A stretch of 64,000 nucleotides of DNA. Source: Hypericum androsaemum. Its lineage: Eukaryota > Streptophyta > Magnoliopsida > Malpighiales > Hypericaceae. The notes beneath the pieces are model-generated. The model worked only from the letters and a program-made list of their open reading frames with translations, did not search any database and was not told the origin of the DNA. This document shows positions 1 to 64,000 of the stretch, in pieces (the first letter of the stretch is position 1; each line of letters begins with the position of its first letter). The stretch is taken from positions 10,556,308-10,620,307 of the forward strand of contig OZ023184.1 in NCBI GenBank assembly GCA_963995505.1, read 5' to 3'. A program made the position numbers and the translations under genes.

Positions 1-2040
1 GGAAAGGCAAGAAAAGGCAATGAAAGGAAAGAAAAGGCAAGGAAAAAGAATGAAAAGGCAAGGAAAAGGAAAGAAAAGGCAAGATAATGTAAGATAAGGC
101 AAGAAAAGGGAAGGAAAGGCATGACAAGGAAAGGAAAAGGAAAGATTAGGCAAGATAAGGGAAGAAAAGGAAAGAGAAGGCAAGATAAGGGAAGAAAAGG
201 AAAGGCAAGATAAGGGAAGAAAAGGAAAGAAAAGGCAAGATAAGGGAAGAAAAGGCAAGATAAGGGAAGAAAAGGAAAGAAAAGTCAAGGAAAAAGCAAG
301 ACAAGGCAAGTTAAGGGAAGAAAATGCAAAGAAAAGGCACGAAAAGGAAAGAAAAGGCAAGAAATGGAATGAAAAGGAAAGAGAAGGTAAGAAAGGCAAA
401 AAAAAAGCAAGAAAAGGAAAGAAAAGGGAAGATAAGGTAAGGAGAGGCAGGAAAAGGCAAAAAAATGCAAGAAAAGGTAAGAAAAGGCAAGGAAAAGGAA
501 TGAAAAGGCCAGAAAAGGCAAGAAAAGATAGAATAAGGCATGAAAAGGCAAAATAAGGAAAGAAAAGCAAAGAAAAGGAAGGATAAGGCAAGAAAAGACA
601 AGAAAAAGCAAGAAAAGGCATGTAAAAGGCATGAAAAGGCAAGATAAGGCAAGAAAAGGCTAGGAAAAAGGAAGAAAAGGAAAAAAAGAGGAAAGATAAG
701 GCAAGGAGAAGGCATGAAAAAGGCAAGATAAGGTAAGAAAATGCAAGATAATGAATGAAAAGGCAAGATAAGTCTAGAAAAGGCAAGATAAGGCAAGAAA
801 AAGCATGAAAAGGCAAGAGAAGGCAAGATAAGTCAAGATAAGGCAAGAAAAGGCAAGATAAGGTAAGAAAAGGCAAAAAAATGGATGAAAAGGAAAGAAA
901 AGGCCATAAAAGGCAACGAAAAGGAATGAAGAGTCAAGTAAAGGCAAGATAAGGCAAGAAAAGGAAAGATAAGGCAAGAAAATGCAAGGAAAAGTAAAGA
1001 AAGGGCAAGAACAAGAAAGAAAAGGAAAGAAAAGGAAAGGAAAGGTTGGAAAAGGATAGAAAAGGAAAGAAAAGGCAAGGAAAAGGCTAGAAAAGGCAAG
1101 GAAAAGGCAAGAAAAAGAAAGAAAAGGCAAGAAAAGGCTAGATAATGTAAGAAAAGGTAAGAAAAGGCAAGGAAAAGGCAAGAACAAGGTAAGATAAGGC
1201 CAGAATAGGCAAGAAAAGGGAAGGAAAGGCATGAAATGGAAAGAAAAAGGCAAGATAAGGCCAGAAAAGGTAAAATAAGTTAAGAAAAGGCAAGATAAGG
1301 TAAGAAAAGGCAAGAAAAGGCAAGAAAAGGAAAGAAAAGTCATAGAAAAAGCTAGATAAGGCAAGATAAGGCAAGAAAATGTAAGGAAAAGGCATGAAAA
1401 GGAAAGAAAAGACAAGAAATGGAAAGAAAAGGCAAGAAAAGGTAAGAAAATTAAAGAAAAAGTAAAAAAATGGAAGGAAAGGCAAGGTAAGGCAAGGAAA
1501 GGCAGGAAAAGTCAAGAAAATGTAAGAAAAGGTAAGAAAAGGAAAGGAAAAGGATTGAAAAGGCCAGAAAAGGTAAGAAAAGGCAAGAGAAGCAAAGAAA
1601 AGCAAAGAAAAGGAAAGATAAGGCAAGATAAGGCAAGAAAAGGTAAGATAAGGTATGAAAAGGAAAGAAAAGCAAAGAAAAGGCATGGAAAATGCATGAA
1701 AAGGTGAGAGAATGCAAGAAAAGGCTAGGAAAAAGGAAGAAAAGGAAAAAAAAGAGGAAAGATAAGGCAAGAAAAGGCAAGAAGAAGGCATGAAAAGGCA
1801 AGATAAGGTAAGAAAATGCAAGATAAGGAATGAAATGACATGAAAAGGCAAGAAAAGGCATGAAAAGGAAAGAAAATGCAATGAAAAGGCAAGATAAGGA
1901 AAGAAATGCCAAGATAAGGCAAGAAATGGAAAGAAATGGCAAGATAAGGCAAGATAACGCAAGGAAATGAAAGGAAAATGTACGAAAAGGAAAGGAAAGG
2001 CAAGAAAAGTTAGGAAAAGGCAAGAAAAGGGAAGAAAAGT
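1..2040 (+). repeat. Purine-rich decamer array, irregular left part
   Basis: Degenerate tandem repeat of a ~10-bp unit close to GGCAAGAAAA, with variants GGAAAGAAAA, GGCAAGATAA and GGCATGAAAA. The plus strand is almost all purine, with isolated C and T. The GAGCGGGAAAG marker of the regular core is absent. Some rare variants recur at the other end of the array: the stretch near 1446 with AAAGAAAAAGTAAAAAAATG reappears near 58090, and 660-750 resembles 57280-57400. This suggests an older or less homogenised repeat variant at both sides. No gene is supported; the long minus-strand open frames here come from base composition. Confidence 0.9.
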
Positions 2041-5000
2041 CAAGATTAGGCAGGGAAAGACAAGGAAAGGCAGGAAAAGGCAAGAAAAGGAAAGAAAAGG
2101 CAAGGAAAAGGAATGAAAAGGTAAAAAAAGGTAAGAAATGGCAAGAAAAGACAAGAAAAGGCAAGAAAAGGAAAGAAAAGAAAATAAAAGCAATGAAAAG
2201 GAAAGATAAGGCAAGATAAGGCAAGAAAAGGAAAGAAAAGCAAAGAAAAGGCATGGAAAAGGCATGAAAAGGCAAGATAAATCTAGGAAAATGGAAGAAA
2301 AGGAAAAAAAGAGGAAAGATAAGGCAAAAAAAAGGCAAGGAGAAGGCATGAAAAGGCAAGATAAGGTAAGAAAATGCAAGATAAGGAATAAAAAGGAAAG
2401 ATAAGTCCAGAAAAGGCAAGATAAGGGAAGAAAAGGCATGAAAAGGCAAGAAAAGGCTAGAGATGTCAAGAAAAGGCAAGAAAAGGCAAGATAACGTAAG
2501 AAAAGGCAAGAAAAGGAATGGAAAAGGCATGAAAAGGAAAGAAAAGCCAAGATAAGGCATGAAAAGGAAAGAAATGGAAAGATAAGGCAAGGAAATACAA
2601 GGAAAAGGCACAGAAAGGAAAGGAAAGGCAAGAAAAGGAAAGAAAAGGAAAGAAAAGGGAAGAAAATATAAGAAAAGTCAAGATAAGGCAAGGAAAGACA
2701 AGAAAAGGCAAGAAAAGGAAAGAAAAGGCAAGGAAAAGGAAAGAAAAGGCAAGAAAAGGAATGAAAAGAAAAGATAAGGCAAGAAAAGGAAAGAAAAGCA
2801 AAGAAAAGGCAAGAAGAGCGATGTAAAAGGCATGAAAAGGAAAGCAAAGGAAAGATATGGCAAGAAAAGGCAAGAAAAAAGTAAGAAATGGAAAAAAAGA
2901 GGAAAGATAAGACAAAAAAATGCAAGGAAAAGGCAAGAAAAGGCATGAGAAGGCATGAAAAGGAAAGATAAGGTAAGAAAAGGCAAGATAAGGAATGAAA
3001 AGGTAACATAAGGCCAGAAAAGGTAAGATAAGGCAAGAAAAGGCATTAAAAGGCAAGATAAATGCAAGATAAATCAAAAAAAGGTAAGAAAAAGCAAGAT
3101 AACGTAAGAAAAGGCAAGAAAAGGAAAGAAAAGGCAAGAAAATGTATGGAAAAGGCATGAAAAGGCAAGAAAAAGAAAGATAAGGCAAGAAAAGACATGA
3201 AAAGGCAAGAAAAGGAAAGCAAAGGCAAGAAAAAGGCAAGATAAGGCAAGAAAAGGAAAGAAAGGGCAAGGAAAAGGCAAGAAAATGCAAGAAAATGGAT
3301 GAAAAGCGAAGAAAATTCTGGAAAAGGCATGGAAAAGGAATGAAAAGGCAAGAAAAGGCAAAAAAGGCAACATAAGGCAAGAAAAGGAAAGATAAGGCTA
3401 AAAAATGCAAGGAAAAGTAAAGAAAAGGCAAGAAAAGGTAAGAAAAGGAAAGGAAAAGGAAAGGAAAGGCAAGAAAAGGAAAGAGCGGGAAAGAAAAAGA
3501 AAGAAAAGGCAAGGAAAAGGCAAGGAAAAGGAATGAAAAGGCAAGAAAATGCAAGGAAAAGGAAAGAAAAGGAAAGAAAAGGCAAGATAATGTAAGATAA
3601 TGCAAGAAAAGGAAAGAAAAGGCAAGGAAAAAGAAAGAAAAGGAAAGAAAAGGCAAGGAAAAGGTAAGATAAGACAAGAAAAGGAAAGAAAATGGAAGGA
3701 AAGGCATGAAAAGGGAAGAAAAGGAAAGATGAAGCAAGAAAAGGAAAGAAAAAGCAAGGAAATGAAAGAAAAGGCAAGGAAAAGGCAAGAAAAGGCTAGA
3801 TAAGGCAAGAAAAGGAAAGAAAAGTCAAGGAAAAGGCAAGATAAGGCAAGAAAAGGAAAGATAAGGCAAGATAAGGCAAGATAAGGCAAGAAAAGCAAAG
3901 AAAAGGCATGGAAAAGGCATGAAAAGGCAAGAAAATACAAGATAAGGCAAAAAAAGGAATTAAAAGGCAAGAAAAATGCAAGATAAGTCAACAAAAGGTA
4001 AGAAAAGGCAAGATAACGTAAGAAAAGGCAAGAAAAGGAAAGAAAAGGCAAGAAAAGGTATGGAAAAGGCATGAAAAGGCAAGAAAAGGAAAGATAAGGC
4101 AAGAAAAGACATGAAAAGGCAAGAAAAGGAAAGCAAAGGCAAGAAAAAGGCAAGATAAGGCAAGAAAAGGAAAGAAAGGGCAAGGAAAAGGCAAGAAAAT
4201 TTAAGATAAGGAAAGAAAAGTCATGAAAAGGCAAGGAAAAGGTAAGAAAATGCAAGAAAATGGATGAAAAGCGAAGAAAATGCCAGAAAAGGAAAGGAAA
4301 AGGAATGAAAAGGCAAAAAAAGGCAAAAAAGGCAACATAAGGCAAGAAAAGGAAAGATAAGGAAAGAAAATGCAAGGAAAAGTAAAGAAAAGGCAAGAAA
4401 AGGAAAGAAAAGGAAAGGAAAAGGAAAGGAAAGGCAAGAAAAGGAAAGAGCGAGAAAGAAAAAGAAAGAAAAGGCAAGGAAAAGGCAAGAAAAGGCAAGG
4501 AAAAGGAATGAAAAGGCAAGAAAAGGCGAGGAAAAGGAAAGAAAAGGCAAGATAATATAAGATAAGGCAAGAAAAGGAAAGAAAAGACAAGGAAAAGGCA
4601 AGATAATGAAACAAAAGGAAAGAAAATGCAAGGAAAAGGAAAGAAAAGACAAGATAAGGAAAGAAATGGCAAGATAAGGCAAGGAAATGCAAGGAAAAGG
4701 CACAAAAAGGAAAGGAAAGGCAAGAAAAGGAAAGAAAAGGTAAGAAAAGGTAAGAAAAGGGAAGAAAATGTAAGAAAAGTCAAGATAAGGCAAGGAAAGA
4801 CAAGAAAAGGCAAGAAAAGGAAAGAAAAGGCAAGGAAAAGGAAAGAAAAGGCAAGAAAAGGCAAGAAAAGGAATGAAAAGAAAAGATAAGGCAAGAAAAG
4901 GAAAGAAAAGAAAAGAAAAGGCAAGAAGAGCGATGTAAAAGGCATGAAAAGGCAAGAAAAGGAAAGATATGGCAAGAAAAGGCAAGGAAAAAGTAAGAAA

Positions 5001-5523
5001 TGGAAAAAAGAGGAAAGATAAGACAAAAAAAGGCAAGGAAAAGGCAAGAAAAGGCATGAGAAGGAATGAAAAGGAAAGATAAGGTAAGAAAAAGCAAGAT
5101 AACGTAAGAAAAGGCAAGAAAAGGAAAGAAAAGGCAAGAAAATGTATGGAAAAGGCATGAAAAGGCAAGAAAAGGAAACATAAGGCAAGAAAAGACATGA
5201 AAAGGCAAGAAAAGGAAAGCAAAGGCAAGAAAAAGGCAAGATAAGGCAAGAAAAGGAAAGAAAGGGCAAGGAAAAGGCAAGAAAATGTAAGATAAGGAAA
5301 GAAAAGGCATGAAAACGCAAGGAAAAGGCAAGAAAATGGATGAAAACGAAGAAAATTCTGGAAAAGGCATGGAAAAGGAATGAAAAGGCAAGAAAAGGCA
5401 AAAAAAGGCAACATAAGGCAAGAAAAGGAAAGATAAGGCAAGAAAATGTAAGGAAAAGTAAAGAAAAGTCAATAAAAGGTAAGAAAAGGAAAGGAAAAGG
5501 AAAGGAAAGGCAAGAAAAGGAAA

Positions 5524-8500
5524 GAGCGAGAAAGAAAAAGAAAGAAAAGGCAAGGAAAAGGCAAGGAAAAGGAATGAAGAGGCAAGAAAAGGCAAGAAAA
5601 AGGAAAGAAAAGGCAAGATAATGTAAGATAAGGCAAGAAAAGGAAAGAAAAGGCAAGGAAAAAGAAAGAAAAGGAAAGATAAGGCAAGGAAAAGGTAAGA
5701 TAAGGCAAGAAAAGGAAAGAAAATGGAAGGAAAGGCATGAAAATTGAAGAAAAGGAAAGATGAAGCAAGAAAAGGAAAGAAAAAGCAAGGAAATGAAAGA
5801 AAAGGCAAGAAAAGGCTAGATAAGGCAAGAAAAGGAAAGAAAAGCCAAGGAAAAGGCAAGATAAGGCAAGATAAGGCAAGAAAATGCTAGGAAAAGGAAC
5901 AAAAAGGAAAGAAAGGCAAGAAAAGGTAAGAAAAGGAATGAAAAGGTAAGAAAAGGCAAGAAAAGGCAAGGAAAGGCAAGAAAAGGCAAGAAAAGGAATG
6001 AAAAGGCCAAAGGCAATAAAATGTAAGAAAAGACAAGATAAGGCAAGAAAAGGCTAGAAAAGGAAAGAAAAGCATGAAAAGGAAAGAAAAGGAAAGATAA
6101 GACAAAAAAAGGTAAGATAAGGAGAGAAAAGCCAAGAAAAGCAAAGAAAAGGCATGGAAAAGGCATGAAAAGGCAAGAAAATGCAAGATAAGGCAAGAAA
6201 AGGCAAGGAAAAAGTAAGAAAAGGAAAAAAAGAGGAAAGATAAGGCAAGAAAAGGCAAGGAAAAGGCAAGGAAAAGGCCAGAAAAGGTATGAGAAGGAAT
6301 GAAAGGGCAAGATAAGGTAAGAAAATGCAAGATAAGGAATGAAAAGGCAAGATAAGTTCAAAAAAGGCAAGATAAGGCAAGGAAATGCAAGGAAATGCAA
6401 GGAAAAGTAAAGAAAATGCAAGAAAAGGCAAGAAAAGAAAAGAAAAGGAAAGGAAAGGCAAGAAAAGGAAAGTAATGAAAAGTAATGAAAAGGAATGAAA
6501 AGGAAAGACAAGGCAAGAGAAGGCTAGGAAAAGGAATGAAAAGGCAAGAAAAGGCAAGAAAAGGTAAGGAAAAGGAAAGAAAAGGCAAGATAATGTAAGA
6601 TAAGGTAAGAAAACGAAAGAAAAGGCAAGGAAAAGGAAAGAAAAGGAAAGAAAAGGCATGGAAAAGGTAAGATAAGGCAAGAAAAGGCAAGAAAATGGAA
6701 GGAAAGGCATGAAAAGGAAAGAAAAGGAAAGATGGGCCAAGAAAAGGAAAGAAATGGCACGGAAAGGAAAGAAAAGGCAAGAAAAGGCAATAAAAAGAGA
6801 AATAAATTAAGAAAAGGCAAGATAAGGAAAGAAAAGTCAAGGAAAAGGCAAGATAAGGCAAGAAAATGCTAGGAAAAGGAACGAAAAGGAAAGAAAAGGC
6901 AAGATAAGGCTAAAAATTGTAAGAAAAGGAAAGAAAAGCAAAGAAAAGAAAAGATAAGAAAAGATAAGACAAGAAAAGGCAAGATAAGGCATGAAAAGGC
7001 AAGAAAATACAAGATAAGGCAAAAAAAAGGAATTAAAAGGCAAGAAAAATGCAAGATAAGTCAACAAAAGGTAAGAAAAGGCAAGATAACGTAAGAAAAG
7101 GCAAGAAAAGGAAAGTAAGGCAAGAAAAGGTATGGAAAAGGCATGAAAAGGCAAGAAAAGGAATGATAAGGCAAGAAAAGACTTGAAAAGGCAAGAAAAG
7201 GAAAGCAAAGGCAAGAAAAAGGCAAGATAAGGCAAGAAAAGGAAAGAAAGGGCAAGGAAAAGGCAAGAAAATTTAAGATAAGGAAAGAAAAGGCATGAAA
7301 AGGCAAGGAAAATTCAAGAAAATGGATGAAAAGCGAAGAAAATGCCAGAAAAGGCAAGGAAAAGGAAAGAAAAGGCAAGAAAAGGAAAGAAAGGGCAAGG
7401 AAAAGGCAAGAAAATTTAAGATAAGGAAAGAAAAGGCATGAAAAGGCAAGGAAAAGGCAAGAAAATGCAAGAAAATGGATGAAAAGCGAAGAAAATGCCA
7501 GAAAAGGCAAGGAAAAGGAATGAAAAGGCAAGAAAAGGCAAAAAAGGCAACATAAGGCAAGAAAAGGAAAGATAAGGCAAGAAAATGCAAGGAAAAGTAA
7601 AGAAAATGCAAGAAAAGGAAAGAAAAGGAAAGGAAATGCAAGAAAAGGAAAGAGCGGGAAAGAAAAAGAAAGAAAAGGCAAGAAAAGGCAAGGAAAAGGC
7701 AAGAAAAGGCAAGGAAAAGGAATGAAAAGGCAAGAAAAGGCAAGGAAAAGGAAAGAAAAGGCAAGATAATGTAAGATAAGGCAAGAAAAGGAAAGAAAAG
7801 ACAAGGAAAAGGCAAGGAAAAAGCAAGATAATGAAACAAAAGGAAAGAAAATGCAAGCAAAAGGAAAGAAAAGACAAGATAAGGAAAGAAAAGCCAAGAT
7901 AAGGCATGAAAAGGAAAGAAATAGCAAGATAAGGCAAGAAAAGGCTAAAAATTGCAAGAAAAAGAAAGAAAAGCAAAGAAAAGGAAAGATAAGACAAGAA
8001 AAGGCAAGATAAGGCAAGAAAAGCAAAGAAAAGGCATGGAAAAGGCATGAGAAGACAAGAAAATACAAGATAAGGCAAAAAAAGGAATTAAAAGGCAAGA
8101 AAAATGCAAGATAAGTCAACAAAAGGTAAGAAAAGGCAAGATAACGTAAGAAAAGGCAAGAAAATGAAAGAAAAGGTATGGAAAAGGCATGAAAAGGCAA
8201 AAAAAAGGAAAGATAAGGCAAGAAAAGACATGAAAAGGCAAGAAAAAGGAAAGCAAAGGCAAGAAAAAGGCAAGATAAGGCAAGAAAAGGAAAGAAAGGG
8301 CAAGGAATAGGCAAGAAAATTTAAGATAAGGAAAGAAAAGGCATGAAAAGGCAAGGAAAAGGCAAGAAAATGCAAGAAAATGGATGAAAAGCGAAGAAAA
8401 TGCCAGAAAAGGCAAGGAAAAGGAATGAAAAGGCAAGAAAAGGCAAAAAAGGCAACATAAGGCAAGAAAAGGAAAGATAAGGCAAGAAAATGCAAGGAAA

Positions 8501-11500
8501 AGTAAAGAAAAGGCAAGAAAAGGAAAGAAAAAGGAAAGGAAAGGCAAGAAAAGGAAAGAGCGGGAAAGAAAAAGAAAGAAAAGGCAAGAAAAGGCAAGGA
8601 AAAGGCAAGAAAAGGCAAGGAAAAGGAATGAAAAGGCAAGAAAAGGCAAGGAAAAGGAAAGAAAAGGCAAGATAATGTAAGATAAGGCAAGAAAAGGAAA
8701 GAAAAGACAAGGAAAAGGCAAGGAAAAGGCAAGATAATGAAACAGAAGGAAAGAAAATGCAAGGAAAAGGAAAGAAAAGACAAGATAAGGAAAGAAAAGC
8801 CAAGATAAGGCATGAAAAGGAAAGAAATGGCAAGATAAGGCAAGGAAATGCAAGGAAAATGCACAAAAAGGAAAGGAAAGGCAAGAAAAGGAAAGAAAAG
8901 GCAAGAAAAGGCAAGAAATGGGAAGAAAATGTAAGAAAAGTCAAGATAAGGCAAGGAAAGACAAGAAAAGGAAAGAAAAGGCAAGGAAAAGGAAAGAAAA
9001 GGCAAGAAAAGGGAAGAAAAGGAATGAAAAGAAAAGATAAGGCAAGAAAAGAAAAGAAAAGGCAAGAAGAGCGATGTAAAAGGCATGAAAAGGCAAGCAA
9101 AGGAAAGATATGGCAAGAAACGGCAAGGAAAAAGTAAGAAATGGAAAAAAAGAGGAAAGATAAGACACGAAAAGGCAAGAGAAGGCATGAAAAGGAAAGA
9201 TAAGGTTAGAAAATGCAAGATAAGGAATGAAATGGCATGAAAAGGCAAGAAAAGGCATGAAAAGGAAGAAAATGTAATGAAAAGGCAAGATAAGGAAAGA
9301 AAAGCCAAGATAAGGCAAGAAATGGAAAGAAATGGCAAGATAAGGCAAGATAACGCAAGGAAATGCAAGGAAAATGTACGAAAAGGAAAGGAAAGGCAAG
9401 AAAAGGAAAGAAAAGGCAAGAAAAGTTAGGAAAAGGCAAGAAAAGAGAAGAAAAGTCAAGATTAGGCAGGGAAAGACAAGGAAAGGCAGGAAAAGGCAAG
9501 AAAAGGAAAGAAAAGGCAAGGAAAAGGAATGAAAAGGTAAAAAAAGGTAAGAAATGGCAAGAAAAGACAAGAAAAGGCAAGAAAAGGAAAGAAAAGAAAA
9601 TAAAAGCAATGAAAAGGAAAGCTAAGGCAAGATAAGGCAAGATAAGGCAAGAAAAGGAAAGAAAAGCAAAGAAAAGGCATGAAAAGGCAAGATAAGGCTA
9701 AATCTAGGAAAACGGAAGAAAAGGAAAAAAAGAGGAAAGATAAGGCAAAAAAAAGGCAAAGAGAAGGCATGAAAAGGCAAGATAAGGTAAGAAAATGCAA
9801 GATAAGGAATAAAAAGGAAAGATAAGTCCAGAAAAGGCAAGATAAGGCAAGAAAAGGCATGAAAAGATAAGAATAGGCAAGAGATGTCAAGAAAAGGCAA
9901 GACAAGGAAAGATAACGTATGAAAAGGCAAGAAAAGGAATGGAAAAGGCATGAAAAGGAAAAAAAAGCCAAGATAAGGCATGAAAAGGAAAGAAATGGCA
10001 AGATAAGGCAAGGAAATGCAAGGAAAAGGCACAAAAAGGAAAGGAAAGGCAAGAAAAGGAAAGAAAAGGCAAGAAAAGGCAAGAAAAGGGAAGAAAATGT
10101 AAGAAAAGTCAAGATAAGGCAAGTAAAGACAAGAAAAGGCAAGAAAAGGAAAGAAAAGGCAAGGAAAAGGAAAGAAAAGGCAAGAAAAGGAATGAAAAAA
10201 AAAGATAAGGCAAGAAAAGGAATGAAAAGCAAAGAAAAGGCAAGAAGAGCGATGTAAAAGGCATGAAAAGGCAAGCAAAGGAAAGATATGGCAAGAAAAG
10301 GCAAGGAAAAAGTAAGAAATGGAAAAAAAGAGGAAAGATAAGACAAAAAAAGGCAAGGAAAAGGCAAGAAAAGGCATGAGAAGGAATGAAAAGGAAAGAT
10401 AAGGTAAGAAAAGGCAAGATAAGGAATGAAAAGGTAAGATAAGGCCAGAAAAGGTAAGATAAGGCAAGAAAAGGCAAGAAAAATGCAAGATAAATCAACA
10501 AAAGGTAAGAAAAAGCAAGATAACGTAAGAAAAGGCAAGAAAAGGAAAGAAAAGGCAAGAAAATGTATGGAAAAGGCATAAAAAGGCAAGAAAAGGAAAG
10601 ATAAGGCAAGAAAAGACATGAAAAGGCAAGAAAAGGAAAGCAAAGGCAAGAAAAAGGTAAGATAAGGCAAGAAAAGGAAAGAAAGGGCAAGGAAAATGCA
10701 AGAAAATGTAAGATAAGGAAAGAAAAGGCATGAAAAGGCAAGGAAAAGGCAAGAAAATTCAAGAAAATGGATGAAAAGCGAAGAAAATTCTGGAAAAGGC
10801 ATGGAAAAGGAATGAAAAGGCAAAAAAGGCAACATAAGGCAAGAAAAGGAAAGATAAGGCAAGAAAATGCAAGGAAAAGTAAAGAAAAGGCAAGAAAAGG
10901 TAAGAAAAGGAAAGGAAAAGGAAAGGAAAGGCAAGAAAAGGAAAGACCAGGAAAGAAAAAGAAAGAAATGGTAAAGAAAAGGCAAGGAAAAGGAATGAAA
11001 AGGCAAGAAAAAGCAAGGAAAAGGAAAGAAAAGGCAAGATAATGTAAGATAAGGCAAGAAAAGGAAAGAAAAGGCAAGGAAAAAGAAAGAAAAGGAAAGA
11101 AAAGGCAAGGAAAAGGTATGATAAGGCAAGAAAAGGAAAGAAAATGGAAGGAAAGGCATGAAAAGAGAAGAAAAGCAAAGATGAAGCAAGAAAAGGAAAG
11201 AAAAAGCAAGGAAATGAAAGAAAAGGCAAGGAAAAGGCAAGAAAAGGCTAGATAAGGCAAGAAAAGGAAAGAAAAGTCAAGGAAAAGGCAAGATAAGGCA
11301 AGATAAGGCAAGAAAATGCTAGGAAAAGGAACGAAAAGGAAATAAAGGCAAGAAAAGGTAAGAAAAGGAATGAAAAGGTAAGAAAAGGCAAGAAAAGGCA
11401 AGGAAAGGCAAGAAAAGGAATGAAAAGGCCAATGGCAATAAAATGTAAGAAAAGGCAAGATAAGGCAAGAAAAGGCTAGAAAAGGAAAGAAAAGCAAAGA

Positions 11501-13224
11501 AAAGGAAAGATAAGACAAAAAAAGGTAAGATAAGGAGAGAAAAGCCAAGAAAAGCAAAGAAAAGGCTTGGAAAAGGCAAGAAAATGCAAGATAAGGCAAG
11601 AAAAGGCAAGGAAAAAGTAAGAAAAGGAAAAAAAGAGGAAAGATAAGGCAAGAAAAGGCAAGAAAAGGTATGAGAAGGAATGAAAGGGCAAGATAAGGTA
11701 AGAAAAGGCAAGAAAAGAAAAGAAAAGGCAAGAAAAGGTATGGAAAAGGCATGATAAGGCAAGAAAAGGAAAGATAAGGCAAGAAAAGACATGAAAAGGC
11801 AAGAAAAGGAAAGCAAAGGCAGGAAAAAGGCAAGATAAGGCAAGAAAAGGAAAGAAAGGGCAAGGAATAGGCAAGAAAATTTAAGATAAGGAAAGTAAAG
11901 GCATGAAAAGGCAAGGAAAATGCAAGAAAATGGATGAAAAGCAAAGAAAATGCCAGAAAAGGCAAGGAAAAGGAAAGAAAAGGCAAGAAAAGGCAAAAAA
12001 GGCAACATAAGGCAAGAAAAGGAAAGATAAGGCAAGAAAATGCAAGGAAAAGTAAAGAAAAGGCAAGAAAAGGAAAGAAAAGGAAAGGAAAAGGAAAGGA
12101 AAGGCAAGAAAAGGAAAGAGCGGGAAAGAAAAAGAAAGAAAAGGCAAGAAAAGGCAAGGAAAAGGCAAGAAAAGGCAAGGAAAAGGAATGAAAAGGCAAG
12201 AAAAGGAAAGGAAAATGTATGAAAAGGCAAGGTAATGTAAGATAAGGCAAGAAAAGGAAAGAAAAGACAAGGAAAAGGCAAGATAATGAAACAAAAGGAA
12301 AGAAAATGCAAGCAAAAGGAAAGACAAGAGAAGATAAGGAAAGAAAAGCCAAGATAAGGCATGAAAAGGAAAGAAATGGCAAGATAAGGCAAGGAAATGC
12401 AAGGAAAAGGCACAAAAAGGAAAGGAAAGGCAAGAAAAGGCAAGAAAAGGGAAGAAAATGTAAGAAAAGTCAAGATAAGGCAAGGAAAGACAAAAAAAGG
12501 CAAGAAAAGGAAAGAAAAGGCAAGAAAAGGCAAGAAAAGAAAAGAAAAGAAAAGATAAGGCAAGAAAAGGATAGAAAAGCAAAGAAAAGGCAAGAAGAGC
12601 GATGTAAAAGGCATGAAAAGGCAAGCAAAGGAAAGATATGGCAAGAAAAGGCAAGGAAAAAGTAAGAAATGGAAAAAAAGAGGAAAGAGAAGACAAGAAA
12701 AGGCAAGGAAAAGGCAAGAAAAGGCATGAGAAGGCATGAAAAGGAAAGATAAGGTTTGAAAAGGCAAGATAAGGAATGAAAAGGTAAGATAAGGCCAGAA
12801 AAGGTAAGATAAGGCAAGAAAAGGCATTAAAAGGCAAGATAAATCAACAAAAGGTAAGAAAAAGCAAGATAACGTAAGAAAAGGCAAGAAAAGGAAAGAA
12901 AAGGCAAGAAAATGTATGGAAAAGGCATGAAAAGGCAAGAAAAGGAAACATAAGGCAAGGAAAGACATGAAAAGGCAAGAAAAGGAAAGCAAAGGAAAGA
13001 AAAAGGCATGAAAAGGCAAGGAAAAGGCAAGAAAATGGATGAAAAGCGAAGAAAATTATGGAAAAGGCATGGAAAAGGAATGAAAAGGCAAGAAAATGCA
13101 AAAAAAAGGCAACATAAGGCAAGAAAAGGAAAGATAAGGCAAGAAAATGTAAGGAAAAGTAAAGAAAAGTCAATAAAAGGTAAGAAAAGGAAAGGAAAAG
13201 GAAAGGAAAGGCAAGAAAAGGAAA
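5524..13224 (+). repeat. Super-repeat copy 1 (~7.7 kb)
   Basis: Successive GAGCGGGAAAG markers are 2128, 906, 2387, 1173 and 1107 bp apart, 7701 bp in total. The first three spacings recur in the same order in the next two copies. Rare variants occupy matching places: GAATGAAGAGGC at 5574 against 13274, GTCAATAAAAGG at 5468 against 13168, and GGCCAAAGGCAAT at 6005 against 13706. By eye the first ~1.3 kb is nearly identical to copy 2. The start is an arbitrary marker, not a biological boundary. Confidence 0.8.
7322..7627 (+). repeat. Internal 153-bp tandem duplication of the super-repeat
   Basis: The motif ATGGATGAAAAGCGAAG occurs at 7322 and again at 7475, 153 bp apart. The same pair recurs in copy 2 (15032 and 15185) and copy 3 (30739 and 30892) with exactly the same spacing. 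The duplication therefore predates the spread of the super-repeat. Confidence 0.75.
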
Positions 13225-16200
13225 GAGCGGGAAAGAAAAAGAAAGAAAAGGCAAGGAAAAGGCAAGGAAAAGGAATGAAGAGGCAAGAAAAGGCAAGGAA
13301 AAGGAAAGAAAAGGTAAGATAATGTAAGATAAGGCAAGAAAAGGAAAGAAAAGGCAAGGAAAAAGAAAGAAAAGGAAAGAAAAGGCAAGGAAAAGGTAAG
13401 ATAAGGTAAGAAAAGGAAAGAAAATGGAAGGAAAGGCATGAAAAGGGAAGAAAAGGAAAGATGAAGCAAGAAAAGGAAAGAAAAAGCAAGGAAATGAAAG
13501 AAAAGGTAAGAAAAGGCTAGATAAGGCAAGAAAAGGAAAGACAAGCCAAGGAAAAGGCAAGATAAGGCAAGATAAGGCAAGAAAATGCTAGGAAAAGGAA
13601 CGAAAAGGAAAGAAAGGCAAGAAAAGGTAAGAAAAGGAATGAAAAGGTAAGAAAAGGCAAGAAAAGGCAAGGAAAGGCAAGAAAAGGCAAGAAAAGGAAT
13701 GAAAAGGCCAAAGGCAATAAAATGTAAGAAAAGGCAAGATAAGGCAAGAAAAGGCTAGAAAAGGAAAGAAAAGCATGAAAAGCAAAGAAAAGGAAAGATA
13801 AGACAAAAAAAGGTAAGATAAGGAGAGAAAAGCCAAGAAAAGCAAAGAAAAGGCATGGAAAAGGCATGAAAAGGCAAGAAAATGCAAGATAAGGCAAGAA
13901 AAGGCAAGGAAAAAGTAAGAAAAGGAAAAAAAGAGGAAAGATAAGGCAAGAAAAGGCAAGGAAAAGGCAAGAAAAGGTATGAGAAGGAATGAAAGGGCAA
14001 GATAAGGTAAGAAAATGCAAGATAAGGAATGAAAAGGCAAGATAAGTTCAAAAAAGGCAAGGAAATGCAAGGAAATGCAAGGAAAAGTAAAGAAAATGCA
14101 AGAAAAGGCAAGAAAAGAAAAGAAAAGGAAAGGAAAGGCAAGAAAAGGAAAGTAATGAAAAGGAATGAAAAGGAAGGACAAGGCAAGAGAAGGCTAGGAA
14201 AAGGAATGAAAAGGAAAGAAAAGGCAAGAAAAGGTAAGGAAAAGGAAAGAAAAGGCAAGATAATGTAAGATAAGGAAAGAAAAGGAAAGAAAAGGCAAGG
14301 AAATGGAAAGAAAAGGAAAGAAAAGGCAAGGAAAAGGTAAGATAAGGCAAGAAAAGGCAAGAAAATGGAAGGAAAGGCATGAAAAGGAAAGAAAAGGAAA
14401 GATGGGCCAAGAAAAGGAAAGAAATGGCAAGGAAAGGAAAGAAAAGGCAAGAAAAGGCAATAAAAAGAAAAATAAATTAAGAAAAGGCAAGATAAGGAAA
14501 GATAAGGAAAGAAAAGTCAAGGAAAAGGCAAGATAAGGCAAGAAAATGCTAGGAAAAGGAACGAAAAGGAACGAAAAGGCAAGATAAGGCTAAAAATTGT
14601 AAGAAAAGGAAAGAAAAGCAAAGAAAAGGAAAGATAAGAAAAGATAAGACAAGAAAAGGCAAGATAAGGCAAGAAAAGCAAAGAAAAGGCATGGAAAAGG
14701 CATGAAAAGGCAAGAAAATACAAGATAAGGCAAAAAAAGGAATTAAAAGGCAAGAAAAATGCAAGATAAGTCAACAAAAGGTAAGAAAAGGCAAGATAAC
14801 GTAAGAAAAGGCAAGAAAAGGAAAGTAAGGCAAGAAAAGGTATGGAAAAGGCATGAAAAGGCAAGAAAAGGAATGATAAGGCAAGAAAAGACTTGAAAAG
14901 GCAAGAAAAGGAAAGCAAAGGCAAGAAAAAGGCAAGATAAGGCAAGAAAAGGAAAGAAAGGGCAAGGAAAAGGCAAGAAAATTTAAGATAAGGAAAGAAA
15001 AGGCATGAAAAGGCAAGGAAAATGCAAGAAAATGGATGAAAAGCGAAGAAAATGCCAGAAAAGGCAAGGAAAAGGAAAGAAAAGGCAAGAAAAGGCAAGA
15101 AAAGGAAAGAAAGGGCAAGGAAAAGGCAAGAAAATTTAAGATAAGGAAAGAAAAGGCATGAAAAGGCAAGGAAAAGGCAAGAAAATGGATGAAAAGCGAA
15201 GAAAATGCCAGAAAAGGCAAGGAAAAGGAATGAAAAGGCAAAAAAGGCAACATAAGGCAAGAAAAGGAAAGATAAGGCAAGAAAATGCAAGGAAAAGTAA
15301 AGAAAAGGCAAGAAAAGGAAAGAAAAGGAAAGGAAAAGGAAAGGAAAGGCAAGAAAAGGAAAGAGCGGGAAAGAAAAAGAAAGAAAAGGCAAGAAAAGGC
15401 AAGGAAAAGGCAAGAAAAGGCAAGGAAAAGGAATGAAAAGGCAAGAAAAGGCAAGAAAAGGCAAGGAAAAGGAACGAAAAGGCAAGAAAAGGCAAGGAAA
15501 AGGAAAGAAAAGGCAAGATAATGTAAGATAAGGCAAGAAAAGGAAAGAAAAGACAAGGAAAAGGCAAGGAAAAAGCAAGATAATGAAACAAAAGGAAAGA
15601 AAATGCAAGCAAAAGGAAAGAAAAGACAAGATAAGGAAAGAAAAGCCAAGATAAGGCATGAAAAGGAAAGAAATGGCAAGATAAGGCAAGAAAAGGCTAA
15701 AAATTGTAAGAAAAAGAAAGAAAAGCAAAGAAAAGGAAAGATAAGACAAGATAAGACAAGAAAAGGCAAGATAAGGCAAGAAAAGCAAAGAAAAGGCATG
15801 AAAAAGGCATGAAAAGACAAGAAAATACAAGATAAGGCAAAAAAAGGAATTAAAAGGCAAGAAAAATGCAAGATAAGTCAACAAAAGGTAAGAAAAGGCA
15901 AGATAACGTAAGAAAAGGAAAGAAAAGGAAAGAAAAGGTTTGGAAAAGGCATGAAAAGGCAAGAAAAGGAAAGATAAGGCAAGAAAAAACATGAAAAGGC
16001 AAGAAAAGGAAAGCAAAGGCAAAAAAAAGGCAAGATAAGGCAAGAAAAGGAAAGAAAGGGCAAGGAAAAGGCAAGAAAATTTAAGATAAGGAAAGAAAAG
16101 GCATGAAAAGGCAAGGAAAAGGCAAGAAAATGCAAGAAAATGGATGAAAAGTGAAGAAAATGCCAGAAAAGGCAAGGAAAAGGAAAGAAAAGGCAAGAAA

Positions 16201-19200
16201 AGGCAAAAAAGGCAACATAAGGCAAGAAAAGGAAAGATAAGGCAAGAAAATGCAAGGAAAAGTAAAGAAAAGGCAAGAAAAGGAAAGAAAAGGAAAGAAA
16301 AAGGAAAGGAAAGGCAAGAAAAGGAAAGAGCGGGAAAGCAAAAGAAAGAAAAGGCAAGAAAAGGCAAGGAAAAGGCAAGAAAAGGCAAGGAAAAGGAATG
16401 AAAAGGCAAGAAAAGGCAAGGAAAAGGAAAGAAAAGGCAAGATAATGTAAGATAAGGCAAGAAAAGGAATGAAAAGACAAGGAAAAGGCAAGATAATGAA
16501 ACAAAAGGAAAGAAAATGCAAGCAAAAGGAAAGACAAGAGAAGATAAGGAAAGAAAAGCCAAGATAAGGCATGAAAAGGAAAGAAATGGCAAGATTAGGC
16601 AAGGAAATGCAAGGAAAATGCACAAAAAGGAAAGGAAAGGCAAGAAAAGGAAAGAAAAGGCAAGAAAAGGCAAGAAATGGGAAGAAAATGTAAGAAAAGT
16701 CAAGATAAGGCAAGGAAAGACAAGAAAAGGAAAGAAAAGGCAAGGAAAAGGAAAGAAAAGGCAAGAAAAGGCAAGAAAAGGAATGAAAAGAAAAGATAAG
16801 GCAAGAAAAGGAAAGAAAAGAAAAGATAAGGCAAGAAGAGCGATATAAAGGCAAGAAAAGGCAAGCAAAGGAAAGATATGGCAAGAAACGGCAAGGAAAA
16901 AGTAAGAAATGGAAAAAAAGTGGAAAGATAAGACACGAAAAGGCAAGGAAAAGGCGAGAAAAGGCATGAGAAGGCATGAAAAGGAAAGATAAGGTAAGAA
17001 AATGCAAGATAAGGATTGAAATGGCATGAAAAGGCAAGAAAAGGCATGAAAAGGAAAGAAAATGTAATGAAAAGGCAAGATAAGGAAAGAAAAGCCAAGA
17101 TAAGGCAATAAATGGAAAGAAATGGCAAGATAACGCAAGATAACGCAAGGAAATGCAAGGAAAATGTACGAAAAGGAAAGGAAAGGCAAGAAAAGGAAAG
17201 AAAAGGCAAGAAAAGTTAGGAAAAGGCAAGAAAAGAGAAGAAAAGTCAAGATTAGGCAGGGAAAGACAAGGAAAGGCAGGAAAAGGCAAGAAAAGGAAAG
17301 AAAAGGCAAGGAAAAGGAATGAAAAGGTAAAAAAAGGTAAGAAATGGCAAGAAAATACAAGAAAAGGAAAGAAAATAAAATAAAAGCAATGAAAAGGAAA
17401 GATAAGGCAAGATATGGCAAGATAAGGAAAGAAAAGCAAAGAAAAGGCAAGATAAGGCTAAATCTAGGAAAACGGAAGAAAAGGAAAAAAAGAGGAAAGA
17501 TAAGGTAAAAAAAGGCAAGGAGAAGGCATGAAAAGGCAAGATAAGGTAAGAAAATGCAAGATAAGGAATAAAAACGAAAGATAAGTCCAGAAAAGGCAAG
17601 ATAAGGCAAGAAAAGGCATGAAAAGACAAGAATAGGCAAGAGATGTCAAGAAAAGGCAAGACAAGGAAAGATAACGTAAGAAAAGGCAAGAAAAGGAATG
17701 GAAAAGGCATGAAAAGGAAAGAAAAGCCAAGATAAGGCATGAAAAGGAAAGAAATGGCAAGATAAGGCAAGGAAATGCAAGGAAAAGGCACAAAAAGGAA
17801 AGGAAAGGCAAGAAAAGGAAAGAAAAGGCAAGAAAAGGCAAGAAAAGGGATGAAAATGTAAGAAAAGTCAAGATAAGGCAAGGAAAGACAAGAAAAGGCA
17901 AGAAAAGGAAAGAAAAGGCAAGGAAAAGGAAAGAAAAGGTAAGAAAAGGCAAGAAAAGGAATGAAAAGAAAAGATAAGGCAAGAAAAGGAAAGAAAAGCA
18001 AAGAAAAGGCAAGAAGAGCGATGTAAAAGGCATGAAAAGGCAAGCAAAGGAAAGATATGGCAAGAAAAGGCAAGGAAAAAGTAAGAAATGGTAAAAAAGA
18101 GGAAAGATAAGACAAAAAAAGGCAAGGAAAAGGCAAGAAAAGGCATGAGAAGGAATGAAAAGGAAAGATAAGGTAAGAAAAGGCAAGATAAGGAATGAAA
18201 AGGTAAGATAAGGCCAGAAAAGGCAAGATAAGGCAAGAAAAGGCATTAAAAGGCAAGAAAAATGCAAGATAAATCAACAAAAGGTAAGAAAAAGCAAGAT
18301 AACGTAAGAAAAGGCAAGAAAAGTAAAGAAAAGGCAAGAAAATGTATGGAAAAGGCATAAAAAGGCAAGAAAGGAAAGATAAGGCAAGAAAAGACATGAA
18401 AAGGCAAGAAAAGGAAAGCAAAGGCAAGAAAAAGGCAAGATAAGGCAAGAAAAGGAAAGAAAGGGCAAGGAAAATGCAAGAAAATGTAAGATAAGGAAAG
18501 AAAAGGCATGAAAAGGCAAGGAAAAGGCAAGAAAATGCAAGAAAATGGATGAAAAGCGAAGAAAATTCTGGAAAAGGCATGGAAAAGGAATGAAAAGGCA
18601 AAAAAGGCAACATAAGGCAAGAAAAGGAAAGATAAGGCAAGAAAATGCAAGGAAAAGTAAAGAAAAGGCAAGAAAAGGTAAGAAAAGGAAAGGAAAAGGA
18701 AAGGAAAGGCAAGAAAAGGAAAGAGCGGGAAAGAAAAAGAAAGAAATGGTAAGGAAAAGGCAAGGAAAAGGAATGAAAAGGCAAGAAAAAGCAAGGAAAA
18801 GGAAAGAAAAGGCAAGATAATGTAAGATAAGGCAAGAAAACGAAAGAAAAGGCAAGGAAAAAGAAAGAAAAGGAAAGAAAAGGCAAGGAAAAGGTAAGAT
18901 AAGGCAAGAAAAGGAAAGAAAATGGAAGGAAAGGCATGAAAAGGGAAGAAAAGGAAAGGCATGAAAAGGGAAGAAAAGCAAAGATGAAGCAAGAAAAGGA
19001 AAGAAAAAGCAAGGAAATGAAAGAAAAGGCAAGGAAAAGGCAAGAAAAGGCTAGATAAGGCAAGAAAAGGAAAGAAAAGTCAAGGAAAAGGCAAGATAAG
19101 GCAAGAAAATGCTAGGAAAAGGAACGAAAAGGAAAGAAAGGCAAGAAAAGGTAAGAAAAGGAATGAAAAGGTAAGAAAAGGCAAGAAAAGGCAAGGAAAG

Positions 19201-21567
19201 GCAAGAAAAGGAATGAAAAGGCCAAAGGCAATAAAATGTAAGAAAAGGCAAGATAAGGCAAGAAAAGGCTAGAAAAGGAAAGAAAAGCAAAGAAAAGCAA
19301 AGAAAAGGAAAGATAAGACAAAAAAAGGTAAGATAAGGAGAGAAAAGCCAAGAAAAGCAAAGAAAAGGCATGGAAAAGGCAAGAAAATGCAAGATAAAGC
19401 AAGAAAAGGAAAGGAAAAAGTAAGAAAAGGAAAAAAAGAGGAAAGATAAGGCAAGAAAAGGCAAGAAAAGGTATAAGAAGGAATGAAAGGGCAAGATAAG
19501 GTAAGAAAAGGCAAGAAAAGGAAAGAAAAGGCAAGAAAAGGTATGGAAAAGGCATGATAAGGCAAGAAAAGGAAAGATAAGGCAAGAAAAGACATGAAAA
19601 GGCAAGAAAAGGAAAGCAAAGGCAAGAAAAAGGCAAGATAAGGCAAGAAAAGGAAAGAAAGGGTAAGGAAAAGGCAAGAAAATTTAAGATAGGGAAAGAA
19701 AAAGCATGAAAGGGCAAGGAAAATGCAAGAAAATGGATGAAAAGCGAAGAAAATGCCAGAAAAGGCAAGGAAAAGGAAAGAAAAGGCAAGAAAAGGCAAA
19801 AAAAGGCAACATAAGGCAAGAAAAGGAAAGATAAGGCAAGAAAATGCAAGGAAAAGTAAAGAAAAGGCAAGAAAAGGAAAGAAAAGGAAAGGAAAAGGAA
19901 AGGAAAGGCAAGAAAAGGAAAGAGCGGGAAAGAAAAAGAAAGGAAAGGCAAGGAAAAGGCAAGAAAAGGCAAGGAAAAGGAATGAAAAGGCAAGATAATG
20001 TAAGATAAGGCAAGAAAAGGAAAGAAAAGACAAGGAAAAGGCAAGGAAAAGGCAAGATAATGAAACAAAAGGAAAGAAAATGCAAGCAAAAGGAAAGACA
20101 AGAGAAGATAAGGAAAGAAAAGCCAAGATAAGGCATGAAAAGGAAAGAACTGGGAAGATAAGGCAAGGAAATGCAAGGAAAAGGCACAAAAAGGAAAGGT
20201 AAGGCAAGAAAAGGCAAGAAAAGGGAAGAAAAGGGAAGAAATGTAAGAAAAGTCAAGATAAGGCAAGGAAAGACAAGAAAAGGCAAGAAAAGGAAAGAAA
20301 AGGCAAGGAAAAGAAAAGTTAAGGCAAGAAAAGGAAAGAAAAGCAAAGAAAAGGCAAGAAGAGCGATGTAAAAGGCATGAAAAGGCAAGCAAAGGAAAGA
20401 TATGGCAAGAAAAGGCAAGGAAAAAGTAAGAAATGGAAAAAAAGAGGAAAGAGAAGACAAGAAAAGGCAAGGAAAAGGCATGAGAAGGCATGAAAAGGAA
20501 AGATAAGGTAAGAAAAGGCAAGATAAGGAATGAAAAGGTAAGATAAGGCAAGAAAAGGTAAGATAAGGCAAGAAAAGGCATTAAAAGGCAAGAAAAATGC
20601 AAGATAAATCAACAAAAGGTAAGAAAAAGCAAGATAACGTAAGAAAAGGCAAGAAAAGGAAAGAAAAGGCAAGAAAATATATGGAAAAGGCATGAAAAGG
20701 CAAGAAAAGGAAAGATAAGGCATGAAAAGACATGAAAAGGAAAGCAATGGAAAGCAAAGGCAAGAAAAAGGCAAGATAAGGCAAGAAAAGGAAAGAAAGG
20801 GCAAGGAAAAGGCAAGAAAATTTAAGATAAGGAAAGAAAAGGCATGAAAAGGCAAGGAAAATGCAAGAAAATGGATGAAAAGCGAAGAAAAAGCCAGAAA
20901 AGGCAAGGAAAAGGAAAGAAAAGGCAAGAAAAGGTAAAAAAAAGGCAACATAAGGCAAAAAAGGAAAGATAAGGCAAGAAAATGCAAGGAAAAGTAAAGA
21001 AAAGGCAAGAAAAGGAAAGGAAAAGGAAAGGAAAGGCAAGAAAAGGAAAGAGCGGGAAAGAAAAAGAAAGAAAAGGCAAGAAAAGGAAAGGAAAAGGCAA
21101 GAAAAGGCAAGGAAAAGGAATGAAAAGGCAAGAAAAGGCAAGGAAAAGGAATGAAAAGGCAAGATAATGTAAGATAAGGCAAGAAAAGGAAAGAAAAGAC
21201 AAGGAAAAGGCAAGATAATGAAACAAAAGGAAAGAAAATGCAAGCAAAAGGAAAGACAAGAGAAGATAAGGAAAGAAAAGCCAAGATAAGGCATGAAAAG
21301 GAAAGAACTGGCAAGATAAGGCAAGGAAATGCAAGGAAAAGGCACAAAAAGGAAAGGAAAGGCAAGAAAAGGCAAGAAAAGGGAAGAAAAGGGAAGAAAA
21401 TGTAAGAAAAGTCAAGATAAGGCAAGGAAAGACAAGAAAAGGCAAGAAAAGGAAAGAAAAGGCAAGGAAAAGAAAAGATAAGGCAAGAAAAGGAAAGAAA
21501 AGCAAAGAAAAGGCAAGAAGAGCGATGTAAAAGGCATGAAAAGGCAAGCAAAGGAAAGATATGGCAA

Positions 21568-21572
21568 GAAAA
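21568..21572 (+). repeat. Target site duplication, left (element 1)
   Basis: GAAAA directly before the TGATGTAG terminus, matched by GAAAA at 27128-27132. Joining the flanks at one copy gives the uninterrupted array sequence seen near 18055, which confirms the insertion point. Confidence 0.95.
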
Positions 21573-22048
21573 TGATGTAGGACATCTTTCTTTTCTCACG
21601 TTTGAATAAGTGCGTTTGTGCACATCATACCTGGTTTGGTTTCTTTACGTATGCATGGCTGGATGTAACGTGTGCATGCAGCCATTAGATGTGCGGAATA
21701 AATGCCTTTAAGGCCTTAGCTAGCATTTGTGACGCCTTTAAGGCGTTAGTTATCATTTGTGGCAGCTGGAAGGATTTGTAACCGCCACCGTCGTTTGAAA
21801 GGTCTTGCCTGGCCTATTTAAACTCGTTTTCCTGAATAAAGAAGACAGATTTTAATCCCAAAACTTCCGTGAGTTTAGCTTCCTTTTATTCATGGATTTG
21901 CATATGTCGTGTTAGAGTCCTTGCCCTTTGCTGGCTGCCTAAACTTTTAGGCCAATCTTCAATCAAATTCGGAAGGATTTGGCTGAAGGTTTATCCTGTT
22001 GGTCTGAACTCAGCTCCAAGTTTGTCCGCTACGTTTCTAGCTACGTCA
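21573..22048 (+). repeat. 5' LTR of element 1
   Basis: 476 bp, from TGATGTAGG to CTACGTCA. A TATA-like TATTTAA at 21815-21821 is followed 13 nt later by AATAAA at 21835-21840. A second AATAAA lies at 21697-21702. Transcription probably starts near 21845, which would make the R region short. Short open frames inside the LTR are not supported as genes. Confidence 0.95.
21815..21821 (+). promoter_or_regulatory. TATA-like box in the 5' LTR of element 1
   Basis: TATTTAA in an otherwise mixed-composition LTR, with AATAAA 13 nt downstream. The other LTRs in the window have the same TATA-then-AATAAA layout. The transcription start itself is inferred. Confidence 0.55.
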
Positions 22049-22050
22049 AG

Positions 22051-22062
22051 TGGTATCAGAGC
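22051..22062 (+). other. Primer binding site (initiator Met tRNA), element 1
   Basis: TGGTATCAGAGC, complementary to the 3' end of plant initiator methionine tRNA, 2 bp after the LTR. This is the usual primer site of plant Ty3/gypsy and Ty1/copia elements. Confidence 0.93.
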
Positions 22063-22221
22063 GAGGTTACGATCAGATCAATTCCCATATTGATCGAGAG
22101 TGAATGCTATCACCTAGTGAGTTTGAGAGAGCCCCATCTACGAGCCGATCCACAAGACTTTGTGATCTCCTGATCCAAGTCTCATTTTTACCCACCTAGC
22201 ACTACCAAAATCCGTTGCAAT
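22063..22221 (+). other. Untranslated leader of element 1
   Basis: 159 bp between the primer site and the gag start, of mixed composition. No separate feature seen apart from its role as leader and likely packaging region. Confidence 0.6.
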
Positions 22222-25200
22222 ATGGCCGATCCTAATGACACTCCAAGACCCGATATGAACCAGCGATTCACTCAAATGGAGGCGGCAATTCAGGCCATCC
22301 TTACCCGCCTGGACAACCTCGCGGTGCAACCCCCTCCAGCTGAGGTACGTAATGAACAAAGAGAGGAAGAGGAGGATGTAGATTCTGATGCTACCCTTAA
22401 TGTGAGAAGGGCAAGGAGAGTGTTGAGGGGACGAGGTAGAGGAGGTGGTAGACACGGTGATCTAGGACGTGTTCCTGGAAGAGAAGTCTATAGGGAGGAT
22501 TATGAGCGCAGAGGAGAATATAGAAGGGTGGATCGTCCTTTCAAAATGAACATAGAGAAATTCTATGGTGATGCGGACGTAGAAGGCTTTCTCAACTGGT
22601 TGGACTCGGTGGAAAAATATTTTGATTGCATGCAACTCACGGAAGAACAGAAGGTGAGCTACGTAGCCTTCAAGCTAGAGTCCGGAGCTGCCGTGTGGTG
22701 GAGGAAGGAACAAGAGTCTCGTAGGAGGAGAGGAGATCTACCAATCAGAGACTGGCCGACCATGGAGCAAGCCTTGAGGGAGAGGTTTTTGCCAGTGGAC
22801 TACCATCAGACCCTCTACAGTCAATTCCTTACGTGCACTCAAGGAAATCGTTCGGTGGAAGAGTACATGACTGAATTCATGAGGTTGGCGTCGAGGAACG
22901 ATGTGGAAGAGAATGAGGATCAGATGATTGCACGGTTTGTTGAGGGCCTCAGTTATGAGATCAAGAGCAAGATGGAGTTTGACACGTTTTTGTTTTTCAA
23001 CGATGCGTGTGCCAAGGCACGTAAGATAGGGGCTGCCTTGAGGAAGAAGAAAGTGGTGCCAACTCGTTTTTCAGGCCCTGGTCAGATGTCCACCGTTGCA
23101 AGAGGAGGAGTGGAGAGGAGTGCACCTCACGCATCCGAGCCTAAACCCCTTCCAAGCAAGCCTCCCCCTGTGGTAGCATCAAGGAAAGGTAAGGAAGTGG
23201 CATCAAGTTCCTCAAACTTTCGTTGTTTTAAGTGCAATGAGATGGGACACAAATCCAGCGAATGCCCTAGAAGGAAATTTAACCAATTGTGTGAAAAGGA
23301 AAATTCGGATGAAGAGCAGGCTGGATCCTACCTTTGTGCACCCGTAGGAGGAAGTAGTGAGGAGGAGGATGAAATGTCCGAAGAAGGGGAGGAGTATTGT
23401 GGTGTTATGCGGAAGCTGGTTTTGACAACCTCAAAAGGTAACGAGTCTCAACGTCACAATTTGTTTCGGACTCGATGCCATGTAGGAGAGGAGGTGTGCG
23501 AAGTAATTGTGGATGGAGGCAGCCAAGAGAATTTTGTGAGCAAGCAGATTGTTGACAAGCTTGGTTTGAAGGTTACACCTCATCCAGCCCCGTATTCCAT
23601 TGGATGGATTCGCTCAGGGGGAGGAATCAAGGTGAAGGACAGATGTGTTGTACCAATTACCATTGGAAGGTTTCGAGACACGGTCACTTGTGACGTGCTG
23701 GAAATGGATGCTTGTCACATACTGCTTGGACGTCCTTGGGAGTTTGATAATCAAGCTATCCATAGAGGGAAGGAAAACACCTATGAGGTTAAGAAGGAGG
23801 GACAACAATTCACCCTTTTGCCGAGAAGCCCTAAGCATGGAAAACTCAAGTTGAACAGTTCCACGCAAACTGTTACGTTGGTGACCTCTTCGAGAAGTTT
23901 CCTTGACTCCATGAAGGAGTTTGGAGGATGTCATGTCCTTGTTGCCGTGAATTCTGATCCGCAACACGAAGAGAAGATGGAGAAGTTACCGGATCAAGTG
24001 GAGGAATTGTTGAAGTTGTTCCCCGAAGTCACGCCAAAGGATGAACCCAAGGGCTTACCACCTTTGAGGGATATCCAGCACCAAATTGATCTAATTCCGG
24101 GTGCAACATTGCCAAATTTACCCCACTATCGTATGAGCCCTCAGGAGAACCAGATCGTGAGAGATCAAGTCCAAGAATTGCTAGAGAAGGGACACATCCA
24201 GGAGAGTCTCAGTCCCTGTGGTGTGCCCGCTCTTTTGGTACCCAAGAAGGATGGTACGTGGAGAATGTGTGTGGACAGTCGAGCAATCAACAAAATAACC
24301 ATAGGGTACAGATTCCCTATCCCTCGTCTTGATGATATGCTTGATAATTTGAGTGGATCTGTTGTGTTCTCGAAGATAGACTTGAAGAGTGGCTATCACC
24401 AGATCAGAATCCGCCCTGGGGACGAGTGGAAAACGGCTTTCAAGACTCGAGATGGCTTGTACGAGTGGTTGGTCATGCCCTTTGGCTTGACGAACGCACC
24501 AAGCACCTTCATGAGACTGATGCACCAAGTCTTGAAACCCTTCCTTGATCGGTTCGTGGTGGTATATTTCGATGATATCTTGGTGTATAGCAAGTCAGAA
24601 GAAGAACATCGAGAACACTTGATGCACGTTTTTGAAGCTCTAAAAGGTAACAGCCTCGTTGTGAACCTGAAAAAGTGCATCTTTTGGAAAGAAAAACTTG
24701 TGTTTCTTGGTTTTGTTGTGGGGAAAGAAGGAGTGCAGGTTGATCAGGCCAAGATTGAGGCCATTCAGAGGTGGCCTACTCCCCTTAATGTGAGGCAAGT
24801 GCGGAGTTTCCTCGGATTAGCCACGTTCTATCGAAGATTTATCCGCAACTTTAGCTCTATTGCCGCACCATTGACTTCCTTGTTGAAGAAGCAAGCTAAA
24901 TTTGAATGGGGGGGAGCGGCCCGTGAAGCTTTTGAAGAGCTTAAAGAGAAATTAAGCTCAGCCCCGGTACTTGCACTTCCTGATTTCTCTAAGTTGTTTC
25001 AGGTTGATGTAGATGCTTGCGGTATGGGAATTGGAGCTGTGTTGTCTCAAGAGAAGCGTCCGATAGCTTTCTTTAGTGAAAAGCTAAGTGAGCATAGGCA
25101 GACCTGGTCCACCTATGAACAAGAATTTTATGCCGTGTTTAGAGCTCTGAAGACGTGGGAGCACTATCTGATTGGGAAAGAATTCGTGTTGTACACTGAT

Positions 25201-26640
25201 CATAAAGCCCTCAAGTTTTTGAATGATCAATCCAAGCTGAGCAACCATATGCATGCGAGGTGGAGCACGTACTTGCAAAAGTTCCCATTCAAGATTGCTC
25301 ATAAGAGTGGGACTCAGAATATTGTGGCCGATGCATTGAGCAGGAGAGAGAGCCTTCTTGTCGAGCTTAAAGGTTCGATCACGGCCTTTGAGTGCTTAAA
25401 AGAACTCTATGAGGAAGATGAAGATTTTGGAGTGATTTGGGATCAATGCACAAATGGAAGGGCCGTGGCAGATTATTTTGTGCATGATGGTTTCCTTATG
25501 CGAGGGAATCAATTGTGCATTCCAAAGACTTCCCTCCGAGAACATTTGATGTGGGAAATGCACGGAGGAGGTCTCTCAGCTCATTTGGGAAGGGATAAGA
25601 CAATGGCAGCCTTGGTTGTTCGCTTTTATTGGCCAAGGATGGCAAGAGATGTGGCTCGCATGGTCAAGCATTGTAGGGTCTGCCAAGAGACTAAAGGCAC
25701 TGTGCATAACACGGGCCTCTATACACCGTTGCCTATTCCAAAAGCAATTTGGGAAGATCTCAGTATGGATTTCATACTTGGCTTACCCCGCACCCCTCGT
25801 GGTGTGGATTCTATTTTTGTGATTGTGGACAGGTTATCCAAGATGGCACACTTCGTTCCTTGCAAGAAGACTAATGATGCGCATGGAATTGCCAAGCATT
25901 TCTTTAAGGAGGTGGTGAGATTGCATGGAGTGCCTAAAACCATCACTTCTGATCGGGATGTCAAGTTCCTAGCCAGCTTTTGGAAGACTCTTTGGAAGAT
26001 GTTTGATGCAACCCTCCAATTTAGCACCACGGCTCATCCACAAACTGATGGGCAGACCGAGGTTACCAATAGAACCCTTGGCAATATGCTACGAAGCTTA
26101 TGTCATGAGAAGAAGAGACAATGGGACTTGGCCTTGCCCATTGCGGAGTTTGCTTACAATGGAGCGGTTCATCGTGTTACAGGGAAGACACCTTTCTCTT
26201 TGGTGTATACGAAGGAGCCTAACCACTTTGTTGATGTTGCCTCAGTCCCCAAGTTTCCTAAAGCACATCCCAATGCGGTTGACTTCGCGGAGCAAGCTCA
26301 AGGTGTCATTGATGGCGTCCGCAAAAGGTTGGAAGAGGCTTATAGCAAGGAGAAGGCACGAGTCGATGCGCACAGGCGAGTGCAGATTTTCCAACCAGGT
26401 GAGCAAGTTATGGTTCACTTTAGGAAGGAAAGGATGCCAAGTAACATGGGGGGCAAGTTGCAAGCTCGGAAGTTCGGGCCATTCAAGGTGCTCAGGCGCA
26501 TAAGTGACAATGCCTATGTGATTGATCTTCCGGACGAGTTTGGAGTGTCAAAGAGCTTCAACGTTGCTGATCTTACCCCATATTTCGATGCCTTTCCCGT
26601 GCCCTCCCGTCTTGCTGCTCGTGGTCAAGCTTCATCCTAA
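22222..26640 (+). CDS. gag-pol: Gag-Pol polyprotein of element 1
   Basis: A single uninterrupted 1472-residue frame encodes capsid and all replication enzymes of the element. From the N terminus: an Arg/Gly-rich region; a retrotransposon gag domain (about 107-265, with W/WW signatures); a CCHC zinc knuckle (C335, C338, H343, C348); an aspartic protease with a DGGS active-site loop (D431); reverse transcriptase with the YFDD catalytic box (782-785); RNase H (D931 in VDVDACG); integrase with an HHCC zinc finger (H1114, H1121, C1151, C1154) and the D1183, D1244, E1280 triad (D-60-D-35-E); and a C-terminal domain ending FNVADLTPYF plus a 20-residue tail. No chromodomain or TRARAKK-type tail is visible. 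Gag and Pol share one frame, so the Gag:Pol ratio is probably set by processing. The start is the first ATG after the leader. All key residues are intact. Confidence 0.96.
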   Translation: MADPNDTPRPDMNQRFTQMEAAIQAILTRLDNLAVQPPPAEVRNEQREEEEDVDSDATLNVRRARRVLRGRGRGGGRHGDLGRVPGREVYREDYERRGEYRRVDRPFKMNIEKFYGDADVEGFLNWLDSVEKYFDCMQLTEEQKVSYVAFKLESGAAVWWRKEQESRRRRGDLPIRDWPTMEQALRERFLPVDYHQTLYSQFLTCTQGNRSVEEYMTEFMRLASRNDVEENEDQMIARFVEGLSYEIKSKMEFDTFLFFNDACAKARKIGAALRKKKVVPTRFSGPGQMSTVARGGVERSAPHASEPKPLPSKPPPVVASRKGKEVASSSSNFRCFKCNEMGHKSSECPRRKFNQLCEKENSDEEQAGSYLCAPVGGSSEEEDEMSEEGEEYCGVMRKLVLTTSKGNESQRHNLFRTRCHVGEEVCEVIVDGGSQENFVSKQIVDKLGLKVTPHPAPYSIGWIRSGGGIKVKDRCVVPITIGRFRDTVTCDVLEMDACHILLGRPWEFDNQAIHRGKENTYEVKKEGQQFTLLPRSPKHGKLKLNSSTQTVTLVTSSRSFLDSMKEFGGCHVLVAVNSDPQHEEKMEKLPDQVEELLKLFPEVTPKDEPKGLPPLRDIQHQIDLIPGATLPNLPHYRMSPQENQIVRDQVQELLEKGHIQESLSPCGVPALLVPKKDGTWRMCVDSRAINKITIGYRFPIPRLDDMLDNLSGSVVFSKIDLKSGYHQIRIRPGDEWKTAFKTRDGLYEWLVMPFGLTNAPSTFMRLMHQVLKPFLDRFVVVYFDDILVYSKSEEEHREHLMHVFEALKGNSLVVNLKKCIFWKEKLVFLGFVVGKEGVQVDQAKIEAIQRWPTPLNVRQVRSFLGLATFYRRFIRNFSSIAAPLTSLLKKQAKFEWGGAAREAFEELKEKLSSAPVLALPDFSKLFQVDVDACGMGIGAVLSQEKRPIAFFSEKLSEHRQTWSTYEQEFYAVFRALKTWEHYLIGKEFVLYTDHKALKFLNDQSKLSNHMHARWSTYLQKFPFKIAHKSGTQNIVADALSRRESLLVELKGSITAFECLKELYEEDEDFGVIWDQCTNGRAVADYFVHDGFLMRGNQLCIPKTSLREHLMWEMHGGGLSAHLGRDKTMAALVVRFYWPRMARDVARMVKHCRVCQETKGTVHNTGLYTPLPIPKAIWEDLSMDFILGLPRTPRGVDSIFVIVDRLSKMAHFVPCKKTNDAHGIAKHFFKEVVRLHGVPKTITSDRDVKFLASFWKTLWKMFDATLQFSTTAHPQTDGQTEVTNRTLGNMLRSLCHEKKRQWDLALPIAEFAYNGAVHRVTGKTPFSLVYTKEPNHFVDVASVPKFPKAHPNAVDFAEQAQGVIDGVRKRLEEAYSKEKARVDAHRRVQIFQPGEQVMVHFRKERMPSNMGGKLQARKFGPFKVLRRISDNAYVIDLPDEFGVSKSFNVADLTPYFDAFPVPSRLAARGQASS

Positions 26641-26651
26641 GAAGGGGAGGA
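26639..26651 (+). other. Polypurine tract, element 1
   Basis: AAGAAGGGGAGGA directly before the 3' LTR, overlapping the last two bases of the gag-pol stop codon. It primes plus-strand DNA synthesis during reverse transcription. Confidence 0.9.
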
Positions 26652-27127
26652 TGATGTAGGACATCTTTCTTTTCTCACGTTTGAATAAGTGCGTTTGTGC
26701 ACATCATACCTGGTTTGGTTTCTTTACGTATGCATGGCTGGATGTAACGTGTGCATGCAGCCATTAGATGTGCGGAATAAATGCCTTTAAGGCCTTAGCT
26801 AGCATTTGTGACGCCTTTAAGGCGTTAGTTATCATTTGTGGCAGCTGGAAGGATTTGTAACCGCCACCGTCGTTTGAAAGGTCTTGCCTGGCCTATTTAA
26901 ACTCGTTTTCCTGAATAAAGAAGACAGATTTTAATCCCAAAACTTCCGTGAGTTTAGCTTCCTTTTATGCATGGATTTGCATATGTCGTGTTAGAGTCCT
27001 TGCCCTTTGCTGGCTGCCTAAACTTTTAGGCCAATCTTCAATCAAATTCGGAAGGATTTGGCTGAAGGTTTATCCTGTTGGTCTGAACTCAGCTCCAAGT
27101 TTGTCCGCTACGTTTCTAGCTACGTCA
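26652..27127 (+). repeat. 3' LTR of element 1
   Basis: 476 bp, identical to the 5' LTR except for G at 26969 (T at 21890). AATAAA at 26914-26919 is the likely polyadenylation signal. Confidence 0.95.
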
Positions 27128-27132
27128 GAAAA
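27128..27132 (+). repeat. Target site duplication, right (element 1)
   Basis: GAAAA directly after the CTACGTCA terminus, matching 21568-21572. Confidence 0.95.
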
Positions 27133-30100
27133 GGCAAGGAAAAAGTAAGAAATGGAAAAAAAAGAGGAAAGAGAAGACAAGAAAAGGCAAGGAAAAGGCA
27201 AGAAAAGGCATGAGAAGGCATGAAAAGGAAAGATACGGTAAGAAAAGGCAAGATAAGGAATGAAAAGGTAAGATAAGGCAAGAAAAGGTAAGATAAGGCA
27301 AGAAAAGGCATTAAAAGGCAAGAAAAATGCAAGATAAATCAACAAAAGGTAAGAAAAAGCAAGATAACGTAAGAAAAGGCAAGAAAAGGAAAGAAAAGGC
27401 AAGACAATATATGGAAAAGGCATGAAAAGGCAAGAAAAGGAAAGATAAGGCAAGAAAAGACATGAAAAGGAAAGCAAAGGAAAGCAAAGGCAAGAAAAAG
27501 GCAAGATAAGGCAAGAAAAGGAAAGAAAGGGCAAGGAAAAGGCAAGAAAATTTAAGAAAAGGAAAGAAAAGGCATGAAAAGGCAAGGAAAATGCAAGAAA
27601 ATGGATGAAAAGCGAAGAAAATGCCAGAAAAGGCAAGGAAAAGGAAAGAAAAGGCAAGAAAAGGCAAAAAAGGCAACATAAGGCAAGAAAAGGAAAGATA
27701 AGGCAAGAAAATGCAAGGAAAAGTAAAGAAAAGGCAAGAAAAGGAAAGAAAAGGAAAGGAAAAGGAAAGGAAAGGCAAGAAAAGGAAAGAGCGGGAAAGA
27801 AAAAGAAAGAAAAGGCAAGAAAAGGCAAGGAAAAGGCAAGAAAAGGCAAGGAAAAGGAATAAAAAGGCAAGAAAAGGCAAGGAAAAGGAATGAAAAGGCA
27901 AGATAATGTAAGATAAGGCAAGAAAAGGAAAGAAAAGACAAGGAAAAGGCAAGGAAAAGGCAAGATAATGAAACAAAAGGAAAGAAAATGCAAGCAAAAG
28001 GAAAGACAAGAGAAGATAAGGAAAGAAAAGCCAAGATAAGGCATGAAAAGGAAAGAACTGGCAAGATAAGGCAAGGAAATGCAAGGAAAAGGCACAAAAA
28101 GGAAAGGAAAGGCAAGAAAAGGCAAGAAAAGGGAAGAAAAGGGAAGAAAATGTAAGAAAAGTCAAGATAAGGCAAGGAAAGACAAGAAAAGGCAAGAAAA
28201 GGAAAGAAAAGGCAAGGAAAAGAAAAGATAAGGCAAGAAAAGGAAAGAAAAGCAAAGAAAAGGCAAGAAGAGCGATGTAAAAGGCATGAAAAGGCAAGCA
28301 AAGGAAAGATATGGCAAGAAAAGGCAAGGAAAAAGTAAGAAATGGAAAAAAAGAGGAAAGAGAAGACAAGAAAAGGCAAGGAAAAGGCATGAAAAGGAAA
28401 GATAAGGTAAGAAAACGCAAGATAAGGAATGAAAAGGTAAGATAAGGTAAGAAAAGGTAAGATAAGGCAAGAAAAGGCATTAAAAGGCAAGAAAAATGCA
28501 AGATAAATCAACAAAAGGTAAGAAAAAGCAAGATAACGTAAGAAAAGGCAAGAAAATATATGGAAAAGGCATGAAAAGGAAAAGGAAAGATAAGGCAAGA
28601 AAAGACATGAAAAGGAAAGCAAAGGAAAGCAAAGGCAAGAAAAAGGCAACATAAGGCAAGAAAAGGAAAGAAAGGGCAAGGAAAAGGCAAGAAAATGTAA
28701 GATAAGGAAAGAAAAGGCATGAAAAGGCAAGGAAAAGGCAAGAAAATGTATGAAAAGCGAAGAAAATTCTGGAAAAGGCATGGAAAAGGAATGAAAAGGC
28801 AAGAAAAGGCAAAAAAGGCAACATAAGGCAAGAAAAGGAAAGATAAGGCAAGAAAATGCAAGGAAAAGTAAAGAAAAGGCAAGAAAAGGTAAGAAAAGGA
28901 AAGGAAAGGAAAGGAAAGGCAAGAAAAGGAAAGAGCGGGAAAGAAAAAGAAAGAAAAGGCAAGGAAAAGGCAAGGAAAAGGAATGAAGAGGCAAGAAAAG
29001 GCAAGGAAAAGGAAAGAAAAGGTAAGATAATGTAAGATAAGGCAAGAAAAGGAAAGAAAAGGCAAGGAAAAAGAAAGAAAAGGAAAGAAAAGGCAAGGAA
29101 AAGGTAAGATAAGGTAAGAAAAGGAAAGAAAATGGAAGGAAAGGCATGAAAAGGGAAGAAAAGGAAAGATGAAGCAAGAAAAGGAAAGAAAAAGCAAGGA
29201 AATGAAAGAAAAGGTAAGAAAAGGCTAGATAAGGCAAGAAAAGGAAAGACAAGCCAAGGAAAAGGCAAGATAAGGCAAGATAAGGCAAGAAAATGCTAGG
29301 AAAAGGAACGAAAAGGAAAGAAAGGCAAGAAAAGGTAAGAAAAGGAATGAAAAGGTAAGAAAAGGCAAGAAAAGGCAAGGAAAGGCAAGAAAAGGCAAGA
29401 AAAGGAATGAAAAGGCCAAAGGCAATAAAATGTAAGAAAAGGCAAGATAAGGCAAGAAAAGGCTAGAAAAGGAAAGAAAAGCATGAAAAGCAAAGAAAAG
29501 GAAAGATAAGACAAAAAAAGGTAAGATAAGGAGAGAAAAGCCAAGAAAAGCAAAGAAAAGGCATGGAAAAGGCATGAAAAGGCAAGAAAATGCAAGATAA
29601 GGCAAGAAAAGGCAAGGAAAAAGTAAGAAAAGGAAAAAAAGAGGAAAGATGAGGCAAGAAAAGGCAAGGAAAAGGCAAGAAAAGGTATGAGAAGGAATGA
29701 AAGGGCAAGATAAGGTAAGAAAATGCAAGATAAGGAATGAAAAGGCAAGATAAGTTCAAAAAAGGCAAGATAAGGCAAGGAAATGCAAGGAAATGCAAGG
29801 AAAAGTAAAGAAAATGCAAGAAAAGGCAAGAAAAGAAAAGAAAAGGAAAGGAAAGGCAAGAAAAGGAAAGTAATGAAGAGGAATGAAAAGGAAAGACAAG
29901 GCAAGAGAAGGCTAGGAAAAGGAATGAAAAGGCAAGAAAAGGCAAGAAAAGGTAAGGAAAAGGAAAGAAAAGGCAAGATAATGTAAGATAAGGTAAGAAA
30001 AGGAAAGAAAAGGCAAGGAAAAGGAAAGAAAAGGAAAGAAAAGGCAAGGAAAAGGTAAGATAAGGCAAGAAAAGGCAAGAAAATGGAAGGATAGGCATGA

Positions 30101-33100
30101 AAAGGAAAGAAAAGGAAAGATGGGCCAAGAAAAGGAAAGAAATGGCAAGGAAAGGAAAGAAAAGGCAAGAAAAGGCAATAAAAAGAAAAATAAATTAAGA
30201 AAAGGCAAGATAAGGAAAGAAAAGTCAAGGAAAAGGCAAGATAAGGCAAGAAAATGCTAGGAAAAGGAACGAAAAGGAAAGAAAAGGCAAGATAAGGCTA
30301 AAAATTGTAAGAAAAGGAAAGAAAAGCAAAGAAAAGGAAAGATAAAAAAAGATAAGACAAGAAAAGGCAAGATAAGGCAAGAAAAGCAAAGAAAAGGCAT
30401 GGAAAAGGCATGAAAAGGCAAGAAAATACAAGATAAGGCAAAAAAGGAATTAAAAGGCAAGAAAAATGCAAGATAAGTCAACAAAAGGTAAGAAAAGGCA
30501 AGATAACGTAAGAAAAGGAAAGAAAAGGAAAGTAAGGCAAGAAAAGGTATGGAAAAGGAATGAAAAGGCAAGAAAAGGAATGATAAGGCAAGAAAAGACT
30601 TGAAAAGGCAAGAAAAGGAAAGCAAAGGCAAGAAAAAGGCAAGATAAGGCAAGAAAAGGAAAGAAAGGGCAAGGAAAAGGCAAGAAAATTTAAGATAAGG
30701 AAAGAAAAGGCATGAAAAGGCAAGGAAAATGTAAGAAAATGGATGAAAAGCGAAGAAAATGCCAGAAAAGGCAAGGAAAAGGAAAGAAAAGGCAAGAAAA
30801 GGAAAGAAAGGGCAAAGAAAAGGCAAGAAAATTTAAGATAAGGAAAGAAAAGGCATGAAAAGGCAAGGAAAAGGCAAGAAAATGCAAGAAAATGGATGAA
30901 AAGCGAAGAAAATGCCAGAAAAGGCAAGGAAAAGGAATGAAAAGGCAAGAAAAGGCAACATAAGGCAAGAAAAGGAAAGATAAGGCAAGAAAATGCAAGG
31001 AAAAGTAAAGAAAAGGAAAGAAAAGGAAAGGAAAAGGAAAGGAAAGGCAAGAAAAGGAAAGAGCGGGAAAGAAAAAGAAAGAAAAGGCAAGAAAAGGCTA
31101 GGAAAAGGCAAGAAAAGGCAAGGAAAAGGAATGAAAAGGCAAGAAAAGGCAAGGAAAAGGAAAGAAAAGGCAAGATAATGTAAGATAAGGCAAGAAAAGG
31201 AAAGAAAAGACAAGAAAAAGGCAAGGAAAAAGCAAGATAATGAAACAAAAGGAAAGAAAATGCAAGCAAAAGGAAAGAAAAGACAAGATAAGGAAAGAAA
31301 AGCCAAGATAAGGCATGAAAAGGAAAGAAATGGCAAGATAAGGCAAGAAAAGGCTAAAAATTGCAAGAAAAAGAAAGAAAAGCAAAGAAAAGGAAAGATA
31401 AGACAAGATAAGACAAGATAAGGCAAGAAAAGCAAAGAAAATGCATGGAAAAGGCATGAAAAGACAAGAAAATACAAGATAAGGCAAAAAAAGGAATTAA
31501 AAGGCAAGAAAAATGCAAGATAAGTCAACAAAAGGTAAGAAAAGGCAAGATAACGTAAGAAAAGGCAAGAAAAGGAAAGAAAAGGTATGGAAAAGGCATG
31601 AAAAGGCAAGAAAAGGAAAGATAAGGCAAGAAAAGACATGAAAACGCAAGAAAAGGAAAGCAAAGGCAAGAAAAAGGCAAGATAAGGCAAGAACAGGAAA
31701 GAAAGGGCAAGGAAAAGGCAAGAAAATTTAAGATAAGGAAAGAAAAGGCATGAAAAGGCCCTTAGGCAAGAAAATGCAAGAAAATGGATGAAAAGCGAAG
31801 AAAATGCCAGAAAAGGCAAGGAAAAGGAATGAAAAGGCAAGAAAAGGCAAAAAAGGCAACATAAGGCAAGAAAAGGAAAGATAAGGCAAGAAAATGCAAG
31901 GAAAAGTAAAGAAAAGGCAAGAAAAGGAAAGAAAAGGAAAGAAAAAGGAAAGGAAAGGCAAGAAAAGGAAAGAGCGGGAAACAAAAAGAAAGAAAAGGCA
32001 AGAAAAGGCAAGGAAAAGGCAAGAAAAGGCAAGGAAAAGGAATGAAAAGGCAAGAAAAGGCAAGGAAAAGGAAAGAAAAGGCAAGATAATGTAAGATAAG
32101 GCAAGAAAAGGAAAGAAAAGACAAGGAAAAGGCAAGAAAAAGGCAAGATAATGAAACAAAAGGAAAGAAAATGCAAGGAAAAGGAAAGAAAAGACAAGAT
32201 AAGGAAAGAAAAGCCAAGATAAGGCATGAAAAGGAAAGAAATGGCAAGATAAGGCAAGGAAAATGCACAAAAAGGAAAGGAAAGGCAAGAAAAGGCAAGA
32301 AAAGGCAAGAAATAGGAAGAAAATGTAAGAAAAGTCAAGATAAGTCAAGGAAAGACAAGAAAAGGAAAGAAAAGGAAAGAAAAGGCAAGGAAAAGGAAAG
32401 AAAAGGCAAGAAAAGGCAAGAAAAGGAATGAAAAGAAAAGATAATGCAAGAAAAGGAAAGAAAAGAAAAGAAAAGGCAAGAAGAGCGATGTAAAAGGCAT
32501 GAAAAGGCAAGCAAAGGAAAGATATGGCAAGAAACGGCAAGGAAAAAGTAAGAAATGGAAAAAAAGAGGAAAGATAAGACACGAAAAGGCAAGAAAAGGC
32601 ATGAGAAGGCATGAAAAGGAAAGATAAGGTAAGAAAATGCAAGATAAGGAATGAAATGGCATGAAAAGGTAAGAAAAGGCATGAAAAGGAAAGAAAATGT
32701 AATGAAAAGGCAAGATAAGGAAAGAAAAGCCAAGATAAGGCAAGAAATGGAAAGAAATGGCAAGATAAGGCAAGATAACGCAAGGAAATGCAAGGAAAAT
32801 GTACGAAAAGGAAAGGAAAGGCAAGAAAAGGAAAGAAAAGGCAAGAAAAGTTAGGAAAAGGCAAGAAAAGAGAAGAAAAGTCAAGATTAGGTAGGGAAAG
32901 ACAAGGAAAGGCAGGAAAAGGCAAGAAAAGGAAAGAAAAGGCAAGGAAAAGGAATGAAAAGGTAAGAAATGGCAAGAAAAGACAAGAAAAGGAAAGAAAA
33001 GAAAATAAAAGCAATGAAAAGGAAAGATAAGGCAAGATAAGGCAAAATAAGGCAAGAAAAGGAAAGAAAAGCAAAGAAAAGGCATGAAAAGGCAAGATAA

Positions 33101-36100
33101 GGCTAAATCTAGGAAAACGGAAGAAAAGGAAAAAAACAGGAAAGATAAGGCAAAAAAAAGGCAAGGAGAAGGCATGAAAAGGCAAGATAAGGTAAGAAAA
33201 TGCAAGATAAGGAATAAAAAGGAAAGATAAGTCCAGAAAAGGCAAGATAAGGCAAGAAAAGGCATGAAAAGACAAGAATAGGCAAGAGATGTCAAGAAAA
33301 GGCAAGACAAGGAAAGATAACGTAAGAAAAGGCAAGAAAAGGAATGGAAAAGGCATGAAAAGGAAAGAAAAGCCAAGATAAGGCATGAAAAGGAAAGAAA
33401 TGGCAAGATAAGGCAAGGAAATGCAAGGAAAAGGCACAAAAAGGAAAGGAAAGGCAAGAAAAGGAAAGAAAAGGCAAGAAAAGGCAAGAAAAGGGAAGAA
33501 AATGTAAGAAAAGTCAAGATAAGGCAAGGAAAGACAAGAAAAGGCAAGAAAAGGAAAGAAAAGGCAAGGAAAAGGAAAGAAAAGGCAAGAAAAGGCAAGA
33601 AAAGGAATGAAAAGAAAAGATAAGGCAAGAAAAGGAAAGAAAAGCAAAGAAAAGGCAAGAAGAGCGATGTAAAAGGCATGAAAAGGCAAGCAAAGGAAAG
33701 ATATGGCAAGAAAAGGCAAGGAAAAAGTAAGAAATGGAAAAAAAGAGGAAAGATAAGACAAAAAAAGGCAAGGAAAAGGCAAGAAAAGGCATGAGAAGGA
33801 ATGAAAAGGAAAGATAAGGTAAGAAAAGGCAAGATAAGGAATGAAAAGGTAAGATAAGGCCAGAAAAGGTAAGATAAGGCAAGAAAAGGCATTAAAAGGC
33901 AAGAAAAATGCAAGATAAATTAACAAAAGGTAAGAAAAAGCAAGATAACGTAAGAAAAGGCAAGAAAAGGAAAGAAAAGGCAAGAAAACGTAAGGAAAAG
34001 GCATAAAAAGGCAAGAAAAGATAAGATAAGGCAAGAAAAGATATGAAAAGGCAAGAAAAGAAAAGCAAAGGCAAGAAAAAGGCAAGATAAGGCAAGAAAA
34101 GGAAAGAAAGGGCAAGAAAAATGCAAGAAAATGTAAGATAAGGAAAGAAAAGGCATGAAAAGGCAAGAAAATGCAAGAAAATGGATGGAAAGCGAAGAAA
34201 ATTCTGGAAAAGGCATGGAAAAGGAATGAAAAGGCAAAAAAGGCAACATAAGGCAAGAAAAGGAAAGATAAGGCAAGAAAATGCAAGGAAAAGTAAAGAA
34301 AAGGCAAGAAAAGGTAAGAAAAGGAAAGGAAAAGGAAAGAAAAGGCAAGAAAAGGAAAGAGCGGGAAAGAAAAAGAAAGAAATGGTAAGGAAAAGGCATG
34401 GAAAAGGAATGAAAAGGCAAGAAAAAGCAAGGAAAAGGAAAGAAAAGGCAAGATAATGTAAGATAAGGCAAGAAAAGGAAAGAAAAGGCAAGGAAAAAGA
34501 AAGAAAAGGAAAGAAAAGGCAAGGAAAAGGTAAGATAAGGCAAGAAAAGGAAAGAAAATGGAAGGAAAGGCATGAAAAGGGAAGAAAAGCAAAGATGAAG
34601 CAAGAAAAGGAAAAAAAAGCAAGGACATGAAAGAAAAGGCAAGGAAAAGGCAAGAAAAGGCTAGATAAGGCAAGAAAAGGAAAGAAAAGTCAAGGAAAAG
34701 GCAAGATAAGGCAAGAAAATGCTAGAAAAATAAACGAAAAGGAAAGAAAGGCAAGAAAAGGTAAGAAAAGGAATGAAAAGGTAAGAAAAGGCAAGAAAAG
34801 GCAAGGAAAGGCAAGAAAAGGAATGAAAAGGCCAAAGGCAATAAAATGTAAGAAAAGGCAAGATGAGGCAAGAAAAGGCTAGAAAAGCAAAGAAAAGCAA
34901 AGAAAAGGAAAGATAAGACAAAAAAAGGTAAGATAAGGAGAGAAAAGCAAAGAAAAGCAAAGAAAAGGCATGGAAAAGGCAAGAAAATGCAAGATAAGGC
35001 AAGAAAAGGCAAGGAAAAAGTAAGAAAAGGAAAAAAAAGAGGAAAGATAAGGCAAGAAAAGGCAAGAAAAGGTATGAGAAGGAATGAAAGGGCAAGATAT
35101 GGTATGGAAAAGGCATGATAAGGCAAGAAAAGGAAAGATAAGCCAAGAAAAGACATGAAAAGGCAAGAAAAGGAAAGCAAAGGCAAGAAAAAGGCAAGAT
35201 AAGGCAAGAAAAGGAAAGAAAGGGCAAGAAAAAGGCAAGAAAATTTAAGATAAGGAAAGAAAAGGCATGAAAAGGCAACGAAAATGCAAGAAAATGGATG
35301 AAAAGCGAAGAAAATGCCAGAAAAGGCAAGGAAAAGGAAAGAAAAGGCAACATAAGGCAAGAAAAGGAAAGATAAGGCAAGAAAATGCACGGAAAAGTAA
35401 AGAAAAGGCAAGAAAAGGAAAGAACAGGAAAGGAAAAGGAAAGGAAAGGCAAGAAAAGGAAAGAGCGGGAAAGAAAAAGAAAGAAAAGGCAAGAAAAGGC
35501 AAGGAAAAGGAATGAAAAGGCAAGGAAAAGGAATGAAAAGGCAAGATAATGTAAGATAAGGCAAGAAAAGGAAAGAAAAGGCAAGGAAAAGGCAAGGAAA
35601 AGGCAAGATAATGAAACCAAAGGAAAGAAAATGCAAGCAAAAGGAAAGACAAGAGAAGATAAGGAAAGAAAAGCCAAGATAAGGCATGAAAAGGAAAGAA
35701 ATGGCAAGATAAGGCAAGGAAATGCAAGGAAAAGGCACAAAAAGGAAAGAAAAGGCAAGAAAAGGCAAGAAAAGGGAAGAAAATGTAAGAAAAGTCAAGA
35801 TAAGGCAAGGAAAGACAAGAAAAGGCAAGAAAAGGAAAGAAAAGGCAAGAAAAGGCAAGAAAAGAAATGAAAAGAAAAGATAAGGCAAGAAAAGGAAAGA
35901 AAAGCAAAGAAAAGGCAAGAAGAGCGATGTAAAAGGCATGAAAAGGCAAGCAAAGGAAAGATATGGCAAGAAAAGGCAAGGAAAAAGTAAGAAATGGAAA
36001 AAAAGAGGAAAGAGAAGACAAGAAAAGGCAAGGAAAAGGCAAGAAAAGGCATGAGAAGGCATGAGAAGGAAAGATAAGGTAAGAAAAGGCAAGATAAGGA

Positions 36101-36130
36101 ATGAAAAGGTAAGATAAGGCCAGAAAAGGT

Positions 36131-36135
36131 AAGAT
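36131..36135 (+). repeat. Target site duplication, left (element 3)
   Basis: AAGAT directly before the TGATGTGAAC terminus, matched by AAGAT at 45569-45573. The joined flanks equal the uninterrupted array near 10440-10500. Confidence 0.93.
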
Positions 36136-36873
36136 TGATGTGAACACGTCCACTATGGAGTTACAAGACCCACAACCTGTTCAAGTTCCACTTGGACCAA
36201 TCACAAGAGCAGGAGCAAAGACGCTTCAAGCTGAGCTCAACGGATTAATTCAAGGGATTTGGACCACAACCAGTTCGTGTAGGCCCGTGGACGTCCATGC
36301 AAAGCCCATGCACGTGATTGGAGTTATTTTGGACGCCTAAAGGAGTAGAACCAAGATTCCTACATTTTAGGAATTAGAGTTATCCAAACTTTTTATAACT
36401 TTTTTAGGAATAAGAGTTATCCAATAGTGGATAATGATTGTATTTTTCAATTCTTAGGATAAACATTCGTTTTAGAACTAGTTTAAGTAGTATGATAAGT
36501 TTGGAGCTCTTCAGGACTTATCTTGTTGACTTTGGAGTCTATCCAGGTCAGTTTTAACCTCTATATAAGGAGGGCCTCGAATTCAATAAAGGCATCACTT
36601 TTTGGCATAAGAAAATTCGTGAGTTTTGATACTCGGGTTGTTCTTGCGGGCTGGATTGCTTATCTAGGGCATTTGTACTTATCAAACGGAATTCCCATCT
36701 CCGTTTGTGGCGTATTCGATTCAAGATCAAGGTTCGCGTTCTCACCATTGCTACGGGTCAAAGTTAACCAACACTAAGGTTCGGTGCAAGGCGCAAAGCG
36801 ACGGGTCAAGATCAACCATCATCCTAAAGTAGACGGTCCGAGTTGGTGCGAGTTCCTGACGGGATTCATACCA
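36136..36873 (+). repeat. 5' LTR of element 3
   Basis: 738 bp from TGATGTGAAC to TTCATACCA. TATATAA at 36562-36568 is followed by AATAAA at 36585-36590. The first ~205 bp also read as the integrase-like tail (VPLGPITRAGAKTLQ, stop at about 36340); in the 5' LTR this is an untranslated copy. Confidence 0.93.
36562..36568 (+). promoter_or_regulatory. TATA box in the 5' LTR of element 3
   Basis: TATATAA, followed 16 nt later by AATAAA. This is the same layout as in elements 1 and 2. Confidence 0.65.
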
Positions 36874-36875
36874 TT

Positions 36876-36887
36876 TGGTATCAGAGC
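36876..36887 (+). other. Primer binding site (initiator Met tRNA), element 3
   Basis: TGGTATCAGAGC, 2 bp after the 5' LTR end, complementary to the initiator Met tRNA 3' end. Confidence 0.93.
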
Positions 36888-37124
36888 CTAGGTTACTTCA
36901 GATCATCTATCTTTAAATTTCGTTTTTTTTTTCATTAGTTTTCAATTATTGTTCTTATTTTATTCTGAGTTGGAGAAAGAAAAAAAATACAAAAAGAGAA
37001 AAAAAAATTATGAAAAAAAAGAAAGATAGAGAAGAAGGCAGCCAAGAAAAAAAGAAGAAAGAAGGCTGAAAAAAAAATCAAAAAAAAGAAAAGTTGAAAG
37101 TAGAAAAAAAGAGAATCTGCAAGA
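36888..37124 (+). other. Purine-rich leader of element 3
   Basis: About 240 bp between the primer site and the first ATG. From roughly 36971 to 37120 it is almost purely A and G, including stretches resembling the surrounding array (AAGAAAGATAGAGAAGAAGG). No gene seen. Confidence 0.7.
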
Positions 37125-37472
37125 ATGTCTTGTAACTACTCAAGAAGATCCTTTGAAGGTGTTGCACCATTGGTTGGTGATCCACACACGTTTATGGACG
37201 TCCTTCTTAGTGGGATGAGGCATATAATGAGAACAGAGGTCAAGAAGCTCAGCGAAAAGGTGGACCGGATAGTGTGCAAACAAGAGAGGATACATGATGT
37301 TCCTAATGTCTGTAGCGGAAGACAAATTCAACAAAGGAGGATGAGGGTCAAAGATGAGAACAATTCAGGAACTAATTTTGTTGGAGAAGTCAATGGAAAT
37401 AGGGAGAACACCATTAACACTAAGCACGACATTGAGGGGAAGGTATGTAGTTCTGAGGATTTGGAGGTTACA
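37125..37472 (+). pseudogene. N-terminal part of element 3 reading frame, interrupted
   Basis: 116 codons from the first ATG after the leader to the insertion point of element 2; the first bases of element 2 (TGA) now supply a stop. The protein is hydrophilic. A short hydrophobic or amphipathic stretch around residues 20-50 (FMDVLLSGM, then a Lys/Glu-rich segment) could form a helix or coiled coil. No gag domain, zinc knuckle or enzyme motif is recognised. The final codons GTT ACA include the TTACA target site, and the frame is the same as that entering 44269, so the piece was continuous with the downstream part before element 2 arrived. Function unknown. Confidence 0.7.
37468..37472 (+). repeat. 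Target site duplication, left (element 2)
   Basis: TTACA before TGATATGAATC, matched by TTACA at 44264-44268. Confidence 0.95.
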
Positions 37473-38277
37473 TGATATGAATCTCCGCGGAAAAGATTCA
37501 CAACTCGGACCGTTTGTTACTTTAGAATGGAACAGATCACAACTCACAAGAACTTACACGAACTAAGGCACGAATTTGTACCTCAACCCGCTGCAAGGGC
37601 TTCTGAACCTTGACCTAAGGTCGTATCACGCCACAAGCGGGGATGGAATATCCGCTTGATAAGTGAAGGATAAATTCTAGCCAAGACGACTCACCAGCCT
37701 AAGCAAGAACAAACGAGTATCAAACTCTCAACTAGCCAATGCTAAGTATTTCCGAATTGTGTGTGTCCGTTTTATTGCTAGGAGTCCTCTTTATATAGGC
37801 TCCCAAAGTACCAAAATATTCCTAAACAAGCTAACTCCTTAAAAGGAATTCAAAGGCTGGCCAAAACTCTCTTTCCTATTCTAAGGAGATTCTGGCCGAA
37901 CTTATGCAACTAAACAAGGAATAATATAAGCAAATAATATCTAATAGAATAGCTACTAGTTGCACGTCCAAAACAATTAGATGCATGGCCTAAATAGGCT
38001 GATTCTTCTTGATTCTCCATGTGCGCATGCATCTAGAAGCTTTCGTGCATGTCAAGCTTCCCATTCAGCCTCCAAAACGTGCATGGGCCTCCCTTGGGTT
38101 TCTTGGACGTCCTTGGTCCTCCACGAACTTGCTTGAGCCCAAACTTCATGCATTAGTCCATTGAAATCAGATTGCAACTTCCTAGCTCTTGCTCTTGTCA
38201 TTGGCCCAATTGGAACTTGAACTCGCTTTGAGTCTACAAGCTTGATAGTTGGTGCATCCGTAGGCTTGCTCACATCA
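37473..38277 (-). repeat. 3' LTR of element 2
   Basis: 805 bp, on the left because the element is on the minus strand. It differs from the other LTR at three noted sites: GCGGGG against GCAGGG near 37648, GGACGTCC against GGACTTCC near 38108, and CTTTGAG against CTTCGAG near 38229. It contains the last ~75 codons of gag-pol (38052-38277). Confidence 0.95.
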
Positions 38278-41200
38278 GTCCCCTCCTCTTGAAAAGGATT
38301 TGTCCTCAAATCATCACCTACATCAAACGGACTCAAGTCAGCCACATTAAACGAAGCACTTACACTATACTCACCCGGAAGGTCTAGCTTGTAGGCATTA
38401 TCATTAATGCGTTCTAGCACTTGGAATGGACCATCTCCCCGTGGTAGCAACTTTGAACGTCTTTGGATAGGAAAACGCTCCTTCCTCATATGTAGCCAAA
38501 CCCAATCGCCCGGCTCAAAGACAACCTTGTGCCTTCCTTTGTTTGCTTGCCTTGCATAGTGCTCCGTGCGCTTCTCGATGTTCATTCTAGCTTTCTCATG
38601 TAACTGCTTGACAAATTCAGCTTTCTTCTTTCCATCTAAGTTAACATGCTCACTCGAAGGTAGAGGTGATAAATCCAATGGAGTCAAAGGATTAAATCCA
38701 TAAACAAGCTCAAATGGTGAGAATTGAGTAGCAGAATGGACAGAACGATTATAAGCAAACTCAACATGAGGCAAACATTCTTCCCAAGTCTTAATGTTAT
38801 GCTTAATGAGTGCTCTCAAAAGTGTAGACAAAGTCCTATTTACTACTTCAGTTTGACCATCAGTTTGAGGATGACAAGTAGTAGAAAACAACAACTTAGT
38901 ACCTAACTTGCACCACAAGGTTTTCCAAAAGTAACTTAGGAACTTAGCATCTCTATCAGAGATAATTGTCCTAGGCATGCCATGTAACCTAACAACCTCT
39001 CTAAAGAACAAATCAGCAATGTTTGAAGCATCATCAGTCTTATGACATGGAATGAAATGTGCCATCTTAGAAAACCTATCCACTACCACAAAAATTGAAT
39101 CTCTTCCACGCTTAGTCCTAGGTAGGCCTAACACAAAATCCATAGAGATATCAATCCAGGGCTCACTAGGTATAGGTAGTGGGGTGTACAAACCATGGGG
39201 TTTTACCTTTGACTTGGCTTGCTTGCAAGTGATGCAACGACCACAAACTCTCTCAACGTCTCTCTTCATGTGTGGCCAAAAGAAATGATCTTGTAGCATT
39301 GCCAAGGTCTTTGCAATTCCAAAATGCCCCATTAAGCCACCTCCATGTGCCTCCTGAATTAGTAATTCTCGCATCGAACAATTAGGCACACCAAGTTTGT
39401 TTTCACGAAATAGGTAACCTTCATTACGAAAGAACTTACCAAATGCACTTCTTTCAGTTGATCTAAACAACTCGCCAAAATCAACATCATCAACATACAT
39501 CTCCTTAATGTGTTCAAAGCCAAGTAGTTTAGCATCAAGAGTTGAGATCAAGGCGTACCTTCGTGATAGTGCATCAGCCACTACATTTTCCTTACCTTGC
39601 TTGTAGCGAATGACATAAGGAAATGTCTCAATGAATTCCACCCATCGTGCATGCCTCTTGTTCAGCTTGTGTTGCCCCTTTAAGTGCTTGAGTGACTCAT
39701 GATCAGTGTGAATCACGAACTCCTTGGGCCACAAATAATGCTGCCATGTCTCCAATGCTCGAACTAGTGCGTACAACTCCTTGTCATAGGTCGGGTAATT
39801 CAAGGTTGCATCACTTAGTTTCTCACTAAAGTATGCAATAGGTGTTCCTTCTTGCATAAGGACAGCTCCAATTCCTACACCAGAAGCATCACACTCTATT
39901 TCAAAAGTCTTAGAGAAATTAGGTAAAGCTAACAAGGGTGCATTAGTCAACTTCCCTTTCAGTAGTTGGAAAGCCTTCTCTTGAGCTTCTCCCCAAGTAA
40001 AGCCCACGTTCTTCTTGATGACTTCAGTTATGGGTGCAGCTATGCTACTAAAGTCCTTCACAAATCTCCTATAAAAACTAGCTAGTCCATGAAAGCTCCT
40101 AACATTAGCAACACTTGTAGGGCTTGGCCATTCACGGATAGCTCGGATCTTTTCTTCATCAACCTGTATTCCGTTAGCTCCAACAACAAAACCCAAGAAT
40201 ACAAGCTTATCCGTACAAAAGGTGCACTTCTTCAAGTTAGCAAACAATTGTTCTTCTCTAAGTGCATCTAAGACAGATTTCAAATGTTCTAGATGATCCT
40301 CCATGCTCTTGCTATAAATGAGTATATCATCAAAGTAAACAACTACAAATTTACCAATGAATGGACGTAGAACATGATTCATGAGTCGCATAAACGTGCT
40401 AGGTGCGTTGGACAAACCAAATGGCATGACCATCCACTCATACAACCCATACTTAGTTTTGAAAGCAGTCTTCCACTCATCTCCTTCTTTCATCCTAATT
40501 TGATGATAACCACTCTTCAAATCAATCTTAGAAAACATGCAAGAACCATGCAACTCATCTAACATGTCATCTAAACGAGGGATAGGGTGACGATATTTTA
40601 CCGTTATGTTGTTGACTGCTCGGCAATCAACACACATTCTCCATGTTTTATCCTTCTTGGGCACAAGTAGGACTGGAACAGCACATGGACTCATGCTCTC
40701 TCTTACGTACCCTTTCTCCAACAGCTCGTTGACTTGCTTCTCAAGCTCCTTTGTCTCTTCAGGATTGCTTCTATATGCGGGACGGTTAGGTATGGTAGCT
40801 CCCGGGACAAAGTCTATTTGATGTTCAATCCCACGAATAGGTGGCAAACCAGGTGGTAGCTCGTCGGGAAAGACATCCTTGTAATCCTGCAAAAGAGACA
40901 CAACCGTACTAGGTACATGTGGTTCAAGCTCGTTAGTGTTTAAAAGCGCCTCTCTATACCGAAGTAAGATCATAGGCTTCTTTTCAAAGCATGCTTGCTT
41001 AATATCATTTGTTCCCACATAGTAACTCTTTTTCCAACTCTCGGTTTTTCTCTCTTTGGCCGTTTTAATTTCTGTTTTTCCGGCTTCTTTTGTTTTCTCA
41101 ATCTTTTCCTCTCCATTGGCCATTTTTCTTATCTTTTTTTCGGCTTCTTCTCTCCTCTCATTCTTTTTCTTCTTGTCACGCTCTCTTTGCTCATCACTTT

Positions 41201-42839
41201 CTTTTTGCAACTGACGTTGATCTTCACAAACTTGTGATGGTGACAAGGGTGCCAAGGTGATTACTCTCTTCTTAAGTATAAGTGAATACTTGTTGGTGTA
41301 GCCATCATGATGCACTTTCCTATCAAACTGCCACGGCCTTCCTAACAATAGGTGACCAGCTTGCATTGGTACAACATCACACAACACTTCATCCTCATAG
41401 TTGCCAATGCGGAATGCTACCAATACTTGCTTCATCACTCGTACTTCTCCACTATCATTCAGCCATTGTAGTTTGTAAGGCTTAGGGTGTTTTCCCGTGA
41501 GTAACCCTAACTTCTCCACCATAGTAGTGCTTGCAACATTAGCACAACTTCCTCCATCTATGATGACACTACACACCTTGTCTTTGACATAGCACCTTGT
41601 GTGAAAAATATTTTCTCTTTGAGCCACATCATTTTCTTCTTTTACTTGCACATTCAATGCTCTTCTAGACACAAGAGTAAGCCTCTCAGCAGCTTGGTAC
41701 TCTTCCTCGGATACGTCCTCCAAAGAAGGCATGCTTTCATGCTCCGAATCCTCTTCTTTAGTTTCAATCTCTCCACTCTCCTTGATCACCATTGTTTGCT
41801 TGTTAGGGCATTGACTTGAGATGTGCCCTCTTCCTTGACACTTAAAGCACTTGATGTCACGGTTCCTAGCTGGAGTGACTTCCACTTTCCTTTGAGAATT
41901 AGCTTGAGAACTCTCGGATTTATGCTCTACTTTGGCTGCTTGTGGCTTGTCAAACTTCTTTTGGTAGTTTGGCTTCCAAGTAGAATTCGATGTAGCTTTT
42001 GTTCTCCCCTCTCCTCTCTTGAATTGCTTCTCAATTTTCGTTGCCATATGCACCATGTCCTCCAACTCCACATAGTGTTGCAACTCAACTTTGTCTTGAA
42101 TTTCAGGATTGAGTCCATTCAAGAACCTTGCCATTGTAACTTCTCTATCTTCATCTATATCAGCTCTTATCATGGCCATCTCCATCTGTTTGAAATACTC
42201 CTCCACACTCAAACTTCCTTGCCTCATTCCTTGTAACTTCTTATACAGCTCTCTATAGTAATGACTTGGAACAAATCTCTTCCTCATCACCACTTTCATG
42301 TCTTCCCAAGTAGCTATAGGGCGTTCTCTATTTCTCCTCCTGCTAGTCACAAGTTGATCCCACCAAGTTATAGCATAATCAGTGAATTCGGTGATGGCAA
42401 GTTTTATCTTCTTTTCTTCGGAGCTATTGTGGCAATCAAACACAAACTCAATCTTCTTCTCCCACTCTAAGTATGCCTCCGGGTCAGAACGACCAGCAAA
42501 GGAAGGTATCTTCAGTTTGATACTTCCTATGTTGTCGTCTCTCCTTGGCCTTGCCTCCCTAGGTGGACGGTTTGTTCTTGCTCTCCTAAGACTCCTTGTA
42601 GAGCCTACGCCTTCTTCCGACTCAGAATCAGCTCCGCTCGATTCTCCAATAGGTACTCCTCTCCTACGCCTTTGGAGTTCGCCTCGCGTTTGGGGGTTGT
42701 CACGAGAATTCTCCACGGCATCCACGCGTAGTTGCAAAGGCTCCATCTGAGCTTGCACCATCCGCTCGAGCTTCCCGGCCAAGGCATCCACTAATAACTT
42801 AAGGTCTATGTTTTCCATAGTTTGACCTTCATGCGACAT
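38052..42839 (-). CDS. gag-pol: Gag-Pol polyprotein of element 2 with LTR-encoded integrase tail
   Basis: One open frame of 1595 residues encodes capsid and replication enzymes. Order: gag domain (about 105-270, with a W-rich core and [10 protein letters not shown]); CCHC zinc knuckle (C331, C334, H339, C344); aspartic protease DGGS (D428); a long Lys/Glu-rich linker (about 560-620); reverse transcriptase with YFDD (835-838); RNase H (D984 in ECDASG); integrase with an HHCC finger ([10 protein letters not shown], then CGRCITC) and the D1234, D1295, E1331 triad (D-60-D-35-E); then a C-terminal domain with FNVADLSPF. From about residue 1521 the protein is encoded by the 3' LTR and includes [15 protein letters not shown], resembling the tail motif of CRM integrases thought to direct insertion into centromeric chromatin. 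The start is the first ATG after the leader; an alternative ATG seven codons later is possible. All catalytic residues are present. Confidence 0.96.
38278..38290 (-). other. Polypurine tract, element 2
   Basis: On the minus strand, AAGAGGAGGGGAC immediately precedes the LTR start TGATGTGAGC. It lies inside the gag-pol coding sequence because that frame continues into the LTR. Confidence 0.88.
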
Positions 42840-43233
42840 GTTTGCTGCAAGAAAAATTGGTTAGTAAAAATATGGCCTCACAAGCTCACTCCCTTACGTG
42901 TATACTCTCAATGTATGGTGCACTCAAGTTCACTCGTGTTTGCACTCAAATATTTGGCTTTTCTCTCTAAGGTACTCGCACACTCTTGCCTTTTTCCTCT
43001 CGTGATACTTGTATGTTCTTACTAAGGTTAGAACGGCCTTGCTTGAGCTTCACGCTTTAACAAACAGAATGTTAAAGTTCCTCTTTGGTCTTTCTTTTAG
43101 TCTTGCTCGTCCCCTTTCTTGATCAGCTGTTGCGCCTCCTTAGTTTGCTAGCTTCCCTCGGATTTGCTTCCTCTTTAGCTTGAGACTTCCAATTTAACTT
43201 GCTTCCTCTTTAGCTTGCGGCTTCCATTTTTTC

Positions 43234-43264
<31 letters not shown>

Positions 43265-43444
43265 CTTTTTTTTTTCTTTCTTTTCTTTTCTTTCTTTTCT
43301 TGCTTCACTCGTTTGTTTTCCTCTCTTTTCTCTCAAACAGCGAGGAGAGAAAACGAACCAACAAGAACAAAAAAAATAACAAGCAACAAAACGAACCAAC
43401 AAGAACAAAAATAACAAGGATAATGAACTAAAGTAACAAGCTAA
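42840..43444 (-). other. Untranslated leader of element 2 with purine-rich tract
   Basis: About 600 bp between the primer site and gag. On the element's coding strand a ~85-bp tract (43229-43312) is almost pure A/G, reading GCAAGAAAAGAAAGAAAAG at one edge, close to the decamers of the surrounding array. Open frames here are short and composition-driven. Nothing else seen. Confidence 0.65.
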
Positions 43445-43456
43445 GCTCTGATACCA
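43445..43456 (-). other. Primer binding site (initiator Met tRNA), element 2
   Basis: The minus strand reads TGGTATCAGAGC, two bases inside the 5' LTR. Confidence 0.93.
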
Positions 43457-43458
43457 AC

Positions 43459-44263
43459 TGATATGAATCTCCGCGGAAAAGATTCACAACTCGGACCGTT
43501 TGTTACTTTAGAATGGAACAGATCACAACTCACAAGAACTTACACGAACTAAGGCACGAATTTGTACCTCAACCCGCTGCAAGGGCTTCTGAACCTTGAC
43601 CTAAGGTCGTATCACGCCACAAGCAGGGATGGAATATCCGCTTGATAAGTGAAGGATAAATTCTAGCCAAGACGACTCACCAGCCTAAGCAAGAACAAAC
43701 GAGTATCAAACTCTCAACTAGCCAATGCTAAGTATTTCCGAATTGTGTGTGTCCGTTTTATTGCTAGGAGTCCTCTTTATATAGGCTCCCAAAGTACCAA
43801 AATATTCCTAAACAAGCTAACTCCTTAAAAGGAATTCAAAGGCTGGCCAAAACTCTCTTTCCTATTCTAAGGAGATTCTGGCCGAACTTATGCAACTAAA
43901 CAAGGAATAATATAAGCAAATAATATCTAATAGAATAGCTACTAGTTGCACGTCCAAAACAATTAGATGCATGGCCTAAATAGGCTGATTCTTCTTGATT
44001 CTCCATGTGCGCATGCATCTAGAAGCTTTCGTGCATGTCAAGCTTCCCATTCAGCCTCCAAAACGTGCATGGGCCTCCCTTGGGTTTCTTGGACTTCCTT
44101 GGTCCTCCACGAACTTGCTTGAGCCCAAACTTCATGCATTAGTCCATTGAAATCAGATTGCAACTTCCTAGCTCTTGCTCTTGTCATTGGCCCAATTGGA
44201 ACTTGAACTCGCTTCGAGTCTACAAGCTTGATAGTTGGTGCATCCGTAGGCTTGCTCACATCA
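43459..44263 (-). repeat. 5' LTR of element 2
   Basis: 805 bp, on the right because the element is on the minus strand. TATATAA (minus strand, 43777-43783) is followed 14 nt later in the transcription direction by AATAAA (43757-43762). The tail-coding frame is repeated here but is not joined to pol. Confidence 0.95.
43777..43783 (-). promoter_or_regulatory. TATA box in the 5' LTR of element 2
   Basis: TATATAA on the minus strand, within GAGCCTATATAAAGAGG, with AATAAA 14 nt downstream. Confidence 0.65.
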
Positions 44264-44268
44264 TTACA
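44264..44268 (+). repeat. Target site duplication, right (element 2)
   Basis: TTACA immediately after the CACATCA end of the LTR, matching 37468-37472. Confidence 0.95.
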
Positions 44269-45036
44269 CCTGAAGTGATTGTTGAAGAAGAGGTTTTGAC
44301 ATGGGAGGAATTTGGTGAATATTCTATTGACTTGTTCGATGGAGAACGTTTTGATGACCATGCCATGTCACTTCTTTACTTGAGAGATTTGTTTAATGAA
44401 TCAGAATTGGTGGATGTTGTTCATATGAAGAAGTGCTTAACTGCTATTGATGGTGAACAAGAAGAACTTGTTGTTTTAGTTGACAAGGAAGATGTCCAAC
44501 CCATATCTTACATGTCTCCTGATTTACATGTTGAACATATTGACTTCTTAGGTGTGGACGAGTTTAATTATGTTGGAGGTTCATCGTTGATCAACATCTG
44601 GAATAGTTTGAAGTTCAAAGAAAGGCTTAAACGGATTAGTAAGTCTTTAACTTTTGATTTGGAGGTGAATTTAGATTCTTTAAGACAGAAGTACTTGTTC
44701 TGTTGGAACGGAAGGTATCAAGTGCAGCCACGACGTTCAAAGAGTTCATGTTGCAACAGCATGGTTGTGAATTGGCAAAAGCACGACGGATGCAAGGATT
44801 TGAGGACAAATCCATTTCAAGAGAGGGGGAATGATGTGAACACGTCCACTATGGAGTTACAAGACCCACAACCTGTTCAAGTTCCACTTGGACCAATCAC
44901 AAGAGCAGGAGCAAAGACGCTTCAAGCTGAGCTCAACGGATTAATTCAAGGGATTTGGACCACAACCAGTTCGTGTAGGCCCGTGGACGTCCATGCAAAG
45001 CCCATGCACGTGATTGGAGTTATTTTGGACGCCTAA
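44269..45036 (+). pseudogene. C-terminal part of element 3 reading frame with LTR-encoded tail
   Basis: 255 codons plus stop, in the same frame as 37125-37472 when element 2 is ignored. The first ~180 residues are acidic (EEEVLTWEEFGEYSIDLFDG and after) and match no domain I recognise; no protease, polymerase or integrase motif is present. Then DLRTNPFQE, identical to residues just before the polypurine tract of element 2, shows that this end derives from a CRM-type integrase. The last ~68 residues lie in the 3' LTR and include VPLGPITRAGAKTLQAELNG, the counterpart of the element 2 tail with two basic positions changed (R to G, K to T). No internal stop is present, so the frame may have been under selection before the interruption. 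Confidence 0.7.
44819..44831 (+). other. Polypurine tract, element 3
   Basis: AAGAGAGGGGGAA abutting the 3' LTR, inside the reading frame that continues into the LTR. Confidence 0.88.
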
Positions 45037-45568
45037 AGGAGTAGAACCAAGATTCCTACATTTTAGGAATAAGAGTTATCCAAACTTTTTATAACTTTTT
45101 AGGAATAAGAGTTATCCAATAGTGGATAATGATTGTATTTTTCAATTCTGAGGATAAACATTCGTTTTAGAACTAGTTTAAGTAGTATGATAAGTTTGGA
45201 GCTCTTCAGGGCTTATCTTGTTGACTTTGGAGTCTATCCAGGTCAGTTTTAACCTCTATATAAGGAGGGCCACGAATTCAATAAAGGCATCACTTTTTGG
45301 CATAAGAAAATTCGTGAGTTTTGATACTCAGGTTGTTCTTGCGGGCTGGATTGCCTAGCTAGGGCGTTTGTACTTATCAAACGGAATTCCCATCTCCGTT
45401 TGTGGCGTATTCGATTCAAGATCAAGGTTCGCGTTCTCACCATTGCTACGGGTCAAAGTTAACCAACACTAAGGTTCGGTGCAAGGCGCAAAGCGACGGG
45501 TCAAGATCAACCATCATCCTAAAGTAGACGGTCCGAGTTGGTGCGAGTTCCTGACGGGATTCATATCA
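44832..45568 (+). repeat. 3' LTR of element 3
   Basis: 737 bp from TGATGTGAAC to TTCATATCA. Against the 5' LTR there are about nine substitutions (three of them clustered in the stretch GCCTAGCTAGGGCG) and one fewer T in a T-run. Confidence 0.93.
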
Positions 45569-45573
45569 AAGAT
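45569..45573 (+). repeat. Target site duplication, right (element 3)
   Basis: AAGAT immediately after TTCATATCA, matching 36131-36135. Confidence 0.93.
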
Positions 45574-45820
45574 AAGGCAAGAAAAGGCAAGAAAAATGCA
45601 AGATAAATCAACAAAAGGTAAGAAAAAGCAAGATAACGTAAGAAAAGGCAAGAAAAGGAAAGAAAAGGCAAGAAAATGTATGGAAAAGGCATGAAAAGGC
45701 AAGAAAAGGAAAGATAAGGCAAGAAAAGACATGAAAAGGCAAGAAAAGGAAAGCAAAGGCAAGAAAAAGGCAAGATAAGGCAAGAAAAGGAAAGAAAGGG
45801 CAAGGAAAAGGCAAGAAAAT

Positions 45821-45922
45821 GTAAGATAAGGAAAGAAAAGGCATGAAAAGGCAAGGAAAAGGCAAGAAAATGTAAGATAAGGAAAGAAAAGGCATGAAAA
45901 GGCAAGGAAAAGGCAAGAAAAT
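45821..45922 (+). repeat. Perfect 51-bp tandem duplication in the array
   Basis: 45821-45871 and 45872-45922 are identical, beginning GTAAGATAAGG. In other blocks this segment occurs once, so the duplication is local and recent. Confidence 0.88.
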
Positions 45923-46020
45923 GCAAGAAAATGGATGAAAAGCGAAGAAAATTCTGGAAAAGGCAAGAAAATGCAAGAAAATGGATGAAAAGCGAAGAAA
46001 ATTCTGGAAAAGGCATGGAA
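45921..46020 (+). repeat. 50-bp tandem duplication in the array
   Basis: 45921-45970 and 45971-46020 match at 48 of 50 bases (ATGGATGAAAAGCGAAG repeated). It overlaps the end of the 51-bp duplication. Both lengths are about five decamers. Confidence 0.85.
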
Positions 46021-49000
46021 AAGGAATGAAAAGGCAAGAAAAGGCAAAAAAGGCAACATAAGGCAAGAAAAGGAAAGATAAGGCAAGAAAATGCAAGGAA
46101 AAGTAAAGAAAAGGCAAGAAAAGGTAAGAAAAGGAAAGGAAAAGGAAAGGAAAGGAAAGGCAAGAAAAGGAAAGAGCGGGAAAGAAAAAGAAAGAAAAGG
46201 CAAGGAAAAGGCAAGGAAAAGGAATGAAAAGGCAAGAAAAGGCAAGGAAAAGGAAAGAAAAGGCAAGATAATGTAAGATAAGGCAAGAAAAGGAATGAAA
46301 AGGCAAGGAAAAAGAAAGAAAAGGAAAGAAAAGGAAAGGAAAAGGTAAGATAAGGCAAGAAAAGAAAAGAAAATGGAAGGAAAGGCATGAAAAGGGAAGA
46401 AAAGGAAAGATGAAGCAAGAAAAGGAAAGAAAAAGCAAGGAAATGAAAGAAAAGGCAAGGAAAAGGCAAGAAAAGGCTAGATAAGGCAAGAAAAGTCAAG
46501 GAAAAGGCAAGATAAGGCAAGATAAGGCAAGAAAATGCTAGGAAAAGGAACGAAAAGGAAAGAAAGGCAAGAAAAGGTGAGAAAAGGAATGAAAATGTAA
46601 GAAAAGGCAAGAAAAGGAAAGGAAAGGCAAGAAAAGGCAAGAAAAGGCAAGGAAAAGGAAAGAAAAGAAAAGAAAAGGCAAGGAAAAGGTAAGATAAGGC
46701 AAGAAAAGGCAAGAAAATGGAAGGAAAGGCATGAAAAAGAAAGAAAAGGAAAGATGGGCCAAGAAAAGGAAAGAAATGGCAAGGAAAGGAAAGAAAAGGC
46801 AAGAAAAGGCAAGAAAAAGCAAAATAAGTTAATAAAAGGCAAGATAAGGAAAGAAAAGTCAAGGAAAAGGCAAGATAAGGCAAGAAAATGCTAGAAAAAG
46901 GAACGAAAAGGAAAGAAAAGGCAAGATAAGGCAAGATAAGGCAAGAAAAGGCTAAAAATTGCAAGAAAAGCAAAGAAAAGGAAAGATAAGACAAGATAAG
47001 ACAAGAAAAGGCAAGATAAGGCAAGAAAAGCAAAGAAAAGGCATGGAAAAGGCATGAAAAGGCAAGAAAATACAAGATAAGGCAAAAAAAGGAATTAAAA
47101 GGCAAGAAAAATGCAAGATAAGTCAACAAAAGGTAAGAAAAGGCAAGATAACGTAAGAAAAGGCAAAAAAAGGAAAGAAAAGGCAAGAAAAGGTACGGAA
47201 AAGGCATGAAAAGGCAAGAAAAGGAAAGATAAGGCAAGAAAAGACATGAAAAGGCAAGAAAAGGAAAGCAAAGGCAAGAAAAAGGCAAGATAAGGCAAGA
47301 AAAGGAAAGAAAGGGCAAGGAAAAGGCAAGAAAATTTAAGATAAGAAAAGAAAAGGCAAGGAAAAGGCAAGAAAATGCCAGAAAATGGATGAAAAGCGAA
47401 GAAAATGCCAGAAAAGGCAAGGAAAAGGAATGAAAAGGCAAGAAAAGGCAAAAAAGGCAACATAAGGCAAGAAAAGGAAAGATAAGGCAAGAAAATGCAA
47501 GGGAAAGTAAAGAAAAGGCAAGAAAAGGAAAGGAAAGGAAAGGAAAAGGAAAGGAAAGGCAAGAAAAGGAAAGAGCGAGAAAGAAAAAGAAATAAAAGGC
47601 AAGAAAAGGCAAGGAAAAGGAATGAAAAGGCAAGAAAAGGCAAGGAAAAGGAATGAAAAGGCAAGATAATGTAAGATAAGGCAAGAAAAGGAAAGAAAAG
47701 ACAAGGAAAAGGCAAGATAATGAAACAAAAGGAAAGAAAATGCAAGGAAAAGGCAAGAAAAGACAAGATAAGGAAAGAAAAGCCAAGATAAGGCATGAAA
47801 AGGAAAGAAATGGCAAGATAAGGCAAGGAAATGCAAGGAAAAGGCACAAAAAGGAAAGGAAAGGCAAGAAAAGGAAAGAAAAGGCAAGAAAAGGCAAGAA
47901 AAGGGAAGAAAATGTAAGAAAAGTCAAGATAAGGCAAGGAAAGACAAGAAAAGGCAAGAAAAGGAAAGAAAAGGCAAGGAAAAGGAAAGAAAAAGCAAGA
48001 AAAGGCAAGAAAAGGAATGAAAAGAAAAGATAAGGCAAGAAAAGGAAAGAAAAGAAAAGGCAAGAAGAGCGATGTAAAAGGCATGAAAAGGCAAGCAAAG
48101 GAAAGATATGGCAAGAAAAGGCAAGGAAAAAGTAAGAAATGGAAAAAAAGAGGAAAGATAAGACAAGAAAAGGCAAGGAAAAGGCAAGAGAAGGCATGAG
48201 AAGGCATGAAAAGGAAAGATAAGGTAAGAAAAGGCAAGATAAGGAATGAAAAGGTAAGATAAGGCCAGAAAAGGTAAGATAAGGCAAGAAAAGGCATTAA
48301 AAGGCAAGAAAAATGCAAGATAATTCAACAAAAGGTAAGAAAAAGTAAGATAATGTAAGAAAAGGCAAGAAAAGGAAAGAAAAGGCAAGAAAATGTATGG
48401 AAAAGGCATGAAAAGGCAAGAAAAGGAAAGATAAGGCAAGAAAAGACATGAAAAGGCAAGAAAAGGAAAGCAAAGGCAAGAAAAAGGCAAGATAAGGCAA
48501 GAAAATTTAAGATAAGGGCAAGGAAAAGGCAAGAAAATTTAAGATAAGGAAAGAAAAGGCATGAAAAGGCAAGGAAAAGGCAAGAAAAAGCAAGAAATTG
48601 TATGAAAAGCGAAGAAAATGCCAGAAAAGGTAAGGAAAAGGAATGAAAAGGCAAGAAAAGGCAAAAAAGGCAACATAAGGCAAGAAAAGGAAAGATAAGG
48701 CAAGAAAATGCAAGGAAAAGTAAAGAAAAGGCAAGAAAAGGAAAGAAAAGGAAAGGAAAAGGAAAGGAAAGGCAAGAAAAGGAAAGAGCGGGAAAGAAAA
48801 AGAAAGAAAAGACAAGAAAAGGCAAGGAAAAGGCAAGGAAAAGGCAAGGAAAAGGAATGAAAAGGCAAGAAAAGGCAAGGAAAAGGCAAGAAAAGGAAAG
48901 CAAAGGCAAGAAAAAGGCAAGATAAGGCAAGAATAGGAAAGATAAGGCAAGAAAAGACATGAAAAGGCAAGAAAAGGAAAGCAAAGGCAAGAAAAAGGCA

Positions 49001-52000
49001 AGATAAGGCAAGAAAAGGAAAGAAAGGGCAAGGAAACGGCAAGAAAATGTAAGATAAGGAAACAAAAGTCATGAAAAGGCAAGGAAAAGGCAAGAAAATG
49101 GATGAAAAGCGAAGAAAATTCTGGAAAAGGCATGGAAAAGGAATGAAAAGGCAAGAAAAGACAAAAAAAGGCAACATAAGGCAAGAAAAGGAAAGATAAG
49201 GCAAGAAAATGTAAGGAAAAGTAAAGAAAAGTCTAGAAAAGGTAAGAAAAGGAAAGGAAAAGGAAAGGAAAGGCAAGAAAAGGAAAGTGCGGGAAAGAAA
49301 AAGAAAGAAAAGGCAAGGAAAAGGCAAGGAAAAGGAATGAAGAGGCAAGGAAAAGGAAAGAAAAGGCAAGATAATGTAAGATAAGGCAAGAAAAGGAAAG
49401 AAAAGGCAAGGAAAAAGAAAGAAAAGGAAAGAAAAGGCAAGGAAAAAGAAAGAAAAGGAAAGAAAAGGCAAGGAAAAGGTAAGATAAGGCAAGAAAAGGA
49501 AAGAAAATGGAAGGAAAGGCATGAAAAGGGAAGAAAAGGAAAGATGAAGCAAGAAAAGGAAAGAAAAAGCAAGGAAATGAAAGAAAAGGCAAGAAAAGGC
49601 TAGATAAGGCAAGAAAAGGAAAGAAAAGTCAAGGAAAAGGCAAGATAAGGCAAGATAAGGCAAGAAAATGCTAGGAAAAGGAACGAAAAGGAAAGAAAGG
49701 CAAGAAAAGGTAAGAAAAGGAATGAAAAGGTAAGAAAAGGCAAGAAAAGGCAAGGAAAGGCAAGAAAAGGCAAGAAAAGGAATGAAAAGGCCAAAGGCAA
49801 TAAAATGTAAGAAAAGGCAAGATAAGGCAAGAAAAGGCTAGAAAAGGAAAGAAAAGCAAAGAAAAGGAAAGAAAAGGAAAGATAAGACAAAAAAAGGTAA
49901 GATAAGGAGAGAAAAGCCAAGAAAAGCAAAGAAAAGGCATGGAAAAGGCATGAAAAGGCAAGAAAATGCAAGATAAGGGAAGAAAAGGCAAGGAAAAAGT
50001 AAGAAAAGGAAAAAAAGAGGAAAGCTAAGGCAAGAAAAGGAAAGGAAAAGGCAAGAAAAGGTATGAGAAGGAATGAAAGGGCAAGATAAGGTAAGAAAAT
50101 GCAAGATAAGGAATGAAAAGGCAAGATAAGTTCAAAAAAGGCAAGATAAGGCAAGGAAATGCAAGGAAATGCAAGGAAAAGTAAAGAAAATGCAAGAAAA
50201 GGCAAGAAAAGAAAAGAAAAGAAAAGGAAAGGCAAGAAAAGGAAAGTAATGAAAAGGAATGAAAAGGAAAGACAAGGCAAGAGAAGGCTAGGAAAAGGAA
50301 TGAAAAGGCAAGAAAAGGTAAGGAAAAGGAAAGAAAAGGCAAGATAATGTAAGATAAGGCAAGAAAAGGAAAGAAAACGCAAGGAAAAAGAAAGAAAAGG
50401 AAAGAAAAGGCAAGGAAAAGGTAAGATAAGGCAAGAAAAGGCAAGAAAATGGAAGGAAAGGCATGAAAAGGAAAGAAAAGGAAAGATGGGCCAAGAAAAG
50501 GAAAGAAATGGCAAGGAAAGGAAAGAAAAGGCAAGAAAAGGCAATAAAAAGCAAAATAAGTTAAGAAAAGGCAAGATAAGGAAAGAAAAGTCAAGGAAAA
50601 GGCAAGATAAGGCAAGAAAATGCTAGGAAAAGGAACGAAAAGGAAAGAAAAGGCAAGATAAGGCAAGAAAAGGCTAAAAATTGTAAGAACAGGAAAGAAA
50701 AGCAAAGAAAAGGAAAGATAAGAAAAGATAAGACAAGAAAAGGCAAGATAAGGCAAGAAAAGCAAAGAAACGGCATGGAAAAGGCAGGAAAAGACAAGAA
50801 AATATAAGATAAGGCAAAAAAAGGAATTAAAAGGCAAGAAAAATGCAAGATAAGTCAACAAAAGGTAAGAAAAGGCAAGATAACGTAAGAAAAGGCAAGA
50901 AAAGGAAAGAAAAGGTAAGAAAAGGTATGGAAAAGGCATGAAAAGGCAAGAAAAGGAAAGATAAGGCAAGAAAAGACATGAAAAGGCAAGAAAAGGAAAG
51001 CAAAGGCAAGAAAAAGACAAGATAAGGCAAGAAAAGGAAAGAAAGGGCAAGGAAAAGGTAAGAAAATTTAAGATAAGGAAAGAAAAGGCATGAAAAGGCA
51101 AGGAAAAGGCAAGAAAATGCAAGAAAATGGATGAAAAGCCAAGAAAATGCCAGAAAAGGCAAGAAAAAGGAATGAAAAGGCAAGAAAAGGCAAAAAAGGC
51201 AACATAAGGCAAGAAAAGGAAAGATAAGGCAAGAAAATGCAAGGAAAAGTAAAGAAAAGGCAAGAAAAGGAAATAAAAGGAAAGGAAAAGGAAAGGAAAG
51301 GCAAGAAAAGGAAAGAGCGGGAAAGAAAAAGAAAGAAAAGGCAAGAAAAGTCAAGGAAAAGGCAAGAAAAGGCAAGGAAAAGGAATGAAAAGGCAAGAAA
51401 AGGCAAGGAAAAGGAAAGAAAAGGCAAGATAATGTAAGATAAGGCAAGAAAAGGAAAGAAAAGACAAGGAAAAGGCAAGGAAAAGGCAAGATAATGAAAC
51501 AAAAGGAAAGAAAATGCAAGCAAAAGGAAAGAAAAGACAAGATAAGGAAAGAAAAGCCAAGATAAGGCATGAAAAGGAAAGAAATGGCAAGATAAGGCAA
51601 GGAAATGCAAGGAAAAGGCACAAAAAGGAAAGGAAAGGGAAGAAAAGGCAAGAAAATGTAAGAAAAGTCAAGATAAGGCAAGGAAAGACAAGAAAAGGCA
51701 AGAAAAGGAAAGAAAAGGCAAGGAAAAGGAAAGAAAAGGCAAGAAAAGGCAAGAAAAGGAATGAAATGAAAAGATAAGGCAAGAAAAGGAAAGAAAAGCA
51801 AAGAAAAGGCAAGAAGAGCGATGTAAAAGGCATGAAAAGGCAAGCAAAGGAAAGATATGGCAAGAAAAGGCAAGGAAAAAGTAAGAAATGGAAAAAAAGA
51901 GGAAAGATAAGACAAGAAAAGGCAAGGAAAAGGCAAGAGAAGGCATGAAAAGGAAAGATAAGGTAAGAAAAGGCAAGATAAGGAATGAAAAGGTAAGATA

Positions 52001-54790
52001 AGACCAGAAAAGGTAAGATAAGGCAAGAAAAGGCATTAAAAGGCAAGAAAAATGCAAGATAAATCAACAAAAGGTAAGAAAAAGCAAGATAACGTAAGAA
52101 AAGGTAAGAAAAGGAAAGAAAAGGCAAGAAAATGTATGGAAAAGGCATGAAAAGGCAAGAAAAGGCAAGATAAGGCAAGAAAAGACATGAAAAGGCAAGA
52201 AAAGGAAAGCAAAGGCAAGAAAAAGGCAAGATAAGGCAAGAAAAGGAAAGAAAGGGCAAGGAAAAGGCAAGAAAATATAAGATAAGGAAAGAAAAGGCAT
52301 GAAAAGGCAAGGAAAAGGCAAGAAAATGCAAGAAAATGGATGAAAAGCGAAAAAAATTCTGGAAAAGGCATGGAAAAGGAATGAAAAGGCAAGAAAAGGA
52401 AAAAAAGGCAACATAAGGAAAGAAAAGGAAAGATAAGGCAAGAAAATGCAAGGAAAAGTAAAGAAAAGGAAAGGAAAAGGTAAGGAAAAGGCAAGAAAAG
52501 GTAAGAAAAGGAAAGGAAAAGGTAAGGAAAGGCAAGAAAAGGAAAGAGCGGGAAAGAAAAAGAAAGAAAAGGCAAGCAAAAGGCAAGGAAAAGGAATGAA
52601 AAGGCAAGAAAAGGCAAGGAAAAGGAAAGAAAAGGCAAGATAATGTAAGATAAGGCAAGAAAAAGAAAGAAAAGACAAGGAAAAAGAAAGAAAAGGAAAG
52701 AAAAGGCAAGGAAAAGGTAAGATAAGGCAAGAAAAGGAAAGAAAATGGAAGGAAAGGCATGAAAAGGGAAGAAAAGGAAAGATGAAGCAAGAAAAGGAAA
52801 GAAAAAGCAAGGAAATGAAAGAAAAGGCAAGGAAAAGGCAAGAAAAGGCTAGATAACGCAAGAAAAGGAAAGAAAAGTCAAGGAAAAGGCAAGATAAGGC
52901 AAGAAAATGCTAGAAAAAGGAACGAAAAGCAAAGAAAAGCAAAGAAAAGGAAAGATAAGACAAAAAAAGGTAAGATAAGGAGAGAAAAGCCAAGAAAAGC
53001 AAAGAAAAGGCATGGAAAAGGCATGAAAAGGCAAGAAAATGCAAGATAAGGCAAGGAAAGGCAACGAAAAAGTAAGAAAAGGAAAAAAAGAGGAAAGATA
53101 AGGCAAGAAAAGGCAAGGAAAAGGCAAGAAAAGGTATGAGAAGGAATGAAAGGGCAAGATAAGGTAAGAAAATGCAAGATAAGGAATGAAAAGGCAAGAT
53201 AAGTTCAAAAAAGGCAAGATAAGGCAAGGAAATGCAAGGAAAAGTAAAGAAAATGCAAGAAAAGGCAAGAAAAGAAAAGAAAAGGAAAGGAAAGGCAAGA
53301 AAAGGAAAGTAATGAAAAGGAATGAAAAGGAAAGACAAGGCAAGAGAAGGCTAGGAAAAGGAATGAAAAGGCAAGAAAAGGCAAGAAAATGTAAGGAAAA
53401 GGAAAGAAAAGGCAAGATAATGTAAGATAAGGTAAGAAAAGGAAAGAAAAGGCAAGGAAAAGGAAAGAAAAGGAATGAAAAGGCAAGGAAAATGTAAGAA
53501 AATGGAAGGAAAGGCATGAAAAGGAAAGAAAAGGAAAGATGGGCCAAGAAAAGGAAAGAAATGGCAAGGAAAGGAAAGAAAAGGGCAATAAAAAGCAAAA
53601 TAAGTTAAGAAAAGGCAAGAAAAGGAAAGAAAAGTCGAGGAAAAGGCAAGATAAGGCAAGAAAATGCTAGGAAAAGGAACGAAAAGGAAAGAAAAGGCAA
53701 GATAAGGTAAGATAAGGCAAGAAAAGGCTAAAAATTGTAAGAAAAGGAAAGAAAAGCAAAGAAAAGGAAAGATAAGAAAAGATAAGACAAGAAAAGGCAA
53801 GATAAGGCAAGAAAAGCAAAGAAAAGGCATGGAAAAGGCATTAAATGGCAAGAAAATACAAGATAAGGCAAAAAAAGGAATTAAAAGGCAAGAAAAATGA
53901 AAGATAAGTCAACAAAAGGTAAGAAAAGGCAAGATAATGTAAGAAAAGGCAAGAAAAGGAAAGAAAAGGCAAGAAAAGGTATGGAAAAGGCATGAAAAGG
54001 GAAGAAAAGGAAAGATAAGGCAAGAAAAGACATGAAAAGGCAAGAAAAGGAAAGCAAAGGCAAGAAAAAGGCAAGATAAGGCAAGAAAAGGAAAGAAAGG
54101 GCAAGGAAAAGGCAAGAAAATTTAAGATAAGGAAAGAAAAGGCATGAAAAGGCAAGGAAAAGGCAAGAAAATGCAAGAAAATGTATGAAAAGAAAAGAAA
54201 ATGCCAGAAAAGGTAATGAAAAGGAATGAAAAGGCAAGAAAAGGCAAAAAAGGCAACATAAGGCAAGAAAAGGAAAGATAAGGCAAGAAAATGCAAGGAA
54301 AATAAAGAAAAGGCAAGAAAAGGAAAGAAAAGGAAAGGAAAAGGAAAGGAAAGGCAAGAAAAGGAAAGAGCGGGAAAGAAAAAGAAAGAAAAGACAAGAG
54401 AAGGCAAGGAAAAGGCAAGAAAAGGCAAGGAAAAGGAATGAAAAGGCAAGAAAAGGCAAGGAAAAGGAAAGAAAAGACAAGAAAAGGCAAGGAACAGGCA
54501 AGAAAAGGCAAGGAAAAGGAATGAAAAGGCAAGAAAAGGCAAGGAAAAGGAAAGAAAAGGCAAGATAATGTAAGATAAGGCAAGAAAAGGAAAGAAAAGA
54601 CAAGGAAAAAGAAAGAAAATGGAAGGAAAGGCATGAAAAGGTAAGATAAGGCAAGAAAAGGAAAGGCTTGAAAATGGAAGGAAAGGCTTGAAAATGGAAG
54701 AAAAGGAAAGATGAAGCAAGAAAAGGAAAGAAAAATCAAGGAAAGGAAAGAAAAGGCAAGGAAAAGGCAAGAAAAGGCAAAATAAGTTAA

Positions 54791-57700
54791 GAAAAGGCTA
54801 GATAAGGCAAGAAAAGGAAAGAAAAGTCAAGGAAAAGGCAACATAAGGCAAGATAAGACAAGAAAATGCTAGGAAAAGGAACGAAAAGGAAAGAAAGGCA
54901 AGAAAAGGTAAGAAAAGGAATGAAAAGGTAAGAAAAGGAAAGAAAAGGCAAGGAAAGGCATGAAAAGGCAAGGAAAAGGAATGAAAAGGCCAAAGGTAAG
55001 AAAATGTAAGAAAAGGCAAGATAAGGCAAGAAAAGGCTAGAAATCGAAAGAAAAGGAAAGAAAAGCAAAGAAAAGGAAAGATAAGACAAAAAAAGGCAAG
55101 ATAAGGAGAGAAAAGCCAAGAAAAGCAAAGAATAGGCATGGAAAAGGCATGAAAAGGCAAGAAAATGCAAGATAAGGCAAGAAAAGGCAAGGAAAAAGTA
55201 AGAAAAGGAAAAAAAGAGGAAAGATAAGGCAAGAAAAGGCAAGAAAAAGGCAAGAAAAGGTATGAGAAGGAATGAAAGGGCAAGATAAGGTAAGAAAATG
55301 CAAGATAAGGAATTAAAAGGGAAGTTAAGTTCAAAAAAGGCAAGATAAGACAAGAAAAGGCATGAAATGGCAAGAAAAGGCAAGATATGTCAAGAAAAGG
55401 CAAGATAACGCAAGAAAAGGCAAGAAAAGGAAAGAAAAGGCAAGAAAAAGGAAAGATAAGGCAAGAAAAGGCAAGAAAATACAAGAAAAGGAAAGAAAAG
55501 GCAAGGAAAAGGCAAGAAAAGGAAAGAAAAGGCATTAAAAGGCAAGGAAAATGCAACATAAGGCAAGAAAAGGGATGAAAAGGCAAGAAAAGGCAAGATA
55601 AGGCAAGGAAAAGGTATCAAAAAGCAAGAAAAGAAAAAAAAAAGGCAAGACAAGGCAAGAAAATATAAGTAAAAGCAAAGAAAAGGCAAGAAAAGGCATG
55701 GAAAAGGCATGAAAAGGCAAGAAAAGCAAAGATAAGGCAAGAAAAGGCATGAAAAGGTAAGAAAAGGCAAGAAAAGGCAAGATTAGGTACGAAAAGGAAA
55801 GAAAAGTCAAGGAAAAGGCAAGATAAGGCAAGGAAATGGAAGGAAAAGGCACGAAAAGGTAAGAAAAGGCAAGAAAAAGAAAGAAAAGCAAAGAAAAGGA
55901 AAGATAAGACAAGATAAGACAAGAAAAGGCAAGATAAGGCAAGAAAAGCAGAGAAAAGTCATGGAAAAGGCATGAAAAGGAAAGAAAATGCAAGATAAGG
56001 CAAGAAAAGGCAAGGAAAAAGCAAGAAAAGGAAGAAACGAGGAAAGATAAGGCAAGAAGAGGCAAGGCAAAGGCAAGAAAAGGCATGAGAAGGAATTAAA
56101 AGGCAAGATAAGGTAAGAAAATGCAAGATAAGGAATGAAAAGGCAAGATAAGTTCAGAAAAGGCAAGATAAGGCATGAAAAGGCAAGAAAAGGAAAGATA
56201 AGGCAAGAAAAGGAAAGATAAGGTAAGAAAAGGCATGAAAATGCAAGAAAAGGAAAGAAAAGGCAAGGAAAAGGCAAGATAAGGCAAAAAAAGGAAAGTA
56301 AAGGCATTGAAAAGGCAAGAAAAGGCAAGATAAGGAAAGAAAAGGCATGAAAAGGCAAGGAAGAGGTAAGATAAGGCAAGAAAAGGGATGAAAAGGCAAG
56401 AAAATGAAAGATAGGGCAAGATAAGGGAAGAAAAGGCAAGGAAAAGAAATGAAAAGGCAAGAAAAAGAAAAAAAGGCAAGATAAGGCAAGAAAATACAAG
56501 AAAAAGCAAAGAAAAGGCATGGAAAAGGCATGTAAAGCCTAGAAAATGGATGAAAAGAGAGAAAAGGCCAGAAAAAGCAAGGAAAAGGAATGAAAAGGCA
56601 AGAAAAGGAAAAAAAAGGCAAGATAAGGCAAGAAAATACAAGAAAAAGGTAAGAAAAGGCATGGAAAAGGCATGAAAAGGTATGAAAATGGATGAAAAGG
56701 AGAGAAAAGGTCAGAAAAGGCAAGGAAAAGGAATGAAAAGGCGAGAAAAGGCGAGATAAGGAAAGATAAGGCAAGAAAATGCAAGAAAAGGCATGAAAAG
56801 GAAAGGGCAAAAAAAGGCAAGAAAAAGCAAGAAAAGAAAAGAAAAGGAAGGAAAAGGCAAGAAAAGGCAAAAAAGGCAAGGAAAGGAAACAAAAGGCAGG
56901 AAAAGGAAAGGAAAGGCAGGAAAAGGAAAGAAAAGGAAGGAAGAGGCAAGAAAGGGTAAAAAAGGCAAAGAAAGGAAAGAAAAGGCAAGGAAAACGAAAG
57001 AAAAGTCAAGGAAAAAGCACGAAAAGGCAAGAAATGTAATGAAAAGGAAAGAAAAGGTAAGAAAAGCAAAGAAAAAGCAAGAAAAGGAAAGAAAAGGGAA
57101 GATAAGGTAAGGAAAGGCAGGAAAAGATAAGAAAATGCAAGAAAAGGCAAGAAAAGGCAAGGAAAAGGAATGAAAAGGCCAGAAAAGGCAAGATAAGGCA
57201 AAATAAGGCAAGAAAAAGTAAGAAAAGTAAAGAAAAGGCAAGAAAAGGCATGTAAAAGGCATGAAAAGGCAAGATAAGGCAAGAAAAGGCTAGGAAAAAG
57301 GAAGAAAAGGAAAAAAGGAGGAAAGATAAGGCAAGAAGAAGGCAAGATAAGGTAAGAAAATGCAAGATAAGGAATGAAAAGGAAAGATAAGTCTAGAAAA
57401 GGCAAGATAAGCCAAGAAACGGCATGAAAACGCAAGAGAAGGCAAGATAAGTCAAGATAAGGCAAGAAAAGGCAAGATAAGGCAAGATAAGGTAAGAAAA
57501 GGCAAAAAAATGGATGAAAAGGAAAGAAAAGGCCAGAAAAGGCAAGGAAAAGGAATGAAGAGTCAAGAAAAGGCAAAAAAGGCAAGATAAGGCAAGAAAA
57601 GGAAAGATAAGGCAAGAAAATGCAAGGAAAAGTAAAGAAAGGGCAAGTACAGGAAAGAAAATGAAAGAAAAGGAAAGGAAAGGCAGGAAAAGGATAGAAA

Positions 57701-60700
57701 AGGAAAGAAAAGGCAAGGAAAAGGCAAGAAAAGGCAATGAAAAGGAAAGAAAAGGCAAGAAAAGGAGAGAAAAGGCTAGATAATGTAAGAAAAGGCAAGA
57801 AAAGGCAAGGAAAAGGCAAGGAAAAGGTAAGTTAAGGCAAGAATAGGCAAGAAAAGGGAAGGAAAGGCATGAAAAGGAAAGAGAAAGGCAAGAAAATGCA
57901 AGATAAGGCCAGAAAAGGTAAAATAAGTTAAGAAAAGGCAAGATAAGGCAAGAAAGGACAAGAAAAGGCAAGAAAAGGAAAGAAAAGTCATGGAAAAAGC
58001 TAGATAAGGCAAGAAAATGTAAGGAAAAGGCACAAAAAGGAAAGAAAAGACAAGAAATGGAAAGAAAATGCAAGAAAAGGTAAGAAAATTAAAGAAAAAG
58101 TAAAAAAATGTAAGGAAAGGCAAGATAAGGCAACGAAAGGCAGGAAAAGTCAAGAAAATGTAAGAAAAGGTAAGAAAAGGAAAGGAAAAGGAATGAAAAG
58201 GCAAAAAAGGCAAGAAAAGGCAAGAGAAGCAAAGAAAAGGAAAGATAAGGCAAGGAAAGGTAAGAAAAGGTAAGATAAGGTAAGAAAAGGAAAGAAAAGC
58301 AAAGAAAAGGCATGAAAAGGCAAGAAAAGGCAAGAGAATGCAAGAAAAGGCTAGGAAAAAGGAAGAAAAGGAAAAAAAAGAGGAAAGATAAGGCAAGATA
58401 AGGTAAGAAAATGCAAGATAAGGAATGAAAAGGCATGAAAAGGAAAGAAAATGCAATGAAAAGGCAAGATAAGGAAAGAAAAGCCAAGATAAGGCAAGAA
58501 AAGGAAAGAAATTGCAAGATAAGGCAAGATAAGGCAAGGAAATGCAAGGAAAATGCACGAAAAGGAAAGGAAAGGCAAGAAAACTTAAGAAAAGGCAAGA
58601 AAAGGGAAGAAAAGTCAAGATTAGGCAGGGGAAAACAAGGAAAGGCAGGAAAAGGCAAGAAAAGGAAAGAAAAGGCAAGGAAAAGGAATGAAAAGGTAAG
58701 AAAAGGCAAGACAAGGTAAGAAAATATAAGGAAAAGCAAAGAAAAGGCAAGAAAAGGCATGGAAAAGGCATGAAAAGGCAGGAAAAGCAAAGATAAGGCA
58801 AGAAAAGGCATGGAAAGGTAAGAAAAGGCATGGAAAAGGCAAGAAAAGGCAAGAAACGGCAAGATAAGGTAAGAAAAGGCAAGAAAATTCAAGATTAGGT
58901 AAGAAAAGGAAAGAAAAGTCAAGGAAAAGGCAAGATAAGGCAAGATAAGGAAAGGAAATGGAAGGAAAAGGCACGAAAAGGAAAGAAAAGGCAAGAAAAG
59001 AAAGAAAAGGTAAGAAATGGTAATAAATGGAAAGAAAAGGCAAGAAAAGGTAAAAAAAAGGCAAGATAAGGCAAGGAAAGGCAAGTAATGGTAGGAAAAG
59101 GCAAGAAAAGGCAAAAAAAAAGGAATGGAAAGGCCCAAAAAGGCAAGAAAAGGTAAGAGAAGGCAAGATATTGCAAGAAAAGGAAAGAATAGGCAAGAGA
59201 AGGAAAGGAAAGACAAGAAAAGGAATGAAAAGGCAAGAAAAGGCACGAAAAAAGCCAGAAAAGGAAAGTAAAAGGAATGAAAAGGCAAGAAAAGAAAAGA
59301 AAAGGCAAGGACAAGGAAAGAAAAGGCAAGATAATGCAAGAAAAGGCAAGAAAAGTCAAGGAAAAGGAAAATGAAAGAAAAGGCAAGAAAAGAGAAGGAA
59401 AGGCATGGAAAGGAAAGATGAGGCAAGAAAAGAAAAGAAAAGGTAAGCCAAGGAAGGAAAAGGCAATGAAAAGGCAAGAAAAGGCAAAATAAGTCAAGAA
59501 AAGGTAAGATAAGGCAAGAAAAGGCAAGAAAAGGAAAGAAAAGATAAGGAAAAGGCAATAAAAGGCAAGATAAGGCAAGCAAATGCTAGGAAAAGGCACG
59601 AAAAGGCAAGAAAAAGAAAGAACAGGTAAGTAAAGGAATGAAAAGGCAAGGAAAAGGCAAGATAAGGCAAGATAAGGCAAGATAAGGAAAGAAACGTCAA
59701 GGAAAAGGCAAGATAAGGCAAGATGAGGCAAGGAAATGGAAGGAAAAGGCACGAAAAGGAAAGAAAGGGCAAGAAAAAGATAGAAAATGAAAGAAAAGGT
59801 AAGAAAAGGAAAGAAAAGGCAAGAAAAGTTAAGAAAAGGTAAGAAAAGGCAAGATAAGCCAAGGAAAGGCAAGGAAAGGCAGGAAAAGGCAAGAAAAGGA
59901 AAGAAAAGGCTTGGAAAAGGAATAAAAAGGCCAGAAAAGGCAAGAAAAGGTAAGAAAAGGCAAGATAAGGTAAGAAAAGGCTAGTAAAGGTAAGAAAAGG
60001 AAAGATAAGTAAAAATATGGCAAAAAAAGGCAAGATAAGGCAAGAAATGTAAAGAAAAGGCAAGAAAAGGTATGAAAAGGCAAGAAAAGGAAAGATAAGG
60101 CAAGAAAAGGCAAGGAAAAGGTATGGGAAGGCATGAAAAGGCAAGAGAAGATGAGAAAATGCAAGATAAGGAATGAAAAGGGAAGATAAGTCTAGAAAAG
60201 GCAAGATAAGGAAAGAAAAGGCATGAAAAGGCAAGAAAAGACAAGATAAGTCAAGAAATGGTAAGATAACGTAAGAAAAGGCAAGAAAAGGAAAGAAAAA
60301 GGAAAGATAAGGCAAGACAAGGCATGAAAAGGAAAGAAAAGGAAAGAAAAGGCTAGGAAAAGGCAAGAAAAGGAAAGAAAAGGAAATATAAGGAAAGAAA
60401 AGGCATGAAAAGGCAACGAAAAGGCAAGAAAAGGCAAGAGAAGGCAAGGAAAAGGCAAGAAAATGCATGAAAAGGTAAGAAAGGGAAAGAAAAGGCAAGG
60501 AAAGGCAAGGAATGGCAGGAAAAGGCATGAAAAGGCAAGAAAAGGCATGGAAAAGGAATGAAAAGCCCAGAAAAGGTAAGAAAATGAAAGATAAGGCAAG
60601 GAAAATTTAGAAAAGGCAAGCAAAGGAAAGAAAAGGAAAGATAAGGCAAGAAACGGCAAGACAAGCTATGAAAAGGCAAGCAAAGGTATGGAAAAGGCAT

Positions 60701-62595
60701 GAAAAGGCAAGGAAAGGCAAAGAAAAAGCAAGAAAAGGAAGAAAAAGAGGAAAGAAAAGGCACAAAAAGGTAAAGAAAGGGAAGAAAAGGCAAGATAAGG
60801 AATGAAAAGGCAAGATAAGGGAAAAAAAAGGCATGAAAAGGCAAGATAAGGTAAGAAAAGACAAGATAAGGAATGAAAAGGCAAGATAAGGCATGAAAAG
60901 GGAAGAAAAGGAAAGTTGAAGCAAGAAAAGGAAAGAAAAATCAAGGAAAGGAAAGAAAAGGCAAGGAAAAGGCAAGGAAAAGGCAAGAAAAGGCAAAATA
61001 AATTAATAAAAGGCTAGATAAGGCAAGAAAAGGTAAGAAAAGTCAAGGAAAAGGCAAGATAAGGCAAGAAAATGCTAGGAAAAGGAACGAAAAGGAAAGA
61101 AAGGCAAGAAAAGGTAAGAAAAGGAATGAAAAGGTAAGAAAAGGCAAGAAAAGGCAAGGAAAGGCATGGAAAGGCAAGAAAAGGCAAGGAAAAGGAATGA
61201 AAAGGCCAAAGGCAAGAAAATGTAAGAAAAGGCAAGATAAGGCAAGAAAAGGCTAAAAATTGCAAGAAAATGAAAGAAAAGCAAAGAAAAGGAAAGATAA
61301 GACAAAAAAAGGTAAGGTAAGGAGAGAAAAGCCAAGAAAAGCAAAGAAAAGGCATGGATAAGGCATGAAAAGGCAAGAAAATCCAAGATAAGGCAAGAAA
61401 AGGCAAGGAAAAAGTAAGAAAAGGAAAAAAAGAGGAAAGATAAGGCAAGAAAAGGCACAGAAAAGGCAAGAAAAGGTATGAGAAGGAATGAAAGGGCAAG
61501 ATAAGGTAAGAAAATGCAAGATAAGGAATGAAAAGGCAAGATAAGTTCAAAAAAGGCAAGATAAGGCACGAAAAGGCATGAAATGGCAAGAAAAGGCAAG
61601 ATAATTCAAGAAAAGGCAAGATAACGCAAGAAAAGGCAAGAAAAGGAAAGAAAAGGCAAGAAAAAAGAAGGATAAGGCAAGAAAAGGCAAGAAAATGCAA
61701 GAAAAGGAAAGAAAAGGCAAGGAAAAGGCAAGATAAGGCAAAAAATGGAAAGAAAAGGCAAGGAAAAGGAAAGAAAAGGCAAGAGAAGGAAAGAAAAGGC
61801 ATGAAAAGGCAAGGAAAAGGCAAGATAAGGCAAGAAAAGGGATGAAAAGGCAAGAAAAGGAAAGATAAGGCAAGATAAGGCAAGGAAAAGGAATGAAAAA
61901 GCAAGAAAAGGAAAAAAAAGGCAAGACAAGGCAAGGAAAAGCAAAAAAAGGCAAGAAAAGGCATGGAAAAGGCATGAAAAGGCAAGAAAAGCAAAGATAA
62001 GGCATGAAAAGGCATGAAAAGGTAAGAAAAGGCAAGGAAAAGGCAAGAAAAGGCAAGAAACTGCAAGAAATGGCAAGATAAGGTAAGAAATGGCAAGAAA
62101 AGGCAAGATTAGGTAAGAAAAGGAAAGAAAAGTCAAGGAAAAGGCACAAAAAGGAAAGAAAAGGCAAGAAAAAGAAAGAAAAGGTAAGAAATGGAAAGAA
62201 AAGGCAAGAAAAGGTAAAAAATGGCAAGATAAGGCAAGGAAAGGCAAGTAATGGCAGGAAAAGGCCAGAAAAGGCAAAGAAAAGGAATGGAAAGGCCCAA
62301 AAAGGCAAGAAAAGGTAAGAGAAGGCAAGATATTGCAAGAAAAGGAAAGAATAGGCAAGAGAAGGAAAGAAAAGGAACGAAAAGGCTCGAAAAAAGCAAG
62401 AAAAGGAAAGTAAAAGGAATGAAAAGGCAAGAAAAGAAAAGAAAAGGCAAGGACAAGGAATGAAAAGGCAAGATAATGCAAGATAAAGCAAGAAAAGGAA
62501 AGAAAAGTCAAGAAAAAGGAAAATGAAAGAAAAGGCAAGGAAAAGGTAAGAAAACGCGAGAAAAGGCAAGAAAATGGAAGGAAAGGCATGGAAAG
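54791..62595 (+). repeat. Purine-rich decamer array, irregular right part
   Basis: Same decamer and orientation, but the GAGCGGG markers stop after 54368 and the block order is lost. Variants such as GGCCCAAAAAGGC (59130, 62295) and GGCAAGATATTGCAAG (59163, 62325) pair up about 3.2 kb apart, so a different, older block structure exists here. The GATTAGGCAGGG marker reappears at 58619. The part from 57.3 to 58.7 kb resembles 0.66-2.1 kb of the window. No gene supported. Confidence 0.9.
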
Positions 62596-63230
62596 TGATA
62601 TGAACCTCGGTAGGAGATTCACAACGGACCGTGCTACTTTGGATGGAACAGACCGCAACCCACGAACTCGAGCCTTGCAAGAACCTTGGTTTGGAAGAAC
62701 CGCAACCCGAGCAATGGAATTTCGTGAACCTTTGGTCCAAGTCGAATCACGCCACAAACGATGATGGAGGAATCGTTTGATAAGTGAAAGATTCGCTCAA
62801 GCTAAGCAATCCAGCAATTAGCAAGAACATGCAAGGAGTATCTAACTCACAAAATTATCAATCTCAAAAGTTGTGTACGTTTTATTGCTAGGAGACCTCC
62901 TTATATAGGCTCCAAAGTACCAAAGTATTCCTAAACAAGCTAACTCCTTAAAAGGAGTTCAAAGGCTGGCCAAAACTCTCTTTCCTAATCTAAGGAGATT
63001 CTGGCCGAATTTATTCAACTAAATAAGGAATAATATAAGCAAATAATATCTAATAGAATAACTAATAGCTACACGACCAAAACAAGTAGATGCACTGACT
63101 AAATAGGCTGATTCTTCTTGATTCTCCATGTGCGCATGCATCTAGAAGCTTACGTGCATGTCAAGCTTCCAAAATAGCCTCTATCACGTGCATGGGCTTT
63201 GCATAGGCCTCATGCACGTCCTTGCACTTG
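62596..63230 (-). mobile_element. Truncated LTR of an element-2-related family
   Basis: On the minus strand this ends in GGTTCATATCA like the LTR of element 2 and keeps the TATATAA (62901-62907) and AATAAA (62881-62886) pair at the same 14-nt spacing. About 170 bp at the LTR's own 5' end are missing: homology stops near 63230, where array resumes. The minus strand still reads the last residues of the tail (KPMHVIEAILEA then stop). Many substitutions separate it from element 2, so it is older or from another subfamily. No internal sequence or matching target duplication is visible; a degraded solo LTR is the simplest reading. Confidence 0.85.
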
Positions 63231-63720
63231 AAAAGGCAAGATAAGGTAAGAAAAGGCTAGAAAAGGTAAGAAAAGGAAAGATAAGGAAAAATAAGGCAAA
63301 AAAAGGCAAGATAAGGCAAGAAATGTTATGAAAAGGCAAGAAAAGGTATGAAAAGACAAGAAAAGGAAAGATAAGGCAAGAAAAGGCAAGGAAAAGGCAT
63401 GAGAAAGCATGAAAAGGCAAGAGAAGGAATCAAAAGGGAAGATAAGTCCAGAAAAGGCAAGAAAAGGAAAGAAAAGGCATGAAAAGGCAAGAAAAGACAA
63501 GATAAGTCAAGAAAAGGTAAGATAACGCAAGAAAAGGCAAGAAAAGGAAAGAAAAAGGAAAGATAAGGCAAGACAAGGCATGAAAAGGAAAGAATAGGAA
63601 AGAAAAGGCAAGGAAAAGGCAAGATAAGGCAAAAAAAGGCAAGTAAAAGGCAATATAAGGAAAGAAAAGGCATGAAAAGGCAAGGAAAAGGCAAGAAAAG
63701 GCAAGAGAAGGCAAGGAAAA
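63231..63720 (+). repeat. Purine-rich decamer array (short segment)
   Basis: 490 bp of the same decamer array, same orientation, between two LTR remnants. No gene. Confidence 0.9.
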
Positions 63721-64000
63721 TCATGTGAGACCATCCAACAACGAGCATGGAGCATTGCGTGTTCCAATTGGGCCGATTACAAGAGCACGGGCCAAGAAGC
63801 TTCAAGCTGAACTGAATGGATTTATTGAAGGCATTCGGACTCAAGTTGAATCAAGCAAGCCCAAGGACGACCTAGAAGGCCATGTTAAGCCCATACACGT
63901 TATTGGTGCTATTTTAGAAGCCTAGCATGCGCAAGATTCTTTTGGATGCATGCAAACAGAATTTCAGCTTATCTTGGACATGCATCCCTAAATTTTAGGA
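63721..64000 (+). mobile_element. 5' end of a further CRM-like LTR, cut by the window edge
   Basis: Unique sequence starts with TCATGTGAGACC, matching the TGATGTG start of the other LTRs except C for G at position 2, and follows directly on the array with no polypurine tract. It is therefore a 5' LTR or a solo LTR. The element continues past the window. Confidence 0.8.
63725..63925 (+). pseudogene. LTR-encoded integrase tail (partial frame)
   Basis: Frame inside the terminal LTR reading VPIGPITRARAKKLQAELNG and ending KPIHVIGAILEA then stop. It matches the tails in the LTRs of elements 2 and 3. In a 5' or solo LTR it would not be joined to pol and is unlikely to be expressed. It has no true ATG start; GTG at 63725 only marks the frame. 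Confidence 0.65.

Follow-up and report, generated by a model that had tools for sequence, protein, structure and literature searches.

A satellite with a base unit of only 10 bp carries several layers of long-range order at this locus. In the window, by which we mean the whole stretch of DNA analysed (64,000 nucleotides), purine decamers form blocks of 0.5–2.1 kb, and these blocks form higher-order repeat (HOR) units of 7.7–10.2 kb in three consecutive copies, which fully supports the layered structure put forward in the original prediction. The anchor of the HOR unit is private to the locus, other patches of the array have other periods, and one of the retrotransposons within the array (TE2) inserted after the unit had been duplicated. 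Block edges are marked by two recurrent anchors, M1 (AAAGGAAAGA[GC]C[GA][GA]GAAA[GC], which takes in the marker reported earlier and its variants) and M2 (GGCAAGAAGAGCGAT[AG]TAA). The window contains the following features.

1–21,572, plus strand: decamer array, consensus AAGAAAAGGC, the purine strand being the plus strand (TRF period 10, 2,129 copies; monomer parsing of the TE-removed array)
27,128–36,135, plus strand: decamer array, continued (TRF)
45,569–62,595, plus strand: decamer array, continued (TRF; partners of 150-bp windows)
63,230–63,719, plus strand: short decamer stretch ahead of the next LTR-like sequence (TRF)
300–2,170, plus strand: older duplicate of ~57,000–58,700 (150-bp windows, 85–97%)
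1,700–55,400, plus strand: HOR domain, approximate ends (150-bp windows)
2,808–54,380, plus strand: recurrent anchors M1 and M2 marking block edges (25 M1 sites, variants included, and 15 M2 sites)
1,700–5,515, plus strand: partial unit preceding copy 1 (M2 at 2,808, M1 at 3,475, M1 at 4,440, M2 at 4,920)
5,516–13,216, plus strand: HOR copy 1, 7,701 bp, M1 to M1 (anchors)
13,217–28,924, plus strand: HOR copy 2, 10,148 bp of satellite interrupted by TE1 (anchors)
28,925–46,165, plus strand: HOR copy 3, 7,803 bp of satellite interrupted by TE2 (anchors)
46,166–55,400, plus strand: fourth unit, rearranged and partial (M1 spacings 1399/1213/2529/1231/1822)
21,573–27,127, plus strand: TE1, Ty3/gypsy LTR retrotransposon, target-site duplication (TSD) GAAAA (gag-pol open frame 22,222–26,640)
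36,136–45,568, plus strand: TE2, LTR element, TSD AAGAT, carrying a nested element (LTRs 98.5% identical)
37,473–44,263, minus strand: Ty3/gypsy element nested in TE2, TSD TTACA (open frame 38,052–42,839, minus strand)
62,596–63,229, plus strand: solo-LTR-like sequence (79% to the LTR of the element nested in TE2)

Once TE1 and TE2 were excised, each with one target-site copy, all 17 spacings reported earlier were recovered to the base: successive M1 sites lie 2128/906/2387/1173/1107 bp apart in copy 1, 2138/965/2395/1199/1128/1179/1144 bp apart in copy 2 and 2128/911/2387/1104/1273 bp apart in copy 3. The order of M2 is identical across all three copies, and both anchors bear out a block order that runs unchanged through consecutive copies. 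Three of the original marker sites are variants (5,524, GAGCGAGAAAG; 10,945, GACCAGGAAAG; 31,972, GAGCGGGAAAC). The window holds 20 occurrences of the string GAGCGGGAAAG, whereas 100 dinucleotide shuffles gave a mean of 0.15 and a maximum of 2. The prediction would have failed without enrichment at ~7.7 and ~10.1 kb, and it withstood this test: 30-mer sharing per position, relative to the median of 100-bp offset bins, is raised 15.6-fold and 12.1-fold at these offsets. Further peaks stand at 17.8 kb (19.2-fold) and 1.1 kb (8.6-fold). From ~1,726 to 40,351 in TE-removed coordinates, 150-bp windows find best partners of 93–99% at HOR offsets; beyond ~55,400 in the window the best partners fall below 95% for most windows, with the exception of ~61,000–61,700 in the 3′ array, which matches HOR sequence at 91–99%. 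The older duplicate at 300–2,170 lies at an offset of ~41.6 kb without the TEs, and three arbitrary control offsets gave medians of 81–82%.

The decamers extend far past the window on both sides, and the window is part of a ~1 Mb domain of decamers and retrotransposons mid-way along the 21.5 Mb contig C5, one of 20 chromosome-scale contigs in the genome. On C5 decamers were found from 10.19 to 11.2 Mb and were absent from seven 1.5-kb samples at 9.0–10.1, 11.6 and 12.0 Mb. TE1 is a young element (1 mismatch in 477 aligned LTR bases; Pfam domains gag, RVT_1, RNaseH, integrase and SH3_Tf2-1), and all 41 listed genome matches to its LTR fall in single interior clusters, one per chromosome on 11 chromosomes, each cluster spanning at most 658 kb at 0.34–0.59 of chromosome length. 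This search scored 40 of 120 candidates, so remoter copies are possible; among the matches listed, TE1 is confined to centromere-like domains. Because the decamers on C5 are bounded in this way and the listed TE1 matches cluster in chromosome interiors, the domain is probably centromeric, and we treat it as a candidate centromere. Interior decamers were seen on at least 11 of the 20 chromosomes (C1, C2, C5, C6, C7, C12, C14, C15, C16, C18 and C19), the fullest of several listings covering ~100 of 714 places; on C12, C16 and C19 the TE1 cluster lies 0.5–0.6 Mb from the nearest decamers among the matches listed. The domain might instead be pericentromeric heterochromatin with the kinetochore elsewhere, as the most abundant satellite of white lupin, which is described as lacking CENH3 enrichment in the accessible text of that study (PMC9016224), would suggest. 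We consider this unlikely, though the most serious of the alternatives, since the listed TE1 LTR matches lie only in interior clusters and, according to the same accessible text, short-unit plant satellites can be CENH3-enriched (lupin CL2-5bp and CL55-8bp; PMC9016224).

The family is not specific to centromeres, since decamers also occur at chromosome ends. Among 34 readable ends of chromosome-scale contigs, 25 carry decamers, four carry TTTAGGG and five carry other sequence, and the 15 end arrays that were typed together form a distinct decamer subfamily. Two monomer types were noted, one rich in AAGATAAGGC and the other in ATGAAAAGGC. A loss of canonical telomeres was set aside in view of TTTAGGG at four ends; truncated assembly is the likelier reading of decamer ends that lack it.

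The array is a mosaic of separate amplifications, as the private anchor and two upstream patches with other units indicate. Exact anchor places number 23 genome-wide, 22 of them within the window and one just upstream (2,964 bp before its start), and a 3.3-kb piece of the HOR finds best places of only 78–79% on other chromosomes. The main offsets in the upstream patches are 4,966, 5,163 and 5,195 bp (a 5.0–5.2 kb unit) and 5,310–5,329 bp (a 5.3 kb unit). Across 17 decamer segments in 264 kb, 51–88% of 150-bp windows have a 95% partner in segments 0, 3, 4 and 5; 11 of the other 13 segments reach at most 9%, a level exceeded there only by segment 10 (24%, with offsets of 1.8 and 5.1 kb) and by segment 6 (1/3 windows). 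The super-repeat of the original prediction therefore stands as a set of real, ordered copies but not as a uniform array: it belongs to a series of patches whose units differ, it has a locus-private anchor, and copy 2 contains a recent extra piece of ~2.3 kb. That piece (2,323 bp) consists of two additional M1–M2 blocks, and windows 1,175–1,195 bp apart inside copy 2 match at 98–100%. Rolling-circle replication of an excised circle followed by re-insertion, rather than unequal exchange, could also generate HORs, and the second upstream patch is the clean tandem run of a single 5.31–5.33 kb unit that this process predicts. In the window, however, the units are unequal by the nested piece (7.70, 10.15 and 7.80 kb) and smaller blocks are duplicated inside them, which stepwise local exchange fits better; we judge the circular route improbable.

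Variant order is the same in consecutive head-to-tail units, and the units differ from one another by 1.36–1.69% substitutions (1.42% between copies 1 and 2 across six blocks, 1.69% between copies 1 and 3 across eight blocks and 1.36% between copies 2 and 3 across the first six blocks), compared with 14–15% in three out-of-register controls. Substitution identity is thus 98.3–98.6% from unit to unit and 85.3–86.0% out of register. When the copies are compared with fixed offsets and gaps are counted they are less alike, with a median difference of 2.0–6.7%, and clear unit copies number only three. The joined flanks of TE2 match a site in copy 1 without a single mismatch in 120 bp, and unit duplication therefore preceded TE2 insertion. 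The LTRs of the element nested in TE2 differ at 3 of 805 positions. The joined flanks of TE1 have no close ungapped match elsewhere (18 mismatches in 120), so flank matching does not give the order of events for this element. Many contig ends stop within decamers, indicating that these arrays are difficult to assemble, and the repeated order might be conceived as an artefact of the same reads being placed repeatedly. Differences of 1.4–1.7% between copies make this very unlikely, as do the TE insertions, each confined to one copy and flanked by an intact TSD, and the 2.3-kb gain present in copy 2 alone.

The array is tandem and imperfect, and 11-bp monomer variants are present. Counting 40-mers that recur at distances above 300 bp gives 81,198 pairs, compared with 311–592 in 20 monomer shuffles and 9,453–12,941 in 20 first-order Markov chains of monomers; shuffling the monomers abolishes the long-range signal. 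At lags of 1–30 the rate of exact monomer matches is 0.025–0.048, around a baseline of 0.0425, indicating no short-range periodicity, and it reaches 0.12 at lag 1764 (17.85 kb), 0.084 at lag 997 and 0.069 at lag 116. The combination of long-lag peaks with absent short-lag periodicity argues that order was inherited via long copying. Simple replication slippage of decamers, for which a tandem, imperfect array with 11-bp variants would be expected, reproduces neither the shared 40-mers, whose number monomer shuffles and Markov chains alike fail to reach, nor the flat short lags, and we give it practically no credence as the source of the apparent order.

Plain low complexity was dropped as a description of the array on the basis of the shuffle and Markov tests and the lag analysis. 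Coding potential was likewise dropped: the array's minus strand holds almost all of the 89 frames of at least 200 aa, with TTG starts, a pattern that its low purine content accounts for. Within the window there were 0 Rfam matches for structured RNA at the gathering threshold.

The closest known case is that of human satellites 2 and 3 (HSat2/3, including DYZ1), which the accessible text describes as having a 5-bp ancestral unit and chromosome-specific units at the kilobase scale, 1.77 kb on chromosome 1 and 3.6 kb for DYZ1 on the Y (PMC4022460). Both systems build locus-specific kilobase units on a very short base; HSat2/3, however, derives from CATTC (5 bp) in human, whereas the plant array is based on AAGAAAAGGC (10 bp), does not derive from CATTC and has units of 7.7–10.2 kb with inner blocks and few copies. 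The accessible text on Beta vulgaris describes BvMSat01 as a 10-bp minisatellite, AACTTATTGG, and BvMSat07 as a 30-bp unit of 5-bp motifs, a short higher-order unit made from pentamers (PMC2820488). BvMSat01 shares the 10-bp length and plant origin of our array but not its monomer, so the array does not belong to it, and that text mentions no kilobase hierarchy for BvMSat01. White lupin CL2-5bp and CL55-8bp, as set out in the accessible part of the report (PMC9016224), are very short centromeric units beside a centromeric retrotransposon, an arrangement similar to that at our candidate centromere; the lupin arrays are mostly missing from their assembly, and no kilobase HOR is mentioned there. 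Drosophila Prodsat, in the accessible description a 10-bp centromeric satellite, AATAACATAG (PMC8122249), has the same unit length but is an AT-rich insect satellite of other sequence. No comparable decamer array was seen for Vaccinium in the accessible text (PMC7290377). Other plants were set apart on weak grounds: jujube centromeres are described as without an organisation rich in tandem repeats (PMC12596083), every mango chromosome was assembled as far as its telomeres (PMC13110181), and for Cucurbita moschata and C. maxima different centromeric repeats are reported (PMC13174253). In the one literature collection searched, 16-mers spanning two monomers had no occurrence in 5.39 million papers, monomer strings combined with centromere wording returned no plant satellite report by title among the best matches, and phrases for a "10-bp" repeat returned none by title. 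The novelty put forward earlier, of a plant satellite with a 10-bp base unit and this depth of hierarchy, is qualified by BvMSat01 and HSat2/3, already in print; what survives is that no plant case joining a 10-bp base to a kilobase hierarchy was found among the best matches in the literature searched.

Taken as a whole, a ~1 Mb candidate centromeric decamer domain shaped by local out-of-register copying, separate patches and TE insertions is, in our judgement, a likely explanation. Diverged decamers would provide an aperiodic text as starting material, segments of which would be copied repeatedly beside themselves through out-of-register homologous exchange or break repair; we infer unequal exchange as the copying step. 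Copying would have acted on blocks of ~0.5–2 kb, on units of 7.7–10.2 kb and most recently on the ~2.3 kb piece inside copy 2, and separate patches would have been amplified on their own with different units. LTR retrotransposons inserted into the array. A private anchor, together with copies datable against the TEs inside them, makes it possible to read at the locus itself in which order amplification and insertion took place.

Models of the centromere rely on monomers of nucleosome length, whereas at this locus a unit of about one helical turn carries layered, locus-private HORs, as human satellites 2 and 3 do, and a very short satellite can therefore grow layered structure in which kilobase passages are copied in order several times. 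We tentatively suggest, as a possibility somewhat short of even, that one helix-length purine decamer family builds both working centromeres and subtelomeres as diverged subfamilies, with centromeric HORs of 5–10 kb arising independently at each site and A-tracts phased at 10.1 bp imparting a left-handed curvature that would favour (CENH3) nucleosomes. If this is true, plant centromeric HORs would need no nucleosome-length monomer.

Within the window, which covers C5:10556308-10620307, the original prediction described a 10-bp purine-rich unit (the decamer) built into a higher-order repeat (HOR) of three consecutive units, and its 17 marker spacings are exact once two retroelements, TE1 and TE2, are excised with one target-site duplication (TSD) each. 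The main features are listed below; M1 and M2 are recurrent anchor sequences at block edges, M1 covering the predicted marker and its variants.

Features of the window, with M1 and M2 spacings in bp
3-21572, 27127-36134, 45569-62588 and 63230-63719: 10-bp tandem array (Tandem Repeats Finder)
5516-13216: copy 1, spacings 2128/906/511/1178/698/1173/479/628
13217-28924: copy 2, spacings 2138/965/510/1178/707/1199/439/689, then 470/709/481/663
28925-46165: copy 3, spacings 2128/911/511/1179/697/1104/459/814
21573-27127: Ty3/gypsy element TE1, TSD GAAAA
36136-45568: LTR element TE2, TSD AAGAT
37473-44263, minus strand: Ty3/gypsy element nested in TE2, TSD TTACA

Block-by-block alignment gave substitution levels of 1.69% between copies 1 and 3 (eight blocks, 464 gap columns), 1.42% between copies 1 and 2 (six blocks, 319 gap columns) and 1.36% between copies 2 and 3 (six blocks, 299 gap columns), with identities of 85.3–86.0% in three out-of-register controls. 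The excess length of copy 2, 2,323 bp, amounts to two extra M1–M2 blocks, and windows 1,175–1,195 bp apart in this extra part match at 98–100%. A coarser comparison of 150-bp windows at fixed offsets, with gaps counted and scatter larger than in the block alignment, gave median differences of 6.7% at 7.7 kb, 2.0% at 10.1 kb and 3.3% at 17.85 kb, against 18–18.7% at three control offsets; between copy 3 and the fourth unit, a rearranged one that follows 46166, the median difference was 16.7%. This scatter indicates that parts of the units were shifted by indels or replaced. Identical 40-mer pairs more than 300 bp apart numbered 81,198, compared with 311–592 in 20 monomer shuffles and 9,453–12,941 in 20 Markov chains, and offset bins at 1.1, 2.3, 7.7, 10.0–10.1 and 17.8 kb stood 7- to 19-fold above the median. 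No prominent monomer periodicity was found at lags below 31 monomers, and the blocks are therefore copies of irregular text. We conclude that the array is hierarchical and has a private anchor, with 22 of its 23 exact sites genome-wide in the window and one at C5:10553344, on the same contig.

With the TEs removed, wraparound parsing divided the array into 4,705 monomers in 430 distinct forms; their mean length is 10.12 bp, and 3,885 are 10 bp and 712 are 11 bp long. Purines make up 85–89% of the plus strand in every full kilobase of array. Its 3,344 runs of at least four A are best phased at 10.1–10.2 bp: in 150-bp pieces, a period of 10.12 bp gave a vector sum of 9.06 and a period of 10.5 bp one of 6.07, against about 2.4 in one base-shuffled array copy (10.1, 10.3 and 10.5 bp tried). 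Such phasing may curve the DNA.

Across 120 bp, the joined flanks of TE2 are identical to a site in copy 1; unit duplication therefore preceded TE2 insertion into copy 3. Joined TE1 flanks had no close ungapped match (best, 18/120 mismatches). Between the two LTRs of TE2 there are 10 mismatches in 741 aligned positions and one gap; the LTRs of the nested element differ at 3/805 positions and those of TE1 at 1/477. Unit divergence (1.4–1.7%) is near that of the TE2 LTRs, and at an assumed plant substitution rate of 1.3 × 10⁻⁸ per site per year both correspond to roughly 0.5–0.7 million years, and the TE1 LTRs to less than about 0.1 million years. Flanking the HOR domain, ~300–2,170 and ~57,000–58,700 match at 85–97% in 150-bp windows (offset ~41.6 kb without the TEs) and represent an older duplication. 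A piece at ~61,000–61,700 matches HOR sequence at 91–99%, and parts of 58,700–62,400 are mutually similar at 3.1–3.2 kb offsets.

Decamers occupy 151 kb of 264 kb comprising the window and its surroundings, in 17 segments (12 plus, 5 minus). Near C5:10659760 and 10707120 the array switches strand directly, purine and pyrimidine strands adjoining with almost no intervening sequence. Directly upstream of the window's array, C5:10477108-10516308 holds two further HOR patches, of ~23 kb (main offsets 4,966, 5,163 and 5,195 bp) and ~15 kb (5,310–5,329 bp), and a minus-strand segment at 10.663–10.675 Mb has weaker offsets of 1.8 and 5.1 kb. In 11 of the 17 segments, at most 9% of windows have a 95% partner; four 6-kb loci on C2 and C12 showed weak repeats only (top 40-mer offset, at most 26 pairs). 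Among twenty 1.5-kb point samples along C5, decamers were present at 10.2, 10.3, 10.35, 10.74, 10.8, 11.0 and 11.2 Mb and absent at 9.0, 9.4, 9.8, 10.0, 10.1, 11.6 and 12.0 Mb; six in between (10.40, 10.44, 10.76, 10.85, 10.90 and 11.1 Mb) were other sequence.

The assembly comprises 385,055,772 bases in 29 contigs, 20 of 14.1–27.9 Mb and nine of at most 155 kb. Three of the small ones have round lengths (C22, 12,500 bp; C23, 25,000 bp; C29, 155,000 bp), which we take to be probable scaffolding-program cuts. We read 100–300 bases at each of the 40 ends of the large contigs; six starts were N, and the 34 readable ends held decamers (25), TTTAGGG (4) or other sequence (5). Decamers fill the starts of C2, C4–C7, C9, C11 (degenerate), C13 and C16–C20 and the ends of C5–C14, C16 and C18. 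In 3.4 kb pooled from 15 decamer ends, AAGATAAGGC occurs at 0 per kb and ATGAAAAGGC at 25.3, compared with 7.5 and 4.2 in window 1-21500; these ends are a subfamily rich in ATGAAAAGGC and without AAGATAAGGC. The C4 start, the single end examined for it, has a strict 10-bp period. By visual count, 20 of the 25 decamer ends have their purine strand directed outward (P = 0.004, two-sided binomial test). A ATGAAAAGGC-type string has 55 sites: 27 lie no more than 25 kb from the end of a large contig, one is at C3:0.48 Mb, 11 are on small contigs and 16 are interior on C6 and C18. Interior end-type decamers lie at 12.67 and 13.79 Mb on C6 and at 6.58 and 7.14–7.15 Mb on C18. We read the decamer contig ends as subtelomeric arrays at assembly stops. 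The types of element, together with TTTAGGG at some ends, suggest a seed plant.

A 34-base string of pure decamer sequence occurs exactly at 714 sites genome-wide (reversed control, 0), the ~100 listed being on C1 (7.7–10.0 Mb) and C2, and a AAGATAAGGC-type string has 19 sites, all interior, on nine chromosomes. The LTR of TE1, a young element with an open gag-pol frame, gave 41 listed matches on 11 chromosomes, in one interior cluster each, spanning 5–658 kb at 0.34–0.59 of chromosome length. Because of the decamer-string sites, these clusters and the one compact domain on C5, that domain is likely, if unproven, to be a centromere.

Published excerpts describe a 10-bp minisatellite in sugar beet (PMC2820488) and CENH3-enriched 5- and 8-bp satellites in white lupin (PMC9016224); as far as such excerpts go, human satellites 2/3 come closest in architecture to the decamer HOR array. 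In the mechanism we propose, diverged decamers would be amplified locally as segments, repeatedly and at several scales, probably with homologous exchange as the copying step. The setting would be a domain resembling a centromere, into which Ty3/gypsy elements have inserted; among the matches listed, one of their families appears only in such domains. The decamer domain may have a kinetochore role.
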